A DNA stretch of 64,000 nucleotides from Sphingobacteriaceae bacterium (GTDB lineage: Bacteria > Bacteroidota > Bacteroidia > Sphingobacteriales > Sphingobacteriaceae), in contig CAHJWG010000001.1 in NCBI GenBank assembly GCA_903642215.1, positions 992,001 through 1,056,000 of the forward strand, read 5' to 3'. Each line of letters opens with the position of its first letter. Within the stretch, counting starts at the first letter, position 1. Below are positions 1-64,000 of this stretch, in pieces. Below the pieces are notes generated by a model that worked only from the letters and a program-made list of their open reading frames with translations, was not told the origin of the DNA and searched no databases. The translations under genes were made by a program, and so were the position numbers.

Positions 1-52
1 GCTACCATCAGGCAACGCGGGTTTTTCTATGCTAAAAGAAGCATCAGTTATT

Positions 53-3000
53 TTACACTTCCAAAGCTTCTAACTCCGGTTCTTCGATTTTTTCTTTTTT
101 GCCGAATAACCTGTTTTTCAAATTCACACGGATGATGTACATACACGGAACCAAGATTAACGTGATTACGGTTGCAAAACCTAAACCGAAGATCATGGTC
201 CAGGCCAACGGCCCCCAAAATGCAACGTTATCGCCGCCAAAGTGAATATGAGGTTCAAAATGGGTAAACAAGCCAACGAAGTCAATATTAAAACCTACAG
301 CCAAAGGTATTAAACCCATAATTGCGGCAGTTGCGGTTAGTAAAACCGGTGTCATCCGGGTGTGGCCGGCTTCTACAACGGCATCGTGCAAACTGGTGCC
401 CTGTTCTATCAGCATATCGGTAAATTCCACCAATAAAATCCCGTTCCGCACCACAACACCTGCTAATGCAATGATACCAACGCCCGTCATCACGATAGCC
501 ATCGTCATTCCGAAAATACTTACACCAAGCAATACGCCGATGATACTAAAGAAAATTTCGCTGATGATGATAAACGTTTTACCAATAGAATTAAACTGGA
601 TCATCAGAATGATTAAAATCAACCCGAAAGAAGTTGCCAAAGCACCGCCTAAAAAGGTAACGGCTTCTAATTGATCTTCCTGGCCGCCACCCTGGCGGAT
701 GATAATATCATCCGGTTTTTTGAAGTTATTGATTGCCCGTAAAATATTGGCATTAACATCATTTGCATTGTACGGTTTAATTACGCTGGAGCCTAAAGTT
801 AACACCCGGCGCTGTTGTTTACGTTTGATATTGCTGTAAGTATCGGTGTAACGGATATCGGTAAAAGCGGATAATGGCAATTGCCGTATTAAACCGCCAG
901 AACCCATATCACGGTAAGTAATTTTCATGTTCCTTAACTCGTCAATATTTCCGCGTTGGTTTTCCAATGCCCTAACTTTTATCTGATAGTCATCTTCTTT
1001 GGTATTCCTAAAATCACCGGCTTTGGCTCCGAACACAGCCGTACCCATTGCCTGGCTTATTTGTGAAGTGTTTATGCCCTCGCGGTTTGCCCTTTCCCGG
1101 TCGATATCAAATACAATTTCGGGTTTATCATTTTGCACGTCGGCAACCAAGTTTTCAATACCGGCTATATTTTGCTTAGCTAAATAGCTTTTTAAGCGAT
1201 TGCTGGTTTTAACCAATGAATCTAAATTATCACCGATTATTTCTATGCTGATATCTTTTTGTACCGGCGGACCGCTATTTTCCTGTGCTACGGAAATTTT
1301 TACACCCGGTATCCCTTGTACTGCATTACGGATTTCTGCTAAAACCTTTTTAGTATCCTTGCCGTTACGCTTACCAAATTCTACAAAAGCAACGGTTACT
1401 TTACCTTTATTTTCGTAATCGCCCTGGTCTTCATCTGTAGGATCTGTTACGCCTTTGGTAACGTTAGAGATGATGGACGAGATAATATCCTTATTTGGTT
1501 CAGCTACTTTGGCTACGCGCTGCTCTATTTTTTTCGTTATCTCATTTGTAGCAGCCTGATCTGTACCGATTGGCATCGTAATATAAACATAAGCAAAGTT
1601 TGGATCGCCCGAAGGGAAAAATTCCGGCGTTTTACCTCTGACAGCCGTTAATATGATAGCAAAAACAAACAGAACTAATGTACCTAACAACATAGTTACC
1701 GGCCGGCGTACCGCACGCTCCAGCCATTTGGCATACCATGCCTGGAAACGTGGCCAAACATTTTCCTGGAAACGATCAATCACGCTTAACAAAAAGAAGT
1801 GGTTGATCAGATACAGAATAATAATCACTACCATAAAATTACCGATACCAACATTGATCCAGTAACCAACAGCAGTGGCAATAGCCAGGTAAATAAGAGA
1901 ACGTTTGGTTGCTTTATCAAATTTAGGATGATTGTGTTCGCCTTTAAGGTGTGGTTTCATAAAATCAACCGCAAAAACAGGGTTCATAATATAAGCAACA
2001 ACGAGTGAAGCCAGCAACGTAATGATCAGCGTGATCGGCAGGAAAAACATAAAATGGCCGATCAAACTGTTCCAGAAAGCTAACGGAACAAATGGTGCCA
2101 GCGTAGTCATGGTACCAGAAAATACCGGTAAAAACACTTCGCCTGCTGCTGTTTTCGCTGCTTCTTTTATCGATACTTTTCCGTTATCAAAAATCCGGTG
2201 CGTATTTTCGATTACCACAATCGCATCATCAACTACAATTCCTAAAGCCAAAAGGAACGAAAACAACACGATCATGTTTAGTGTAAACCCAATCGCGGGC
2301 ATCACTAAAAAAGCAATAAAACAGGATAACGGAACGGATAACGCCACAAAAATAGCATTGGTGGTTCCCATAAAAAACATCAGGATCACGGTTACCAAGA
2401 TAAAACCAATGATAATGGTGTTGATTAAATCGTTAAGCGTGGTGCGGGTTTTATCGGATTGATCGCCGGTTACCGTGATATTCAAACCTTTTGGGAAAAC
2501 TGTTTTTTGCTTTAATTTAATCAGCTCATTAATTTTGTCTGACGCCTGAATCAGGTTTTCGCCGGCACGTTTACTTACGTTTAAGGTAATTACATTTTTA
2601 AATTTCGAGTTATCATTTGTTTTTAAACGCGCATAACTTTCCTGCTCTAAAAACGAATCTTTTATTTCGGCAATATCACGCAGGTAAACGGTTTGCCCTT
2701 TCGGGTTCCTAACGGCCATTGCGGCAACTTCATCTGCATTTTTAAAATCCTGTTTAATATCAATACTGCGCCGAACGCCATCTGTTTTAACAGTTCCGGC
2801 AGTTGTTAAAATATTTTCTGAACCGATTGCCTGGATAATATCATTAAAGCTGATTTGTGCAGAGGCCATTTTATTCAGGTCAACATTTACCTGGATTTCC
2901 GGCGTTAAGGCACCAACTTCGTCAACTTTAGATATTTCTTTGTAGCTTTCGATCTCATCTTTTAAAAGATCAGCGTATTCTTTCAGCCTTTTCAGGTTAT

Positions 3001-3469
3001 AATCTCCTGAAATATTAATATACAGAATCGGAAGATCGGCAACGTTAATATCGGAAATTACTGATTCTTTAAGGTTATCGTCATTTTGCGGTAAATCCTG
3101 TTTTGCTTTATCAACAGCATCTTTTACATCAATTTTAGCATCCTTAATTTTAACGTTTGCCTGAAACTCAGCCGTAATAATAGATACGTTTTGTACCGAA
3201 TTTGAAGTAACTTTTTTAAGCCCTTTTAAGGATTTTAGCTGCTTTTCAATTTGCCTGGTAACTAAGTTTTCAATGTTTTGGGGCGATTGGCCCGCAAATG
3301 TGGTGGTGATAAAAACTTTTGATTGTGCTATATCCGGAAAGTTTTCTTTCGGCAGATTATTATAGCTGATCAAACCCAATACCGAGATCAAAAATATGAG
3401 CACGTAAATGGCTGTTTTATTATCAATGGCCCAGCTTGAGGGCGCAAACTCTTTTCTTAGATCTTTCAT
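53..3469 (-). CDS. RND efflux transporter, inner-membrane permease (AcrB/MexB type)
   Basis: Proton-driven inner-membrane pump of a tripartite RND exporter. At 1138 aa it has the usual size for the family. It opens with an N-terminal membrane segment (about residues 13-36), followed by the typical periplasmic porter region, which contains the GQSPQNIENLVTRQIE stretch. A membrane block around residues 345-425 carries GIVVDDAIVVIEN, the acidic proton-relay motif of RND pumps. A second periplasmic and membrane half follows. It is the last gene of tetR-tolC-adaptor-permease, 21 nt after the adaptor. The substrate cannot be told from sequence: drug (HAE1-like) export fits the DD motif better than heavy-metal export. 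The ATG start is supported by the family-like N terminus. Confidence 0.95.
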   Translation of the reverse strand: MKDLRKEFAPSSWAIDNKTAIYVLIFLISVLGLISYNNLPKENFPDIAQSKVFITTTFAGQSPQNIENLVTRQIEKQLKSLKGLKKVTSNSVQNVSIITAEFQANVKIKDAKIDVKDAVDKAKQDLPQNDDNLKESVISDINVADLPILYINISGDYNLKRLKEYADLLKDEIESYKEISKVDEVGALTPEIQVNVDLNKMASAQISFNDIIQAIGSENILTTAGTVKTDGVRRSIDIKQDFKNADEVAAMAVRNPKGQTVYLRDIAEIKDSFLEQESYARLKTNDNSKFKNVITLNVSKRAGENLIQASDKINELIKLKQKTVFPKGLNITVTGDQSDKTRTTLNDLINTIIIGFILVTVILMFFMGTTNAIFVALSVPLSCFIAFLVMPAIGFTLNMIVLFSFLLALGIVVDDAIVVIENTHRIFDNGKVSIKEAAKTAAGEVFLPVFSGTMTTLAPFVPLAFWNSLIGHFMFFLPITLIITLLASLVVAYIMNPVFAVDFMKPHLKGEHNHPKFDKATKRSLIYLAIATAVGYWINVGIGNFMVVIIILYLINHFFLLSVIDRFQENVWPRFQAWYAKWLERAVRRPVTMLLGTLVLFVFAIILTAVRGKTPEFFPSGDPNFAYVYITMPIGTDQAATNEITKKIEQRVAKVAEPNKDIISSIISNVTKGVTDPTDEDQGDYENKGKVTVAFVEFGKRNGKDTKKVLAEIRNAVQGIPGVKISVAQENSGPPVQKDISIEIIGDNLDSLVKTSNRLKSYLAKQNIAGIENLVADVQNDKPEIVFDIDRERANREGINTSQISQAMGTAVFGAKAGDFRNTKEDDYQIKVRALENQRGNIDELRNMKITYRDMGSGGLIRQLPLSAFTDIRYTDTYSNIKRKQQRRVLTLGSSVIKPYNANDVNANILRAINNFKKPDDIIIRQGGGQEDQLEAVTFLGGALATSFGLILIILMIQFNSIGKTFIIISEIFFSIIGVLLGVSIFGMTMAIVMTGVGIIALAGVVVRNGILLVEFTDMLIEQGTSLHDAVVEAGHTRMTPVLLTATAAIMGLIPLAVGFNIDFVGLFTHFEPHIHFGGDNVAFWGPLAWTMIFGLGFATVITLILVPCMYIIRVNLKNRLFGKKEKIEEPELEALEV

Positions 3470-3490
3470 ATCAATGAGATCAATAGGTTA

Positions 3491-4591
3491 TTAACTTCCT
3501 TTTAAAACTTTTACTTTATCACCATCTTCCATGTCTTCCGCACCGGCAGTAATTAATTGATCACCTGATGCCAAACCTGATAAAATTTCTGACCGTCCGC
3601 CGTAAGTAGCTCCAACTTTAATATTCTTACGTTTAGCCGTACCGCTGTTGTTCACAAATACATAATCGCCATCTTCGGATTTCTGGATTGTTTTTACCGG
3701 GATAACAATTGCATTATGTTTAGAATAATCCGCAATTTTTAATATGGCTGTCATGTTAGGGCGAAGTGATTTACGCGCCGGTAATTTAATTTCGATGGCA
3801 AAACTACGTGAAGTAGGATCAATCGCTTTGGCTACAAAAGTTAACTTCGTGATTACAGAGTCGTTTGCATCCGGCACTAAAATTTTAACATTGTTACCTG
3901 TTCCTACACTGCCTGCGAACGATTCAGGAACGTCAGCCTTAACTTTTAGCACATCTGCATTTACGATACGGATACCTGTAATACCCGGCTGTGCAACCTG
4001 GCCAAGTTTTAAATCCATTTGATCGACCGTACCATTAATAGGAGAGGTAATGCGGAACATGCTTGCCTGCTCATGCAAAGCAGCAGCTTGTTTTTGGGCA
4101 CTTTGCAAATTGGTTTGTGCTTGCAGATATTGTACTTCGGTACCAATTTTTTGATCCCAAAGATTTTTTTGCCGCTGAAATAAAGTATTTAATAAACTTA
4201 CCTGCGATTGTGCCTGTGCGATGTTCTGCTTTAAAACACTGTTATCTAACTGCACAAGCACTTGCCCTTTTGATACATGCTGGCCAGCTCTTGCATTGAT
4301 GGCGATAATTGTTCCGGGAGATTGCGGATAAGCGGTAACATTGTCCTGCGCATCAATTTTTCCCTGAATCTGAACATAGTTTGTAAACGCACCCGGTTTA
4401 ATTTCCATCACGCTAACATCTGATGATTTGGTAGAATCAGTTCCGCCTGCTTCAGCCTGCAGTTTTGCAATTTTTGAGGTAGTTTCTGCCTGTTGCTTTT
4501 GTAAATCTGCCAGTTCGGCTTTTTTATCCTTTGGCTTATTAGAACATGCTGCTAAAAACAGTATGGCCGATAGATATAATAGTTTTTTCAT
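3491..4591 (-). CDS. RND efflux periplasmic adaptor (membrane fusion protein), lipoprotein
   Basis: Periplasmic adaptor linking the RND permease to the TolC-like channel. Residues 1-16 form a lipoprotein signal with lipobox LAAC, so Cys16 is probably lipidated. A short predicted coiled coil follows (residues about 22-48). Then comes a lipoyl-like half (AYPQSPGTIIAINARAGQHV), an alpha-helical hairpin rich in Q, L and A (about 110-175), the second lipoyl half, and a beta-barrel plus membrane-proximal domain. The length, 366 aa, is normal. It sits 28 nt after tolC and 21 nt before the permease, clearly one operon. Confidence 0.94.
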   Translation of the reverse strand: MKKLLYLSAILFLAACSNKPKDKKAELADLQKQQAETTSKIAKLQAEAGGTDSTKSSDVSVMEIKPGAFTNYVQIQGKIDAQDNVTAYPQSPGTIIAINARAGQHVSKGQVLVQLDNSVLKQNIAQAQSQVSLLNTLFQRQKNLWDQKIGTEVQYLQAQTNLQSAQKQAAALHEQASMFRITSPINGTVDQMDLKLGQVAQPGITGIRIVNADVLKVKADVPESFAGSVGTGNNVKILVPDANDSVITKLTFVAKAIDPTSRSFAIEIKLPARKSLRPNMTAILKIADYSKHNAIVIPVKTIQKSEDGDYVFVNNSGTAKRKNIKVGATYGGRSEILSGLASGDQLITAGAEDMEDGDKVKVLKGS

Positions 4592-4619
4592 TTTTTATCG
4601 ATATAGAATTTTGGTCTGG

Positions 4620-5963
4620 TTATTTAATTCTTCCGTAAGCTCTTTCCAAATCTACTTTACTTACCAAAGCATCGTAAAGTCCTTGTATATATTGGTTATC
4701 TGCATCTTCCAGCGCAGTTTGTGCCTGGGTAACTTCAATACTCGAACCTACTCCTTGCTGGTATTTAATTTTAGAAACCCGTAAAACTTCGCGGGCAAGT
4801 TCCTGGCTTTTCTTTTGATTATTTAAGGTTTGTAAACCGTTAATATAGGTAACATTAGCTTGACTTGCTTGCAGGTTTAAAGAATTTTTAAGATCAGTTA
4901 AATCATTTTGCGATTTTTGATAAGTAATTTTAGCTTGCTTTATTTGATTTGAGCGCTGAAATCCGGTAAATACAGGTAAATTTAAAGTTAAGCCAACATA
5001 GCTGGACGGAAAATAAGAATTAAATAACTGCCCGAAAGAATTATTTTGATAAGCAGAAGCAACACTTCCGTTTGCAGTTAAAGATGGATAGTATTGCGAA
5101 ATCCGGTTTTTAATATCCAAAGCATATAAATTCTTTTGTGTTTCCTGTAAACCATATTCGATGCGGTTACGGTAAAAAGTGGTATCTGTTGTGTAAGTAG
5201 CAATCGTTTCATCAAATTTAATATCTGCCAATTTATCTACCAAAGTTAAATTATACTCAATAGGCATTCCCATTTGAAATTTTAACAATTGGTAATTTAG
5301 TGCCAGTAAACGAACTGTGTTCTCACGGTCTGTAACCAAGTTATTATATTGAACTGTAATACGGTCAACATCTATTTTCTCCACAAAACCTTGCTTGTTT
5401 TGAGCTGTAGTTTGGTCAAGCTGTTGCTTTAACTGATTGATGTTGGCATCTAATAACCGAACCTGCTCATTGCTAACCAGCACCTGGTAATAAGCTTTCG
5501 TTACGTTTACATTAACATCAATTCTAGACCGGGTATAATTTCGGTTTGATAGTTCTTTATAAGTTTTAGCTGCTTTTAACCCAATTAAATAACTACCGCT
5601 AAATAAAATCTGGCTAGCATTTAAGGCCAGGTTTGAGTTATAGTTTACACCAAATTTAACAGGTATAAAAGTACCGGGCTGATTAAAAAATTCTCCCGGT
5701 AAAAGCGTAGTCGGTAATTTTAAATAATCGGTAAATGTTGCCTGTCCACTAATTTGTGGCAAACCGATGCCAATTGTTTCTTTCACCCTGTATTCAGCAC
5801 TTTTAATATCCAGGTTTGCATTTAATACGGTATTTTGATGCTCATAAGCATAATTTATACATTCAGCAATACTATAATTAAACGTTTGATTTTGCGGCAG
5901 TGATTGGGAAAACAAGTTAAATCCGGTGGTCAGGCAAATTAATATTGTTATTATTTTCTTCAT
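4620..5963 (-). CDS. TolC-family outer-membrane efflux protein
   Basis: Outer-membrane exit duct of the RND system. The protein is 447 aa with a signal peptide at residues 1-20. The rest is the duplicated long-helix architecture of TolC proteins: Asn-, Gln- and Leu-rich helices, with YPSLTANGSVASAYQNN and YVGLTLNLPVFTGFQR marking the second beta region. It is the second gene of the operon, 75 nt after tetR. It is confidently an OEP-family protein; which molecules pass through depends on the permease. Confidence 0.94.
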   Translation of the reverse strand: MKKIITILICLTTGFNLFSQSLPQNQTFNYSIAECINYAYEHQNTVLNANLDIKSAEYRVKETIGIGLPQISGQATFTDYLKLPTTLLPGEFFNQPGTFIPVKFGVNYNSNLALNASQILFSGSYLIGLKAAKTYKELSNRNYTRSRIDVNVNVTKAYYQVLVSNEQVRLLDANINQLKQQLDQTTAQNKQGFVEKIDVDRITVQYNNLVTDRENTVRLLALNYQLLKFQMGMPIEYNLTLVDKLADIKFDETIATYTTDTTFYRNRIEYGLQETQKNLYALDIKNRISQYYPSLTANGSVASAYQNNSFGQLFNSYFPSSYVGLTLNLPVFTGFQRSNQIKQAKITYQKSQNDLTDLKNSLNLQASQANVTYINGLQTLNNQKKSQELAREVLRVSKIKYQQGVGSSIEVTQAQTALEDADNQYIQGLYDALVSKVDLERAYGRIK

Positions 5964-6038
5964 TTAAATTGATTAGGTTAAGGTAGATTTTAAGATTTGG
6001 TTATAGGTACTGCAAATAATTTTAGTTGTATAGTTTTT

Positions 6039-6656
6039 TTAATCGTTAACCTCATTTTTATATTGATCAAGGAGTTCATGCCCTTTAAGCGTGCAAACAC
6101 CATAATTAAAATGCTTAAGTAATTGGTATTGTACTTTCCAGGTACTAAATGCTGAGATCGGAAAGATAATAGTGCTAAAACCCATTTCTACCTGGTGAAC
6201 CCGCATTTTGGCTAAAATTTTAACGTCTATTTCCGGCCGGATAAAACCTTGTTCGATACCTTTATCTAACAGTTCCTCCAAAGTTTTTATCAAAACATCC
6301 GATTTAAACTTCTGAAATTCACTCCAGGCATCCGGATGATATTTTTGCATATCATGTATCACAATCGGATTAATCCTCGAAAAAATTTCTTCAGAGCATT
6401 TCATCATATTGATCATCTCTTCAATCACATTGGTAGAACTTTCAATGATTGTTTTTATTTGGCATTCATCCTCAACAAGCTTTTTCTTGACTAATGCACT
6501 TACCAGCTCATTTTTATCATTAAAAAATTGGTAGATAGTTTTTTTCGACATGCCTAAATGTTTGGCAATATCGTCCATTGTTATGCTTTTAATGCCGGCC
6601 TGCAAAAACAATTCCTCGCCACCCTTAATTATTCGTTCCGTTTGATCAACCAACAT
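6039..6656 (-). CDS. TetR/AcrR-family transcriptional regulator of the efflux operon
   Basis: DNA-binding repressor, 205 aa. The N-terminal helix-turn-helix is intact: ITMDDIAKHLGMSKKTIYQF at about residues 24-43, followed by the NDKNELV segment typical of TetR proteins. The C-terminal ligand-binding domain has no recognisable specificity. It is the first gene of the operon, transcribed with the genes it presumably controls. A near-palindrome lies 17 nt upstream of its ATG, as expected for an autorepressor. Nothing suggests truncation. Confidence 0.92.
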   Translation of the reverse strand: MLVDQTERIIKGGEELFLQAGIKSITMDDIAKHLGMSKKTIYQFFNDKNELVSALVKKKLVEDECQIKTIIESSTNVIEEMINMMKCSEEIFSRINPIVIHDMQKYHPDAWSEFQKFKSDVLIKTLEELLDKGIEQGFIRPEIDVKILAKMRVHQVEMGFSTIIFPISAFSTWKVQYQLLKHFNYGVCTLKGHELLDQYKNEVND

Positions 6657-6672
6657 GATGCAGTAAAACTAA

Positions 6673-6700
6673 GGAAACATTTTTAGGTTTTAAAGTTTCC
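6673..6700. promoter_or_regulatory. Candidate TetR operator palindrome
   Basis: GGAAAC at 6673-6678 and GTTTCC at 6695-6700 form an inverted repeat. It extends inward with one mismatch or gap (ATTT against AAA). It sits just upstream of the tetR start at 6656. The position and the 28-bp span fit a TetR dimer site. This is inferred, with no direct evidence of binding. Confidence 0.5.
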
Positions 6701-6900
6701 AATTAAAAATAAAAGTAGATTATGACTTTTAAAATATAATTGCCTTTTGGACGGATTAATTTAATATTTGTTACAGCAATTTAACTTTTGAGTTAAAGTA
6801 GTTTTTATGGCATTTACTGTAAAGTGGAATTTGGATTGATTCATAGTTTTAGAAAACTATAACGTGAAGTATGGCTGGGCAGCAAACTTTACAAAAAATA

Positions 6901-6946
6901 GTGCTAAAAGAAGTAAGAATTATTTTACCCATGCTTCTTTTAGCAC
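6901..6946. terminator. Inverted pair of the dispersed word; hairpin after the ABC1 gene
   Basis: GTGCTAAAAGAAGTA (6901-6915) pairs with TGCTTCTTTTAGCAC (6932-6946): 14 of 15 positions match, plus one possible G-U, around a 16-nt loop. It lies 8 nt beyond the stop codon of the ABC1 kinase gene and upstream of tetR. The arms are two copies of the dispersed TAAAAGAAGYA word in inverted orientation. It probably works as a transcription terminator, though the T-tract is short. Confidence 0.55.
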
Positions 6947-6953
6947 CTAAAAA

Positions 6954-8276
6954 TTAGTATTCAAGCAAAACGTGCGGACGGTAAGTATCCGTTTTAACTT
7001 CTGCTTTTAACTCGTGTAAAATATTGTACAAACCGAAATTGGTGCGGTTTACATAGATGAAATGCTTAACACCGCGCGCCTGCTTAAATTCCGGCATTTT
7101 AGCAATTTTTTCTCCGAAAGCATATAAGCGGTCAAAAAATTCTGTCTGACTAAAATCGAAACTATCCGTCATATAAGGTTTGGCAAACAAGCTGATCATC
7201 TCTTTATAAGCCTGATAATAAAACTCAATTTGCTGCGGATTATCTTTTGGCAAAATCATTTCCAGCTGCCGGAAAGCTTTAATTGTTTCTTCTTTATTTT
7301 GAAGCAAATCTGTAGAAGTTGTCGAGAAAAACGGATAATAAAAATCATCCGGCATTTCCTTAATACAGCCAAAATCAATTACACCCAGTTTCCCTTCCGG
7401 CGTAATCATAAAATTTCCCGGGTGAGGATCGGCATGTACGGCGCGTAATTCATGCTGCTGGAAATTGTAGAAATCCCACAAAGCCTGGCCAATCAAATTC
7501 CGTTCTTCCTGGCTTGGGTTGCTTTGCAGATATTCCTTTAAATGCTTGCCTTCCAACCAGCTCATCGTAATGATGCGTTTTTTAGAAAGCTCCGGATAAT
7601 AAGTTGGGAATACTACATTTTTCAAATCCTTGCAAGCCTGCGTAAATTCAATGGAACGGCGCACTTCCAGCTCATAATCTGTTTCTTCCAGCAAACGTTC
7701 TTCTACTTCACGCATGTAAATATCCAATTCCTTCTCGCTCATGCCCAAAAGCCGGAAAGCAAAAGGTTTTACCAGTTTTAAATCCGAAGAAATAGAATCG
7801 CCAACACCCGGATACTGAATTTTTACAGCCAGTTTTTCACCGTTTAATTCTGCTTCATGTACTTGTCCGATAGAAGCCGCGTTGGTAGATTTCAGATTAA
7901 ACTTATCATAAATCTGTTCCGGCGATTTTCCGAAATACTTTTTAAAAGTCTGCACAATCAGCGGACCGGAAAGCGGCGGCGCATTATACTGCGACTGTGA
8001 AAACTTATCTACATAAGCTGTCGGTAAAATATTCTTGTCCATACTCAGCATCTGCGCAACTTTTAGCGCGCTACCTTTCAATTCACTTAAAGATTCGTAA
8101 ATATCGGCCGCATTATCCTCGTTCAACTCATCCTTGTTCATATCCGGGTTGAATAGTTTTTTAGAATAATGCTTCACATAGTTGCCGCCAATCTTAAAAC
8201 CCGTTTTTACAAACTTGGCAGATCGCTGCACTTTGGATGTTGGTATGCTGTTTTGTTCTTTTCCTTGTTCGCTCAT
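6954..8276 (-). CDS. ABC1/AarF/UbiB-family atypical kinase-like protein
   Basis: Protein-kinase-like fold protein of the ABC1 family, 440 aa. Visible motifs: ALKVAQMLSMD (about residues 51-61), the KxGQ-type N-terminal motif with Ala for Gly; NAASIGQVHEAEL, the Ala-rich nucleotide loop; KLAVKIQYPG with the catalytic-type Lys; HADPHPGNFM; and GVIDFGC, equivalent to DFG. In other bacteria UbiB supports ubiquinone synthesis. Bacteroidota use menaquinone, so the role here is open. It follows a TetR-like gene and a small ORF on the same strand, within a photolyase-rich neighbourhood. The ATG overlaps the end of one copy of the dispersed word. Confidence 0.9.
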   Translation of the reverse strand: MSEQGKEQNSIPTSKVQRSAKFVKTGFKIGGNYVKHYSKKLFNPDMNKDELNEDNAADIYESLSELKGSALKVAQMLSMDKNILPTAYVDKFSQSQYNAPPLSGPLIVQTFKKYFGKSPEQIYDKFNLKSTNAASIGQVHEAELNGEKLAVKIQYPGVGDSISSDLKLVKPFAFRLLGMSEKELDIYMREVEERLLEETDYELEVRRSIEFTQACKDLKNVVFPTYYPELSKKRIITMSWLEGKHLKEYLQSNPSQEERNLIGQALWDFYNFQQHELRAVHADPHPGNFMITPEGKLGVIDFGCIKEMPDDFYYPFFSTTSTDLLQNKEETIKAFRQLEMILPKDNPQQIEFYYQAYKEMISLFAKPYMTDSFDFSQTEFFDRLYAFGEKIAKMPEFKQARGVKHFIYVNRTNFGLYNILHELKAEVKTDTYRPHVLLEY

Positions 8277-8399
8277 GCTTCTTTTATCGGTATAAAATTC
8301 TATTTTAGAGCGAGGAGGAGAGGAGCAAAGGGCGACAAATCAATTACCCTAACAAATGCCTCGCTATATATTTTTCCTTGTTTTTTGATCTTTTCTCTC

Positions 8400-8512
8400 A
8401 ATCTTCGCTCTTTCTCTTTTGGGCGTGCCCCTACGGGTCGGGCTATTCGTTGCAAGTCCTCGCTATGCTCCGGGCTTTCCACTGCTATCCCTCACGTACC
8501 TGCACTTACGCT
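8400..8512. repeat. GC-rich intergenic repeat-like segment
   Basis: This non-coding gap between the ABC1 gene and the small ORF contains GGGCGTGCCCCTACGGGTCG (from 8423), followed by GGGCTATTCGTTGCAAGTCC and CTCCGGGCTTTCCACT. Composition is much richer in G and C than the flanks, and several short self-complementary G/C blocks are present. From memory it resembles small dispersed intergenic repeats seen in Bacteroidota genomes; that is recollection, not a search. A 60-aa reading frame crosses it but looks spurious. Confidence 0.5.
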
Positions 8513-8523
8513 ATATCAATTAA

Positions 8524-8709
8524 TTATTGAGGCTGTTCAGTTTGCTGCGCTTTGGCTTTGCTCCAAACTTCTTTTGGAAGAAAACCTTCATCATTGTTGT
8601 AATATTCTATTACCTGTTCAGGGTTTAAGTCTTGTATTTCTAAACCTATCTGATCTCGGATTTTTTGCAATTGTGTAACCATGGAATCGTTGCTAATTTC
8701 TTCTTCCAT
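8524..8709 (-). CDS. Small acidic hypothetical protein
   Basis: 61 codons starting MEEEISNDSMVTQLQK and ending KAKAQQTEQPQ. It looks helical at the start, then has a VIEYYNNDEGFLPKEVW segment. I do not recognise the family. It lies between the TetR-like gene (67 nt upstream) and the ABC1 gene on the same strand, which supports a real gene, and amino-acid use looks protein-like. There is no signal peptide or membrane segment. The distance to the ABC1 gene (247 nt, with a repeat) weakens the operon argument. Confidence 0.5.
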   Translation of the reverse strand: MEEEISNDSMVTQLQKIRDQIGLEIQDLNPEQVIEYYNNDEGFLPKEVWSKAKAQQTEQPQ

Positions 8710-8776
8710 TATATAATATAGTTTTGTTAAATTTCGCTATCCATTCCGCTCTCCGCTCCAAAATTCCCGCTCCAAA

Positions 8777-9430
8777 CTAAAACTTCATTTTCTCCTTAAA
8801 ACCGCCGTTTTTGACCAGGAATTTGCCGTAATCCAGCAAATTATCAACCGGCGAACGTTGGAATAAATCGAAAGTAACGTTTACACCTTTTTCAATCGCT
8901 TCGTCTGTTTTTTCGAAACCTTTGGATTCATCATTTACCCAAAAATTCAGGATAAATCCAAACTGAATCCACAACGCGTCTTTGTAACGGTTAGCTAAAA
9001 ATTTACGGTCGGCCAGTTCGCCGGTTTCAATGCCATCCTGTAAAATCTGTGCGCTAAAATTTTCAAATTCTTCCTTCAAACCGGCATAAATTTTTGGCGT
9101 ACCCATGCCTTTTGCAGCACGTTTACTACTATAAACCGCGAAGCTTCTTTTACCCTTTAATAATTCGAAAAAGCTGTAAAAAAACGATAAGCCTTTTTCG
9201 CGGGCAGAATATTGTGGCCAAACTTCCTGGGTTTTAATTTCGGCGATGGTTTTTAAAGTTAAATCGGTCCAGATGCTTTGCTCTACACCTTCAAAAGAAC
9301 CGAAATGCTGGTAAAATTCCTCTTCGGAAAACTCGTGTTTTTTGGCGAAAATGTAAACAGATTTTGGCTGCTCGCCTTCGGTCAGCACATAATCAATATA
9401 ATCGTTCTGGATTTTTTCTGTTGAAGCCAT
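8777..9430 (-). CDS. TetR-like regulator (C-terminal domain type)
   Basis: 217-aa helical protein. The first about 55 residues (IQNDYIDYVL, then FAKKHEFSEEEFYQHFGSFE) look like a divergent TetR HTH: the segment ending YQHFGS matches the last recognition helix. The rest is an all-helical C-terminal domain. It is upstream of the small ORF and the ABC1 gene on the same strand, a pairing I recall from other Bacteroidota. It may sense a ligand linked to the ABC1 protein, or act as a structural TetR-fold protein with weak DNA binding. Confidence 0.7.
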   Translation of the reverse strand: MASTEKIQNDYIDYVLTEGEQPKSVYIFAKKHEFSEEEFYQHFGSFEGVEQSIWTDLTLKTIAEIKTQEVWPQYSAREKGLSFFYSFFELLKGKRSFAVYSSKRAAKGMGTPKIYAGLKEEFENFSAQILQDGIETGELADRKFLANRYKDALWIQFGFILNFWVNDESKGFEKTDEAIEKGVNVTFDLFQRSPVDNLLDYGKFLVKNGGFKEKMKF

Positions 9431-9573
9431 GATTTTTATCAGATAAAATATTTATTATTTCCAGCATTAAATTACGGAATACTTTACAAAAACTGTATTC
9501 ATTGTAAAGGTTTGATGCTGTGCTGACAATTACTTCCATCAATAAAAAGAGTTGATAAAAGAAGTATCAGTAC

Positions 9574-10212
9574 TTATTTAACGTTTAATTCCTCCGGAAA
9601 TTTTTCCGGCTTGGCATAACTTAAACGCGCCAATTTTTTTGTGGTATGATAGCTATCCAAACCGGAAGCAGTTATAGAACCGGCTTTTTCCAGATCCACA
9701 AAACCATCTTCGCTTACAAAATCTTCACTCACTTTTACCCATTTAATTTCGCCGATAACAATACTGGTTTCATTATGGCTGATCGGTAAAACTTCCTTCA
9801 ATTCCAGCCCGATCGATAAAGAAGATTCTAAAATATACGGTGCTTTAAAACCATCCACATAAGCCTCCGTAAAATTACAGTGTTTAAACTCAGAATCACC
9901 GGAAGGATAACGTGCGCTTGCCTGGTGCGCTTCTTTATAAAAAGTTGCCAATACGTTGTTTAAAGTATAAAAGCCAGTTGTTTTAATGTTTTTTAAAGTA
10001 TCGTGCTGCGGGCCGGGCGGCCGGGCAATCATGCCCATCAAAGGCGGATTTGCACCTAAATGGAATATGGAACTGTAAACAGATAAGTTGGTATTTCCGG
10101 CTTCATTAACCGTTCCTAACAATTGCAAACTTTTAAAACCACCCAAGCTGTTGATAAACATTGCCCGGTACTGCTTTTCCATCTGCATTAAAGCATCGTG
10201 TGTATAAATCAT
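9574..10212 (-). CDS. Flavin reductase-like FMN-binding domain protein
   Basis: 212-aa single-domain protein of the flavin-reductase-like split-barrel family. Recognisable blocks are SLGGFKSLQLLGTVNEAGNT, NLSVYSSIFHLGANPPLMG and MIARPPGPQHDTLKNIKTTG, in the usual order of FMN-binding residues. It probably binds FMN and reduces it, or uses it as cofactor with NAD(P)H. It lies 12 nt after the SDR gene and so shares its transcript. The neighbouring photolyases use FAD, so a role in light or redox physiology is plausible but inferred. Confidence 0.85.
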   Translation of the reverse strand: MIYTHDALMQMEKQYRAMFINSLGGFKSLQLLGTVNEAGNTNLSVYSSIFHLGANPPLMGMIARPPGPQHDTLKNIKTTGFYTLNNVLATFYKEAHQASARYPSGDSEFKHCNFTEAYVDGFKAPYILESSLSIGLELKEVLPISHNETSIVIGEIKWVKVSEDFVSEDGFVDLEKAGSITASGLDSYHTTKKLARLSYAKPEKFPEELNVK

Positions 10213-10224
10213 ATTTTTTGTAAT

Positions 10225-10941
10225 TTAAAGCGGACGTAAAACAGATAGGCCGCCATCAACACCGATTACCTGGCCGGTAATCCAGGAGCTTTCCCCGGAT
10301 AAAAGAAATTTTGCAGCCGCAGCCATGTCTTCCGGCTGGCCGAACTTGCCGAGCGGATGCCGTTTATTAGCCGCTTCCTGCTTTTCGTCTGTATTTAACA
10401 AATGCTGTGCAAGCGGCGTATTGGTAAGCGAAGGTGCAATCGCATTTACACGGATTTTACTTGAAACCAGCTCTGCAGCCAGGGAAAGCGCAAAGCCTTC
10501 TATCGCGCCTTTGGAAGCAGCAATGCTGGTATGAAAACCCATTCCGGTTCGGGCAGCAACGGTACTAAAAAGTACAATTGAAGCATTTTCCGCCGCTTTT
10601 AAAGCTTTTAAGGATTGCTGGATGAGCGTTACCGCGCCCAAAACGTTCAGCGTAAAATCATTTAAAAAATCCTCGCGTGTAATCCGCTGAATAGGTTTTA
10701 AATTGATAGAACCAACTGAATAAACAAAACCATGTATTTGTTCTGGCAACTGTGCGGCAAAATCTATGCTGGCAGAAGTAACATCGTAAGTAATATGGGT
10801 TACGTTTTCGGGCAATTCGTTTCCCGGGTTTCTGGAAATTACATAAACTTTTGCACCTTCGGCAACTAATTTTTTTACCAAAGCCAAACCAATGCCCGAA
10901 CTTCCGCCCGCAACAACTATATTTTTTTGATCAAAACTCAT
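10225..10941 (-). CDS. SDR-family oxidoreductase lacking the catalytic tyrosine
   Basis: 238-aa short-chain dehydrogenase fold. The nucleotide-binding motif GGSSGIG is at residues 12-18, and the NAD(P)-binding region and C-terminal WITGQVIGVDGG block are intact. The usual YxxxK is read here as IAASK (140-144): Lys144 remains but Tyr is replaced by Ile140. The codons are clear (ATT), so this is not a sequencing slip. I recall related proteins near bacterial photolyases that also lack Tyr, which would make this a family trait. Its ATG overlaps one copy of the dispersed word. It is divergent from DUF2256 and cryptochrome DASH. Confidence 0.87.
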   Translation of the reverse strand: MSFDQKNIVVAGGSSGIGLALVKKLVAEGAKVYVISRNPGNELPENVTHITYDVTSASIDFAAQLPEQIHGFVYSVGSINLKPIQRITREDFLNDFTLNVLGAVTLIQQSLKALKAAENASIVLFSTVAARTGMGFHTSIAASKGAIEGFALSLAAELVSSKIRVNAIAPSLTNTPLAQHLLNTDEKQEAANKRHPLGKFGQPEDMAAAAKFLLSGESSWITGQVIGVDGGLSVLRPL

Positions 10942-11031
10942 GCTTCTTTTACGGCTAAATTGTTTGCAGTTATTCTGGTAACATAAGTTGCATTTGTTTG
11001 TTCAATTAAATCTTGCCGATGCAAATTATTT

Positions 11032-11178
11032 ATGTCTCAAGTAAAAAAATATACTAAATCAAACCTGCCTTCTAAAGTTTGTGTGCAGTGCGGGCGGCCT
11101 TTTGAGTGGCGCAAAAAGTGGGAGAAATGTTGGGAAGAAGTAAAATATTGCAGTGATCGCTGTCGTAAAGCTAAATAA
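11032..11178 (+). CDS. DUF2256 zinc-finger-like miniprotein
   Basis: 48-codon gene starting [20 protein letters not shown]. It has C-x2-C (VCVQCG), [19 protein letters not shown] near the end, and a basic C terminus: the Cys pattern of DUF2256 (four metal-binding Cys). DUF2256 genes are commonly neighbours of photolyase and cryptochrome genes, as here, 59 nt before cryptochrome DASH. It probably binds zinc; partner and role are unknown. Confidence 0.85.
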
Positions 11179-11237
11179 GAATTAATTCCAATGATACAAA
11201 AGAACGATTTTATACTTAATTTGTAATCATTATAAAT

Positions 11238-12689
11238 ATGAGCGGTAAAACGATTTTAGTTTGGTTTAGAAATGATTTGCGGGTGCAAGATAATGAAGTA
11301 TTAACGGAAGCGGTTAATAAGGCAGAATCTATCGTACCGGTATATTGTTTTGATCCTTTTTATTATCGGCATACTTCTTTTAACACCCAAAAAACCGGGA
11401 ATTTCCGGGCGCGTTTTATTAATGAATCGGTTACTGATCTGCGGCTTTCACTACAAAACCTGGGTGGGAATTTAATTATTCGTACCGGTGACCCTGCTGT
11501 AATTATCCCGGAGCTTGCGCAGCAATATCAGGTTTCCGAAGTTTATCATCACCGTGAAGTTGCTTTTGAGGAAACAGACATTTCTACAAAAGTTGAAGCA
11601 GCTCTGTGGAAATTAAAGCTAAACCTAAAGCATTTCATCGGCCATACGCTTTATAATAAAGAAGATTTGCCGTTCCCGATTAAAGATATTCCGGATGCTT
11701 TTGCCACTTTCCGCAAAAAAGTAGAACGAGACAGTGAGGTTCGCCGTTGTGCCATTTCTCCCGCAAAAATTACCACACCGGAAATTACGGATGCCGGCGA
11801 AATCCCGACACTGGAAGAACTCGGTTTAACAGAACCTTTTGATGATGAACGTGCTGTGATACGCTTTATCGGCGGCGAAACGGAAGGTTTAAAAAGGTTA
11901 AATAATTTTGCCGGAGACGGAAATCAGGATAAAACATTAAAAACAGCTAACAGTACTTTAGGAGCTGATTTTGCTAACACGATGTCGGTTTGGTTATCCA
12001 TGGGCTGTATTTCCCCGCGGCAAATTTACCGGCAAGTGCAGCAATACGAAAAAACGCAGGGCGGCAACGCGCTAACCCATGCCATCGTGCTGGAATTACT
12101 TTGGCGCGACTATTATCGTTTTATGTTTAAAAAACACGGTGATCAGTTTTTTCAGAAAGAAGGATTTAAAGGTGAAGCTCCGCCGGAAGCTGCTAACCAG
12201 GATGAACTGCTGGAAAAATGGAAAGCCGGACAAACCGGTGTGCCTTTTGTTGATGCTATTATGCACGAAATTAAGGCAACCGGTTATACCAGTATCCGCG
12301 GGCGATATATTGCAGCCAGCTTTTTAGTACGGGATTTAAAGGTAAACTGGACTTGCGGCGCGGCTTATTTTGAAGAAAAACTGATCGATTACAGTCCCGC
12401 AACGAACTGGGGAAACTGGGCATCCGTTGCCGGCGTGGGCAATGATCCGAAGGAAAACCGTTCTGTTAATATTATCAAACAAGCCGTTGAGGCCGACCCG
12501 AAAGGGCAATATATAAAGCTTTGGATGCCCGAATTAAACGCCATCCCCGGAAAACAAATCCACACGCCGTTTTTCCTGACGGAAGCAGAATTATCCGTCT
12601 TTAATATAAAACTTGGCCGCGATTACCCAAAGCTGATCATCGAACCAAAATGGCAAAAGCTGGCGGATAATAATGCAAGTATTTTTTAG
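11238..12689 (+). CDS. Cryptochrome DASH (photolyase/cryptochrome family)
   Basis: 483-aa flavoprotein of the DASH clade. The N-terminal Rossmann domain has KTILVWFRNDLRVQDNEVL, DPFYYRHTSFNTQKTGNFR and FINESVTDLRLSLQNLGG. The C-terminal FAD domain has WRDYYRFMFKKHG, GATNWGNWASVAGVGNDP-type residues (ATNWGNWASVAGVGNDPKEN) and GQYIKLWMPEL, all hallmarks of DASH proteins. Members repair cyclobutane dimers in single-stranded DNA and may signal blue light. The length is normal. It is followed at 159 nt by a second photolyase gene, with an inverted repeat between. Confidence 0.94.
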   Translation: MSGKTILVWFRNDLRVQDNEVLTEAVNKAESIVPVYCFDPFYYRHTSFNTQKTGNFRARFINESVTDLRLSLQNLGGNLIIRTGDPAVIIPELAQQYQVSEVYHHREVAFEETDISTKVEAALWKLKLNLKHFIGHTLYNKEDLPFPIKDIPDAFATFRKKVERDSEVRRCAISPAKITTPEITDAGEIPTLEELGLTEPFDDERAVIRFIGGETEGLKRLNNFAGDGNQDKTLKTANSTLGADFANTMSVWLSMGCISPRQIYRQVQQYEKTQGGNALTHAIVLELLWRDYYRFMFKKHGDQFFQKEGFKGEAPPEAANQDELLEKWKAGQTGVPFVDAIMHEIKATGYTSIRGRYIAASFLVRDLKVNWTCGAAYFEEKLIDYSPATNWGNWASVAGVGNDPKENRSVNIIKQAVEADPKGQYIKLWMPELNAIPGKQIHTPFFLTEAELSVFNIKLGRDYPKLIIEPKWQKLADNNASIF

Positions 12690-12708
12690 AGAGCTTTTAG
12701 CTATTCTA

Positions 12709-12792
12709 TTAGCAATCAGCTTTTAGCTCAATGTCCGCTTTGTATAATAATGATTCAAATTTGTTTGCAAATCGCTAAAGGCTGATTGCTGA
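12709..12792. repeat. Inverted repeat between the two photolyase genes
   Basis: TTAGCAATCAGCTTTTAGC (12709-12727) is nearly the reverse complement of GCTAAAGGCTGATTGCTGA (12774-12792), with two mismatches. A related string, CAGCTAATCGCTGA, follows. Similar GCTGATT/AGCTAAT strings recur at 14390-14585 on the other side of the next gene. It may be a terminator for cryptochrome DASH, or a member of a GCTGATTGCTGA-type intergenic repeat family. Confidence 0.6.
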
Positions 12793-12848
12793 CAGCTAAT
12801 CGCTGACAACTTCCTCAAACCAATGCTTCTTTTATCGGTTAAAAATTG

Positions 12849-14381
12849 GTGAAAACTTTACGATTTATTTTGGGCGATCAGCTCAACAGCACGCATTCCT
12901 GGTTCCTGCAAAAAGACCCGGAAACGGTTTATGTAATGATGGAAATGATGCAGGAACAAAACTACGTGAAGCATCATATCCAAAAAATTCTGGCTTTTTT
13001 TGCGGCGATGCGGAACTTTGCTTTTCAATTGGAAAAAGCGGGCCACAAGGTAATTTACCTCAAATTGGATGATCCGGAAAACGAGCAAACGCTGGCTGGT
13101 AACCTTCAAAAAATCATCGGTAAAAACAGTATCGAACAATTTGAATATTTTCTGCCTGATGAATATCGGCTGGATCAGCAGTTGAAAACTTTCTGCAAAG
13201 ATTTATCTATCCCGACCAAAGCTTACGATACCGAACATTTTTTTACTTCCCGCGAGGAAGTCGGCGATTTTTTCTCCGGCAAAAAGCAACTGATCATGGA
13301 AAGTTTTTATCGGCACATGCGGCAAAAATATGATTTGCTGATGAACGGAAAAGAGCCAACCGGCGGTTTGTGGAACTTTGATGTAGATAACCGCAACCGC
13401 TATGATAAAAAAGTCCCGCTGCCGGAACCGCTGGTTTTTGAACATGATTTGTCGGAAATCAGGGCAATGATTGATGAAATGAAAGTGCAGCGTTTTGGCA
13501 ATGTGGTGGGTAATATAGTTGATTTACCGCTTTCCCGAAAAGAAGCTTTGAAGTTGATCGATTACTTCTGCCAGCATCTTTTGCCGCATTTTGGTACTTA
13601 CGAAGATGCGATGCTGCAGCAGCACGTCTCGCTTTTTCATTCGCGTTTATCTTTTGCGCTGAATGTGAAATTAATCTCCCCAAAAGAAGTAATCAGCCAA
13701 GCGATTATGGCTTGGCAGCATCGCCAAAAAGAAATTTCCTTACCGCAAATTGAAGGATTTGTACGGCAGATTTTGGGCTGGCGCGAATATATGCGTGGTT
13801 TATACTGGAACAAAATGCCGGAATTTGCAGAGAAAAACTTTTTTAATCATCATGCAAAACTGCCGGAATGGTTTTGGACGGGCGAGACGAAAATGAATTG
13901 TTTGAAACACAGCATCGGCCAATCGCTGGATTTGGGCTGGGCGCATCACATTCAAAGATTGATGGTAATCGGGAATTTTGCAATGCTATCAGGAAGTAAT
14001 CCTGATGAGGTAGATGCTTGGTATCTTGGTATTTATGTAGATGCAATGCAATGGGTGCAGCTACCCAACACGCGCGGCATGAGCCAGTTTGCCGATGGCG
14101 GGATGGTTGGCACGAAACCATATGCAGCTTCGGCGGCTTACATCAATAAAATGAGTGATTATTGCGGAAGCTGTTTTTACGACCGGAATAAAAAGTACGG
14201 CGAAAAAGCTTGTCCGTATAATAGTTTGTATTGGGATTTCTTCTCCCGGAACGAAAATTTACTGGCCAATAATCAGCGTTTAAAACTAATTTATGGCAAC
14301 TTGCATCGCCTAAAACCTGAGGATTTGGAAAAGATTTTAGAACAGGCTGCGGTTTATAAAAGTATGGTTAATGAGTTGTAG
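12849..14381 (+). CDS. phrB: Iron-sulfur bacterial cryptochrome/photolyase (PhrB-like, (6-4) type)
   Basis: About 510-aa photolyase of the FeS-BCP clade, expected to repair (6-4) photoproducts with FAD and a 4Fe-4S cluster. It begins KTLRFILGDQLN, the clade's N terminus. FAD-domain motifs include QILGWREYMRGLYW and PNTRGMSQFADGG. Four Cys (352, 440, 443 and 456, counted from 12846) match the spacing of the cluster ligands of Agrobacterium PhrB as I remember it. The first in-frame codons are TTG at 12846 and GTG at 12849; GTG gives the usual short N terminus, so I chose it. A dispersed-word copy lies just upstream. Confidence 0.92.
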   Translation: MKTLRFILGDQLNSTHSWFLQKDPETVYVMMEMMQEQNYVKHHIQKILAFFAAMRNFAFQLEKAGHKVIYLKLDDPENEQTLAGNLQKIIGKNSIEQFEYFLPDEYRLDQQLKTFCKDLSIPTKAYDTEHFFTSREEVGDFFSGKKQLIMESFYRHMRQKYDLLMNGKEPTGGLWNFDVDNRNRYDKKVPLPEPLVFEHDLSEIRAMIDEMKVQRFGNVVGNIVDLPLSRKEALKLIDYFCQHLLPHFGTYEDAMLQQHVSLFHSRLSFALNVKLISPKEVISQAIMAWQHRQKEISLPQIEGFVRQILGWREYMRGLYWNKMPEFAEKNFFNHHAKLPEWFWTGETKMNCLKHSIGQSLDLGWAHHIQRLMVIGNFAMLSGSNPDEVDAWYLGIYVDAMQWVQLPNTRGMSQFADGGMVGTKPYAASAAYINKMSDYCGSCFYDRNKKYGEKACPYNSLYWDFFSRNENLLANNQRLKLIYGNLHRLKPEDLEKILEQAAVYKSMVNEL

Positions 14382-14654
14382 GAGGAGGCGGTCAGCTAAT
14401 TGGCTGTAAGCTATCAGATTTCGGCCAAATGAGTTTTTTGGGTAATAAACGAAGCATCAGCAGTCCACATATCAGCTTAAAACATAACACCAATTTTTGC
14501 ACGATAAAAGAAGTATCAATAATTTTCCGTTTATTCCCGATTGCCATAGCCGATTGCTAAGAGCTGATTACTAAGAGATTAATTAAGCCACAAAAACCGG
14601 TATGTTTATTTTTTAAATTCTTACTTTTGTTGCGTTTCACTGATTGGATTTTCC
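14382..14654. other. Non-coding gap with repeat-like strings before sucA
   Basis: There is no gene here. It holds GCTGATTACTAAGAG and AGCTAATTGGCTGTAAGC strings related to the inverted repeat at 12709-12792. It also holds an exact copy of the dispersed word (14503-14517) and a degenerate copy (TAAACGAAGCATC, about 14446-14458). The last 60 nt include the putative sucA promoter. Confidence 0.5.
14622..14629 (+). promoter_or_regulatory. Putative sucAB promoter -7 element
   Basis: TACTTTTG matches the Bacteroidota -7 consensus TAnnTTTG and lies 25 nt before the sucA ATG. No clear TTTG -33 element is seen at the expected distance, so support is partial. Confidence 0.4.
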
Positions 14655-17471
14655 ATGAGCACTTTTTCATATCTTAATAACGCTAACGCAGCGTACATCG
14701 ACGGCCTTTACCAAAATTACCAGCAAGACCCGGAATCGGTTGATTTTGGCTGGCAAAAGTTTTTTGAAGGTTTTGATTTTGGCGGATCCGGGCTGATAAA
14801 TGTTGATAAAAAAGTTGTAGAGCCTGCTGCAGATAGCAGCCATTTTTTAAAGGAGATCAATGTTTTAAACATGATTAACGGTTATCGTACCCGTGGTCAT
14901 TTGTTCACCAAAACCAATCCCGTTCGCGAACGCCGCAAGTATGTTCCGGGTAAAGATTTAGAAACTTTTGGTTTAAACAATGCAGATTTAAATACCGTTT
15001 TTAATGCAGGTGTAGAAGTAGGATTAGGGCCGGCAAAACTAAGCGACATCCGCGATCTGCTGGAACAAACTTATTGCCAATCGATTGGTGCAGAGTATCG
15101 TTACCTGCGCGACCCGGATAAAATTACCTGGTTTGAAGAGCGGATGGAAAGAAGCCGCAATACGCCGCATTTCTCCATCGACGAAAAAAAACAGCTGTTA
15201 AAAAAGCTGAATGAAGCGGTTGTTTTTGAGAGTTTTCTGGGAACGAAATTCCTCGGACAAAAACGGTTTTCGCTGGAAGGAGCAGAGTCTTTGATTCCGG
15301 CTTTGGATTCTGTTATTCAAAAAGGTGCCAAATTAGGGATTGAAGAATTTGTGATCGGTATGGCGCACCGCGGCCGTTTAAACGTGCTGGTCAACATTCT
15401 TCAAAAAACGTACAAAACCATTTTTTCTGAGTTTGAAGGAAAAGGTTTTGATGAACAGGAATCTTTTAGCGGAGACGTAAAATATCATTTAGGTTATTCT
15501 ACCGATGTGGAAACTTTAGACGGTAAAAAAGTGCATCTGAGCCTTTGCCCGAATCCGTCGCATTTAGAAGCAGTTGACCCGGTAGTTGAAGGTTTAACGC
15601 GCTCAAAAATCGACTTTAAATATGGCGGCGATGATAAAAAAATTGCACCGATTTTAATTCACGGTGATGCTTCTGTTGCCGGCCAGGGCATTATTTACGA
15701 AGTTTTGCAAATGTCGAAGCTGGAAGGTTACCGTACCGGCGGAACGGTCCATTTAGTTATCAACAATCAAATTGGCTTCACTACAAATTATAAAGACGCA
15801 CGTTCCAGCACGTATTGTACAGATATTGCCAAAACTGTTTTATCACCGGTTTTCCATGTAAATGGAGACGATGTGGAAGCATTAACTTATGCCATCAATC
15901 TGGCTATGGAATATCGCCAGACTTTCCATAAAGATGTTTTTATCGATATTTTATGTTATCGCCGGTACGGACATAACGAATCTGACGAGCCGAAATTTAC
16001 GCAGCCGCTATTATATAAAGCGATTGAAAGCCATCCGAATCCAAAAGAAATTTATAACCAGAAGCTGATTGCTGAGGGAAGTATCGATGCAGAACTGGCT
16101 AAGCAAATGGAAAAAGATTTCCGTGCTTTATTGCAGGAAAAACTGAATGAATCTAAATCCGAAGAAAAATTTTCGGAAGTAAAACCGGTATTTGCCGGTG
16201 CCTGGAAAGGTTTGCGTTTAGCTACCGATAAAGATTTTCTGGCTTCCCCTGATACTTCAGTTAGTTTGGAAGAACTGGAAATGATCGGTAAAAAAATAAC
16301 CGAACTACCACAGGGAAAGCAGTTTTTCAAAAAGATTGAGAAACTGTTCCTGGATCGCCAGAAAATGGTAAATGAAACCAAAACTTTCGACTGGGCGATG
16401 GGCGAATTGATGGCTTACGGCACGTTGTTAAACCAAGGCTATACGGTTCGTTTAAGCGGAGAAGATGTAAAACGAGGTACCTTTTCACATCGTCATGCTG
16501 TTTTAACCTTAGAAGATTCTGAAGAAGAATATGTGCCTTTAAGAAATATTTCTGACAGCCAAGCCGCGTTCCGTATCTACAATTCTCACCTGTCAGAATA
16601 CGGCGTTTTAGGTTTCGATTACGGTTATGCCTTGGCCAATCCGAATGCTTTAACCATTTGGGAAGCGCAGTTTGGTGATTTTGTGAACGGTGCACAAATT
16701 ATTACAGATCAATATATTGCAAGCGCAGAAACTAAATGGCAGCGCGGAAATGGTTTGGTGATGTTGCTGCCGCATGGATATGAAGGGCAAGGCCCGGAGC
16801 ATTCATCCGCCAGGATAGAACGTTTTATGGAACTTTGTGCCGATAACAATATCCAGGTTGCAAACTGTACCACGCCGGCCAATTTCTTTCATGTTTTGCG
16901 CCGTCAGTTAATCCAGGAATTCCGTAAACCGCTGGTTGTATTTACTCCAAAAAGTTTACTTCGTAATCCGCAATGTGTATCTAAAATAACAGATTTTACG
17001 GAAGGGAAATTTCAGGAAGTAATTGATGATAATTTTATAGATGTAGCCGAAGTAAAAAGAGTGCTGTTCTGTTCCGGTAAAGTTTATTACGATTTGCTGG
17101 AAAAACAGCAAACCGATCAGCGTAAAGATGTAGCGATTGTTCGTTTAGAGCAATTATATCCGACACCGGTTTTGCAGATACAAAAAATAAAAGCAAAATA
17201 TAATCAGGCCGAAAGCTGGGTTTGGGTACAGGAAGAACCGGAAAATATGGGTGCTTGGCCGTATTTGTGTCGTAAGTTACGACATACAGATATTGAATTT
17301 GATGTAATTTCCCGCCATGAAAGCAGCAGTACAGCAACCGGATATGCTAAACAACATGCTGCACAACAGTTGCATATTGTTAGCAAAGCTTTTGAAGCAC
17401 CGGCCGGGATTGAAGTAAAAAAAGAAGTAGAAAAAACAACAGCTGATATGGCTAATGCCGGTGCTGATTAA
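14655..17471 (+). CDS. sucA: 2-oxoglutarate dehydrogenase E1 component
   Basis: 938-aa thiamine-diphosphate enzyme that decarboxylates 2-oxoglutarate and passes the succinyl group to the E2 lipoyl domain in the TCA cycle. The N-terminal E2-binding segment (YLNNANAAYIDGLYQNYQQD) is present. Catalytic blocks include GMAHRGRLNVL, the ThDP site around HGDASVAGQGIIYEV and NNQIGFTT, and CYRRYGHNESDEP. The C-terminal transketolase-like part has LPHGYEGQGPEHSSAR. The length is normal. It is followed 24 nt later by sucB, giving a two-gene operon with no E3 gene nearby. Confidence 0.97.
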   Translation: MSTFSYLNNANAAYIDGLYQNYQQDPESVDFGWQKFFEGFDFGGSGLINVDKKVVEPAADSSHFLKEINVLNMINGYRTRGHLFTKTNPVRERRKYVPGKDLETFGLNNADLNTVFNAGVEVGLGPAKLSDIRDLLEQTYCQSIGAEYRYLRDPDKITWFEERMERSRNTPHFSIDEKKQLLKKLNEAVVFESFLGTKFLGQKRFSLEGAESLIPALDSVIQKGAKLGIEEFVIGMAHRGRLNVLVNILQKTYKTIFSEFEGKGFDEQESFSGDVKYHLGYSTDVETLDGKKVHLSLCPNPSHLEAVDPVVEGLTRSKIDFKYGGDDKKIAPILIHGDASVAGQGIIYEVLQMSKLEGYRTGGTVHLVINNQIGFTTNYKDARSSTYCTDIAKTVLSPVFHVNGDDVEALTYAINLAMEYRQTFHKDVFIDILCYRRYGHNESDEPKFTQPLLYKAIESHPNPKEIYNQKLIAEGSIDAELAKQMEKDFRALLQEKLNESKSEEKFSEVKPVFAGAWKGLRLATDKDFLASPDTSVSLEELEMIGKKITELPQGKQFFKKIEKLFLDRQKMVNETKTFDWAMGELMAYGTLLNQGYTVRLSGEDVKRGTFSHRHAVLTLEDSEEEYVPLRNISDSQAAFRIYNSHLSEYGVLGFDYGYALANPNALTIWEAQFGDFVNGAQIITDQYIASAETKWQRGNGLVMLLPHGYEGQGPEHSSARIERFMELCADNNIQVANCTTPANFFHVLRRQLIQEFRKPLVVFTPKSLLRNPQCVSKITDFTEGKFQEVIDDNFIDVAEVKRVLFCSGKVYYDLLEKQQTDQRKDVAIVRLEQLYPTPVLQIQKIKAKYNQAESWVWVQEEPENMGAWPYLCRKLRHTDIEFDVISRHESSSTATGYAKQHAAQQLHIVSKAFEAPAGIEVKKEVEKTTADMANAGAD

Positions 17472-17495
17472 TCCTGAAATATACATTATAAAAAT

Positions 17496-19070
17496 ATGAG
17501 TTTAGAGATCAAAGTTCCGCCGGTGGGCGAATCCATTTCTGAAGTAACCTTATCAAACTGGGTAAAAAATGATGGTGACCATGTTGAAATGGATGATGTT
17601 ATTGCCGAGCTGGAATCAGACAAAGCTACGTTTGAGTTAACTGCCGAAGCTGCCGGAACACTTAGAACAACAGCCAAAGAAGGCGATGTTTTACCCATTG
17701 GAGCGGTAGTTTGCAGTATCGAATCCGGTGAGGCAACTCCTGAACAAACAGAAAAAACACCGGTAAAAGAAGTAACCTCAACGATAGAACCTGTTCCGGG
17801 CGATGCACCAAAAGTAGCTACCGCACCTGCTGCCCAGGAGCTGGAAATCAGGATTCCGGCTGTTGGCGAATCGATCCAGGAAGTTACTTTAACCCGATGG
17901 ATGAAAAAAGATGGTGATGAGATAGAAATGGACGAACCGCTTGCCGAACTGGAATCCGACAAAGCCACATTTGAATTAAATGCAGAGAGTGCCGGAAAAC
18001 TATCCATCATCGCACAAGAAGGCGATGTAGTAATTATCGGCGCATTGGTTGGCAAAATTGCTGCTGGTGCCGGTGCCGCTCAAACAGAAAAAACACCGAT
18101 AAAAGAAGTATCCGAAAAAGCAGAAATTTCTGCCGGAAATGATCAACCTAAAACTTATGCTTCCGGCGTTCCTTCTCCGGCGGCTGCAAAAATATTAGCC
18201 GAAAAAGGTATCGATAGTAAAACGATCAACGGAAACGGCATTAACGGAAGAATCACTAAAGAGGATGCTCTAAAAGCAGAAGTACCAAAACCGGCTGCAA
18301 AAGTTGAAAGCAAACCTGCCCCAACTCCTGCAAAACCTGTTCCTGCGCCGCAGCCTGTTATTGCCGGAAGTCGGGGAGAACGCCGGGAAAAAATGTCATC
18401 CCTACGCAAAACGGTTGCAAAACGATTGGTTGCTGTAAAAAATGAAACGGCGATGCTGACTACTTTTAACGAAGTAGATATGCAGCCGATTATGGAATTA
18501 CGCGCCAAATACAAAGATAAATTTAAGGAAAAACACCAGGTTGGTTTAGGCTTTATGTCGTTTTTTACCAAAGCAGTTACGGAAGCTTTGAAAGACTGGC
18601 CGGCCGTTGGCGCAAGGATTGAAGGCGAAGAAGTAGTTTATAGTGATTTTGCCGATATTTCTATCGCGGTTTCTGCACCGAAAGGTTTGGTTGTGCCGAT
18701 TATTCGTAACGCTGATGCGATGAGTTTAGCGGAAATTGAAAAAGCCATTGTTGCACTGGCCGGAAAAGCCCGTGAAAGCAAATTAACAATTGATGAAATG
18801 ACCGGCGGAACGTTTACCATTACTAATGGCGGCGTTTTTGGGTCGATGTTATCAACACCAATTATCAATTCGCCGCAATCTGCAATTTTGGGGATGCACA
18901 ACATTATCGAGCGTCCGGTTGCTGTAAACGGGCAGGTGGTTATCCGCCCGATGATGTACCTGGCTTTATCATATGATCACCGAATTGTTGACGGACGGGA
19001 ATCTGTAAGCTTTTTAGTCCGCGTAAAACAGCTGCTGGAAGATCCGGCAAGATTGTTACTCGGTGTATAA
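17496..19070 (+). CDS. sucB: 2-oxoglutarate dehydrogenase E2 (dihydrolipoyl succinyltransferase), two lipoyl domains
   Basis: 524-aa acyltransferase core of the complex. Unlike E. coli SucB it has two N-terminal lipoyl domains (about residues 2-76 and 112-188), each with the ESDKATFEL lipoylation site. Similar linkers follow ([10 protein letters not shown] and [10 protein letters not shown]). Then come a peripheral-subunit-binding domain ([14 protein letters not shown] to [11 protein letters not shown], about 226-262) and the catalytic domain with the active-site [11 protein letters not shown] near the C terminus. It is probably the partner of the preceding SucA. The dispersed word occurs in the second linker exactly and in the first as a variant. 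Confidence 0.96.
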
Positions 19071-19089
19071 ATTCTTCATAAAAACTTAC

Positions 19090-19122
19090 AAAGAGGCTCG
19101 GATATTCGGGCCTCTTTTGTTT
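19090..19122 (+). terminator. Intrinsic terminator after sucAB
   Basis: AAAGAGGC (19090-19097) pairs with GCCTCTTT (19110-19117) around a 12-nt loop and runs into a T-rich tract, 20 nt after the sucB stop. A dispersed-word variant follows immediately (19123-19137). Confidence 0.8.
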
Positions 19123-19235
19123 GATGCTTCTTTTACAAGCCTAAATTTAAGCTTTCAGTTAAATTACTTTATCAGGATTATTCCCTTAATAATTATTTAT
19201 AATTGTTAAATTGAAACCCTCAAACCTAAATTAAA

Positions 19236-20921
19236 ATGAACAGACTTCAAACGCCGGATTACGCTGTATTCCTGATTTATTTTTTGATCGTAGCCTTATA
19301 TGGTTGGTGGGTTTACCAACGTAAAAGAACGGCGGTTTCATCCTCTAAAGATTATTTTTTGGCCGAAGGTTCGCTCACCTGGTGGGCAATCGGTTCTTCT
19401 TTAATCGCTTCCAATATTTCTGCGGAGCAATTTATCGGGATGAGCGGTTCGGGTTTTAAAATGGGCCTGGCAATTTCCTCTTACGAATTTATGGCAGCCT
19501 TAACATTGATTATTGTTGCGGTATTTTTTATTCCGGTTTATCTGAAAAACAAAATTTTTACCATGCCGCAATTTCTACATCAGCGTTACAACGGCACGGT
19601 GGCAATGATTATGGCTATCTTCTGGTTGCTGTTGTATATCGTGGTAAATTTAATGTCGATATTATATCTGGGTGCGCTGGCAATCAGCGGTATTTCCGGT
19701 TTCAGCGTGGTTTTATGTATTGTTTTACTGGCGATATTTTCTATCATAATTGCTTTGGGCGGGATGAAAGTAATTGGTTATACCGATGTGATTCAGGTTT
19801 TCTTTTTGATCCTGGGCGGATTGGTTGCTTCTTATATCGCCTTAAATTTAGTGAGCGAAAAAGCAGGAACTACAGGTTTGGTTAACGGACTAAAACTACT
19901 TACTTCCGAAGCGGGCGACCACTTTCACATGATTTTTAAAAGAGATAATGCCAATTACATGGATTTGCCCGGTTTATCCGTTTTGCTTGGCGGCTTGTGG
20001 ATTACCAATTTAAATTACTGGGGTTGCAACCAATACATTACGCAGCGTGCTTTGGGTGCCGATTTAAAAACAGCCCGAGGCGGTTTGCTTTTTGCAGCTT
20101 TCCTCAAAATTTTGATGCCGGTTATCGTTGTAATTCCCGGAATTGCCGCTTATGTATTGTATCAAAAAGGCATGTTCCATACAGAAATGCTTACCTCAAC
20201 TGGTGCAACGGATGTAAACAAAGCTTATCCGGCAATTTTAAATTTGTTACCTATCGGGATGAAAGGTTTGGCTTTTGCAGCCTTAACGGCAGCTATCGTT
20301 GCTTCGCTGGCTGGTAAGGCAAATAGTATTGCCACTATTTTTACGCTGGATATTTACAAAAAAGTAATTAAGGCTGATGCCAGCGAAACCAACTTGGTAG
20401 TTACCGGTAAAGTAGCTGTGGTAGTTTCCATGATTTTGGGCGTGATCTTATCTTTGTTAATCGGGAATAATTTAATGGGAGAAGGTAAACAAGGTTTTCA
20501 ATACATCCAGGAATACACCGGTTTTGTTTCGCCGGGTATATTTGCCATGTTTTTGCTGGGTTTCTTCTGGAAAAAAACGACTTCAAACGCGGCTTTATTT
20601 GCCACCATCGGCGGTTTTGCATTATCCGTAATCTTCAAGTTCCTGCCACAATTTGCAGATCTTCATTTCCTGGCATCAACCGGTTTCTCAAAAGATAACG
20701 GACAAGGTGTTTACGAAATCCCATTCATCGACCGCATGGGTTTTGTATTTATCATCTGTATTGTTGGCATGTACATCATCAGCATGATCGAAAACAGCAA
20801 AGGTTTACGCGTAAATGCTTTGGAAGTTGACACCAAAATGTTCCGCGTTACACCTGCTTTTACCGCCGGGAGCTTAATAATCTGCGGTTTGCTGGTTGCT
20901 ATTTATTCTGTATTCTGGTAA
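19236..20921 (+). CDS. Sodium:solute symporter (vSGLT-like, sugar type)
   Basis: 561-aa polytopic inner-membrane carrier of the SSS family, with about 14 hydrophobic segments. GGLWITNLNYWGCNQYITQR, followed by AFLKILMPVIVVIPGIAAYV, closely resembles the sodium/galactose transporter vSGLT. LASNISAEQFIGMSG-type residues (SLIASNISAEQFIGMSGSG) form the early sodium-site helix. A sugar substrate is likely but not provable. It is a single gene between two terminators. Confidence 0.9.
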   Translation: MNRLQTPDYAVFLIYFLIVALYGWWVYQRKRTAVSSSKDYFLAEGSLTWWAIGSSLIASNISAEQFIGMSGSGFKMGLAISSYEFMAALTLIIVAVFFIPVYLKNKIFTMPQFLHQRYNGTVAMIMAIFWLLLYIVVNLMSILYLGALAISGISGFSVVLCIVLLAIFSIIIALGGMKVIGYTDVIQVFFLILGGLVASYIALNLVSEKAGTTGLVNGLKLLTSEAGDHFHMIFKRDNANYMDLPGLSVLLGGLWITNLNYWGCNQYITQRALGADLKTARGGLLFAAFLKILMPVIVVIPGIAAYVLYQKGMFHTEMLTSTGATDVNKAYPAILNLLPIGMKGLAFAALTAAIVASLAGKANSIATIFTLDIYKKVIKADASETNLVVTGKVAVVVSMILGVILSLLIGNNLMGEGKQGFQYIQEYTGFVSPGIFAMFLLGFFWKKTTSNAALFATIGGFALSVIFKFLPQFADLHFLASTGFSKDNGQGVYEIPFIDRMGFVFIICIVGMYIISMIENSKGLRVNALEVDTKMFRVTPAFTAGSLIICGLLVAIYSVFW

Positions 20922-20952
20922 GCGATACTTCTTTTATCGGTATAAATTCTTT

Positions 20953-20986
20953 AAAGCCTTCTGGATTATTTTCAGGAGGCTTTTTT
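20953..20986 (+). terminator. Intrinsic terminator after the SSS transporter
   Basis: AAAGCCTTCTG (20953-20963) pairs with CAGGAGGCTTT (20973-20983) with one G-U pair, followed by a T run. It lies 32 nt after the stop. An exact dispersed-word copy (20924-20938) sits between stop and hairpin. Confidence 0.85.
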
Positions 20987-21046
20987 GTTTTTATACTTGA
21001 GTTTAGAAGTAAATAATAATATAAGACTAAATGATTAGTTTTGATT

Positions 21047-22462
21047 ATGAAAGGTTTTATAGTTTTTAGTGCTGTGTTTCTGATTATTAATTCAGCAAGC
21101 GGACAATCAAAATCAAATAATAATTACTTGTTAGATACAACTTCAGCAAGTTTTAAAGGTGCAATAGGAACTACTATTATCACTAATCATACTATCGATA
21201 CATTGAAGTTGGAAAGCAAAATAATTTATAATCTACCTTTAGCAGAAAAGATATTCAAATTAATTATACCTCCTGGGGAAAGCCGAACTTTAAAAGCCGA
21301 TTTTAATTACCCGGATTTTATCCGATTTACTTCTTTACCGCTTCAAATATTTAATGCACCCGGAAAAATTGTTCGTTGTGAGATTGAAAGTGTAAATCCA
21401 ATTAAGGTAACTTTTAAAGGAGATTTATATTTAGAGAATAATTATTATCAGGATTATCATAAACACGCCATCTCAAATAATACTTATTATAGAATTGGTT
21501 CACAGTTAAAGGATTTCAATCAATTTCCAAAGCTGGCAGATTCCCTCAACCAAATTAATGTTAGTTACCTGGAGAAGCATAGTACATCACTTCCTCCAAA
21601 ATTTAAAAAGCAGGAATACTGGCGATTAATGTACAATAATGCTTTTATGAAGTACCATGTGTTGTTTGATAAAGAATTTAAAAATGGAAATAAGATAAGT
21701 GTTAAAGCGGACTATTATGATTTTAAAAAGAATATTCCTTTAAATAGTCCCGATATGATATTAAGCACTGAATACTTGTGGTACGCTATATTTAACTTAC
21801 GGCATGAAGCATTAATCAGGAATAAAGATGAGAAAAAATTGGTGCAGAATATGATTGCGGCAACTGATAGTTTATACAAGAATAATGAACTGGGAGATGT
21901 GCTTAAAATGCGACTGCTTTATGATCAGTATCAACAGTCGAAAACAACATTTCAATTATTATCTGCTAATACAAATTTCCTTAATCCGGCTAATAAAACA
22001 ATCCTTGATTCTATTATTATTGAAAAATTTCAATTACCATTAGTTGGAGGTAAAGCACCGGGATTTAAGTTGATTAATATGAATAGTGATACAGTTTTAT
22101 TAAAAAGTTTTACAGGCCATCCGGTAATCATTAACTTTTGGGCTACCTGGTGTGTTCCTTGCATAAAAGAATTTCCTTCCGAAAATAATCTTTATAAAAA
22201 TTATAGTAAAGATAAAGGTTTGGTTGTGATTAATATCTGTGTAGATTCTAAACTGGAAGATTGGAAACAAGTGTCGATCCGAAGCAACTTACAAATGATT
22301 AACCTCTACGCAAACAGTTTAAATTATGAATACTTTAAGAAGTATTACAACTTGTATGCTTTACCACGAAGTGTTTTCATTGGAAAAGATATGAAAATCA
22401 TCAACAATAATTATAAAAGGGCAAGTTTGCTAACTGCTGCTGATATTGAGAATTATAATTAA
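21047..22462 (+). CDS. TlpA-like thioredoxin-fold protein, exported
   Basis: Secreted or membrane-anchored protein of about 471 aa, with a signal peptide (residues 1-20, ending NSASGQS). A long N-terminal region has no motif I recognise. The C-terminal thioredoxin domain, about the last 130 residues, has NFWATWCVPCIKEFP, a CxxC active site typical of periplasmic thiol reductases. ATG at 21047 gives a good signal peptide; a TTG two codons upstream also fits the frame. The gene is AT-rich compared with sucAB and kdsA. It has no partner genes. Confidence 0.85.
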   Translation: MKGFIVFSAVFLIINSASGQSKSNNNYLLDTTSASFKGAIGTTIITNHTIDTLKLESKIIYNLPLAEKIFKLIIPPGESRTLKADFNYPDFIRFTSLPLQIFNAPGKIVRCEIESVNPIKVTFKGDLYLENNYYQDYHKHAISNNTYYRIGSQLKDFNQFPKLADSLNQINVSYLEKHSTSLPPKFKKQEYWRLMYNNAFMKYHVLFDKEFKNGNKISVKADYYDFKKNIPLNSPDMILSTEYLWYAIFNLRHEALIRNKDEKKLVQNMIAATDSLYKNNELGDVLKMRLLYDQYQQSKTTFQLLSANTNFLNPANKTILDSIIIEKFQLPLVGGKAPGFKLINMNSDTVLLKSFTGHPVIINFWATWCVPCIKEFPSENNLYKNYSKDKGLVVINICVDSKLEDWKQVSIRSNLQMINLYANSLNYEYFKKYYNLYALPRSVFIGKDMKIINNNYKRASLLTAADIENYN

Positions 22463-22531
22463 ATCGTACACACATAGGGAAATTAAATATTTCGCTTCAC
22501 ATAATTTATATCGATAAAAGAAGCATTAATC

Positions 22532-22539
22532 TATCTTTG
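22532..22539 (+). promoter_or_regulatory. Putative kdsA promoter -7 element
   Basis: TATCTTTG fits TAnnTTTG and lies 20 nt before the kdsA ATG. A dispersed-word copy (22513-22527) sits directly upstream, where spacer and -33 sequences would be. Confidence 0.45.
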
Positions 22540-22559
22540 ATTTTTAAATTTTCATTTCG

Positions 22560-23342
22560 ATGGATTACAGCCTCCTCCAAAACAAACCTTTTTTTATTGT
22601 TGGCCCATGCGTGATGGAAAACCGGGAACTGCTGTTTTCAGTGGCAGAAAAACTGGTTCAAATTCGCGAGAAATTAAATGTAACTATCATTTTTAAATCT
22701 TCTTTTGATAAAGCAAACCGAACTTCTATCCATTCCTACCGCGGACCGGGATTGGAGAAAGGCATGGAAATGTTGCAAGCTGTAAAAGAGCAGTTTGCCT
22801 TGCCGGTTACCACCGATATTCACGAACCTTACCAAGCTTCGGTTGCTGCCGAAGTGGTTGATATTTTGCAAATTCCGGCTTTTTTATGCCGGCAAACAGA
22901 TTTGTTAGTGGCTGCTGCGGAAACCGGAAAAATTGTCAACATCAAAAAAGCACAGTTTTTGTCCGGTCAGGATATGTTTTATCCGGCGCAAAAAGTTGCG
23001 GAAGCAGGTAATAATCAAGTGATTTTAACAGAACGCGGCAACAGTTTCGGCTACAATAATCTGGCGGTTGATTTTCGGAATATTCCTGATATGAAAGCTT
23101 TCGGCCATCCGGTTTGCATGGATTGTACGCATTCCGTGCAGCGGCCGGGCGGCGCAGGCGGTAAAACCGGCGGCGACCGCAAGTTTGTCCCTTTTATGGC
23201 GCGCGCGGCAAAAGCTTTTGGTGCAAACGGCTATTTTATCGAAACGCATCCCGATCCTGACAATGCTTTAAGCGATGGCCCAAATATGCTTTACCTGCAA
23301 GATTTGGAAGGTTTAATTACAGAATTGATTGATGGAAAATAG
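22560..23342 (+). CDS. kdsA: 3-deoxy-8-phosphooctulonate synthase
   Basis: 260-aa enzyme joining phosphoenolpyruvate and arabinose 5-phosphate to make KDO-8-phosphate for lipopolysaccharide. Family motifs: FIVGPCVMEN at the N terminus, SFDKANRTSIHSYRGPGLE, TDIHEP, NIKKAQFLSG and CTHSVQRPGG. The Cys in GPC is the metal ligand of the metal-dependent class; E. coli-type enzymes have Asn there. It overlaps the following kdsD by 11 nt, a tight pathway operon. Confidence 0.97.
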   Translation: MDYSLLQNKPFFIVGPCVMENRELLFSVAEKLVQIREKLNVTIIFKSSFDKANRTSIHSYRGPGLEKGMEMLQAVKEQFALPVTTDIHEPYQASVAAEVVDILQIPAFLCRQTDLLVAAAETGKIVNIKKAQFLSGQDMFYPAQKVAEAGNNQVILTERGNSFGYNNLAVDFRNIPDMKAFGHPVCMDCTHSVQRPGGAGGKTGGDRKFVPFMARAAKAFGANGYFIETHPDPDNALSDGPNMLYLQDLEGLITELIDGK

Positions 23343-24279
23343 CAGACTAACAGTTGCCCAACGTGTATTCCAAACAGAAATAGAATCGCTGCAACAGGTT
23401 GTAAATCATTTAGATGAAACTTTTGATCGATCTGTAGAATTAATTTTAAATACGAAAGGTAAAGTCATCGTTTCCGGCATCGGAAAATCCGGTTTGATCG
23501 GTAAAAAAATTGTGGCCACACTTTCCAGTACCGGCACGCCGGCTTATTTTTTGCATCCGAGCGAAGCTTTTCATGGCGATTTCGGCATCATCAGCCAACA
23601 AGATGTCATAATTTTAATTTCTTTTTCCGGCGAAACAGACGAAATACTCAAAATCATTCCTTTTTTGAAATGGCACCAAAACCAGCTGATTGCCATCACC
23701 GGAAACCCAAATTCAACCTTGGCTAAAAACGCGGATTGCTGTTTGAAAGTGATGATCACGCAGGAAGCTTGTCCGCTGCAACTCGCGCCAACTTCGTCAA
23801 CTACCGCAATGCTGGTTTTAGGCGATGCGCTTGCGATAGCTTTAATGGAAGCACGAAATTTTATGCAGGAGGATTTTGCCCGTTTTCATCCGGGCGGAAG
23901 TTTGGGCAGGAAGTTGGTAACGCGCGTAAAAGATTTGATGCGGACAGATCAATTGCCGTTTATAAAAGCCAATGCTTCTTTTACCGACCTAATTTTGGCG
24001 ATGTCTGCCGGGCGTTTGGGTTTGGTGATTATTGGCGATCAAAGCAGGGCTGAAGGCATTATCACTGATGGTGATTTGCGGCGCGGGCTGGTGCGTTTCC
24101 CGGATACTTCTACCATAAAAATTGAGGATATTTTCAACCCGAACCCAATCATTATTAATGAAAATGAATTTATCAGCGAAGCAGAAAATCTAATGATCCA
24201 GAAAAAGATTGCTACTATTTTAGTGGGCGATGCAGAAAAAAGTATGGTAAAAGGAGTATATCAAATTTATAATGTCTGA
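23332..24279 (+). CDS. kdsD: Arabinose-5-phosphate isomerase (KdsD/KpsF family)
   Basis: About 315-aa SIS-CBS protein converting ribulose 5-phosphate to arabinose 5-phosphate, the substrate of KdsA. The SIS domain (GKVIVSGIGKSGLIGKKI, LHPSEAFHGDFG, ISFSGETDEI) is followed by PLQLAPTSSTTAMLVLGDAL and two CBS repeats. ATG at 23332 lies inside the end of kdsA, so translation is probably coupled; the TTG one codon earlier is less likely. A dispersed-word variant lies within the coding sequence near 23971. Confidence 0.95.
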   Translation: MENSRLTVAQRVFQTEIESLQQVVNHLDETFDRSVELILNTKGKVIVSGIGKSGLIGKKIVATLSSTGTPAYFLHPSEAFHGDFGIISQQDVIILISFSGETDEILKIIPFLKWHQNQLIAITGNPNSTLAKNADCCLKVMITQEACPLQLAPTSSTTAMLVLGDALAIALMEARNFMQEDFARFHPGGSLGRKLVTRVKDLMRTDQLPFIKANASFTDLILAMSAGRLGLVIIGDQSRAEGIITDGDLRRGLVRFPDTSTIKIEDIFNPNPIIINENEFISEAENLMIQKKIATILVGDAEKSMVKGVYQIYNV

Positions 24280-24313
24280 TCTTTTGTCCTGATTCAAAGC
24301 TTCCGAAAATTAA

Positions 24314-24321
24314 TATATTTG
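24314..24321 (+). promoter_or_regulatory. Putative promoter -7 element for the sugar dehydrogenase gene
   Basis: TATATTTG fits TAnnTTTG, 18 nt before the ATG at 24340. A TTTG at 24283-24286 is slightly too far upstream (27-nt spacer) to be a convincing -33 box. Confidence 0.35.
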
Positions 24322-24339
24322 CCAACTTCCTGATTTCAA

Positions 24340-25662
24340 ATGCCTGCTTCCCTCAACCCAAAATCTTACGTAAACTATCAAAAACCCGATCATTTAAAAA
24401 TTGCGGTTATCGGTTTGGGTTACGTTGGTTTGCCGCTGGCGGTAGAATTTGCTTCTAAATTTGAAGTGGTTGGGTTTGATGTAAATGCCAAAAGAGTAGA
24501 AGGTTTGCTAACCGGTTTTGACCGAACACGAGAAGTAGAAGCAGCACGTTTAAAGGAAGTTATGGTTCCGCATGGAAAACTTTTTTGTACTTCCGAAGCA
24601 AAAAACCTTGAAGAATGTACCATTTTTATCGTTGCTGTCCCGACGCCGACAGACAAACATAATCGCCCGGATTTAAGGCTGATAAAAGAAGCATCCGTAT
24701 TGGTTGGCAAAGCTTTAAAAAAAGGCGATCTGGTTATTTATGAATCCACGGTTTATCCCGGCGTAACCGAAGATGAATGTGTACCGGTTCTATCCAAAAC
24801 TTCCGGTTTAATTTATAATCAGGATTTTTTTGCAGGATATTCGCCCGAACGCATTAATCCCGGCGATAAAGAACATACTTTAGTCAACATAAAAAAAATA
24901 ACTTCCGGTTCTACGCCAGAAGCTGCTGCTTTTGTAGATGAATTATACCGATCAATTGTGGTAGCCGGAACGCATCTCGCCCCAAGTATAAAAGTTGCAG
25001 AAGCGGCAAAAGTGATCGAAAATTCGCAGCGCGATATCAACATTGCTTTTGTAAACGAGCTTGCCAAAATTTTCAATTTAATGGGAATTGATACCGGTGA
25101 AGTTTTGGAAGCTGCCAGCACCAAATGGAATTTTTTGAAGTTTAAACCGGGTTTGGTTGGCGGCCATTGTACCGGAATCGATCCGTATTATCTGGCACAA
25201 AAAGCGCAGGAAGTTGGCTATCATCCCGAAATAATTTTGGCTGGCCGCCGCTTAAATGATGGCATGGGTGCTTATATTGCGTTGGAAGTGATCAAGTTGA
25301 TGGTGAAAAAGGACATACAGGTTAAGCGTGCTAAAGTTCTGATCCTCGGTTTTACTTTTAAGGAGAACTGCCCGGATGTGCGCAATACACGTGTGATTGA
25401 TATTATTCGTGTTTTTCAGGAGTTTGAAACAAATTTAACCGTTTATGATCCCTGGGCTGATCCGGAGGAAGTGCATCAGGAATATGGTTTTTCCACGCTT
25501 AATCAACCAGAACAATTGAAAAATAATTACGATGCGGTTGTGCTGGCGGTGGCACATCAGGAGTATAAAATGTTGAATTTGAGTGAGTTGAAAAGTAAAC
25601 ACGCCATAATTTATGATGTAAAAGGAGTATTGGCTGCTGATTTAACCGATGGTAGATTATAA
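24340..25662 (+). CDS. UDP-N-acetylhexosamine dehydrogenase-like (TviB/WbpO family)
   Basis: 440-aa UDP-sugar 6-dehydrogenase. The NAD-binding motif is [10 protein letters not shown] near residue 26. [14 protein letters not shown] and [13 protein letters not shown] are in the central domain. The catalytic Cys is in [13 protein letters not shown], and [17 protein letters not shown] lies in the C-terminal domain. These match the TviB/WbpO group, which oxidises UDP-GlcNAc or UDP-GalNAc to uronic acids, better than UDP-glucose dehydrogenase. It follows kdsAD, so it probably feeds capsule or O-antigen synthesis. Confidence 0.9.
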
Positions 25663-25724
25663 TTGTTATCCTTTTTCTGAAACCTTTTTACCTTAATTTC
25701 ATACAAACAGCTGATACTTTATAC

Positions 25725-26780
25725 ATGAAAAAATTATTAGTTACCGGTTCTTCCGGCTTAATCGGTTCAGAAGTTTGTATTCATTTTGCTGATTTGGGCT
25801 GGGAAATTCATGGCATCGACAATAATCAGCGCGCCGTTTTTTTTGGAGCGAATGGCGATACACGTTGGAATGAAAGCCGTTTACGCAGCCGGATCAAACA
25901 ATTTTTTCATCACGAACTGGACATCCGTAACCGTAATGGCGTAATCGATCTCATCCAAACCATAAAACCAAGTGCAATTGTACACACAGCCGCGCAACCA
26001 AGCCATGATCGTGCGGCCGATATTCCGTTTGATGATTTTGATACGAATGCAGTCGGCACGTTTAATTTACTGGAAGCTACGCGGCGTTACAGCACCGAAA
26101 TTCCGTTTGTCCATATGTCAACCAACAAGGTTTATGGTGATGCGCCAAACGAAATTGCAATGACGGAACTGGAAAAACGCTGGGATTATGCTGATCCGGA
26201 TTTTGCTAATGGCATTGCAGAAAATTTTAGAATTGATCAAACCAAACATTCGCTTTTTGGTGCTTCAAAAGTTTCTGCGGATATTTCTGTGCAGGAATAC
26301 GGTCGGTATTTTAGTATGCCAACTGCTTGTTTAAGAGGAGGTTGCTTAACCGGACCAAATCATACCGGCGTAGAATTACATGGTTTTTTAAGTTATCTGA
26401 TTAAATGTAATCTCGAAGAAAAACCATACACTGTTTTTGGTTATAAAGGCAAACAGGTGCGCGATAATATTCATTCCTACGATGTTGCTCGTTTTATTGA
26501 AGAGTTTATAAAAGCACCGCGTGTGGCAGAAGTTTATAATTTAGGTGGCGGTAAAGATAATACCTGTTCGATTTGGGAAGCTTTTGATCTGATTTCTAAC
26601 ATCAGCGGTAAAGAAATGAAATACAGTTACAGCGAAGCAAACCGTATCGGCGATCATATTTGTTATTACAGCGATTTGCGGAAAATGAAAGAACATTATC
26701 CCAACTGGCAGATTACCAAACCGTTAAAAATCGTTTTTCAGGAAATTTATCAATCCTGGATCGAGCGGAACAAGCAGTAA
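25725..26780 (+). CDS. NAD-dependent epimerase/dehydratase (CDP-paratose 2-epimerase-like)
   Basis: 351-aa extended SDR. It starts [20 protein letters not shown] (TGxxGxxG) and continues [12 protein letters not shown], with MSTNKVYGD in the centre, much like the CDP-paratose/tyvelose epimerase group. The YxxxK position reads FGASK, with Phe instead of the catalytic Tyr. [20 protein letters not shown] and [11 protein letters not shown] follow. It is probably involved in surface-sugar synthesis alongside the preceding dehydrogenase; the substrate is uncertain because of the Tyr-to-Phe change. Confidence 0.85.
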
Positions 26781-26883
26781 TTGAAAGCGTAATGCTTCTT
26801 TTATCAACAAAAAATTAGTTTGGCCGTTTAGCGTAGTAGTTTTTAAAAGCAAGGTCATCCTATAAATCAACCCAAATTAAATC

Positions 26884-27378
26884 ATGAAAAAAATAGTATT
26901 AAAAACAGTAGCGGTGTTGCTGGTTGCCGTAAGTTTTGCAGCGTGTTCAACGTTAAAAGGTGGTAAAAACACTATTTCCCGCGGTAAAGTTTCTGGCAAT
27001 TGGGGCATTACCAACATATCTTTGGAAGGTTTGCTGGAAGGAAGTGTGCAATCTGCCTTTAACACTGCTCCTTACAAGTGTTTTGAAAACAGCATCTGGA
27101 AGCTAACCAATAGTGGAAACGGCTCTTTTACAATTAATAATCCGCAAAGTGGTTGTCCGGTTGGCACTTCACAAAATATTTACTGGTCATTTTCCAATGG
27201 TGCAAATGGACCGGAGTTTCAGTTTAAAAAATTGTACGATAAAGACAAACCCAAAAATGTGGAGGAAGGTTACCGTTTATTGATTACGGCGCAAACGGGC
27301 AATACTATGACGTTGAAATCGCCTGTACAATACGGTGGCAAAACCGGTTATGTAGTTTATAATTTCGCGAAGCAGTAA
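26884..27378 (+). CDS. Lipocalin-like lipoprotein
   Basis: 164-aa lipoprotein. The signal sequence ends in lipobox SFAAC (Cys21). The mature part starts near GKVSGNWGITNISLEG and contains CFENSIWKLTNSGNGSF and CPVGTSQNIYWSF, a pattern typical of Bacteroidota lipocalin-like proteins with a small beta barrel. The ligand is unknown. It is a single gene, closed by a strong terminator 20 nt downstream. Confidence 0.75.
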   Translation: MKKIVLKTVAVLLVAVSFAACSTLKGGKNTISRGKVSGNWGITNISLEGLLEGSVQSAFNTAPYKCFENSIWKLTNSGNGSFTINNPQSGCPVGTSQNIYWSFSNGANGPEFQFKKLYDKDKPKNVEEGYRLLITAQTGNTMTLKSPVQYGGKTGYVVYNFAKQ

Positions 27379-27397
27379 TACGAAGTTTTTGTTTTTT

Positions 27398-27444
27398 AAA
27401 AGCGATACTGTTTTTATCAGGATAAAAACAGTATCGCTTTTTTT
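27398..27444 (+). terminator. Perfect 21-bp hairpin terminator built from the sister word
   Basis: A 21-nt arm (27398-27418: AAAAGCGATACTG then TTTTTATC) is exactly complementary to 27421-27441 around a 2-nt loop, then T residues to 27444. Each arm contains GATACTGTTTTTATC or its complement, so the hairpin is an inverted pair of GATAAAAACAGTATC. Confidence 0.9.
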
Positions 27445-27485
27445 GTCAATAAATTACTAAATTAGAATACTTAAATTAAGCTTGT

Positions 27486-27893
27486 TTGAAGAAAGGCGTA
27501 AACGATGATATTAAAAACAAAACTTTTGAAGCCAATCTTGATATTGAAAAGCTGCAAAACTTTATAGCTAATTCAGAACATCCATTTTTAACAACGCATC
27601 AAAAACTTTGCTTTGTAATTATCGCCAGGATTTATAGAAGAGTTTTACAAGGTTACAGATTCGGAGCAATAAAAATTAGTAATAGTTGGTTAATTGTAGA
27701 TGGAAACCATCGATATATAGCGTATAAATTAGCAAATATTGAATTTGAAATTATAGCAGGAACACATTCATTTTGTGATCAGCCAAGAAAGATAAATGAT
27801 ATTACAATAGATACTGTACAAGATTGGGATGTCAATCATCCTTACACAAAGAAGTTTTGTAATGATGATTTTTTAAATGAAGAAAATTATTGA
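27486..27893 (+). CDS. Small ParB/sulfiredoxin-fold-like protein
   Basis: 135-aa protein whose only clear motif is SWLIVDGNHRYIAYKLANIE (about residues 67-86). It matches the ParB-like DGxHRxxAyklaG box, which in this superfamily binds nucleotide or phosphate. The N-terminal half is helical. There is no Met in frame, so the TTG at 27486 is the best start. It is strongly AT-rich compared with flanking genes, and lies 3 nt before a HAD-phosphatase gene. It is not a chromosome-partition ParB (too short, no HTH). The function is unknown; a small kinase or nucleotidase role is speculative. Confidence 0.65.
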   Translation: MKKGVNDDIKNKTFEANLDIEKLQNFIANSEHPFLTTHQKLCFVIIARIYRRVLQGYRFGAIKISNSWLIVDGNHRYIAYKLANIEFEIIAGTHSFCDQPRKINDITIDTVQDWDVNHPYTKKFCNDDFLNEENY

Positions 27894-27896
27894 TGT

Positions 27897-28403
27897 ATGA
27901 AATTTTTCTTAGACATAGACGGCGTTATGGTTCATGCAAACCCGCACAAGCGTGTTGAGTTAGATGAGGATGGATTTTATAAGTTCAACCAAACAGCTGT
28001 TGATGTTTTAAATTCTGTTATCGATCCTGAAGATGAATTAATATTGTCTACTTCGCACCGGTTTCGGTATGATGTTTTAGGGTGGAAAAATATTTTACAA
28101 AGACGAGGGATTCATGCTCACAATATTTCAATATTAGATCTACCAAATGATTCTACCAATAATCGAAAGTTTATAATTATCACTTGGATAAATAAGTTCA
28201 AATTACCTTTAGAAGATATAATAATTATTGATGATGATAAATCGCTAAATGATTTACCAATTCCTTTGAAGAAACGTTTGGTGTTAACAAATTCCTATAC
28301 AGGTTTAAATAGTTCTTCTGATTTAAATAGAATTTTAGAAATTATGGAAAGTACCTTTAGTAAGAAGTCTCGTTTTATGGATATAACAAAATTGTATAAA
28401 TAA
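27897..28403 (+). CDS. HAD-superfamily phosphatase-like protein
   Basis: 168-aa HAD fold protein. The nucleophile motif is FLDIDGVM (Asp6, Asp8), motif II is in ILSTSHRF (about residues 49-56), and motif IV is IIIDDDKS (109-116). It resembles the HAD domains of the RNA-repair 'Swiss army knife' type (DIDGV...STSHR) more than sugar phosphatases, but that is from memory. It is translationally coupled to the ParB-like gene (TGA, 3 nt, ATG) and shares its AT-rich composition, suggesting joint acquisition. Confidence 0.75.
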   Translation: MKFFLDIDGVMVHANPHKRVELDEDGFYKFNQTAVDVLNSVIDPEDELILSTSHRFRYDVLGWKNILQRRGIHAHNISILDLPNDSTNNRKFIIITWINKFKLPLEDIIIIDDDKSLNDLPIPLKKRLVLTNSYTGLNSSSDLNRILEIMESTFSKKSRFMDITKLYK

Positions 28404-28432
28404 AGAATCGGATATTTTTTAATTCAATTTGT

Positions 28433-30493
28433 TTAAAACTGCACCCGCGCACCGGCAAACCAATTGCGCACGGGCGCAGCATTATAATAGCGCAAACCAA
28501 CCGCATTTAAATCATTACCCAAACTGTAATGCTGATTTAACAGGTTATCAATCCCGGTAAAAATATTTAAATTTATTTTTTTGCCGAGGTTTTTATTCCA
28601 GCCGATTTTGGTTTGAATGAGATTGTAAGATTTTGCAAAAGCGGTGTTGCCATCATCCAAAGGCAAACGCGAAGTATAATTGTGCTGCAAAAAGAAGTAC
28701 AATTGATACGGAAAGTTAGCATTTAACTGGCTTACAGAAACCGTAGCCGGAACGCCCGTAAGTTTATTGCCGGAGTAATTTGCCGCCGCATTATAATAAT
28801 CCCGGAAACGGAATTTGCTTAAAGTCAAGCTATTGTTTACCGACAGGCTTCTAAAAAAATTGGTTGTATTGCTTTTAATAATCTGGAAACTGGCAGAAGT
28901 TTCTATTCCGGCCTGGTTGGTGCCGCCGGCATTAAGGTAAAAATCTGTTCCGTTATCATTTAATCTTCGCACAATGGCATTGTTTAAACGGTAATAAAAT
29001 AAGGCAGCATCCAGGTTAAGACGTTCGTTTGCGCTTTGTTTCCGCAAACCGATTTCATAATTCCAGCCTTTTTCAGCTTGTAAACTGGTGTTGATAATGT
29101 TGTTGTTGGGCCGTACTTCTGCTGTGGCCGGTGCAGAATAACCACGGCTAACGGTTGCGCGCCAGGCAAAATCCTGCGTAAGTTGATAAGATAAGGCCAG
29201 GCGCGGCATCAAAACCGGTTTAAAGCGGTTTTTGCCGTTTCCGGAAGCAACATCGGTAAAATCGTACTGATAATTATTTAAGCTCACTGCTGCTTCTGCA
29301 TGTATTTTTTTGAGTATAGTTGAAGCAAATCGTGTAAAATAAAAGCTTTGTTTGGTGAGGATATTGCTGCCAGCCTGCAACTTGCCACGATCGCCGTGGT
29401 TGTTATCATAATTATTAATATCGGATCGGGTTTGCTGCATTTCTGTTCCTAAATCCACGTTCCAGATAAAATTATCGGCTTGTTTTTGGCTGCTGCTCAG
29501 CTCAAAATAAGTGCGTAAACCGATTGTATTTTCAACCCTAACTTCTTCATTGCTAATGCCAGGATTATCAAAATTGGTGTGCATCCCGTAAACTGAAAAA
29601 ACGTGTTTCAGGTTGGGCAAATAAAAAGTTTCGTTGGAAACACCGCCAAAAAGTGTTTTGTTGTAAACGGTTGCCTGCTGCTCTGCCGCGCCTGGCAAAG
29701 TTGCTGTTGCCGGCCTTGCCGCCTGCGGGTTTTGCTGAAACTGCGCCAGCGTTAAGCCGCCGGGCGTTTGATAATCCAAATCAGAATAAAAAAATAAAGC
29801 TTTTAATTGTCCGTTGGGAGAATAAGTCCAATTATCCGATGCCTGCACAAAATTGCGTTTCAGCGCACTTTGTTGCCGGTAACCATCGGCTTGCTGCCAG
29901 CTTTGGTTGATGTTTAACCGGTTGTTTTTCAATGCTTCTTTTACGGCAACATTTTCGCGGAAGGTGCCATAAGAACCTGCTTCAAATCCAACCGAAGCCG
30001 TACTTTGCTGCTGCCTGTTGCCAAAAGGATCAATCAAAACTACGCCGTTGGAGTTCGCTCCGTACAAACTGCCGTCGGGTCCGCGTAAAATGTTGATATT
30101 TTGGATGGAATTTAAATCCAGCAAATTTAAATAAGTATTGCCGCCGGCATCCGTCAACGGAAATTCGTCCATATAAACCTTCACATTCCTCACCCCAAAA
30201 GGCGAACGCAGCAAACTGCCTCGAATAGATAAACGGTAACTGCCGGGCGAACGCTCTTCCATCCGAACGCCAGGAATGGTATTTACGGCCGGAACCAAGG
30301 AAAAACCCGGCTGTATTTGTAGTTGCTGATAGTTGATGATGCCAACCGCCGCCGGAACGGTTAGTAAGGGCTGCTGCGTTAAATATGCTTTGATCACCAC
30401 TTCCTGCAATTTTTTTACAGAATCTTTTTGTTGTGCAGCAACCAGCTGAAAAGCGAAGCAAGTTATCAGTAAAAAAGCAAATTTTTTAAACAT
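28433..30493 (-). CDS. TonB-dependent outer-membrane receptor
   Basis: 686-aa outer-membrane receptor. It has a signal peptide (residues 1-20), then a short extension KKLQEVVIKAY that resembles a TonB box. The plug domain has IPGVRMEERSPGSYRLSIRG and ILRGPDGSLYGANSNGVV. A 22-strand-type barrel ends in aromatic residues (WFAGARVQF). There is no carboxypeptidase-like N-terminal domain and no SusD partner, so it is closer to siderophore or metal receptors than SusC. The cargo is unknown. A dispersed-word variant lies inside the gene at 29931. Confidence 0.9.
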   Translation of the reverse strand: MFKKFAFLLITCFAFQLVAAQQKDSVKKLQEVVIKAYLTQQPLLTVPAAVGIINYQQLQIQPGFSLVPAVNTIPGVRMEERSPGSYRLSIRGSLLRSPFGVRNVKVYMDEFPLTDAGGNTYLNLLDLNSIQNINILRGPDGSLYGANSNGVVLIDPFGNRQQQSTASVGFEAGSYGTFRENVAVKEALKNNRLNINQSWQQADGYRQQSALKRNFVQASDNWTYSPNGQLKALFFYSDLDYQTPGGLTLAQFQQNPQAARPATATLPGAAEQQATVYNKTLFGGVSNETFYLPNLKHVFSVYGMHTNFDNPGISNEEVRVENTIGLRTYFELSSSQKQADNFIWNVDLGTEMQQTRSDINNYDNNHGDRGKLQAGSNILTKQSFYFTRFASTILKKIHAEAAVSLNNYQYDFTDVASGNGKNRFKPVLMPRLALSYQLTQDFAWRATVSRGYSAPATAEVRPNNNIINTSLQAEKGWNYEIGLRKQSANERLNLDAALFYYRLNNAIVRRLNDNGTDFYLNAGGTNQAGIETSASFQIIKSNTTNFFRSLSVNNSLTLSKFRFRDYYNAAANYSGNKLTGVPATVSVSQLNANFPYQLYFFLQHNYTSRLPLDDGNTAFAKSYNLIQTKIGWNKNLGKKINLNIFTGIDNLLNQHYSLGNDLNAVGLRYYNAAPVRNWFAGARVQF

Positions 30494-30702
30494 ATAAACT
30501 GTAAAACGATGGCTTTAACAGCAAGCCGCAATTAGTAAAACGGTAAAGATATGCTTCTTTTAAAGGGTAAAATTGTTATTAGTTTAAATTGATAATTAAA
30601 TAAATTTTTTAGTTTCCGGCTTCCGCTTCCGCCAAAGGATGATGATTTATTTCAATCAAAAAACAGGGAATATAGTTTAATACGAAAATTGAACAGCCTG
30701 AA

Positions 30703-31764
30703 ATGGAAATTTACAAATGCGCACATTGCAGCCAGATTATATATTTTGAAAACGGTAGCTGTGTGCATTGCGGTTATCCGTTGGGTTTTGATGCTGAAAA
30801 CCTGAAACTCCGGCCTGTTGTTGCTTTCGAAAACGAAACTTATACTGTTTATGATCAGCCTGAACCAACTTATCGCTACTGCTTAAACCACGGTTACGGC
30901 GTTTGCAACTGGTTGGTAAGAGCTGACAGCCCGACGCCTTTTTGCCAGGCTTGCGATTTAAATAGTACGATCCCGAATTTAAGCGAATCGGAAGCGATTA
31001 GCCAGTGGATGGTGATCGAAAATGCAAAACATCGTTTGGTTTACAGTTTGCTAAAAATGAAGCTTCCTTTAAGGAGTAAAAAAACTGATCCTGAAAAAGG
31101 GTTAATGTTCGATTTTTTGGCTGATTTAAAAGGAAAACCCCGTGTTTTAACCGGGCATGACAATGGTTTGATTACGCTGAATATTATAGAGGCTGACGAT
31201 GTGGAGCGGGAGAAATCCCGTAAAAATATGAAAGAGCCGTACCGGACTTTGATTGGGCATTTCCGACATGAAGTTGGCCATTATTATTGGGACAGGCTGA
31301 TTGACAACTCCGCTTATTTAGAAGAATTTAGAAAGTTGTTTGGGGATGACCGCGAAGATTATGGCGAAGCTTTGCAAAAGTATTATAAACACGGTACCCC
31401 GGCGGATTGGAACCGGCATTTCATCAGCACGTATGCAAGTTCACATCCCTGGGAAGATTGGGCCGAAACCTGGGCGCACTATTTGCATATTATGGATACG
31501 CTGCAAACCGGTTTTGCTTTTGGTTTAAGCCTGCACCCGCAAATTGCCAAACCGGAAGATTATTTGGATGCAGATATGCGGCAGGATCCTTACGAAATTA
31601 AAGATTTTGGCCGGATCATATCTACCTGGCTACCCATGAGTTTTGCCATGAACAGCATCAACCGCAGCATGGGCCACACCGATTTATATCCGTTTGTAAT
31701 AACTCCGGAAGTAATGGAGAAGTTAAGCTTTATACACCGGGTTTGTTATGAGAGTAGGGTTTGA
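30703..31764 (+). CDS. Zinc-ribbon putative metallopeptidase (PF10005-like)
   Basis: 353-aa cytoplasmic protein. The N terminus has zinc-ribbon pairs CAHC and CVHCGYPLGF, then CNWLV with FCQACDLN. The central motif HEVGHYYWDRL is an HExxH metallopeptidase site. Downstream come HPWEDWAETWAHYLHIMDTL, containing a likely third zinc ligand, and FGLSLHP. It matches the widespread family of zinc-binding metallopeptidases found in many bacteria; substrate unknown. It is a single gene followed by a C39 peptidase remnant. Confidence 0.87.
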   Translation: MEIYKCAHCSQIIYFENGSCVHCGYPLGFDAENLKLRPVVAFENETYTVYDQPEPTYRYCLNHGYGVCNWLVRADSPTPFCQACDLNSTIPNLSESEAISQWMVIENAKHRLVYSLLKMKLPLRSKKTDPEKGLMFDFLADLKGKPRVLTGHDNGLITLNIIEADDVEREKSRKNMKEPYRTLIGHFRHEVGHYYWDRLIDNSAYLEEFRKLFGDDREDYGEALQKYYKHGTPADWNRHFISTYASSHPWEDWAETWAHYLHIMDTLQTGFAFGLSLHPQIAKPEDYLDADMRQDPYEIKDFGRIISTWLPMSFAMNSINRSMGHTDLYPFVITPEVMEKLSFIHRVCYESRV

Positions 31765-31792
31765 TGATTTTATGGTGATAACCGGCTAATTG

Positions 31793-32149
31793 ATGAATAA
31801 CTTTTCTCTCTTTAAACAGCCCGATCAAATAGACTGCGGCTCTACTTGCTTACATACAATTACAAAGCATTGTCAACGTAACTACAAAACATAAACTCTG
31901 CTACAATTTTGTAAAATCAAGAAATAAGATGTTTCATTATTAGTGATGCTGCTGAAAATAGGCTTTCGTTTTTTGGGGGTAAAATTGGGTTTAGACGATT
32001 TAAAAGAAGCAGAACTGCCTTTTATTTTACAGTGGCGGCAAAACCATTTTGTGGTTTTGTACAAAATTATCTCAATAGTTTTAAACTGCACTGCTAACAC
32101 AGTTGATGGTAAACCTTCTTACACAAATAAAAAGTCTTGTTTACTTTAG
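31793..32149 (+). pseudogene. Decayed C39 peptidase domain (bacteriocin ABC-exporter N terminus)
   Basis: The first 33 codons read FSLFKQPDQIDCGSTCLHTI, the catalytic-Cys segment of C39 peptidases, then stop at TAA (31892). A second stop follows. In the same frame, from about 31950, the protein reads GFRFLGVKLGLDDLKEAELP and FILQWRQNHFVVLYKI, the catalytic-His segment. In between, ISDAAEN appears in another frame, showing compensating indels. The normal DPAxG part and the ABC transporter are missing. This is a truncated, multiply mutated remnant of a double-glycine-leader peptidase/exporter. Confidence 0.8.
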
Positions 32150-32166
32150 GCAAAAAAAATCAAATA

Positions 32167-32203
32167 AAAAGAAGCATTTGTAATTATTACAAATGCTTCT
32201 TTT
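32167..32203. terminator. Bidirectional hairpin terminator (inverted pair of the dispersed word)
   Basis: AAAAGAAGCATTTGTAAT (32167-32184) is the exact reverse complement of 32186-32203 around a single T. Both flanks are A/T tracts, so it can terminate from either side. It sits between the C39 remnant and the pgi stop. Both arms contain the AAAAGAAGCAT word; the right arm extends to AATGCTTCTTTTATC. Confidence 0.85.
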
Positions 32204-32217
32204 ATCACCTAAAATTC

Positions 32218-33864
32218 TTACCGCCAATCTTTATATTGATTAATCAAACCATTGGTGGAAGAATCATGATCAAAAACTTGTTCTTCGCCTTTTAATTCTT
32301 TCTGGATTTTTACGGCGAGTTGTTTGCCTAATTCAACGCCCCATTGGTCAAAACTGAAAATGTTCCAGATAATGCCTTGTACAAATATTTTATGTTCGTA
32401 AAAAGCAATCAGGCTGCCTAAAGAGCGCGGCGTAATCTTTTTAAGCAGAATAGAATTGGTTGGCCGGTTGCCTTCAAAAACTTTAAAAGGAGTTAGTTTC
32501 TCTATTTCTTCGTCTGATTTGCCGGCGGATTTTAACTCCTCTTTTACATCTTCTTCGGTTTTACCATTCATTAAAGCTTCGGTTTGGGCGAAGAAATTAG
32601 ATAGTAAAATCGGATGATGATCGCCGGTTGGATTATGGCTTTGTGCCGGCGCGATAAAATCACAAGGAATAATTTTGGTTCCCTGATGGATTAACTGGTA
32701 AAAAGCATGTTGGCCGTTTGTGCCTGGTTCGCCCCAGATAATCGGCCCGGTTGAGTAATCTACCAAATTGCCGTTGCGGTCAACGTGTTTGCCGTTACTC
32801 TCCATATCGCCTTGCTGGAAATATGCTGCAAAACGGTGTAGGTATTGGTCATAAGGTAAAATAGCTTCCGTTTCAGAACCGAAAAAATTATTGTACCAAA
32901 TGCCAAGCAATGCTAAAGTAACCGAAATATTCTGCTCAAATTCCGTGGTTTTAAAATGCTCGTCGGCAGCGTTTGCGCCGGTTAGCAATTCTTTAAAATT
33001 ATCAAAACCAATACTTAAAGCGATGGACAAACCGATGGCACTCCAAAGCGAATACCGGCCACCAACCCAATCCCAAAACACAAACATATTTTTGGTATCG
33101 ATACCGAAAGCTTCCACCGCTTTACTATTGGTAGAAAGTGCCGCAAAATGCTTGGCCACATCTTCATCTTTTCCGCCGCCTTTAATAAACCAATCGCGTG
33201 CGGTGTGTGCATTCGTCATGGTTTCCTGTGTGGTAAAAGTTTTGGAAGCCACTAAAAATAAAGTAGTTGCAGGGTTTAAACCTTTTAAGGTTTCTTCAAT
33301 ATGCGTTCCGTCAACATTAGAAACAAAATGCAAGTTTAAGCGTGTTTTATAGGATTTTAAGGCTTCGGTAACCATCACCGGACCCAAATCAGAACCGCCG
33401 ATACCGATGTTTACCACATCTGTAATTTCATCGCCTTTGTAACCTTTCCACTCGCCGGAAATGATGGCGTTAGAGAAAGTTTCCATCTGCTGCAAAACCT
33501 TGTTCACTTCTTCGGTTACATTTTCTCCGTCAACCGTTAATGGTTTGTTGGTTACGTTTCTTAACGCGGTATGCAATACGGCACGACCTTCGGTTTCGTT
33601 AATTTTCTCGCCGGAAAACATGGCTTCAATTGCTTCTTTTAACTTGCATTCTTTAGCGAGTTGGATTAAAAGTGCCATCGCTTTATCGTCAACCCGGTTT
33701 TTTGAAAAATCAAACAAAATATCTTCAAAAGTGATCGACATTTTTTTAAACCGATCCGGATCATTTTTAAACAAATCCTTCATTTCGAGTTCGGCAACAG
33801 TTGGAAAATAATCGGATAAATAGCGAAACGCTTCTGTTTCTGTAAAATTTATTTTTGGTAACAT
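32218..33864 (-). CDS. pgi: Glucose-6-phosphate isomerase
   Basis: 548-aa cytoplasmic glycolytic enzyme interconverting glucose 6-phosphate and fructose 6-phosphate. Signature blocks: [51 protein letters not shown] (all near the sugar-phosphate site), [15 protein letters not shown] and [19 protein letters not shown]. The C-terminal [10 protein letters not shown] is present. Length is normal. It is a single gene between terminators, convergent with the C39 remnant. Confidence 0.97.
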
Positions 33865-33882
33865 GATTTGGTTTTTTTAGTT

Positions 33883-33890
33883 CAAAATTA
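33883..33890 (-). promoter_or_regulatory. Putative pgi promoter -7 element
   Basis: CAAAATTA on the plus strand is TAATTTTG on the coding strand, fitting TAnnTTTG, 19 nt before the pgi ATG. No clear -33 TTTG was found. Confidence 0.35.
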
Positions 33891-33975
33891 TCATATTAAA
33901 ATTGATCAGATGCTTAATTGTTCTGAATAGTTTTGATACTGATTTTTAGGTGATATAAAGAAGCATCATACTAAA

Positions 33976-34015
33976 GCCTCACCCTAAATTCCTCTTCTTT
34001 GGGAGAGGGCGAGAC
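33976..34015. repeat. Stem-loop intergenic repeat
   Basis: CTCACCC (33978-33984) pairs with GGGCGAG (34007-34013) with one G-U-type mismatch. Inside, CCTCTTC pairs with GGAGAGG around TTTG. It resembles CCTCACCC...GAGAGGG-type repeats I recall from many bacterial genomes. It lies between the divergent pgi and prfB genes. Confidence 0.5.
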
Positions 34016-34082
34016 CTTTGTTGCTGTTTTTATCAACTTAAAATCGCTTTCCTGCAGATATCTTTCACCTAAATCAATTTTC

Positions 34083-34090
34083 TATATTTG
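34083..34090 (+). promoter_or_regulatory. Putative prfB promoter -7 element, almost touching the ATG
   Basis: TATATTTG fits TAnnTTTG and ends 4 nt before the prfB ATG (34095). If used, the mRNA would be leaderless or nearly so. Confidence 0.4.
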
Positions 34091-34094
34091 CGGC

Positions 34095-35184
34095 ATGACA
34101 AAAGAACAAGTTCAAGACTTGAGGGATCGCGTAACTTCCCTGAGGAGGCATCTTTGACGTCGATACGAAATTATATCGCTTAAAGGAAGAAGAAGATTTG
34201 ACACTGGCACCCGATTTTTGGGACGATTCTAAAAAAGCCGAAAAAGTGCTGGCTTCCATGAAAGGTAAAAAAACCTGGACGGATGCGTTTAAAGCTGTAG
34301 AAACTTCGGTGGAAGATACGCTGGTGATGCAGGAAATGAACCAATCCGGCGATGCAACCGATGAAGAAGCTGCCGAACAATACAGCCTCACCCTAAAACA
34401 ACTCGAAGATTTAGAGTTTAAAAACATGCTTTCTGCGGATGAAGATCAGCTGAACGCGGTTTTACAAATTACAGCCGGCGCAGGCGGAACTGAAAGTTGC
34501 GATTGGGCCAGTATGCTGATGCGGATGTACACGATGTGGGCGCAAAAACACGGCTATAAAGTTAGCGAACAGGATTTTCAGGAAGGTGAAGTTGCCGGCG
34601 TAAAAACCGTAACGCTGCAAATTGAAGGCGATTTTGCGTATGGTTATTTAAAAGGCGAAAACGGTGTGCATCGTTTGGTGCGCATTTCTCCGTTTGATAG
34701 CAATGCCAAGCGACATACTTCTTTTGCATCGGTTTATGTGTATCCGCTGGTAGATGATACGATTGAAATTGAGGTAAATCCGGCAGATATTGAGTTTGAA
34801 ACTTTCCGTTCTGGCGGTGCCGGCGGTCAGAATGTGAACAAGGTAGAAACGGCGGTTCGGTTGTATCACAAACCTTCGGGCATCATCATTAAAAACCAGG
34901 AATCGCGTTCGCAATTGCAGAATAAGGAAAATGCGATTCGTTTGCTAAAATCGCAATTATACGAAGCGGAGTTGCGCAAACGAATGGAAATCAGCAACGC
35001 CATTGAAGGTGCAAAAATGAAAATTGAATGGGGTTCGCAAATCCGGAATTACGTTTTGCATCCATATAAATTGGTAAAAGATGTGCGGACGAGTTACGAA
35101 ACTTCCAACGCACAAGGCGTTTTAGATGGCGATTTGGATGAGTTTCTGAAAGCGTTTTTGATGGAGTTTGGCGGGAATAATTAA
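34095..35184 (+). CDS. prfB: Peptide chain release factor 2, with programmed +1 frameshift
   Basis: RF2 releases completed proteins at UGA and UAA. The first 20 codons start at ATG 34095 and run to CTT at 34152-34154, then in-frame TGA at 34155-34157. Skipping T34155 continues at GAC 34156 into a 342-codon frame, total about 362 aa. AGGAGG lies 3 nt before CTT: the classic RF2 autoregulatory site (AGG AGG CAT CTT TGA C). The GGQ catalytic motif is in [17 protein letters not shown] and the SPF stop-reading motif in VRISPFDSN. This is not a pseudogene. Confidence 0.96.
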
Positions 35185-35192
35185 AATTATAT

Positions 35193-35238
35193 AATGCTGT
35201 TTTTATCAACCTAAATTTAGGTCGAAAAAAACAGCATT
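35193..35238 (+). terminator. Nested hairpin terminator after prfB
   Basis: AATGCTGTTTTT (35193-35204) pairs with AAAAACAGCATT (35227-35238). Inside is a second palindrome, ACCTAAATTTAGGT (35209-35222). The outer arms are an inverted pair of the sister word (AATGCTGTTTTTATC). It starts 9 nt after the prfB stop. Confidence 0.8.
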
Positions 35239-35314
35239 AGTATTATAAATCAGAATATGGATATATACTGAATTTTGGTGGGAATACTAAGGAGGAATTG
35301 AAAGGCTATAGGAA

Positions 35315-36376
35315 TTAAGCAGGATATTTCTTTCTAAGATGTTTCAATATCTCTGGGAAAAAATCAGCGAAGTTTTTGTACTTGTTTGTGTTGATGTAAT
35401 TATCGGTTATAAAAGCTGTTAAGTCTTCTACATAAATAAAATCATTTGCTGTTTCGCGGGCCATTTGGTGTTTAAACTGGCGTTCAGTACGGTACTTTTT
35501 ATATAAGGCCGATACAATTGAGCGTACCATGTTTTCATTTAAACAATAAGTCCAATTGCTAATATTATTTCTTTGCATGCCTTCGTCATCCTTGTTAAAT
35601 AGGTAATTTAAAGCATCTATTTCTTTAGTATATTTTTTAAAAAGGCTTTCTATATAAACATGACTTCCTTCATGCCAAACCAAATTATCAAAGTTTTTAA
35701 ATTCAAATATCGGATCGGCATCTTTTGAACCATCTATTTTAAAGTACCCAGTATTATAAACTACCCAGTCGGAATATTGCGGATTTAATGTTTTGGTCAT
35801 TATTGCATGTGATCCCCAACTATTTAACGGATCAATGCAAATAAACCAGCGCACATCCGAATCGTATTTATAAAAATCCTTTAACTTCTCTATTAATCTG
35901 CCCGAATCAACATTGGCTTTTAAATCATTGCTCCATTTATTATAACGGCTTTGGTGTTTTTGATAGAATTCCCAAAAGTGTGTATCGTTAAAAAAATCCT
36001 TACAAAGTTTTAGATATTCCAGCACATTTTCTTTACCATAATATTTATACCAGCTTAAATCTATCGGCTCATAGATTTTAATATTAGGGAAATCACTCAT
36101 GCACCAACCTAATTCTACCAAATCAGAATATGTTTTATCAAATGAAATTACTTTTTTTACTGCCGGATGATCCTTATACTTCCCAAAATATTCAATTACC
36201 TCTTTGCTATAAGCCGATGGATTTGGCTGTGGATATTTATCAGCCAATATTTGGATGATAGTAAAAAGTTCAATACCGGGATGAACAGTTACTTTAAGTT
36301 TCTCTTGTGTTTTTCCCTGGCCAATTCCAATAAGCGGAAACAATATGGTTACATAAATCAATAATAATTTTTTCAT
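35315..36376 (-). CDS. DUF4932-like secreted protein with HExxH motif
   Basis: 353-aa exported protein with a signal peptide (residues 1-20, MKKLLLIYVTILFPLIGIGQ). The central motif VWHEGSHVYIESLF is HExxH, the zinc ligand signature of metallopeptidases. Flanking text (FEFKNFDNLVWHEGSH and later WTYCLNENMVRSIVSAL) fits the Bacteroidota DUF4932 family, which I identify from memory. Predicted as a periplasmic or secreted zinc hydrolase; activity untested. It is AT-rich, like the LytS/LytTR genes next to it, with which it is divergent. Confidence 0.72.
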   Translation of the reverse strand: MKKLLLIYVTILFPLIGIGQGKTQEKLKVTVHPGIELFTIIQILADKYPQPNPSAYSKEVIEYFGKYKDHPAVKKVISFDKTYSDLVELGWCMSDFPNIKIYEPIDLSWYKYYGKENVLEYLKLCKDFFNDTHFWEFYQKHQSRYNKWSNDLKANVDSGRLIEKLKDFYKYDSDVRWFICIDPLNSWGSHAIMTKTLNPQYSDWVVYNTGYFKIDGSKDADPIFEFKNFDNLVWHEGSHVYIESLFKKYTKEIDALNYLFNKDDEGMQRNNISNWTYCLNENMVRSIVSALYKKYRTERQFKHQMARETANDFIYVEDLTAFITDNYINTNKYKNFADFFPEILKHLRKKYPA

Positions 36377-36566
36377 TGCGATTTAGTTTAATCACAAAAA
36401 TGTAGTAGGAAGTTTACATTGAAAAAAGTGATTGACAAACACTGTAATTTTATTGATGAATAGTTATAAGTGATTTAAAGCATCAATTCAGCCTTTTCGT
36501 CATCAAAATTTGCCAGTTCATATACAAGTTATCTTTAATACAAGAAACCTATATTATATTTAGCTG

Positions 36567-37625
36567 ATGAAGCGGAAATATATTATCCTTTTGCATGTTG
36601 CTTTTTGGGGTTTGTTGATACTAAATCACACTTTTGCTCTTTTTAATGATAATACCTATTATTCCTTTAAAGATCAACCTAAAACCTTCTCATTATTCAT
36701 AAAGTATTTCTTCTGTGAAACAGGCTTTAGCAGCATTACTGCACTTTGTTTTTACAGTAATTACCTATTTGTTGCACCAGCATTATTTGTAAAAAGGAAT
36801 TATTTAAAAGCTGCTTTATTTGTTGTATTAATTTTAGTAGCGTTGATGTGCTGGCGCTATATAGTTGAATTTTGGTTTTTTAAACCCGTATTAGGTTTTG
36901 ATAATTATAAGGGTAACTCCATTACAGCTGAGTTCTACATCACTAACATATTTTACTATTATTTTCCGGTATATTTCCTTTACGGCATTATGTATTTTTT
37001 TGTCGAAAGCTGGTATCAAAATAAGCAGCAGCAACAGGAGCTTGAAAAAGAGCAGGCAACTGCCGAATTAAGTTTCCTTCGTTCACAAATCAATCCACAT
37101 TTTTTATTTAACAGCATTAATGATATTTATTCATTAACTTATCAGCACTCAGAACTGGCACCTATTGCTTTGTTAAAGCTTTCGGAAATTTTACGATACA
37201 TGTTACGGGAAAGTAAGGATGAATTTATGCTATTACAAAGCGAAATAAAATACTTGGAAAACGTAATCGAGCTACAACGTATCAGTGCTAAAGGAAATGC
37301 TTACATTAAATTTTATACTGAAGGATACGTTGGTAATCAAAAAATTGCCACATTGCTTTTTGTCGCTTTTACCGAAAATGCTTTTAAACATGGTGTATTG
37401 AACGACCCAAATGAACCTGTAAAAATAAGCTTGCAAGCTACCGGAAACAATATTCAGTTTACAATTCAGAACAAAAAGAACTGTGATCAAAAGGATAAAA
37501 CAGGAGGTATTGGTTTGAACAATGTACGTCGGCGTTTATTACTAATTTATCCGAATAAACACAGTTTAGTGATTACAGATGAAGATAATTTTTATTCGGT
37601 GAACTTAACATTGCAATCAACATGA
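36567..37625 (+). CDS. LytS-type sensor histidine kinase
   Basis: 352-aa membrane sensor with four N-terminal transmembrane segments (residues about 5-150). A helical linker (QNKQQQQELEKEQATAELSF) leads to the His_kinase domain with FLRSQINPHFLFNSINDIYS, whose His is the phosphorylation site. The ATPase part ends GGIGLNNVRRRL. It overlaps the response-regulator gene by 4 nt (ATGA), a standard two-component pair. The signal is unknown. Confidence 0.92.
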   Translation: MKRKYIILLHVAFWGLLILNHTFALFNDNTYYSFKDQPKTFSLFIKYFFCETGFSSITALCFYSNYLFVAPALFVKRNYLKAALFVVLILVALMCWRYIVEFWFFKPVLGFDNYKGNSITAEFYITNIFYYYFPVYFLYGIMYFFVESWYQNKQQQQELEKEQATAELSFLRSQINPHFLFNSINDIYSLTYQHSELAPIALLKLSEILRYMLRESKDEFMLLQSEIKYLENVIELQRISAKGNAYIKFYTEGYVGNQKIATLLFVAFTENAFKHGVLNDPNEPVKISLQATGNNIQFTIQNKKNCDQKDKTGGIGLNNVRRRLLLIYPNKHSLVITDEDNFYSVNLTLQST

Positions 37626-38341
37626 AACGGCTACATTGCCTTGTCATAGACGATAAACCTTTGGCTATTGATATATTAGTTGATTATATAAGTAAAATAA
37701 CCTTTTTAGAACTTATTGGTACAACTACCAATCCAATTGAAGGATTAAAGATATTACGAGAGCAACAGATAGACCTTGTTTTCATAGATATTCAAATGCC
37801 CGGCTTAACAGGCTTACAATTTATAAAAATAGCGGGGAAACAATGCAAAATAATTCTTACAACTGCTTATGCTGAATATGCTTTGGATGGTTATGAACAT
37901 GATGTAGTTGATTATTTGTTAAAGCCAATTGCATTTGACCGTTTTTATCGTGCCACAGAAAAAGCTCTGCAAACAGTAATGCCGGTTAATGAAATTAAAC
38001 TGTCATCTACTACACAAGTAGAACTACCTCCGGAATTTTTATTTATAAAAACAGAATATCGAATTCAAAAGATAGACCTTAAAGATATTCTGTACATAGA
38101 GAGTATGCAGAACTATATTACTGTAGTTACTATAAAAGAGCGGATACTAAGTTTACAAACTTTAAAAAAAATAGAAGAGCAGCTACCTGTTAAGGAGTTT
38201 GTTCGTGTACATAAATCATTCATTATTGCTTTAAGGCATATTTCTTCTATTGAACATGGCCGTATCAAAATTAATGAACAGTTAATTCCTATAGGAGATA
38301 GCTATCGTAAAAGTTTTTACAGTATAGTCGATAATAATTAA
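37622..38341 (+). CDS. LytTR-family response regulator
   Basis: 239-aa regulator. The receiver domain (residues 1-115) has VIDDKPLAIDIL, the phosphorylated Asp in LVFIDIQMPGLTGLQF, and TTAYAEYALDGYEHDVVDYL with LKPIAFDRF. The C-terminal LytTR DNA-binding domain has FLFIKTEYRIQKIDLKDIL, YIESMQNYITVV and FVRVHKSFIIAL. It is translationally coupled to the kinase. The target genes may include the divergent DUF4932 gene (inference from position only). Confidence 0.93.
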   Translation: MKRLHCLVIDDKPLAIDILVDYISKITFLELIGTTTNPIEGLKILREQQIDLVFIDIQMPGLTGLQFIKIAGKQCKIILTTAYAEYALDGYEHDVVDYLLKPIAFDRFYRATEKALQTVMPVNEIKLSSTTQVELPPEFLFIKTEYRIQKIDLKDILYIESMQNYITVVTIKERILSLQTLKKIEEQLPVKEFVRVHKSFIIALRHISSIEHGRIKINEQLIPIGDSYRKSFYSIVDNN

Positions 38342-38390
38342 GAAGACCGGAAGCCCTCTAAATTAAAAGCCAATGTTTCAACGCTTCACC

Positions 38391-39266
38391 TCAAGAATGC
38401 AAATGTTCTTCACTCGAAATCATCAGCAATTCTGTCAATTCTTCTACTTTTTCTGTCAGACCGGAATTTTCGTAAGAACTAATCAGATTGCGTAAAATCC
38501 GTTTAATAATTTCCAAATTGCTGCAAGGTTCGTAATACTGCTTTTCGGGCTTTAAATCCAGTTGTTTTAAAAACATATCTACGTCCCGTTTCCCGAAAAT
38601 AAAACCTTTGTTAAATGTGTTGATGTAAAACAAAATGCCATTTTCTGCTTCGGGCTGTGCACTTTCATCTACATAAGCCAAAATAAAATGCTGTGGTAAA
38701 TTAACGCCATAAACCGGAATATCCAGTTTTTGGGCAATGACTGAATAAATTACAGCCAGCGAAATCTGGTTTCCCTTCTTCATTTCCATCACCTGGCTCA
38801 AATACGAGTTTTGCGGATCCTGATGATTGGCCGTGTTGCCGCTAAAACCGTAAATGTTATAAAAAACATGGTTCATCAGCTTAATCTTTTCGACCGCACT
38901 GCTTTCGTACAGCATTTGTAACCAGATATCGCGCTTAATCGCCTCAATTTCGTTAATGATTTTCTGCTCGTCCAAATCCGGATACTGATATTTATTCAAA
39001 ATCAAAGCACCGCGCAGCAAATCGAAAGCACCGCTTTGGCACCATAGTTTTAGATCGTTTTTTAAGTTAGAAAACTGTATTTCGTGTACCAATCCGGCAA
39101 TCCTTTCCTGCAAAACCGGGTCGAAAGCACTTTCCCAGGCAGATTCCAGATGAGCGATCACTTCGGCTCCATACGAGAATAATTTCTGGTGCACATGGTT
39201 ATATATTTCCTGGTCGGGGTCGTCCAGTAATTTTACTAATGAATCTATTTCGGTTGAATTAAGCAT
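38391..39266 (-). CDS. Transglutaminase-like/SirB1-family protein
   Basis: 291-aa cytoplasmic protein. It has a helical N terminus, then LMNHVFYNIYGFSGNTANHQ, NQISLAVIYSVIAQKLDIPV and GVNLPQHFILAYVD, the transglutaminase-core-2 arrangement of the SirB1 family. The usual catalytic Cys position reads ISLA (Ser), so protease-like activity is doubtful; the His of LPQHFIL is kept. The C-terminal helices may be TPR-like. It is divergent from the methyltransferase gene with overlapping promoters. Confidence 0.8.
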   Translation of the reverse strand: MLNSTEIDSLVKLLDDPDQEIYNHVHQKLFSYGAEVIAHLESAWESAFDPVLQERIAGLVHEIQFSNLKNDLKLWCQSGAFDLLRGALILNKYQYPDLDEQKIINEIEAIKRDIWLQMLYESSAVEKIKLMNHVFYNIYGFSGNTANHQDPQNSYLSQVMEMKKGNQISLAVIYSVIAQKLDIPVYGVNLPQHFILAYVDESAQPEAENGILFYINTFNKGFIFGKRDVDMFLKQLDLKPEKQYYEPCSNLEIIKRILRNLISSYENSGLTEKVEELTELLMISSEEHLHS

Positions 39267-39296
39267 AAACGAGCGGGTTAAAAAGAGCTATTATTT

Positions 39297-39327
39297 CAAA
39301 TATAAATTATCTTTGGCATATGTTCAA
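39297..39327. promoter_or_regulatory. Divergent overlapping promoters
   Basis: Minus strand: TATATTTG (CAAATATA at 39297-39304), with TTG (CAA at 39325-39327) 20 nt further out, gives a complete Bacteroidota-type promoter for the SirB1-like gene. Plus strand: TATCTTTG (39308-39315) ends 4 nt before the methyltransferase ATG (39320). The two -7 elements are 3 nt apart, so the promoters probably compete. Confidence 0.5.
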
Positions 39328-40102
39328 CTGGAAGTTTGCCAGCAATTATCTTAAACATTATCTTACTGCCAAGAGCCGGCACGGCGTGCATTCGCCTTTT
39401 GTGTACCAGCTGATTGATAGCGTAATATACGATTTTAGTGCCAAAGGCGATTACCTGCCAATAGAACAGATCCGCCAGCAGCTGCTGCAAAGCAAAACGA
39501 AGGTTACCATAATTGATTTGGGCGCCGGTTCGCACATCAATAAAAACCGGGTAAAAGAAGTACGGGAAATTGCCAAAAATGCTTTGAAAACACCACGCAT
39601 GGCGCAATTAATTTACCGTTTAGTGGCGCATTTACAGCCAAAAAACCTGATCGAACTTGGAACCTGCCTCGGCGTAACTTCTTTATATCTGCATAAAGCA
39701 AACCCTTCTGCACAGCTAATTACGATCGAAGGCTGCCCCGAAATTGCGGCTGTTGCTACTAAAAACTTTGAAATGCTGGATGCGGAAAATATTCAGTTAC
39801 TGACAGGAAATTTCGATACGGTTTTACCTGAGGTTTTAGCAAAACAGCAAACGGAATTTATTTTTATCGACGGAAATCATACCGAAGAAGCTACTTTGCG
39901 TTATTTTAACTGGATTTTGCCAAAAGCTTACGATAAAACTGTGATTGTTTTCGATGATATTTACTGGAGCGAAGGCATGAAATCAGCCTGGAAAAAAATT
40001 AAGCAGCACCCAAAAGTTACCATTACAATTGATTTATTTTGGATCGGGCTGGTTTTCTTCAAAAAAGACCAGGTGAAGGAGGATTTTAAGGTGCGGTTTT
40101 AG
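39320..40102 (+). CDS. Class I SAM-dependent methyltransferase (O-methyltransferase-like)
   Basis: 260-aa cytoplasmic methyltransferase. The N-terminal SRHGVHSPFVYQLIDSVIYD is typical of a Bacteroidota subgroup. The SAM-binding loop is LIELGTCLGVTSLYL, with ITIEGCPEIAAVA and FIFIDGNHTEEATLRYF as the acidic and post-II motifs. VIVFDDIYWSEGMKSAW follows. The substrate is unknown. It probably has a leaderless or very short-leader mRNA. Confidence 0.85.
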   Translation: MFNWKFASNYLKHYLTAKSRHGVHSPFVYQLIDSVIYDFSAKGDYLPIEQIRQQLLQSKTKVTIIDLGAGSHINKNRVKEVREIAKNALKTPRMAQLIYRLVAHLQPKNLIELGTCLGVTSLYLHKANPSAQLITIEGCPEIAAVATKNFEMLDAENIQLLTGNFDTVLPEVLAKQQTEFIFIDGNHTEEATLRYFNWILPKAYDKTVIVFDDIYWSEGMKSAWKKIKQHPKVTITIDLFWIGLVFFKKDQVKEDFKVRF

Positions 40103-40187
40103 CTTTTTATTAAGCTTTCTTCGCTCTCTATTTTCCAATCTTTCGTTTTCCTCGTTCTCCGCTCTTTAACTATACTTCTTTTATCAT

Positions 40188-41306
40188 TTAAAAAGCCTCA
40201 CCTAAACTTAAATAAAAGCCGGATTGCCGTTTTTCGCCGTTTGGTTTTTCGCCAATACCGTAATCTGCGCGGATGCTGATGCCTTTTTCCACATCAAAAA
40301 AGTAACGTAAACCGCCGCCGTAATTCGGTTTCAGTTGGTTTAAATCGAAAGTAGCATGATAAACCGTTCCGGTTCCGCCGAAACCAACTAACGCAATCCG
40401 GTCGCTCAAACGGTAACGCAGTTCACTTTGCAGTGCTAAAATAAATTTGTCGCGGTAACGGCCGCTGTAATAACCGCGCATCAGCTGATCGTTTCCCAAC
40501 GTTTGCAGTAGATAAAAAGGCGTGTTGCTGCCGGTTGTAAACTGGTAACTTCCGTTAAAAGCAAGCACAAACTTTTTAGAAAGAGAGTTGAACTGCCGGA
40601 AATCAAAGTTTACATAACCGCCATTGTAATCAGTTCGGTTAATGTTGCTGATTAAGCCGCCGTTTAGGTTTACGTACAATCCTTTAAGCGTATACGTATT
40701 GATATTTCGGTTATCAAAAATTAAACTCGGCCCGTAAAATAAACTGCAGCCGCCTTGCTTTCCGGAAATATTTACAGTAGAAAAATAGCTCGCCGGCTGA
40801 TCATCTTTAAAAGAATAGTTTTCATAATCCGCATTCAATCCCAAAAAAACATGTGTAAAAACAGCTTTTTCGGCACCCAGAATCGCATGAAAACGTTTCT
40901 GGGTAAGCAAGGTTTTGTTAATGCCCAAAGTATTGTTTCCGATGCCATAAAAGCTGAACGGAAAGTTGGAATAGCCGATATCTCCGGTTAAATGATAGGT
41001 ATTTCCCGGCAGCCAGTAATCCGTTTTTAAACTGATACGGCTTTGATTTTTAAACGTATAAGAAACCGGGAAATATAAATTTGAAACTTTGGTATTGCGG
41101 TTGGAAGTATCTGAATAAAAGGAATATAAAGCGGCAAAACCAAGTTCCAAACCGGTTTCCTGCGCATAAGCAACCAGCGGCAACGGGAGCAAACTACTTC
41201 TTTTACTGCTGTCTTTTTCTGAAAATAACTTTTTAATAAAACGGGATTGTGCTTTTGTTGATTGCACAAACAAAAAAAAGGGCAGTAAAAACAGTATGCG
41301 TTTCAT
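40188..41306 (-). CDS. BamA/TamA-type outer-membrane barrel without POTRA domains
   Basis: 372-aa outer-membrane protein. A signal peptide (residues 1-19, ending STKAQS) is followed by LLPLPLVAYAQETGLELGFA, the start of a surface-antigen (D15-like) beta barrel. The barrel includes LRYRLSDRIALVGFGGTGTV and GGGLRYFFDVEKGISIRADY, and ends FYLSLGEAF. No POTRA repeats precede the barrel, so it is not BamA itself. Function unknown. Confidence 0.82.
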   Translation of the reverse strand: MKRILFLLPFFLFVQSTKAQSRFIKKLFSEKDSSKRSSLLPLPLVAYAQETGLELGFAALYSFYSDTSNRNTKVSNLYFPVSYTFKNQSRISLKTDYWLPGNTYHLTGDIGYSNFPFSFYGIGNNTLGINKTLLTQKRFHAILGAEKAVFTHVFLGLNADYENYSFKDDQPASYFSTVNISGKQGGCSLFYGPSLIFDNRNINTYTLKGLYVNLNGGLISNINRTDYNGGYVNFDFRQFNSLSKKFVLAFNGSYQFTTGSNTPFYLLQTLGNDQLMRGYYSGRYRDKFILALQSELRYRLSDRIALVGFGGTGTVYHATFDLNQLKPNYGGGLRYFFDVEKGISIRADYGIGEKPNGEKRQSGFYLSLGEAF

Positions 41307-41419
41307 TTAATATCGGGGGCGAAGATAGCTGATCTGCCGGTTTTACGTGCGGGTTGTGTTTAAATGTCAAACGTCTTCGCACAAAATGTATATTTTTGAA
41401 AAAAATTATTTATACGGAA

Positions 41420-42400
41420 ATGAGTACAGAAAGAGGACCAATATCTCAGTTTATAGAAAAAAATTATCTGCACTTTAATGCTGCAGCTTTAATGGATGCG
41501 GCAAAAGGCTATGAAACACATTTGCTGGAAGGCGGCAAAATGATGGTGACTTTAGCCGGCGCGATGAGCACGGCAGAATTAGGGATTTCGCTGGCGGAGA
41601 TGATCCGGGAAGATAAAATAGCCATTATTTCCTGCACGGGTGCCAATCTGGAAGAAGATATCATGAATTTGGTGGCGCATTCTCATTATAAACGCGTGCC
41701 TAATTATCGTGATTTAAGTCCGCAGGACGAGTGGGATTTGCTGGAAGATCATTATAACCGCGTTACCGATACTTGCATCCCGGAAGAAGAAGCTTTCCGC
41801 CGTTTGCAAAAACATATTCATAAAATTTGGAAAGATGCGGATGATGCTGGCGAGCGTTATTTCCCGCATGAATACATGTACAAAATGTTGCTTAGTGGGG
41901 ATTTGGAACAGTATTACGAAATCGACCCAAAAAATTCCTGGATGCTGGCTGCTGCCGAGAAAAACCTGCCGATTGTGGTTCCGGGCTGGGAAGATTCTAC
42001 GATGGGAAACATTTTTGCTTCTTACATGATCAAAAATGAAATAAAAGCTGTAACCATGAAAAGCGGGATCGAATATATGGCCTGGCTGGCAGATTGGTAT
42101 ATTAAAAATTCTGGCGGAAAAGGAATTGGTTTTTTCCAGATCGGCGGCGGCATTGCCGGCGATTTCCCGATTTGTGTTGTACCGATGCTTTATCAGGACA
42201 TGGAAATGCCGGAAATCCCTTTCTGGAGTTATTTTTGCCAAATTTCTGATTCTACAACATCTTACGGTTCTTATTCCGGCGCAGTTCCAAACGAAAAAAT
42301 TACATGGGGTAAATTAGACATCCATACACCCAAATTTATAGTAGAATCTGATGCAACTATTGTAGTTCCGTTAATATTTGCCTGGATTCTAAAACAATAA
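41420..42400 (+). CDS. Deoxyhypusine-synthase-family protein
   Basis: 326-aa cytoplasmic enzyme from ATG 41420, the start that matches family N termini; an upstream in-frame start at 41354 adds 22 unlikely residues. It has AGAMSTAELGISLAEMIRE, CTGANLEEDIMNLVAHSHY, VPGWEDSTMGNIFASYMI and GGGIAGDFPICVVPML. The catalytic-type Lys is Lys298 in EKITWGKLD, as in deoxyhypusine synthase. Bacteria lack the eIF5A substrate, so these homologues may make homospermidine or another spermidine-derived product. It is a single gene. Confidence 0.88.
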   Translation: MSTERGPISQFIEKNYLHFNAAALMDAAKGYETHLLEGGKMMVTLAGAMSTAELGISLAEMIREDKIAIISCTGANLEEDIMNLVAHSHYKRVPNYRDLSPQDEWDLLEDHYNRVTDTCIPEEEAFRRLQKHIHKIWKDADDAGERYFPHEYMYKMLLSGDLEQYYEIDPKNSWMLAAAEKNLPIVVPGWEDSTMGNIFASYMIKNEIKAVTMKSGIEYMAWLADWYIKNSGGKGIGFFQIGGGIAGDFPICVVPMLYQDMEMPEIPFWSYFCQISDSTTSYGSYSGAVPNEKITWGKLDIHTPKFIVESDATIVVPLIFAWILKQ

Positions 42401-42537
42401 TTTATATACACAACTTTTTTTGCGGTAAAAGAAGCATTTTCAAAACATATGATCTTAAAAAGTGCTGTATATATGTTCAAAAATGTAATTTTTTACTTTA
42501 TTTAGAATGTTTATAAATTGGTTTTAACAGTCATCAC

Positions 42538-42571
42538 TTTGTCAGTGGTACTTTTATATGTTATACTTTTG
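42538..42571 (+). promoter_or_regulatory. Promoter of the alternative complex III operon
   Basis: TTTG (42538-42541), a 22-nt spacer and TACTTTTG (42564-42571) fit the Bacteroidota -33/-7 pattern and predict transcription starting near 42578, giving a leader of about 70 nt before actA. It is the clearest full promoter in the window. Confidence 0.6.
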
Positions 42572-42647
42572 TGAACTGAAAAAGCCAATAATAGTGCTGA
42601 TTTAGTAATTTGAATTCTTCAATAAAATTAAAGCATAAATATACCCT

Positions 42648-43931
42648 ATGAGAAATGTCTCATTGATTTTAAAACAAACTTCAAGATTAGTGTTGATCCT
42701 TGCGGGTTTTGTTGTTTTAGGCAAACCGGCCTATGCACAAGATCCGGCAAAAGGTGAGGCATTATTTAAAAGCAACAATTGCGGTTCCTGCCATAAAATA
42801 GATGTTCGGATGACTGGTCCGGCTTTGGGTCCAACGATTGCATCCGAATCGGATGAAGCATACTTGATTAAATGGATACAAAATAATCAGGCACTTATTG
42901 CTGCAAAAAATCCGAAAGCACTTGCTATTTATAACCAGTTCAATCAATCTCAAATGAGCGTATTTACAAACCTGAGCGATCAGGATGTAAAAGATATTTT
43001 GGGATATGTAAAAGATCAGTGGAAAAAGGTTCAGGCTGCAAAAGTTGCTCCTGCTGCCGGTGGCGGTGCTGCTGGTGCAGCTGCTGATTCTGGCCCAAGC
43101 AACATTATGTTATTGGGTTTGATTGGGGTGATTGTTATTGCTTTTCTGATCATACTTGTTTTAAACCGCGTAATAGGTACTTTAGAAAGATTGCTTCTGC
43201 AAAAGCAAGGTATTTTACCGGAAGATTCTGAAGATGAGGCTACTGATAAAGTTGCGGTTGATCGTTTAGCTACTGTTAGGTTATTAGCTAAAAACAAAAA
43301 GTTTGTTTTCTTTGTGGTTTTGTGTTCAGTTATCGGATTAGGCAGCTGGACTTGGGTTACCCTTTGGAACACCAATGTACACCAGGGATATCAGCCGGTA
43401 CAACCTATTAAATACTCGCACCAGTTACATGCCGGGGCGATGAAAATTAATTGCCAATACTGCCATTCTGGTGCTTACAAAAGTAAAAACGCTTCAATTC
43501 CTTCTCTAAATATCTGTATGAATTGCCATAAAGTAGTTAAAACAGAATCTCCGGAAATTCAAAAAATTTATAATGCTTTAGGTTACGATCCGCAAACACA
43601 GAAGTATGACAGCACTAAAGCAAAACCAATCCAATGGGTGCGTATTCATAACTTACCGGATTTTGCTTATTTCAATCACTCCCAACATGTTAAAGTTGGC
43701 GGTATCAGATGTCAAACTTGCCATGGCCAGATTCAGGAAATGCAGGAAGTTTATCAATATTCTCCGCTAACGATGAAATGGTGTATCCAATGCCACAAGC
43801 GTACCGAAGTAAATTTTAAAGGAAATGCTTATTATGATCGTATGACAGCTGTTCATGATCGTATTAAACGCGGAGAAAAAGTTACCGCAGCTTCTTTAGG
43901 CGGTATCGAGTGCGGCAAGTGTCATTATTGA
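42648..43931 (+). CDS. actA: Alternative complex III subunit ActA, multiheme cytochrome c with extra monoheme domain
   Basis: 427-aa membrane-anchored cytochrome. A signal peptide (residues 1-30) is followed by a monoheme class-I-like domain (CGSCHK, later QFNQSQMSVF), an Ala/Gly linker, a membrane segment (about 153-175) and a second one (about 222-242). The C-terminal domain has five CxxCH sites: CQYCH, CMNCH, CQTCH, CIQCH, CGKCH. Total six hemes. ActA is usually described as pentaheme, so the N-terminal domain is an addition or fusion, possibly the electron exit to the oxidase. It is the first gene of the operon. Confidence 0.92.
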   Translation: MRNVSLILKQTSRLVLILAGFVVLGKPAYAQDPAKGEALFKSNNCGSCHKIDVRMTGPALGPTIASESDEAYLIKWIQNNQALIAAKNPKALAIYNQFNQSQMSVFTNLSDQDVKDILGYVKDQWKKVQAAKVAPAAGGGAAGAAADSGPSNIMLLGLIGVIVIAFLIILVLNRVIGTLERLLLQKQGILPEDSEDEATDKVAVDRLATVRLLAKNKKFVFFVVLCSVIGLGSWTWVTLWNTNVHQGYQPVQPIKYSHQLHAGAMKINCQYCHSGAYKSKNASIPSLNICMNCHKVVKTESPEIQKIYNALGYDPQTQKYDSTKAKPIQWVRIHNLPDFAYFNHSQHVKVGGIRCQTCHGQIQEMQEVYQYSPLTMKWCIQCHKRTEVNFKGNAYYDRMTAVHDRIKRGEKVTAASLGGIECGKCHY

Positions 43932-43975
43932 TTTTTAAACAAATAGCATTTACAATTACAGTTTACGAAGCTTAA

Positions 43976-46900
43976 ATGGAAAGCAATAAAAAATACTGGA
44001 AAGGTTTAGAGGAATTAAGTAATTCTACTGAGTTTGTTGAATCAAACAAAAGTGAATTTGCTGAGCCGCTTCCAATAGAAGAAATTTTGAGTGGTGCAGG
44101 CTTATCCGCTAAAACACCACGTCGTGATTTCTTAAAAGCATTAGGATTTGGAGTTGGTGCAGTAACATTAGCTGCCTGCCAAAAAGTTCCGGTGCATAAA
44201 TCTATTCCTTATTTAATCAAACCGGAAGAAGTTACTCCGGGCGTTGCAAATTATTACACATCAAGTTACAACGGACAAGCTATTTTAGTTAAAACAAGGG
44301 AAGGCCGCCCGATTAAAGTTGAAGGCAATCCTGATGACCTGATCGGACAAGGTGGTTTAGAATCTCAAGCCCAAGCTTCGGTTTTAGATTTATATGATGT
44401 TACACGTTTACAAAATCCGATTTTAAAAGGTGACGAATCTTCCTGGGAAGCAATAGATAATTTTGTAATCAGAGAATTACTTGCGATTGGTGCTGGCGGT
44501 AAAAAAATCAGGATTATTGCCTCTACAGTACATAGCCCGTCTACCAAAGAAGTAATTGCTTCTTTTATCGCTAAATATCCAACAACTAAACTGATTAATT
44601 ATGATGCTATCTCTTACACAGGTATTATCCAGGCCAATCAAAATAGTTTTGGCAAAGCCGTGCTTCCGCATTATCATTTTGAAAAAGCAGATGTAATTGT
44701 AAGTTTTGGTGCCGATTTTCTTGGTACTTGGATTTCTCCTGTAGAGTTTTCGAGGCAATGGGTTTCTAACCGAAACATCAAATCTCTCGAAAGTAAAAAG
44801 ATGTCCCGCCATATACAGTTTGAAGCTGGTATGAGTTTAACCGGTACAAATGCAGACACACGCGTACCCATCAAACCTTCAGAAGAAGGCTTGGCATTAA
44901 TTAATTTATACAATGCTTTATCCGGTACAACACTTCCCGGTTCAAAAGCATTAAGTAATAAATCAGCAGATACAGCAATTACTTTAGTTGCAAAAGAACT
45001 TTTAGCCGCAAAAGGCAGGGCGTTGGTAGTTTGTGGCTGTAATGACGTTGCTATACAAGTTTTGGTTAATGCAATCAATTCTTTGTTGGGCAGTTACGGT
45101 TCTACAATAGATTTAGATAACCCGTCTTACCAATACGCCGGTAATGATGCTGAGTTTGTAGCGTTTATCGACGAGATGAAACGCGGAGAAGTTGATGCTG
45201 TGTTTTTCATGGATGCTAATCCTGTTTACGATTATTACAACAGTAAAGACCTGAAAAATGCTTTGGCCAAGGTTAGGTTAAAAGTATCTTTTGCAGATCG
45301 CATTGATGAAACTTCTGCTTTATGTGAGGCTGTTACACCAAATCATCATTATTTAGAAAGTTGGGGTGACGATAATATTTTCGCCGGATATTATACAATC
45401 GTTCAACCTGCAATTAACCCGGTTTATAATACGCGCCAGGCAGAACAAACTTTATTAATTTGGTCTGAGAATCCTATTAAAGATTATTATTCCTTCGTAA
45501 AAAATAATTGGGAAACTAAATTACTCCCGTTAACAGGTTTATCCGGCCAATCCGGATGGGAAGTCTTACTACAAAAAGGGTTGATAAAAACAGCAAATAC
45601 TACTGCTGCTGTGTATACATTTAATAAGGATTTGAATGTAATTGCCCATAATATTGTTAACCGCAGCAGCCAGTTAATTACAAAAGGGGGAAGTAACATT
45701 GAACTACAGGTTTATCAAAACAATAATATCGGTGACGGTAAAAAAGCAAATAATCCTTGGCTACAAGAATTACCTGATTCGGTATCTAAAGTTACTTGGG
45801 ATAATTTTGTTGCCATCGCCCCTAAATATGCTGAGAAATTAGGAATAAAAGAAGGTGATGTTTTAAAAGTTTCTTCCGAAAATTATACTATTGAGTTACC
45901 CGTATTGCTGCAACCGGGCCAGGCGCAGGGAACTGTTTCTATTGCTTTGGGATATGGCCGTACTGCAAGCGGTAAAGTAGGTACAAATGTTGGTAAAAAT
46001 GCTTTTCCGTTTTACGTATTCAAAAACGGCACTTTTCAATCCTCAGTAACAGCAACAATTTCTACAACGGGTGATACGTATATTTTAGCTCAAACACAAA
46101 CGCACCATTCTTATGAAGGAAGAAACATAATCAGAGAAACTTCCTTTAATAAGTATTTAAAAGATCCTTCTTCTGCAAATGGTCGCCATGAATCAGAACA
46201 CAAAACTTATAGTTTGTGGAATGAATATGACCGCCCGCAGTACAGCTGGGTAATGGCAATTGATTTGAATGCTTGTACAGGTTGCGGTGCTTGTGTTGTT
46301 GCGTGTAGTGCAGAAAATAATATTCCGGTTGTTGGTCGTGATGAAGTTCGCCGCCGCAGAGAAATGCACTGGATTCGTATTGATCGTTATTACAGTTTCA
46401 AAGAAGGAAATGAAAATATAACCGAAGAAAAGGAAATCGATCAATTGGAAAATCTGGACAACGTATCCGTTGTGTATCAACCAATGCTTTGCCAGCATTG
46501 TGATCATGCTCCGTGCGAAACTGTTTGTCCGGTTCTTGCAACAGTCCACTCTTCCGAAGGTTTAAACCATATGGCTTATAACCGTTGTATCGGAACAAGG
46601 TACTGCGCTAATAACTGTCCTTATAAGGTTAGAAGGTTTAACTGGTTTAATTACTGGAACGATTCCCGTTTTGATAATTATCTAAATAATGAACACGTTC
46701 AATTAGTATTAAATCCGGATGTTACCACCCGTTTTCGTGGGGTAATGGAAAAATGTTCTATGTGTATTCAACGTATTCAGGCTGGGAAGCTTAAAGCAAA
46801 AATAGATCAGCGGCCATTAAAAGACGGAGAAGTTAAAGTAGCATGCCAACAAACTTGTGCTACAAATGCAATTATTTTTGGAAATGTAAACGATCCTGAA

Positions 46901-47020
46901 TCAGAAGTTTCTAAAGCACTAAAAAGTGAGCGTACTTATTATGTGTTAGAAGAACTGAACGTACAGCCGGGAATTGGTTACCAGGTTAAAGTAAGAAATA
47001 TCAACGAAACTGTTGCTTAA
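43976..47020 (+). CDS. actB: Alternative complex III subunit ActB, iron-sulfur and molybdopterin-oxidoreductase-like
   Basis: 1014-aa periplasmic-side subunit. The N terminus has PRRDFLKALGFGVGAVTLAAC, a Tat-like twin-Arg signal ending in a Cys that could be lipidated. A long molybdopterin-oxidoreductase-like domain follows, known in this complex to lack molybdenum cofactor. The C-terminal ferredoxin-like domain has CTGCGACVVACSAEN, CQHCDHAPCETVCPV, CIGTRYCANNCPY and MEKCSMCIQRI, ligands for several FeS clusters. It passes electrons from menaquinol to ActA. Confidence 0.96.
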   Translation: MESNKKYWKGLEELSNSTEFVESNKSEFAEPLPIEEILSGAGLSAKTPRRDFLKALGFGVGAVTLAACQKVPVHKSIPYLIKPEEVTPGVANYYTSSYNGQAILVKTREGRPIKVEGNPDDLIGQGGLESQAQASVLDLYDVTRLQNPILKGDESSWEAIDNFVIRELLAIGAGGKKIRIIASTVHSPSTKEVIASFIAKYPTTKLINYDAISYTGIIQANQNSFGKAVLPHYHFEKADVIVSFGADFLGTWISPVEFSRQWVSNRNIKSLESKKMSRHIQFEAGMSLTGTNADTRVPIKPSEEGLALINLYNALSGTTLPGSKALSNKSADTAITLVAKELLAAKGRALVVCGCNDVAIQVLVNAINSLLGSYGSTIDLDNPSYQYAGNDAEFVAFIDEMKRGEVDAVFFMDANPVYDYYNSKDLKNALAKVRLKVSFADRIDETSALCEAVTPNHHYLESWGDDNIFAGYYTIVQPAINPVYNTRQAEQTLLIWSENPIKDYYSFVKNNWETKLLPLTGLSGQSGWEVLLQKGLIKTANTTAAVYTFNKDLNVIAHNIVNRSSQLITKGGSNIELQVYQNNNIGDGKKANNPWLQELPDSVSKVTWDNFVAIAPKYAEKLGIKEGDVLKVSSENYTIELPVLLQPGQAQGTVSIALGYGRTASGKVGTNVGKNAFPFYVFKNGTFQSSVTATISTTGDTYILAQTQTHHSYEGRNIIRETSFNKYLKDPSSANGRHESEHKTYSLWNEYDRPQYSWVMAIDLNACTGCGACVVACSAENNIPVVGRDEVRRRREMHWIRIDRYYSFKEGNENITEEKEIDQLENLDNVSVVYQPMLCQHCDHAPCETVCPVLATVHSSEGLNHMAYNRCIGTRYCANNCPYKVRRFNWFNYWNDSRFDNYLNNEHVQLVLNPDVTTRFRGVMEKCSMCIQRIQAGKLKAKIDQRPLKDGEVKVACQQTCATNAIIFGNVNDPESEVSKALKSERTYYVLEELNVQPGIGYQVKVRNINETVA

Positions 47021-47042
47021 TAATAATTAACGAAATATAAGT

Positions 47043-48512
47043 ATGTCATCTCATCACGAATCTATAATCAGGGAACCTTTAATAACAGGTGAAAACATCA
47101 CCTATTCTAAGATAACAGATGATATTCTGGTTCCGGTAGAAAATATGCCTAATAAAGCCTGGTGGATTGGTTTCACCGTTGCTTCGGCTGGTGCCTTACT
47201 GTGGTTGGTGGCAGTAAGTTATACCTTTTGGTATGGAATCGGTGCCTGGGGATTAAATAAAACAGTAGGCTGGGCCTGGGATATTACCGGCTTTGTTTGG
47301 TGGGTAGGTATTGGGCACGCAGGTACACTAATCTCTGCCGTACTACTACTTTTCCGTCAAAATTGGCGTAATTCTATTAACCGGTCTGCTGAGGCAATGA
47401 CAATTTTTGCTGTAATTTGTGCAGCAACTTACATTGTTGCACACATGGGCCGTCCTTGGATGGCTCTCTATTCTCTTCCTTTACCAAATCAATATGTACT
47501 TTGGGTTAACTTTAACTCACCATTGATTTGGGACGTATTTGCGATATCAACTTATTTCTCAGTTTCATTGGTATTTTGGTATACAGGATTACTGCCGGAT
47601 ATTGCAACTATTCGTGATCGTGCAACAGGTTTAAGACGTAAAATTTATTCTGTAATGTCTTTCGGATGGAATGGTTCCGTTAAAACATGGCAGCGTTTTG
47701 AAGCCGTATCATTAGTGCTTGCAGGAGTTTCAACACCATTAGTGTTATCTGTACATACCATTGTATCAATGGATTTTGCAACATCATTAGAACCGGGATG
47801 GCATACAACAATTTTCCCGCCGTATTTTGTTGCCGGAGCTATTTTTTCAGGATTTGCAATGGTACAAACACTTCTTTTAGTGGTAAGAAAAGTGATGAGT
47901 TTAGAAAACTATATTACAATGTTCCACATAGAATCGATGAATAAGATCATCATTTTAACAGGTTCAATTGTAGGTGTGGCTTACATAACAGAATTCTTTA
48001 TTGCCTGGTATTCCGGTTCAGAATATGAACAATACGCTTTTATCAATCGTTCGACAGGCCCATATTGGTGGGCATATTGGAGTATGATGACGTGTAATGT
48101 TATTACTCCTCAGCTTTTTTGGTTTAAAAAAATCAGAACAAGCATTCCTGCCTCATGGGTATTATCAATCATTGTTAACATCGGGATGTGGTTTGAACGT
48201 TTTGTAATTATTGTTACTTCTTTACACCGTGATTATTTACCGTCGAGCTGGGTGATGTTTTATCCAACCTGGGTTGAGGTTAGTATTTTCGTTGGTTCGA
48301 TAGGCGTATTCTTTACTTTATTCTTACTGTTTTTACGGGTACTTCCTTCAGTAGCGATGGCAGAAGTTAAATTACTTGTGAAAAGTTCCAGTGAACAGGA
48401 AAAGAAAAAGTTATTAAAACAGGGGCAGTTAGATACAGAACAAGCAGCGTTTTATAAAGAAAATTTGGTTAAGTACGATAGCGTTGAAAAAACAGAATAC
48501 GCAAATATTTAA
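47043..48512 (+). CDS. actC: Alternative complex III subunit ActC, NrfD-like quinol-binding membrane protein
   Basis: 489-aa membrane protein with about ten transmembrane helices. An N-terminal cytoplasmic segment (REPLITGENITYSKITDDIL) precedes NKAWWIGFTVASAGALLWLV. GIGHAGTLISAVLLLFRQNW and SVHTIVSMDFATSLEPGWHT are typical NrfD/PsrC features for the quinol site and proton path. It lies 22 nt after actB, inside the operon. Confidence 0.96.
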   Translation: MSSHHESIIREPLITGENITYSKITDDILVPVENMPNKAWWIGFTVASAGALLWLVAVSYTFWYGIGAWGLNKTVGWAWDITGFVWWVGIGHAGTLISAVLLLFRQNWRNSINRSAEAMTIFAVICAATYIVAHMGRPWMALYSLPLPNQYVLWVNFNSPLIWDVFAISTYFSVSLVFWYTGLLPDIATIRDRATGLRRKIYSVMSFGWNGSVKTWQRFEAVSLVLAGVSTPLVLSVHTIVSMDFATSLEPGWHTTIFPPYFVAGAIFSGFAMVQTLLLVVRKVMSLENYITMFHIESMNKIIILTGSIVGVAYITEFFIAWYSGSEYEQYAFINRSTGPYWWAYWSMMTCNVITPQLFWFKKIRTSIPASWVLSIIVNIGMWFERFVIIVTSLHRDYLPSSWVMFYPTWVEVSIFVGSIGVFFTLFLLFLRVLPSVAMAEVKLLVKSSSEQEKKKLLKQGQLDTEQAAFYKENLVKYDSVEKTEYANI

Positions 48513-48514
48513 AT

Positions 48515-49051
48515 ATGGATAGTACAAAATATATACTTGGTATCTTTGATGATCCTGATGAGATGATGAAAGGTATTGATAATTTAAAGGAGAAAGGTAT
48601 CTCTATATATGATGTCTTTTCGCCGATGCCAATACATGGTATTGAAAATAAATTAGGTGTAAAAGAATCACGGTTACCAATAGCTGCTTTTATATTTGGT
48701 TGTACAGGTTGTACAGTTGCTTTCTGTATGCTTTATTACATGCTGGTGCATGACTGGCCGCAAAACATCGGAGGAAAGCCACACTTTGCCGTTCCTGATT
48801 TTGTACCGATTTGCTTTGAATGGACTGTTTTGTTCAGTTCATTCGGGATGGTATTTACTTATTTTTATGCTAATCACCTTTTTCCGGGCCGTGCACCAAG
48901 GGTAATGGATTTGAGGGCTACTGATGATCGTTTTGTAATTGCTATTAATGCAAAAACAAATACAGCGCATGATCAGATAGATTCTTTATTAAAAGAAGCA
49001 GGTGCTGTAGAAATTAAGCATAATGACAGAAAATATGTTAGCTATGAATAA
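48515..49051 (+). CDS. actD: Alternative complex III subunit ActD (DUF3341)
   Basis: 178-aa membrane protein. The N-terminal soluble part (KYILGIFDDPDEMMKGIDNL, VFSPMPIHGIENKLG) precedes two transmembrane helices (about residues 55-75 and 100-125). The pair MPIHG and FGCTGCTVAF is characteristic of DUF3341. It starts 2 nt after the actC stop and overlaps actE. Confidence 0.95.
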   Translation: MDSTKYILGIFDDPDEMMKGIDNLKEKGISIYDVFSPMPIHGIENKLGVKESRLPIAAFIFGCTGCTVAFCMLYYMLVHDWPQNIGGKPHFAVPDFVPICFEWTVLFSSFGMVFTYFYANHLFPGRAPRVMDLRATDDRFVIAINAKTNTAHDQIDSLLKEAGAVEIKHNDRKYVSYE

Positions 49052-49622
49052 ATTTAAAATACTCAGCGTAATTATAACTGGTACTGTAGTAACTATTTTA
49101 CTTACAGCGTGTGGTAAAGATAAGCGCAGTACAGGATGGGAATATGCTCCGAATATGTATGAACATATTGCTTATGATCCGTATCAGCCTAATCCAAACT
49201 TTAAAAATGGAACAACAGCTCAACTTCCTCCAACCGGTACCACCCCAATAGGATTTGTTAGGTTTGATTATCTTAATAATAAAGATGGCTATGAAAAAGC
49301 AAGTGTAGAAGTAGTAAACAAGTATATTGCTGATTCTAAAACCCTCGCCGATGGTAAGGTTCTTTTTGAACATTTTTGTTCACCTTGCCATGGTATACAA
49401 GGCCAGGGTGATGGTTTAGTTGTACAACATGGTTATCCCGCACCTCCGTCATATTCAAAAGGGCAATCTTCAAGAGGTGGTGCGATGAAAGATCTTACTG
49501 ATGGCAAAATATATCATACTATTACATATGGTTTAAATGCTATGGGTTCTTACGCTTCACAATTAGAACCGGATGAGCGCTGGAAAGTAGTGTTGTATGT
49601 TCACCAATTACAAAAATTATAA
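49044..49622 (+). CDS. actE: Alternative complex III subunit ActE, monoheme cytochrome c lipoprotein
   Basis: About 192-aa lipoprotein starting at ATG 49044, inside the end of actD. This start gives a clean signal with lipobox LLTAC; earlier in-frame ATGs (49023, 49035) give longer N termini. One heme site, CSPCHGIQGQGDG, and the likely Met ligand in LNAMGSYASQL mark a class I cytochrome c. It sits on the periplasmic side and passes electrons on from ActA. Confidence 0.94.
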   Translation: MNKFKILSVIITGTVVTILLTACGKDKRSTGWEYAPNMYEHIAYDPYQPNPNFKNGTTAQLPPTGTTPIGFVRFDYLNNKDGYEKASVEVVNKYIADSKTLADGKVLFEHFCSPCHGIQGQGDGLVVQHGYPAPPSYSKGQSSRGGAMKDLTDGKIYHTITYGLNAMGSYASQLEPDERWKVVLYVHQLQKL

Positions 49623-49636
49623 TTTCAATCAAATTG

Positions 49637-50887
49637 ATGAAAGCTGTTAGTTACGACCAACAATTCGAATTCTCGGGGAAAGCTAAAACCTATAGTTTAA
49701 TTGCTATTGCAATTGGACTAATAGCACTTGTGCTTGGATTTTTATCCGGACACACCGAGCGTACATTTGCAAATTTATTGCTGATGAGTTATTATTTTGC
49801 ATCAGTTTGTATGCAGGGAATTTTGTTTTGTGCTATTCAATATGTAGCACAAGCAGGGTGGTCTGCTTCAATTATAAGAATCCCTCAAGCCTATGCAAAA
49901 GTCCTCCCTTATGCAGCATTTATTTTAATTGCTATAATTACATTAGGATTAATAACCAGCCATGAGGTTTTAGAAGAAGGTAAAAAAATAGTTGAACCTT
50001 ATTTGTACGCTCATTGGGCTACCAAGGGTCTGAGTGTAAAAGGAAGCGAGAATTATGATGCCATTATTGCAGGAAAATCTGTTTTTTTAAACATTCCTTT
50101 TTTTATAGGCCGTTTAATTGTCTTTTTAGGATTGTATTGCATATTTGGTGCTTTATTAACCAAGTATTCAAACAATGAGGATAATTTGGGTGGTATGCTT
50201 AATTATAATAAAAGTTTTAAAATGTCAGCAATTTTCCTAATTATTTTTGGTTTTACAACTCCAATATTTGCTTTTGATGCCATTATGTCCTTAGAAGCGC
50301 ACTATTATTCTACTTTATTTGGTTGGTATAATTTTGCTGCAATGTGGGTTAGCGGGTTATCTGTATTAACCTTAACAGTAATTATTTTAAGACAAAATGG
50401 TTATATGGCTTGGGTAACAGATAATCATTTGCATGATTTAGGAAAATTGGTATTTGCTTTTTCTATATTTTGGACCTATTTGTGGTTTTCCCAATTTTTA
50501 CTTACTTATTATGCAAATTTACCTGAAGAAAGTATTTACTACTATAGAAGATGGGAGCCGGAATTTAAACCTTGGTTTTGGTTAAATATAGTAATTAATT
50601 TTTGTACACCAGTTTTACTGCTAATGTCTCGAGATGCAAAAAGAACCACAACTTTGTTAAAATACGTTTGTATTGCTGTTTTATGCGGACATTGGCTCGA
50701 TTATTATCTGATGATCATGCCCGGAACTGTTGGGCCGGAAGGAAGAGGATTTGGTTTTGAAGAAATAGGAATTGCTTTAGGATTTGTTGGCTTGTTTGTG
50801 TTTTTGATGTTAACCGCATTAAGCAAAACATCTTTAATTGCTAAAAAGCATCCATTTTTAGAAGAGAGTTTAAATCATCATATCTAA
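49637..50887 (+). CDS. actF: Alternative complex III subunit ActF, second quinone-site-like membrane protein
   Basis: About 416-aa protein with about ten transmembrane helices, related to ActC/NrfD. Markers are FDAIMSLEAHYYSTLFGWYN and FAFSIFWTYLWFSQFLLTYY, with the acidic and Tyr/Trp-rich helices of this subunit. ATG 49637 is preferred; the TTG just before also fits the frame. It completes the complex III part of the operon. Confidence 0.94.
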   Translation: MKAVSYDQQFEFSGKAKTYSLIAIAIGLIALVLGFLSGHTERTFANLLLMSYYFASVCMQGILFCAIQYVAQAGWSASIIRIPQAYAKVLPYAAFILIAIITLGLITSHEVLEEGKKIVEPYLYAHWATKGLSVKGSENYDAIIAGKSVFLNIPFFIGRLIVFLGLYCIFGALLTKYSNNEDNLGGMLNYNKSFKMSAIFLIIFGFTTPIFAFDAIMSLEAHYYSTLFGWYNFAAMWVSGLSVLTLTVIILRQNGYMAWVTDNHLHDLGKLVFAFSIFWTYLWFSQFLLTYYANLPEESIYYYRRWEPEFKPWFWLNIVINFCTPVLLLMSRDAKRTTTLLKYVCIAVLCGHWLDYYLMIMPGTVGPEGRGFGFEEIGIALGFVGLFVFLMLTALSKTSLIAKKHPFLEESLNHHI

Positions 50888-50927
50888 AATCATAGCTTAA
50901 ATTGAAAGCTCTATATAATTATTAAAA

Positions 50928-52133
50928 ATGAAGTTTAACAAATCTTTTTGTACAAAAATATTTATTAGTGGTATTGGCTTATTAATGCTACTTATATCAA
51001 ATATTACCTTGGCACAAGACAGTACACCAGCCAGTGTAAACTCACCAACAATTGAAGTTTCTTCTGCAAGTGATACAATGTGGTTAGGAATTTCTTATAA
51101 TGTATTAATTTTTTTACTGGTTTGTATAATTATAGCAGTGGTAGGCCGTATTTTAAAAATTTACGATCTCACTTTACAGATGCAAAGTAAAAAAGCTATG
51201 GATTGGAATAAGATTATGTCTTTCGGGTTCGGTTTGTTTTTAATTGTTGGTCTTTATGGAGCCTATTGGGAATATACAGTTCAGGGTAGTATGATCCTTC
51301 CGGATGCCGCATCGAAGCATGGGGTTGCTATTGATGAAATGTTTAATGCTACCTTAATTATTACAACGATTGTTTTTGTAGGAACTCAAATAATGTTGTT
51401 TGGATTTGCTTTTATTTACAGAGGTTCTCAATTAAGAAAAGCACATTTTTTACCACACAATAATACGATCGAAAAGCTTTGGACAATTGTTCCTGCTATC
51501 GTTTTAACTATTTTGGTCGTATTTGGTTCCTTAACATGGAAAAGTATTATGGATGTTCCGGTATCGGAGCAAAAATCCGCCTTAAATGTAGATGTAACTG
51601 CTCACCAATTTGCCTGGGAAGTAAGATATCCTGGAAAAGATGGTAAGTTAGGACTTAAAAATTCAAAACTTTATTCTTCAAATAACAAAGTAGGAGTAGA
51701 TTTCAAAGATAAAAATAGTTATGATGATTTAACTGCAGATGAGATAGTTGTACCAGTAGACAAACCTGTTCGGGTTAACCTAATTGCTCAGGATGTTATC
51801 CATAGCTTTTACTTGCCATGGTTTAGGGTACAAATTAATGCGGTACCGGGATTGCCTACTTTCTTTCAGTTTACGCCTACGATTACTACAGATGCTATGC
51901 GTACCAAAACAGATAATCCAAACTTTGAATACAAACTTTATTGCAATAAAATTTGCGGCGGAAATCATTTTAACATGCAAAAAGTTTTTAGGGTAGTAAG
52001 TGTAGCAGAATACCGGGATTGGTTAAGTAAGCAAAAACCTTATTTGAATGATCAATTAAGGAAAGAATTAAAAATGGCAGTACAAACAGAAAATTCTGCT
52101 AATAAAAATAAATTAGCTTTTAATAAAATATAA
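50928..52133 (+). CDS. ctaC: Cytochrome c oxidase subunit II (CuA)
   Basis: 401-aa subunit with a signal peptide (ending NITLAQ), two or three transmembrane helices, then the cupredoxin domain. CuA ligands are in VIHSFYLPWFRVQINAVPG (His) and YCNKICGGNHFNMQK (two Cys, His, Met). No heme c domain is attached, so this is aa3- rather than caa3-type, and electrons must come from ActE or the ActA monoheme. It lies 41 nt after actF, apparently the same transcript. Confidence 0.96.
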   Translation: MKFNKSFCTKIFISGIGLLMLLISNITLAQDSTPASVNSPTIEVSSASDTMWLGISYNVLIFLLVCIIIAVVGRILKIYDLTLQMQSKKAMDWNKIMSFGFGLFLIVGLYGAYWEYTVQGSMILPDAASKHGVAIDEMFNATLIITTIVFVGTQIMLFGFAFIYRGSQLRKAHFLPHNNTIEKLWTIVPAIVLTILVVFGSLTWKSIMDVPVSEQKSALNVDVTAHQFAWEVRYPGKDGKLGLKNSKLYSSNNKVGVDFKDKNSYDDLTADEIVVPVDKPVRVNLIAQDVIHSFYLPWFRVQINAVPGLPTFFQFTPTITTDAMRTKTDNPNFEYKLYCNKICGGNHFNMQKVFRVVSVAEYRDWLSKQKPYLNDQLRKELKMAVQTENSANKNKLAFNKI

Positions 52134-52145
52134 GGAAAAGAGGTT

Positions 52146-54038
52146 ATGGAAACAGCGTTAATAGTTAATAATTCAGCATCAGTTCATAGACAAGAAGTTA
52201 ATGGCCATGACGAACATCATCATCACGAGACATTTCTGACTAAATATGTATTTAGTCAGGATCATAAAATGATTGCAAAGCAATTCTTAATAACCGGTAT
52301 TATTATGGGCGTAATTGCAATGATTTTATCTGTTTTATTTCGAATTCAATTAGCATATCCTAACACAGCATTTCCATTCTTGCAAACGCTATTAGGCCGT
52401 TTTGCTCCGGAAGGTCGTTTAGATCCAAATTTTTATCTTTCGTTAGTTACGATACATGGTACTATAATGGTATTTTTTGTATTGACAGCAGGATTAAGCG
52501 GTACTTTTAGTAATTTGTTAATTCCATTGCAATTAGGTGCAAGAGATATGGCCTCACCATTTTTAAACATGCTTTCTTATTGGTTTTTCTTTACAGCATG
52601 TGTAATTATGTTGAGTTCATTTTTTGTACAAAAGGGTCCTGCCAGTGGTGGCTGGACTATATATCCACCTCTTTCCGCATTGCCTAAAGCTATGCCAGGT
52701 TCTGAAATGGGCATGTCATTATGGTTAGCAAGCATGGTTCTATTTGTAGCTTCTCAGTTAATGGGTGGTATTAATTACATTAGTACAGTGTTGAATATGC
52801 GTACTAAAGGAATGGATTTGTGGAAGATGCCTTTAACAATTTGGGGTTTCTTTTTAACTGCAATTTTAGGAGTGTTATCTTTTCCTGTTTTAGTAGCAGG
52901 TGTAGTGTTATTGGTATTTGATAGGAGTATGGGAACAAGTTTCTACCTTTCAGATATTGTTTTAAATGGTGCAGTTTTACCAAACGAAGGTGGCAGTCCG
53001 ATTTTATTTGAACATTTATTTTGGTTTCTGGGTCACCCTGAAGTTTACATTGTAATAATGCCGGCTATGGGTATTGCTTCAGAAGTAATGGCGGTTAATT
53101 CACGTAAACCAATATTTGGTTATCACGCAATGGTTTATTCTTTAATTGGGATTACTGTATTATCGTTTATTGTATGGGGTCACCATATGTTTGTAACGGG
53201 AATGAATCCATTTATTGGAGGCGTTTTCATGATTACTACATTAATTATTGCAGTTCCTTCAGCCGTAAAAACTTTTAACTGGCTTGCTACATTATGGAGA
53301 GGTAATATCCGTTTTACACCAGCAATGATGTTTGCAATCGGTTTGGTTTCTTTCTTCATTTCCGGAGGTTTAACAGGAATCTTTTTAGGTAATGCAGCTT
53401 TAGATATTAATTTACATGATACTTATTTTGTAGTAGCTCACTTTCACTTAGTGATGGGTTCAGCGGCAATTTTTGGTATGCTTGCAGGTGTATATCACTG
53501 GTTCCCAAAAATGTTTGGCAGATTGATGGATGAAAAATTAGGTTATTTGCATTTTTGGTTAACTTTTATTGGTGCTTACTTGGTTTTCTTCCCGATGCAC
53601 TTTATGGGATTAGATGGAGTTCCGCGTAGATATTATGCCTTTACAGAATTTGAATCAATGAAGCAATGGTTATCTGTAAATACTTTTATTACTTGGGCTG
53701 CAATTATGTCGGCCTTGGCACAGGTTGCATTTTTATTCAACTTCTTTTACTCTATCTTTTATGGTAAAAAAGCAACTCAAAATCCTTGGAATGCCAATAC
53801 TTTAGAATGGACAACTCCTGTAGAACGTATCCATGGAAATTGGCCGGGAGAAATCCCAACTGTTTATCGTTGGTCTTATGATTATAGTAAGCCCGGTCAC
53901 GACCAGGATTTTATTCCTCAAACTGTACCATTTTCACAAACGATGACTTCGAATTTACCTCACGATTTTGAGGATGATCCTGATGTAGAAAAACTACAAA
54001 CAGAATGGTTAAAACAAAATTCTCAGGAAGTAAAGTAA
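52146..54038 (+). CDS. ctaD: Cytochrome c oxidase subunit I (heme-copper oxidase, A1-type)
   Basis: 630-aa catalytic subunit, about 13 transmembrane helices. FLGHPEVYIVIMPAMGI contains the CuB His, the cross-linked Tyr and the A-family Glu. WGHHMFVTGMNPF has the other CuB His ligands, and HDTYFVVAHFHLVMG has heme a and heme a3 ligands. ATIHGTIMVFFVLTAG-type residues (LVTIHGTIMVFFVLTAGLS) hold the other heme a His. It reduces oxygen to water and pumps protons. It is followed by a terminator. Confidence 0.97.
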   Translation: METALIVNNSASVHRQEVNGHDEHHHHETFLTKYVFSQDHKMIAKQFLITGIIMGVIAMILSVLFRIQLAYPNTAFPFLQTLLGRFAPEGRLDPNFYLSLVTIHGTIMVFFVLTAGLSGTFSNLLIPLQLGARDMASPFLNMLSYWFFFTACVIMLSSFFVQKGPASGGWTIYPPLSALPKAMPGSEMGMSLWLASMVLFVASQLMGGINYISTVLNMRTKGMDLWKMPLTIWGFFLTAILGVLSFPVLVAGVVLLVFDRSMGTSFYLSDIVLNGAVLPNEGGSPILFEHLFWFLGHPEVYIVIMPAMGIASEVMAVNSRKPIFGYHAMVYSLIGITVLSFIVWGHHMFVTGMNPFIGGVFMITTLIIAVPSAVKTFNWLATLWRGNIRFTPAMMFAIGLVSFFISGGLTGIFLGNAALDINLHDTYFVVAHFHLVMGSAAIFGMLAGVYHWFPKMFGRLMDEKLGYLHFWLTFIGAYLVFFPMHFMGLDGVPRRYYAFTEFESMKQWLSVNTFITWAAIMSALAQVAFLFNFFYSIFYGKKATQNPWNANTLEWTTPVERIHGNWPGEIPTVYRWSYDYSKPGHDQDFIPQTVPFSQTMTSNLPHDFEDDPDVEKLQTEWLKQNSQEVK

Positions 54039-54066
54039 TAATTGCAATTAATAATTAATTTAATTT

Positions 54067-54115
54067 AGGGTATTTATGCAGGAACTTGTATCCTTCTTAA
54101 ATACCCTTCTTTTTT
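54067..54115 (+). terminator. Terminator closing the act-ctaCD transcript
   Basis: AGGGTATTTA (54067-54076) is the exact complement of TAAATACCCT (54098-54107) around a 21-nt loop, followed by a T-rich tract. It separates the structural operon from ctaA and the assembly genes. Confidence 0.8.
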
Positions 54116-54123
54116 AATATATT

Positions 54124-55206
54124 TTGAAGTATTCAAATCCGGCAGAAAAGTTTCAATCAGTTAGCTTGTTGTCTGTAATTGCACTTTTTGTATTGATTTT
54201 GGCCGGGGGCGTTGTAAGAAGTACCGGTTCTGGTATGGGTTGCCCGGATTGGCCAAAGTGCTTTGGTAAGTATATTCCACCGGTAAAAGAAGCACAGCTT
54301 CCTGCAAACTATCGTACCGATTATGCAGAACGGCAGCTAAAAAAAAACATTCGTTTTGCAAAAGTTTTGGATATCATGGGATATACATCTTTAGCAAATA
54401 AAATAAAATTTAATACTTTAGTAACAAACCGGCAGCAGGAAGAATTTAATGCAGCAAAAACCTGGACGGAATATATTAATAGGTTAATTGGAGCCATAAC
54501 CGGATTACTACTCTTATTATCTGCTGTATACTCCTTTTACTACTGGAAAATCAGCAAACAAATTATAGTTTTAAGCTTCGTAAATCTTTTTTTAGTTGGA
54601 TTTCAAGCTTGGATCGGTTCTATTGTAGTTTCTTCAAACTTAGTTCCCTGGATTGTAACAGTACACATGTTATTAGCTTTAGCTATTTTAGCTATTAGTA
54701 TTTACACCTGGCATAAGGCTCAGATTTTAAATACAGGTAAAGGCTCAAAACCTAATCAAATATGGACAACCGTCTTATGTTTTTTCGCACTTGCTCTAGA
54801 TGTTATACAAATTGCCATCGGAACGGAAGTTAGAGAGAAAATTGATGAATATGCTGCAAAGTTAAAAGGAAATTTTAGGCAGGAATGGGTTATTGGTGCC
54901 GAAAAAGTATTGTTAAATCACAAGAACTTAGCACTACTGGTAATTGTAATTAATGTAACATTATTTATGCTGATTAGAAAATCTTTTGTAAAAAGCTCAG
55001 TTCAACAACAATTGATGAGTACAAGTTTTATAATAATTATGTTCCAGGTTTTTGTAGGAGTTGTTTTGGCATATTTAGGTTTACCGCCCGTAGCGCAGAT
55101 AATTCATCTTTTTTTAGCCAGTTTATTATTTGGGACACAATTTTATTTATTGCTAAACCTATTTCGGTCAGCAGAAACGTCAGGAGCGAAGTATGGCCTG
55201 GAGTGA
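54124..55206 (+). CDS. ctaA: Heme A synthase
   Basis: 360-aa membrane protein of the COX15/CtaA family, which oxidises heme O to heme A. GGVVRSTGSGMGCPDWPKCF near the N terminus is diagnostic. EYINRLIGAITGLLLLLSAV and WIVTVHMLLALAILAISIY carry heme His ligands, and the second four-helix half ends LPPVAQIIHLFLASLLFGTQ. The start codon is probably the TTG at 54124; no ATG gives a plausible N terminus. It overlaps ctaB by 14 nt. Confidence 0.95.
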   Translation: MKYSNPAEKFQSVSLLSVIALFVLILAGGVVRSTGSGMGCPDWPKCFGKYIPPVKEAQLPANYRTDYAERQLKKNIRFAKVLDIMGYTSLANKIKFNTLVTNRQQEEFNAAKTWTEYINRLIGAITGLLLLLSAVYSFYYWKISKQIIVLSFVNLFLVGFQAWIGSIVVSSNLVPWIVTVHMLLALAILAISIYTWHKAQILNTGKGSKPNQIWTTVLCFFALALDVIQIAIGTEVREKIDEYAAKLKGNFRQEWVIGAEKVLLNHKNLALLVIVINVTLFMLIRKSFVKSSVQQQLMSTSFIIIMFQVFVGVVLAYLGLPPVAQIIHLFLASLLFGTQFYLLLNLFRSAETSGAKYGLE

Positions 55207-56050
55207 TTTTTCTAAGCTGATTAAACTTCGACTTACTTTTTTAGTTGTTTTTTCTGCCTCCATATCCTTTTTAATAGGAAGTAAAGTTAACGGAGAAATT
55301 ATTTGGAAAAACTGGGGATTGCTTATTCTGGGTGGATTCTTAGTAACTGCAGCAGCAAATGGGTTTAATGAAATTATTGAAAAAGATTTAGACAAATTGA
55401 TGCGCCGCACTGCGGAGAGGCCTTTGCCCTCTGGTAAAATGACCAATGGGCAAGCTTTAGTGTTAAGTCTTTTTATGGGGATTGCCGGTACTTATATTTT
55501 AGGCAGTTTAAATTTAACAACAGGATATTTGGCCGTATTTTCAATTTTCTTGTATGCCTTTATTTATACGCCGGCTAAAAGAAAATCACCTGTTGCTGTT
55601 TTTATCGGTGCAATTCCCGGAGCACTTCCGCCGTTAATCGGATATGTTGCAGCACATGAAAAGATAGATTACATTGCTTTAATTTTATTCGTAATTCAGT
55701 TTGTATGGCAGTTCCCACATTTTTGGGCAATTGCCTGGGTATTGGATGACGATTACAAGCTCGCTGGTTTCCGTTTATTGCCTACCGGAAAACGAGATGC
55801 TACCAGTGCAGCTATCACATTTCTTTTTACTTTAATTTTAGTTCCTGTAAGCCTACTGCCAACATATTACAGTTTTGGTGGTTTGTACATAGGTGGCATA
55901 TCCTTGTTGAGCAGCTTTGCGTTTTTATATTACGCATTTAACATGTTGTTAAAACAAGATATAAACTCGGCACAAAAACTAATGTATTGCTCCTTTATTT
56001 ACCTGCCCGTAGTACAGTTAGGATTATTATTTGATTTTATTGGAAAGTGA
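55193..56050 (+). CDS. ctaB: Protoheme IX farnesyltransferase (heme O synthase)
   Basis: 285-aa UbiA-family prenyltransferase. The first Asp-rich-type motif is NGFNEIIEKDLDKLMRRTAE with RPLPSG, and the second region is FVWQFPHFWAIAWVLDDDYK. YTPAKRKSPVAVFIGAIPGA is a family signature. It makes heme O for CtaA. A sister-word copy (GTTGCTGTTTTTATCGG, near 55592) lies inside the coding sequence. Confidence 0.95.
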   Translation: MAWSDFSKLIKLRLTFLVVFSASISFLIGSKVNGEIIWKNWGLLILGGFLVTAAANGFNEIIEKDLDKLMRRTAERPLPSGKMTNGQALVLSLFMGIAGTYILGSLNLTTGYLAVFSIFLYAFIYTPAKRKSPVAVFIGAIPGALPPLIGYVAAHEKIDYIALILFVIQFVWQFPHFWAIAWVLDDDYKLAGFRLLPTGKRDATSAAITFLFTLILVPVSLLPTYYSFGGLYIGGISLLSSFAFLYYAFNMLLKQDINSAQKLMYCSFIYLPVVQLGLLFDFIGK

Positions 56051-56054
56051 AAAA

Positions 56055-56636
56055 ATGAATCAGTCAGCAGTAGATAAAGAGAAAATAAATTTTCAACCTA
56101 AAAAGTTTAACTTGTGGTTATTCATGATCACATCATTTATGCTTTTTGCTGCTTTTACAAGTGGTTTTATTGTATATACACAAGGTTCGGCAGATAAGGG
56201 AATTAAAATTATCCTTCCGCATGCTTTTATTTACAGTACAATTGTGATTGTACTAAGCAGTTTTACAATGTATTTGTCTTTTCGTTCTGCAAAACGTTTA
56301 CAGTTTGACAAGCAAAAACAATTTTTGTGGTTTACCTTAATTTTAGGTGTAGGATTTTTCTTTCTACAATTTTATGCTTGGACAGTGCTGGTTAAGATGG
56401 GTGTATATTTAATTAACCCAAATGCCTCACAGTCGTTTATTTATATTTTTACGGGTGTCCACTTAGTTCATATTATAGCAGGGATAATTCTTCTTATTAA
56501 TAGTTTGGTAGGAAGCTATAAAAATTCTCCGCAGGTTAAAAATCTGTTTAGATTAGAAATGGCATCTATATTTTGGCATTTTGTAGATATTTTATGGATA
56601 TATCTTTATGTTTTTTTACTTTTGAATCAACAATAA
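56055..56636 (+). CDS. Heme-copper oxidase subunit III-like protein (first copy)
   Basis: 193-aa membrane protein with five transmembrane helices. Markers are NLWLFMITSFMLFAAFTSGF, FTGVHLVHIIAGIILLINSL and ASIFWHFVDILWIYLYVFLL, the last being the conserved WHFVDxxW of subunit III. ATG 56055, 4 nt after the ctaB stop, is preferred over an upstream TTG. A second, longer subunit III follows; such a pair is usual in Bacteroidota oxidase loci. Confidence 0.9.
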   Translation: MNQSAVDKEKINFQPKKFNLWLFMITSFMLFAAFTSGFIVYTQGSADKGIKIILPHAFIYSTIVIVLSSFTMYLSFRSAKRLQFDKQKQFLWFTLILGVGFFFLQFYAWTVLVKMGVYLINPNASQSFIYIFTGVHLVHIIAGIILLINSLVGSYKNSPQVKNLFRLEMASIFWHFVDILWIYLYVFLLLNQQ

Positions 56637-56655
56637 TTCCCTATATACAACCTAG

Positions 56656-57345
56656 ATGAGTACAACTACTGTAGCACCTATCGATCAAATTAAAACAACG
56701 CCCTGGGCAGGCGGGCGTTCACCGTTTTCCATTGAATATGGAAAAATGATGATGTGGTTTTTCTTATTGTCTGATGCTTTTACATTTTCAGCTTTACTAA
56801 TTGCATATGGTGCCTTGCGTTTTAGTGCCAAAGCTTGGCCAATGCCCGATGAAGTATTTCAATCTATTCCATTTATAAAAGATCACGGCGCACCGCTGGT
56901 TTTTGTTGGTTTAATGACTTTTATTTTAATTATGAGTTCGGTAACGATGGTATTAGCAGTAGAAGCAGGTCATCGTAACTCAAAAAAAGAAGTAATAAAC
57001 TGGATGATCTTAACCGTAATTGGAGGACTTATATTTTTAAGCTGCCAGGCATTAGAGTGGACCCATTTACACGAAGAAGGTGCTTGGTGGGGCAGCAATC
57101 CGTTTAAAAGTGCAACAGGTTTAAATACCGGTACAAACTTTACCAACTTGTTTTTTACAATTACAGGTTTCCATGGTTTCCACGTATTTACTGGAGTTTT
57201 AATCAATTTTATAATTTTATTAAATGTTATTAAAGGTACCTACGAAAAACGTGGTAGCTATTTAATGGTTGAAAAAGTTGGCTTATACTGGCACTTTGTA
57301 GATTTAGTATGGGTTTTCGTGTTTACATTTTTCTATCTGGTATAA
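56656..57345 (+). CDS. ctaE: Cytochrome c oxidase subunit III (second copy)
   Basis: 229-aa subunit III with five to six transmembrane helices. KMMMWFFLLSDAFTFSALLI, FFTITGFHGFHVFTGVLINF and KVGLYWHFVDLVWVFVFTFF are conserved blocks. It stabilises subunit I and the oxygen and proton paths. It lies 20 nt after the first copy and 19 nt before subunit IV. Confidence 0.94.
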   Translation: MSTTTVAPIDQIKTTPWAGGRSPFSIEYGKMMMWFFLLSDAFTFSALLIAYGALRFSAKAWPMPDEVFQSIPFIKDHGAPLVFVGLMTFILIMSSVTMVLAVEAGHRNSKKEVINWMILTVIGGLIFLSCQALEWTHLHEEGAWWGSNPFKSATGLNTGTNFTNLFFTITGFHGFHVFTGVLINFIILLNVIKGTYEKRGSYLMVEKVGLYWHFVDLVWVFVFTFFYLV

Positions 57346-57363
57346 TTCAAAAATCAAAATATT

Positions 57364-57705
57364 ATGAGTACAGAATCCTCAAATGTTGAACATGATAAAG
57401 ATCATGAATCACTTTCAAAAGGTAAAATTTGGCAGGTATTTTTTGTACTGCTGGGTATAACGGCCATCGAATTTATCATAGCTTTATACCTTGTACCGCA
57501 TCATGTATTAAAGCCGGGAATAGCAAATCCGGTTTATATTATGCTCACTTTAGCTAAAGCATTTTATATTGTTGCTTATTTTATGCACTTAAAATTTGAA
57601 AAAGTCGGAATGGCTTATGCTATTCTCGTTCCAACTTTGTTTATCATCGGGCTGATACTTGTTTTAACCAACGAAAGTAATTATTGGTTGTTTACAAGGT
57701 TTTAA
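57364..57705 (+). CDS. ctaF: Cytochrome c oxidase subunit IV-like protein
   Basis: 113-aa protein with a charged N terminus (SNVEHDKDHESLSKGKIWQ) and three transmembrane helices, including FVLLGITAIEFIIALYLV and KAFYIVAYFMHLKFEKVGMA. This is the small bacterial subunit IV (COX4_pro-like). The last base of its stop codon is the first base of the sco ATG. Confidence 0.9.
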   Translation: MSTESSNVEHDKDHESLSKGKIWQVFFVLLGITAIEFIIALYLVPHHVLKPGIANPVYIMLTLAKAFYIVAYFMHLKFEKVGMAYAILVPTLFIIGLILVLTNESNYWLFTRF

Positions 57706-58412
57706 TGTTTGATTTAAAAACCGTTAAGAGATCTGTAATCCTGGTACTTATCCTGATAGTACCAGGATTTTTGTATTATTTACTTCAGGCAAAAGGTAAA
57801 AACCGTTATAAACCGTTACCAATATACGGCCCGAAACAAGTAGCTAAAACGTTTCATAAAGTAAGAGGAAAGGTTATTTTCGATACAATTTATCATCAAA
57901 TCCCCGATTTTAAATTATACGATCAGGATAACAAGCTAATAACACAGAAAAATTTTGAAGGAAAAGTGGTTTTGGTAAATTTCTTTTTTACAAATTGTCC
58001 TGTTTTATGTAAGGAGATCAATCAAAACATAGCCAAACTAGCTGAAAATTATCAAAAAAACGGAATGTTGCGGTTTGCTTCAATTACTGTTGATCCGGCT
58101 AAAGATAATACCTCAGTTTTGAAAAAATACGCTGCATCTTTAAAAGCAGACGAAGATCAATGGAAATTTTTAACCGGTGATACCACAACAATCTATTCGT
58201 TAAGCAAAAATGGATTTTTAGTAACTGCGGTAAATGGAAATAACCATCCCGAAGATTTCGTTTACAGTGAAAAACTAATTTTAATTGACCAGGACAGAAG
58301 GATAAGAGGTTATTATAACGGAACATCTGTTAACGAAATGACAAAGCTGAATGACGAAATTAAAGTGTTGATTGCCGAAGAATTACGTAAAATTAAAAGT
58401 AATTTATATTGA
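57705..58412 (+). CDS. SCO1/SenC-family copper chaperone-like protein, His ligand replaced by Tyr
   Basis: 235-aa membrane-anchored thioredoxin-fold protein. An N-terminal transmembrane segment (about residues 8-25) precedes the fold. NFFFTNCPVLCKEINQN holds the CxxxC copper pair (Cys98, Cys102). The distal His expected in the V-H-S segment before the LILID strand is here FVYSEKLILIDQ: Tyr187 (codon TAC; CAC would be His). IRGYYNGTS follows as usual. SCO delivers copper to CuA; without the His it may act as a thiol reductase instead. A strong hairpin lies in codons 11-23. Confidence 0.88.
   Translation: MFDLKTVKRSVILVLILIVPGFLYYLLQAKGKNRYKPLPIYGPKQVAKTFHKVRGKVIFDTIYHQIPDFKLYDQDNKLITQKNFEGKVVLVNFFFTNCPVLCKEINQNIAKLAENYQKNGMLRFASITVDPAKDNTSVLKKYAASLKADEDQWKFLTGDTTTIYSLSKNGFLVTAVNGNNHPEDFVYSEKLILIDQDRRIRGYYNGTSVNEMTKLNDEIKVLIAEELRKIKSNLY
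57737..57772 (+). promoter_or_regulatory. Terminator-like hairpin inside the sco coding start (possible attenuator)
   Basis: AATCCTGGTACT (57737-57748) is the exact complement of AGTACCAGGATT (57758-57769) around a 9-nt loop, ending in a run of five T (57768-57772). It has the form of an intrinsic terminator but falls in the first codons of sco. It could lower expression of sco and downstream genes relative to oxidase subunits, or be a codon coincidence. Confidence 0.55.
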
Positions 58413-59005
58413 TGGAACCACATACAAACCTTGTACAAGACAAGCTGATTTTTCGCCTGATAATTGGAATTTCCGTATTTGTATTTGCGGTAGTTGTAAT
58501 TTTGATCCTGAAAGTGCTTCCGGTTCCTGCTGTTTTACCATCGTTTACTTACAAATTACCTTTAATAAATGCTTATTTAAACGGAACCTGTAGCATCCTG
58601 CTTCTTTTATCGCTATATTTTATCAAGCGGAAAAATATAGTAATGCACAAAAGAATCAATATTACTGCTTTTGCCCTGTCTGCTTTGTTCCTTATTTTTT
58701 ATATAGTTTTCCATTATTTTGCACCGGAAACACGTTTCGGGGATTTAGACGGAAATCATTTAGTTTCGCCAACAGAAGCCGAAGCGGTAGGAAACCTCCG
58801 TTACGTCTATTTTGTAATTCTGATCACACACATTGTTCTGGCTGCAATTGTTTTACCACTAATTCTGTTTAGCTTTAGTTTTGCCTTGAGAAATCAAATC
58901 GAAAAGCACAAAAAAATTGTTCGCTGGACGTGGCCCATCTGGTTTTATGTAACCGTAACGGGCGTTGTAGTTTATATAATGATTTCGCCTTATTACCAAT
59001 TTTAG
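58412..59005 (+). CDS. DUF420 membrane protein
   Basis: 197-aa protein with about five transmembrane helices, starting at ATG 58412, which overlaps the sco stop codon. LINAYLNGTCSILLLLSLYF, MHKRINITAFALSALFLIFY and LVSPTEAEAVGNLRYVYFVI-like blocks (GNLRYVYFVILITHIVLAAI) with several His match DUF420, found beside SCO in oxidase loci. A role in copper or heme delivery to the oxidase is assumed from context. A dispersed-word variant lies at 58598. Confidence 0.87.
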   Translation: MEPHTNLVQDKLIFRLIIGISVFVFAVVVILILKVLPVPAVLPSFTYKLPLINAYLNGTCSILLLLSLYFIKRKNIVMHKRINITAFALSALFLIFYIVFHYFAPETRFGDLDGNHLVSPTEAEAVGNLRYVYFVILITHIVLAAIVLPLILFSFSFALRNQIEKHKKIVRWTWPIWFYVTVTGVVVYIMISPYYQF

Positions 59006-59071
59006 CGTAAATTTGTGCTGCAAAAGAAGTATGGTTTTTTAACTTGTATTTCATTTCAAAAAACAAATCTC

Positions 59072-59350
59072 ATGAAAAATATTAAAAAAATGCTTGCAAG
59101 TTTAGCGGTATTGCTGATGCTGTTTTTAAGCACACAAAACCTGCACGCACAATGTGCCATGTGTGCTGCAAATGCAGAAACTTCTCATAACAGCGGTAAT
59201 ACAAAGGCAGATGGTTTAAATAAAGGTATTTTAGTTTTGCTGGCTGCACCATATTTGGCAGCTGCTGTGGTTGGATATATTTGGTATAAAAGGTTTCGCC
59301 GTAAAAATGTGGAGTTGAACATGCGCAACGAAAAGCTTAATTTAAATTAA
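59072..59350 (+). CDS. Small secreted/membrane protein with CAMCAAN motif
   Basis: 92-aa protein starting at ATG 59072, which gives a clean signal peptide (residues 1-27, ending NLHAQ); an in-frame start 57 nt upstream lacks support. The mature part starts CAMCAANAETSHNSG (CxxC), then one transmembrane segment (ILVLLAAPYLAAAVVGYIW) and a basic tail. I recall such proteins at the end of Bacteroidota oxidase loci, but know no function. Its stop codon overlaps a dispersed-word variant. Confidence 0.75.
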   Translation: MKNIKKMLASLAVLLMLFLSTQNLHAQCAMCAANAETSHNSGNTKADGLNKGILVLLAAPYLAAAVVGYIWYKRFRRKNVELNMRNEKLNLN

Positions 59351-59389
59351 GCTTCTTTTAGTAATCAATCCTGCTATTTATTTTAGAAG

Positions 59390-60049
59390 ATGATTAAAGC
59401 TGAAACTTTTGATTTTTTAAACAAGCTGGTCGAGAATAATAACCGCGATTGGTTTTTAGATCATAAAGAATTATACGAAGCAGCCAGGGAAAATGCAATT
59501 GATTTTGCACAACAGGTTCTTCAGGCTTTAACAAAAATAGACAAGCAGGTTGATGCGGATATTGATCCGAAAAAATGCGTAATGCGTATTTATCGTGATG
59601 TCCGTTTCAGTAAAGATAAAACGCCTTATAAAAATAATTTCGGGATCAACTTTAAAACCGGAAACGGAATTGCCGAATTAGGTTATTATATCCATATTCA
59701 ACCCGGAAAATCTTTTGCCGGAGGCGGTTACTGGATGCCGCCCGCAGAACATTTAAAAGCGATACGGCAGGAAATAGATTATAACGGTGCCGCGCTGAAT
59801 AAAATCATCACTAATGCTTCTTTTACCGATGATTTTTCTGCATTCGATCAGCAGGAACAACTTAAAAATAATCCAAAAGGATACGAAGCCGATCATCAGT
59901 TTATCAACTTATTAAAGCTGAAAAGTTTTGCAGCCATGCACTCTTTATCCAACCAAGAATTAACGGATAAAGGAGCCGTTCAAAATATCGTTGAATATTT
60001 TACGAAAATCCATCCGTTAAATAATTTTTTAAACCAGGCAATCAGTTAA
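59390..60049 (+). CDS. DUF2461-family protein
   Basis: 219-aa cytoplasmic protein. It begins TFDFLNKLVENNNRDWFLDH, with MRIYRDVRFSKDKTPYKNNF and YYIHIQPGKSFAGGGYWMPP, the defining blocks of DUF2461, a conserved family without assigned function. It is a single gene after the oxidase block. A dispersed-word variant lies at 59813. Confidence 0.9.
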   Translation: MIKAETFDFLNKLVENNNRDWFLDHKELYEAARENAIDFAQQVLQALTKIDKQVDADIDPKKCVMRIYRDVRFSKDKTPYKNNFGINFKTGNGIAELGYYIHIQPGKSFAGGGYWMPPAEHLKAIRQEIDYNGAALNKIITNASFTDDFSAFDQQEQLKNNPKGYEADHQFINLLKLKSFAAMHSLSNQELTDKGAVQNIVEYFTKIHPLNNFLNQAIS

Positions 60050-60148
60050 TTACTGAATGATTAAAAGAAGTGTTTCCTATCATCTTATCCAAATAAGTTT
60101 ATTTCCCAAAAGTGATCCTTAAAAATTACCGATAAAAGAAGTATCAGC

Positions 60149-60907
60149 ATGAAAACTTACGCCATCATTTCTGATATTCATGGAAACTTGCTTGCGCTGG
60201 AAGCAGTTTTAAAAGATATCGCATCACGAAGTGTTGATACGATTATCAACTTAGGTGATCATGTTTTTGGTCCGTTAGAACCGCAAAAAACAGCAGATTT
60301 AATTTTTAGTCGGGAAATAATTTGTATCAGCGGAAATAAAGATCGGGATATTTTAGAAAATTTGGATCGGATTACGCAGGATGCAACGCTTGAACAAGTC
60401 AAAAAAAACATTGATAAAAGAAGCATCGATTGGTTAAAAAGCCTTCCTTCAACTCAAATAATAGACGAACTTATTTTTGCCTGCCACGGTACGCCGGAAA
60501 GCGATAATGAATATTTGCTGGAAGAGGTTACCGGAAATGGTGTTTTTGTTTTTAAGGATGAAGAATTGATTGCAAAAACAAATCACATTAAAGAACAGAT
60601 TATTTTGTGCGGACATTCGCATGTAAACCGTGTAATCCGGCTTTCTAACGGAAAGCTGATTTTAAATCCGGGAAGTGTTGGTTTGCCTGCATATTTGGGA
60701 AATGCCCAAGTGCGTTTTGCAATGGAATCGATGACACCGTATGCCAAATATGCTTTAATTTATGCCGATAAAAACAGTATCAAAATTGAACAGGTAAATT
60801 GTCCTTACGATTGGAACGCAGCCTCTGCAACAGCCAGAAAAAACGGGAGAGAAGATTGGGCACAAGGTTTATTGTATGGCCGTATGCCCAAATCTTTAAA
60901 AAGTTAA
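60149..60907 (+). CDS. Metallophosphoesterase
   Basis: 252-aa calcineurin-like phosphoesterase. Metal-binding motifs in order: ISDIHGN (residues 7-13), NLGDHVFGP, SGNKD, HGTPESD, and GHSHVNR with LNPGSVGLP. This resembles YfcE-type and other small bacterial phosphodiesterases; substrate unknown. It carries one exact dispersed word upstream (60131-60145, 3 nt before ATG), one inside (60413-60427), and one sister word (60767-60781). Confidence 0.92.
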   Translation: MKTYAIISDIHGNLLALEAVLKDIASRSVDTIINLGDHVFGPLEPQKTADLIFSREIICISGNKDRDILENLDRITQDATLEQVKKNIDKRSIDWLKSLPSTQIIDELIFACHGTPESDNEYLLEEVTGNGVFVFKDEELIAKTNHIKEQIILCGHSHVNRVIRLSNGKLILNPGSVGLPAYLGNAQVRFAMESMTPYAKYALIYADKNSIKIEQVNCPYDWNAASATARKNGREDWAQGLLYGRMPKSLKS

Positions 60908-60911
60908 TTGC

Positions 60912-61460
60912 TTAAAAAGGGCTTTTAAAGTTTGCAAAAGTTGGTAAAACAGTATCTTTTGGAGAGAGTAAAACGTTGGATAAATCGCTTTGCCAATCAA
61001 TATTTAAAGTCGGGTCATTCCACAAAACACCAATTTCCGAAGCTTTATCGTAATAATTGTTTACTTTATAAGTGAAGATTGTATCGTCTTCTAAAGTTAC
61101 AAAACCATGTAAAAAACCAGCCGGAATCCAAAACTGTTTGTGGTTTTCTCCGCTCAATTCAATCGTAACATATTGGCCAAAAGTTGGCGAGTTTTTACGA
61201 ATATCAACTGCCACATCCAAAACCCGACCTTGTAAAACACGCACTAATTTGCCTTGTGCAAAAGGTTCTGCCTGGCCGTGCAAACCACGTAAAGCTCCTT
61301 TTTGGGAAAACGACTGGTTATCCTGCACAAACGTAGCATCGATTCCTGCTTCCTTGTATTTTTTTCCACTGTAACTTTCGTAAAAGTAACCGCGGTCATC
61401 CGGGAAAATACGTGGTTCAATAATTTTTAACCCTTCAATTTTTGTAGTAGTGATATTCAT
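60912..61460 (-). CDS. rfbC: dTDP-4-dehydrorhamnose 3,5-epimerase
   Basis: 182-aa cupin-fold epimerase of L-rhamnose synthesis. PRIFPDDRGYFYESYSG, FVQDNQSFSQKGALRGLHGQ, VLQGRVLDVAVDIRKNSPTF and FWIPAGFLHGFVTLED are the family blocks, with the catalytic His in RGLHGQ. Its start overlaps the DUF4286 stop by 4 nt. The other dTDP-rhamnose genes are not in the window. Confidence 0.95.
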   Translation of the reverse strand: MNITTTKIEGLKIIEPRIFPDDRGYFYESYSGKKYKEAGIDATFVQDNQSFSQKGALRGLHGQAEPFAQGKLVRVLQGRVLDVAVDIRKNSPTFGQYVTIELSGENHKQFWIPAGFLHGFVTLEDDTIFTYKVNNYYDKASEIGVLWNDPTLNIDWQSDLSNVLLSPKDTVLPTFANFKSPF

Positions 61461-61765
61461 TGTTCGTTGATAATTTTCATGACAGAACTAAAAGTAACCA
61501 ATTGATTTACAAAAGCTTGCTGATGTTCTTGTTCGATATTTGGCGCGTATAAACTTTGATAAGATTGCAATGATGAAATTTCATTGGTACGAAACTGCAG
61601 GCAAAAAGTTAAGCCTTCGTTTGGAGAATCGGTTACCTGTAAAAGCTGGCAGGACTGGAAAAAACCAGTTTCCATAACCGCTTCCATATAATTGGTTTTG
61701 ATCCAGCTTAACCATTCCTGTTCAATCGTTTCTTCAATTAAAACAGTTATATTGTAAATGAACAT
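61457..61765 (-). CDS. DUF4286-family protein
   Basis: 102-aa cytoplasmic protein starting MFIYNITVLIEETIEQEWLS, with GLTFCLQFRTNEISSLQSYQ in the middle. This is DUF4286, a small ferredoxin-like-fold family common in Bacteroidota, of unknown function. It lies between the TPR gene (21 nt) and rfbC (overlap). Confidence 0.85.
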   Translation of the reverse strand: MFIYNITVLIEETIEQEWLSWIKTNYMEAVMETGFFQSCQLLQVTDSPNEGLTFCLQFRTNEISSLQSYQSLYAPNIEQEHQQAFVNQLVTFSSVMKIINEQ

Positions 61766-61786
61766 GCTGTAAAACTATGATTTTTA

Positions 61787-63589
61787 TCAGGAACCCGGAA
61801 GCTGATCGCCTCGTAAAGCCCTGAATTTTTTACGTGCCTCGCTAATCCACAAGCTGGAAGGGTAATCCGTAATAATTTTTTGATACAGCGTTTGTGCCTT
61901 GGCATTATTGTTTAAATGGTTAGCATATAAATCAGCCATCATAAAAATGGCATCATCGGCCCAAAGTTCTGTTGGATGTTCATCAACAATTTTTTGCAGC
62001 GGAAGGATTGCATCTGCATACTGTTTTTGCTGGATAAAAATTCGTGCTTTAGCCATTAAAATATCATCAGCGAGCGAATTGCCCGGATAAACACGGTTAA
62101 TGCTATCCAGCGTAATCATCGCACGATCAGTTTGTTCTTTATAAATCAGGAAATCTGCCCGTGCATACATTTTAAGCGCATTTCCGGTAGAATCAAAAGC
62201 CGTATTATCAGTAATCAGGAGCGAAAGATTTAAAGCATCGTTAGCAATTAACTGGGAAGTTGCTGCTTTTAAAATGAATAATTGTGCTTTAGCGTAATTA
62301 AAATCGCCTGTAAAATAAGCCAAACGAGCATTACGATATTTTGCTTCCTGCGCAATATTTGTATTTGGGAAAGCATATTCTACCTGGCTGTACAACAAAG
62401 TTGCTTCCCAAGGTTGATTATTCAGCAGATAAACATCGCCTAAATCCATTTTACAATCTGCCAATAAATTTGGGCGAATACCCTGAATTAAAACAGCTTG
62501 CTCTAATAATTTTTCGGCTTCTATAGTTTTATGCAATTTAAAAGCCTGTAACCTTGCCAATTTTTGCATGGCAAAAGCAGTATTGCTGTTTCGGCCAAAT
62601 TCGGTTAATAAATCCTGGTAATCTTTTTCAAGGCCGGTTAAATCCTGTTGCTTGTATTTACCCGAAGTAACCTTTAAATTTTTTGTGTTGAGCAGTTCAA
62701 TTCTCGAAGGAATATAATACTCTTGTTCTTTTCCTTTTGTAATGATAAAATCGTAACCACGGATAGCCGTATCGTAAGCTTCGTTACCAACGAAAGTTTG
62801 GCACAGCTGGAAAACCTGTTCCCCGTTGTCTTTTTGCCTTTTCGACAGTGCGATAACCTGGTTTAATGCCAAATCATAATCTTTTTGCTGTAGATATTGC
62901 CAGGTTAATAATTGTGTAAATACGATAGCCTGCGGATTTTTCTGAATTTTATCCAGCAGCAAACTTCTAAAAGAATCATAATCTACCGGCCCTTCAAACT
63001 GACTGGCAATATTGTTTTGGGCCTGGTACAAATAGTCGGGATTGGCCGTAAGGATGTTTAAATATTCTGCTGCCATCTGCAATTTTTCTCTCCGGAAACG
63101 GTACATACTTACCAAGGGAATCGAAAACAATTGCTCGTTATGCAAAATTGCCCGGCCTTGTAAAAAAACTTTGATGGTATACTCTGTATTTCCGGCCTGG
63201 TAAAACTGGTTGGCAATGGTACTGATTTGCGCTTCGTCTGCCGGTAAATTGCGCAGTATTTCTTTATAAACAGTTTCTGCTTTTGGCGTATCGCCTTTTT
63301 CGGTATAAATACTGCCTAATGTAATAGCGTAATCCACATTTTCGGGATGCTTTTTAGCCATTTTTTTAGTCAGGTTTTCGGCTTCGTCCAGTTTTTTTAA
63401 ACTAACCAAACTATTGCAGTAAGCTTTAAAATAAGCTTCGTTATCCTGCTTAAACAGCTTTTGATAAATCTGGCTGGCTTTATCTTTTTCGCCGGAAGCA
63501 GCGTATTGCCTTGCCAGCAGCAAATCATCAGACTGTGCAGCAGCAGTTAAAAAGCAACCTAAAAAAATGACCGATAAAAACAGCTTCAT
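61787..63589 (-). CDS. Exported tetratricopeptide-repeat protein
   Basis: About 600-aa TPR protein with a signal peptide (residues 1-19, MKLFLSVIFLGCFLTAAAQ). ATG at 63589 is chosen; a TTG three codons upstream only lengthens the N terminus. Repeats run through the length, for example ARQYAASGEKDKASQIYQKL, VDYAITLGSIYTEKGDTPKA and ADDAIFMMADLYANHLNNNA. It probably scaffolds periplasmic or outer-membrane partners; none identified. First gene of TPR-DUF4286-rfbC. Confidence 0.88.
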   Translation of the reverse strand: MKLFLSVIFLGCFLTAAAQSDDLLLARQYAASGEKDKASQIYQKLFKQDNEAYFKAYCNSLVSLKKLDEAENLTKKMAKKHPENVDYAITLGSIYTEKGDTPKAETVYKEILRNLPADEAQISTIANQFYQAGNTEYTIKVFLQGRAILHNEQLFSIPLVSMYRFRREKLQMAAEYLNILTANPDYLYQAQNNIASQFEGPVDYDSFRSLLLDKIQKNPQAIVFTQLLTWQYLQQKDYDLALNQVIALSKRQKDNGEQVFQLCQTFVGNEAYDTAIRGYDFIITKGKEQEYYIPSRIELLNTKNLKVTSGKYKQQDLTGLEKDYQDLLTEFGRNSNTAFAMQKLARLQAFKLHKTIEAEKLLEQAVLIQGIRPNLLADCKMDLGDVYLLNNQPWEATLLYSQVEYAFPNTNIAQEAKYRNARLAYFTGDFNYAKAQLFILKAATSQLIANDALNLSLLITDNTAFDSTGNALKMYARADFLIYKEQTDRAMITLDSINRVYPGNSLADDILMAKARIFIQQKQYADAILPLQKIVDEHPTELWADDAIFMMADLYANHLNNNAKAQTLYQKIITDYPSSLWISEARKKFRALRGDQLPGS

Positions 63590-63745
63590 ACAACTCAAAA
63601 ATAAACTTTTTTACTACTTAAAAGAAGCTGTATCGATTCGGGCCAAAGCATCAGGGGGTAAAATTGTGGTGACACATAATCTAATCATGACTTAATTCCT
63701 AATTTAACCGTATCAATTAAAAATAATATTGCTTTACGATCCGGA

Positions 63746-64000
63746 TGAGAAGGCTTTGCTGTTTAATTATTTTTATTGCTGTAACGATAGTTTTTAATTC
63801 CTGTTCTGATAACAGGGTGCGAAAAATACCGGTTATCAGCTTTTTTAAGACACCCGAAAAAAGTGCTTTTCATATCTCTCCCAATGGTAAATATATTTCC
63901 TATCTTAAACTTTATCAGGAAAAACTGAACATTTACGTACAAACCATTGCTGATGGAAAGGAAAGCAGGATTACATCATTTGCAGATTATCCGGTAAAAG
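63746..64000 (+). CDS. S9-type peptidase, N-terminal part (runs off the window)
   Basis: 85 codons visible. A lipoprotein signal with lipobox VFNSC (Cys20) is followed by FFKTPEKSAFHISPNGKYIS and LKLYQEKLNIYVQTIADGKE, the first beta-propeller blades of prolyl oligopeptidase-family proteins as seen in Bacteroidota. The catalytic domain would lie beyond the window, so the assignment rests on the propeller only. It is divergent from the TPR operon. Confidence 0.7.

Follow-up and report, generated by a model that had tools for sequence, protein, structure and literature searches.

Two dispersed words in and between the genes of the window

The window, the whole 64,000-nucleotide stretch of Sphingobacteriaceae DNA analyzed here, carries two short words that are scattered through and between its genes (Table 1). 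The first word, W1 (TAAAAGAAG), occurs 41 times where a second-order Markov model predicts 1.6 copies, in agreement with the initial annotation, which had counted about 40 copies of a 9-base core against one or two from base composition. AAAAGAAGY is found 50 times (dinucleotide-shuffle mean 3.1, maximum 7), and all seven exact 15-mers of the W1 type (GATAAAAGAAGYATC) that had been reported are present, with none in 100 dinucleotide shuffles. The copies lie in both orientations, in several reading frames, and within as well as between genes, as had been described, and the inverted pairs noted at 6901-6946 and 32167-32203 are present and fold as hairpins, at between -19.4 and -21.9 kcal/mol when both strands are considered. 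The second word, W2 (TAAAAACAG), differs from W1 internally by a change from GA to AC and has 19 copies in the window; the earlier reading had overlooked this word and the A/T tract described below.

Table 1. Positions of the W1 and W2 copies mapped in the window
Feature	Position	Strand	Remark
W1	33..41	+	
W1	2161..2169	-	inside efflux-pump gene
W2	4553..4561	+	
W1	6905..6913	+	hairpin partner of 6934-6942
W1	6934..6942	-	hairpin partner of 6905-6913
W1	8278..8286	-	one base 5' of ATG, ORF 6954-8276; W2 in G001 and G002 orthologues
W1	9144..9152	-	genic
W1	9556..9564	+	part of 15-mer 9554-9568
W1	10943..10951	-	
W1	11374..11382	-	inside photolyase gene
W2	11938..11946	+	
W1	12826..12834	-	
W2	13121..13129	+	inside DPRP gene; both relatives have W1
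W2	14171..14179	-	
W1	14505..14513	+	part of 15-mer 14503-14517
W1	17764..17772	+	inside 2-oxoacid dehydrogenase E2 gene
W1	18100..18108	+	part of 15-mer 18098-18112
W1	19127..19135	-	
W2	20065..20073	+	
W1	20928..20936	-	part of 15-mer 20924-20938
W1	22515..22523	+	
W1	23975..23983	-	inside SIS/CBS gene
W1	24683..24691	+	part of 15-mer 24681-24695
W1	26795..26803	-	
W2	26900..26908	+	
W2	27408..27416	-	rcW-6nt-W hairpin with 27423-27431, -24.6 kcal/mol
W2	27423..27431	+	hairpin partner of 27408-27416
W1	29935..29943	-	inside TonB receptor gene
W1	30554..30562	-	
W1	32001..32009	+	
Core copy AAAAGAAGC	32167..32175	+	hairpin partner of 32196-32204; preceded by A, hence not full W1
W1	32196..32204	-	hairpin partner of 32167-32175
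W1	33633..33641	-	inside phosphoglucose isomerase gene
W2	34024..34032	-	
W2	35197..35205	-	
W2 9-mer	38046..38054	+	without YA extension
W1	39552..39560	+	
W1	40175..40183	-	
W2	40856..40864	+	
W1	41197..41205	-	
W2	41286..41294	+	
W1	42426..42434	+	
W1	44559..44567	-	
W2	45585..45593	+	
W1 9-mer	45846..45854	+	without YA extension
W1 9-mer	47871..47879	-	
W2	48327..48335	-	
W1	48990..48998	+	
W1 9-mer	53741..53749	-	
W1	54284..54292	+	
W2	55596..55604	-	
W1	58601..58609	-	
W2	59120..59128	-	
W1 9-mer	59352..59360	-	
W1	59817..59825	-	
W1 9-mer	60062..60070	+	
W1	60133..60141	+	part of 15-mer 60131-60145
W1	60415..60423	+	part of 15-mer 60413-60427
W2	60769..60777	+	
W2	63575..63583	+	
W1 9-mer	63619..63627	+	

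A genome-wide count, which the initial annotation had proposed, showed that copies occur outside the window too: the whole genome holds 268 exact 15-mers, and the reversed control gives 0. The W1 12-mer is found 175 times in exact form, while its 33 single-substitution variants total 156 copies, of which 59 are changed at the last base. The idea of a single word was ruled out by these variant counts, which exposed W2 with 108 copies against 1.2 expected in 464 kb. At the variable step, the source DNA has the dinucleotide GA 325 times, AC 188 times, AA 35 times, and GC 16 times. Both words share a bipartite motif, in which an A/T tract lies on the 5' side of the core at a distance of roughly one helical turn, and the consensus spanning them is AAWTTTWW-GSYGATAAAA(GA or AC)AGYATY. 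Flank information in the source-genome sample is small beyond about -19 to +11, with no conserved flank past the motif.

Restriction to one genus and retention at orthologous sites

Three genomes, the source genome and its relatives G001 and G002, form the genus set on which the genus restriction of both words is based. The W1 13-mer occurs 887, 1439, and 1646 times in these genomes, whereas each of 198 other genomes of the family has 0-9 copies, and W2 occurs 604, 525, and 620 times, compared to at most 17 times in 117 other genomes. Judged from these counts, W1 is apparently specific to the genus, whose closest named genera by OGDH identity, among the matches listed (80 loci), are Mucilaginibacter, Daejeonella, and Pedobacter (71-76%). 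Across the phylum, one or two copies of the 15-mer turn up in 25 of 394 other genomes and none in the rest. The 15-mer is also found in at least 120 stretches of viral contigs, with one match in each of the 80 listed; these matches are taken as background.

The comparison with related genomes that had been suggested showed that the words are kept at orthologous sites. Among 159 sites aligned with G001 (78% identical), 113 keep their word, 7 swap it for the other, and 39 lose it. Retention amounts to 75/98 for W1 and 38/61 for W2 in G001, and to 25/34 and 14/18, respectively, in G002, while the controls, all ordinary 9-mers and anagram 9-mers, are retained at 14-17% and 22-25%. Considering only genic sites, 44 of 57 W1 and 31 of 50 W2 copies are kept in G001. 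In these alignments, blocks of 300 columns or fewer and blocks overlapping a better block were dropped, and the site counts omit sites straddling a gene boundary. Genes, here and in the strand-lean, spacing, and intergenic counts, were called without a trained predictor, by greedily taking the longest ORFs of 80 codons or more.

Just 3 of 107 genic sites in G001 are gapped, and the words exchange in place by substitution. Swaps between W1 and W2 occur at 4 of 52 sites in G002 as well, and all remaining kinds of double change in G001 sum to 7. A swap needs two adjacent changes, although the single-step forms, AA and GC, are rare.

Density, strand, and spacing of the words

Samples of the three species contain 0.82, 0.82, and 1.06 words of either type per kb. 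The 15-mer is split 129/139 between the strands of the source genome, and the W1 13-mer 414/473, 699/740, and 820/826 in the three genomes. Strand counts, taken over contigs unoriented with respect to the origin, are balanced overall; a bias along the replichore of the Chi/KOPS type could be hidden in such counts. Many copies are genic, in several reading frames and both senses, with 121 in sense and 86 in antisense orientation.

In 460 kb from one genome, the words are under-dispersed per 10 kb (index 0.54 vs 0.88 simulated, P=0.0135) and their gaps vary less than simulated (CV 0.82 vs 0.93, P=0.0065); the longest stretch without a word, 8.4 kb, is not below simulation (P=0.55). W1 is enriched 7-15 fold between genes in six of seven sampled contigs and 110 fold in contig aC12, and the enrichment of W2 over the sampled contigs is 1.1-3.9 fold, lowest in bC20 (1.1). 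Hairpin-type pairs comprise 20 of the form rcW-W, spaced 5-9 nt apart, and 21 of the form W-rcW, spaced 10-19 nt apart.

Uptake machinery in the genus

Known USS and DUS systems work through type IV pili. The competence genes that the initial annotation had asked about are present in part: ComEC is encoded in all three genomes of the genus, and the PilB/PilT-type ATPase (type II/IV pilus ATPase, PF00437) exceeds the family cut-off in none of the three. Sub-threshold PF00437 matches of 19.9 and 22.9 bits were obtained in two of them; overall, 8 of 41 genomes are over the cut-off, and all 14 controls match, 13 of them over the cut-off. Since no pilus motor was found in the genus, a ComP-type pilin receptor would not be expected. 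A conserved gene for an HHH/putative-barrel protein adjoins comEC, and NCBIfam has no family for this protein.

A receptor of the Riemerella type was sought and not found. DUF5689, an outer-membrane uptake component of Riemerella, is found in 0/3 genomes of the genus, and the barrel encoded next to it has no clear homologue, giving weak partial matches alone (best E in the genus 1.6e-8, positions 3-175 of 909) with a profile derived from the DUF5689 neighbors in G038, G057, and G058, not from Riemerella itself.

Comparison with known uptake-sequence systems

Traits common to USS and DUS include density, orientation balance, regularity, non-coding preference, inverted pairs, and a strong consensus, and in 2006 uptake sequences were known solely from the Pasteurellaceae and Neisseriaceae, both Pseudomonadota (PMC1626085). 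Like the words described here, the USS of Haemophilus influenzae and the Pasteurellaceae combines a short core with a nearby AT tract of A's followed by T's, has about one copy per kb without orientation bias and with a regularity above random, and shows a non-coding preference and close inverted pairs (PMC1626085). Its core, AAGTGCGGT or ACAAGCGGT, is accompanied by two AT tracts, whereas the genus has an unrelated core and one clear A/T tract. The USS also belongs to another phylum; the genus has two words in one genome and no PF00437 match over the cut-off, and uptake bias, a trait of the USS, is putative in the genus. The genus consensus, with its 175 exact and 156 singly substituted copies, is less extreme than those of the uptake sequences described in PMC1626085.

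The DUS of the Neisseriaceae likewise have thousands of exact copies, lineage-specific dialects, and inverted pairs, but they lack a flanking motif (PMC1626085), whereas the words of the genus have the A/T tract. Simonsiella muelleri contains two DUS dialects in one genome (PMC3630211), as is the case for W1 and W2; its dialects are one base apart, while W1 and W2 are separated by two neighboring bases, and intermediates are rare. The earlier statement that Haemophilus and Neisseria show exactly this mix holds for the distribution of the words and fails for the machine and for the two interchangeable words.

Riemerella belongs to the same phylum and shares ComEC with the genus; its natural transformation is ComEC-based and was reported in the absence of known pilus genes (PMC8459023). 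It differs in having DUF5689 and the neighboring barrel. For R. columbina a preference for its own DNA was reported, and the k-mer table of that article lists A-rich 10-mers such as AAAAATAAAA with a putative function (PMC7965970). Apart from these k-mers, no Bacteroidota uptake sequences were found in the literature searched.

Interpretation of the words

W1 and W2 are probably uptake-type recognition sequences that favor the uptake of same-genus DNA via an envelope receptor. We read the system as uptake-sequence-like and, by PF00437, as working without type IV pili. A receptor outside the cell or in the outer membrane would bind the consensus spanning both words, and this binding would favor DNA from the same genus for uptake. 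Point mutation, together with biased recombination of imported DNA, would create and preserve the copies, with the result that words would pile up wherever the genome tolerates them. By inference, the genus takes up DNA, this uptake is biased by the words, and both words are read by a single receptor or a receptor pair; the HHH/barrel protein is the proposed outer-membrane path. Counting against the uptake reading are the lack of PF00437 over the cut-off and of the Riemerella components in the three genomes, the 8.4-kb gap, the sense lean of genic copies, and the loss of the word at 39 of 159 sites. A more specific proposal, a bilingual, type IV pilus-independent uptake in Bacteroidota, is possible and put forward tentatively; in it, W1 and W2 would be read as equivalent, DNA would enter via the HHH/barrel protein beside comEC, and word-driven exchange would have rewritten coding DNA, including word-keeping amino-acid changes.

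The initial annotation had offered either an uptake-like system or a binding word for a nucleoid or repair protein. The distribution and the cross-species maintenance of the words support the former well, and the lack of a pilus ATPase over the cut-off speaks against it; an intracellular binding protein is the less probable alternative. The words could in this second case be sites, each under selection, of a genus-specific DNA-binding protein of the nucleoid, replication, or repair. The bipartite core and A/T tract resemble a bent protein site, and spacing evener than random, strong maintenance in place, and outward pairs clustering near 65 bp would all fit. We nevertheless consider this unlikely: strands are balanced genome-wide with a mild genic sense lean, a density near one copy per kb, with exact copies outnumbering singly substituted ones, does not resemble relaxed intracellular sites (PMC1626085), and one ordinary site hardly accounts for two exact words that are interchangeable and whose intermediates are rare. 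Uptake sequences are also described as spaced less evenly than compaction sites should be (PMC1939737), a contrast that may hold for the words of the genus as well.

That the words derive from a copying element, a MITE/REP-like repeat, as its ends or remnants is quite improbable, in spite of one island in G001 (contig C12, 200001-300000). In this island, W1 is intergenic in 80 of its 86 copies, there are 22 outward pairs with a separation of 55-80 bp, and an extra TTTTTAGGTGA-type flank accompanies 26 of 82 W1-C copies; some pairs are members of a recognizable repeat family. Elsewhere this flank is rare (0-11 copies among 10-156 per contig), and in the source-genome sample the conservation of the flanks stops at the motif. 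The coding sites are mostly ungapped in relatives and words are substituted in place, for which reason a copying element fails as a general account. The single mobile element with conserved flanks that the initial annotation had considered is thus not what the copies show, the G001 island being the exception. The outward pairs of the island are not predicted by the uptake reading. The 65-bp outward pair was also considered as the main unit and rejected, and such pairs are treated as secondary because outside the island they reach about twice the background.

Transcription terminators or other RNA-level signals are a very improbable general function. The inverted pairs fold well, and W1 12-mers are more numerous in convergent gaps, with 30 in 7.95 kb, than in divergent ones, with 11 in 11.6 kb, but hairpin-type pairs account for part of the copies, and many copies are single, face either way relative to the gene, and occupy coding sequence in sense as well as antisense. 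Since genic copies are maintained, this account fails in general; termination can be a secondary use of the words. That codon or amino-acid usage or base composition generated the words can practically be dismissed, for although sense frame 1 yields common peptides, e.g., VKEA and IKEV, enrichment peaks between genes, several frames and both senses are used, the reversed control is empty, and the relatives in the family are without the words.

If the uptake reading is true, such sequences would have originated independently in another phylum and without pilus motors, which would show that biased DNA uptake leads to them convergently and that they are no peculiarity of pilins. It would further provide a handle on how Bacteroidota move DNA over the outer membrane, and word-bearing DNA would suggest itself as a transformation tool for the genus. 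The two-word state would be a natural test of uptake dialect change.

Other dialects in the family were also looked for: GATAAAANNAGYATC has 437-524 copies in the three genomes of the genus and 0-6 in 118 others. A 9-mer screen of 68 of the listed loci, those longer than 12 kb (13.6-22.9 kb each), detected no dispersed word with the density of W1; as the screen covered these short stretches of each genome, other genera may have unrelated words. Two loci (L072 and L086) have a word outnumbering the W1 level, but in clustered tandem arrays, and one locus (L023) has a sparser dispersed word with 7 copies.

Abundance and taxonomic distribution of the words

The initial annotation described a dispersed word with about 40 copies of its core and seven exact 15-mers in the window. 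All seven 15-mers are present, and we counted 41 copies of the core, TAAAAGAAG. The window spans positions 992001-1056000 of contig C1 in the source assembly (G000; 3.84 Mb, 68 contigs, 92% complete). In this whole assembly, the exact 15-mer occurs 129 times on one strand and 139 times on the other, and the pattern read backwards is absent, so that the enrichment holds genome-wide. The 15-mer is an extended form of the first of two words, W1 and W2, which differ by an internal GA-to-AC change.

Judged from the nearest named protein matches among those listed, the family is Sphingobacteriaceae. Exact 15-mers number 268, 407, and 306 in the three genomes examined from the genus, and zero or one in 57 other genomes; in a phylum sample of 395 genomes, one or two copies were found in 25 genomes besides the source genome. 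The word TAAAAGAAGCATY has 887, 1439, and 1646 copies in the genus versus 0-9 in 198 other family genomes from 24 other genera, where its reversed control reaches seven. W2 shows 604, 525, and 620 copies per genome in the genus, and no more than 17 in any of 117 other genomes.

Motif shape and genomic placement

Among 151 intergenic copies of AAAAGAAG in 464 kb of own DNA, an A/T tract (AAWTTTWW) at positions -14 to -7 is followed by GSYGAT, the core, and YATY, with only weak signals outside this motif, the largest at -19. The 204 genic copies have the same profile in weaker form. In the orientation shown, roughly one helical turn separates the core from the tract on its 5' side; read on the opposite strand, the tract is 3' of the core. 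Variant counting in the 464 kb yielded the second word, TAAAAACAGYAT (W2), with 108 copies versus 1.2 expected and with the tract and flanks of W1. Across 810 kb of own DNA, 325 copies have GA as the internal dinucleotide and 188 have AC, versus 35 with AA, 16 with GC, and at most 12 with any other; W1 and W2 are therefore separate peaks.

In samples of the three species, the combined density is 0.82, 0.82, and 1.06 words per kb. Words per 10 kb are under-dispersed; the largest word-free gap is not. Intergenic enrichment of W1 is 10.4-, 7.2-, 15.2-, 11.6-, 14.6-, and 10.6-fold in six contigs and 110-fold in the sampled contig aC12, and that of W2 is 1.1- to 3.9-fold across sampled contigs. In the 464 kb, intergenic 12-mers of W1 are favoured in convergent over divergent gaps and have no clear orientation preference. 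Genic words lean mildly to the sense strand (61 to 43 for W1, 60 to 43 for W2), and the peptides that they encode include VKEA, IKTA, DKNS, DKRS, NASF, DAVF, and ILFL.

A polysaccharide-utilisation island in the related genome G001, with SusC-like, SusD, sulfatase, and chondroitinase B proteins among the eight scanned, carries 80 of its 86 W1 copies between genes, together with 22 outward-facing word pairs spaced 55-80 bp. Only 5 copies of W2 occur there, and the 100 kb contain just 9 words inside genes. This pattern would fit recently acquired, word-poor genes together with a spreading word-bearing repeat.

Coordinates of features discussed in the text
Feature	Position	Remark
Word exchange site	window 8278	other word in both relatives
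Word exchange site	window 13121	other word in both relatives
Longer dispersed repeat	window 8396-8504	
Deoxyhypusine synthase family protein	window 41354-42400	PF01916
681-residue protein	L273:17384-19429; G000:C2:72387-74429	directly upstream of comEC
Polysaccharide-utilisation island	G001:C12:200001-300000	loci L343-L347
Overlapping 12-mers	G001:C67	within L235-L245
Words CCGAAACAAGTTC and GAGAAATCTTCTTT	G000:C1:592001-1056000	

Maintenance and exchange between species

Own DNA (part of contig C1, and C2) was aligned to fetched parts of the two other genomes of the genus, G001 (175.6 kb, 78.5% identity) and G002 (52.7 kb, 78.4%). Copies are maintained in these relatives, a point that the initial annotation had left to comparison: W1 is kept at 75 of 98 sites in G001 and 25 of 34 in G002, and W2 at 38 of 61 and 14 of 18, against a background retention of 14-17% for all 9-mers and 22-25% for anagrams of the words. 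Among the 138 nine-mers that occur 25 times or more in the G001 comparison (strand pairs counted twice), W1 is the best kept. Of 159 own-DNA sites aligned to G001, 113 are kept, 7 are exchanged for the other word, 30 have 1-5 mismatches, and 9 are gapped. Four exchanges were found in G002, two of them common to both relatives, giving nine distinct sites. At 13121, own DNA reads KIIGKNSIEQ, and W1 in both relatives gives KRS for KNS in that frame; here one of the two words is retained in each genome and the protein has changed. At intergenic copies, the word and tract persist, and the flanks have often diverged between species.

Candidate uptake machinery and interpretation

The competence genes proposed as a check were found in part: ComEC is encoded in all three genomes of the genus, and a PF00437 pilus ATPase passes the cut-off in none of them, with sub-threshold fragments in G000 and G001. 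Across the 41 genomes searched, ComEC occurs in 39 and PF00437 over the cut-off in 8. With no pilus motor over the cut-off, a ComP-type pilin receptor is not expected in the genus. The Riemerella uptake component DUF5689 is absent from all three genomes, and for the barrel that neighbours it, a profile drawn from proteins beside DUF5689 in three other genomes (G038, G057, and G058), rather than from the Riemerella protein itself, matched the genus genomes only weakly and over part of its length.

The N terminus of the 681-residue protein encoded next to comEC is signal-like. The protein also contains an HHH_3-like region (13.3 bits, under the cut-off of 27; two orthologues exceed it at 30.3 and 29.1) and a strand-rich, aromatic-ended C-terminal part that may form an outer-membrane barrel. 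It is a candidate DNA-uptake channel. Orthologues occur in 37 of the 41 genomes; by coordinate comparison, the gene adjoins comEC in all 21 family genomes with both and in none of the 15 genomes with both outside the family. The protein is not genus-specific, nor can it alone account for genus-specific words.

W1 and W2 match the signature listed for the uptake sequences of Pasteurellaceae (USS) and Neisseriaceae (DUS) in density, strand balance, regularity, non-coding preference, and inverted pairs, and, less extremely, in strong consensus (PMC1626085). Their tract, with A's followed by T's, is similar to the one in the Pasteurellaceae USS. In Riemerella, natural transformation has been reported to rely on genes that are not homologous to any known pilus component (PMC8459023), and R. 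columbina is reported to prefer self-DNA (PMC7965970); the latter paper, found among the open-licence literature, also lists k-mers that were not assayed for function. The main rival is an intracellular binding protein that reads the words. Given the shared signature and the Riemerella precedents for pilus-free transformation and self-DNA preference, an uptake-sequence-like function appears most likely. We do not file W1 and W2 as USS or DUS, because no pilus ATPase of the kind those systems use passes the cut-off here and uptake is so far a prediction.

Other repeats

Several further repeats were observed. The longer dispersed repeat in the window is a stretch of ~80-110 bp that recurs at several other sites in G001 and G002 with 70-93% identity, and CCGAAACAAGTTC and GAGAAATCTTCTTT, with ~10-13 copies each, are likely separate repeat families. 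In G001, overlapping 12-mers of a unit like TGTGATTTGCTTTCATTCTTTGAATTACTGATATTTAACCC recur ~122-125 times and probably represent a very long CRISPR array. In a locus of Flavobacteriales MAG-14 (L023), TGGGGGGAT occurs seven times in 22.7 kb, dispersed on both strands (0.07 expected), and is possibly another lineage-specific word. AATACGTAG is over-represented in loci of two Flavobacteriaceae (L034 and L037; 6 versus ~0.15), in part as close inverted pairs within ~5 kb. Finally, the window encodes a deoxyhypusine synthase family protein, here in a bacterium.
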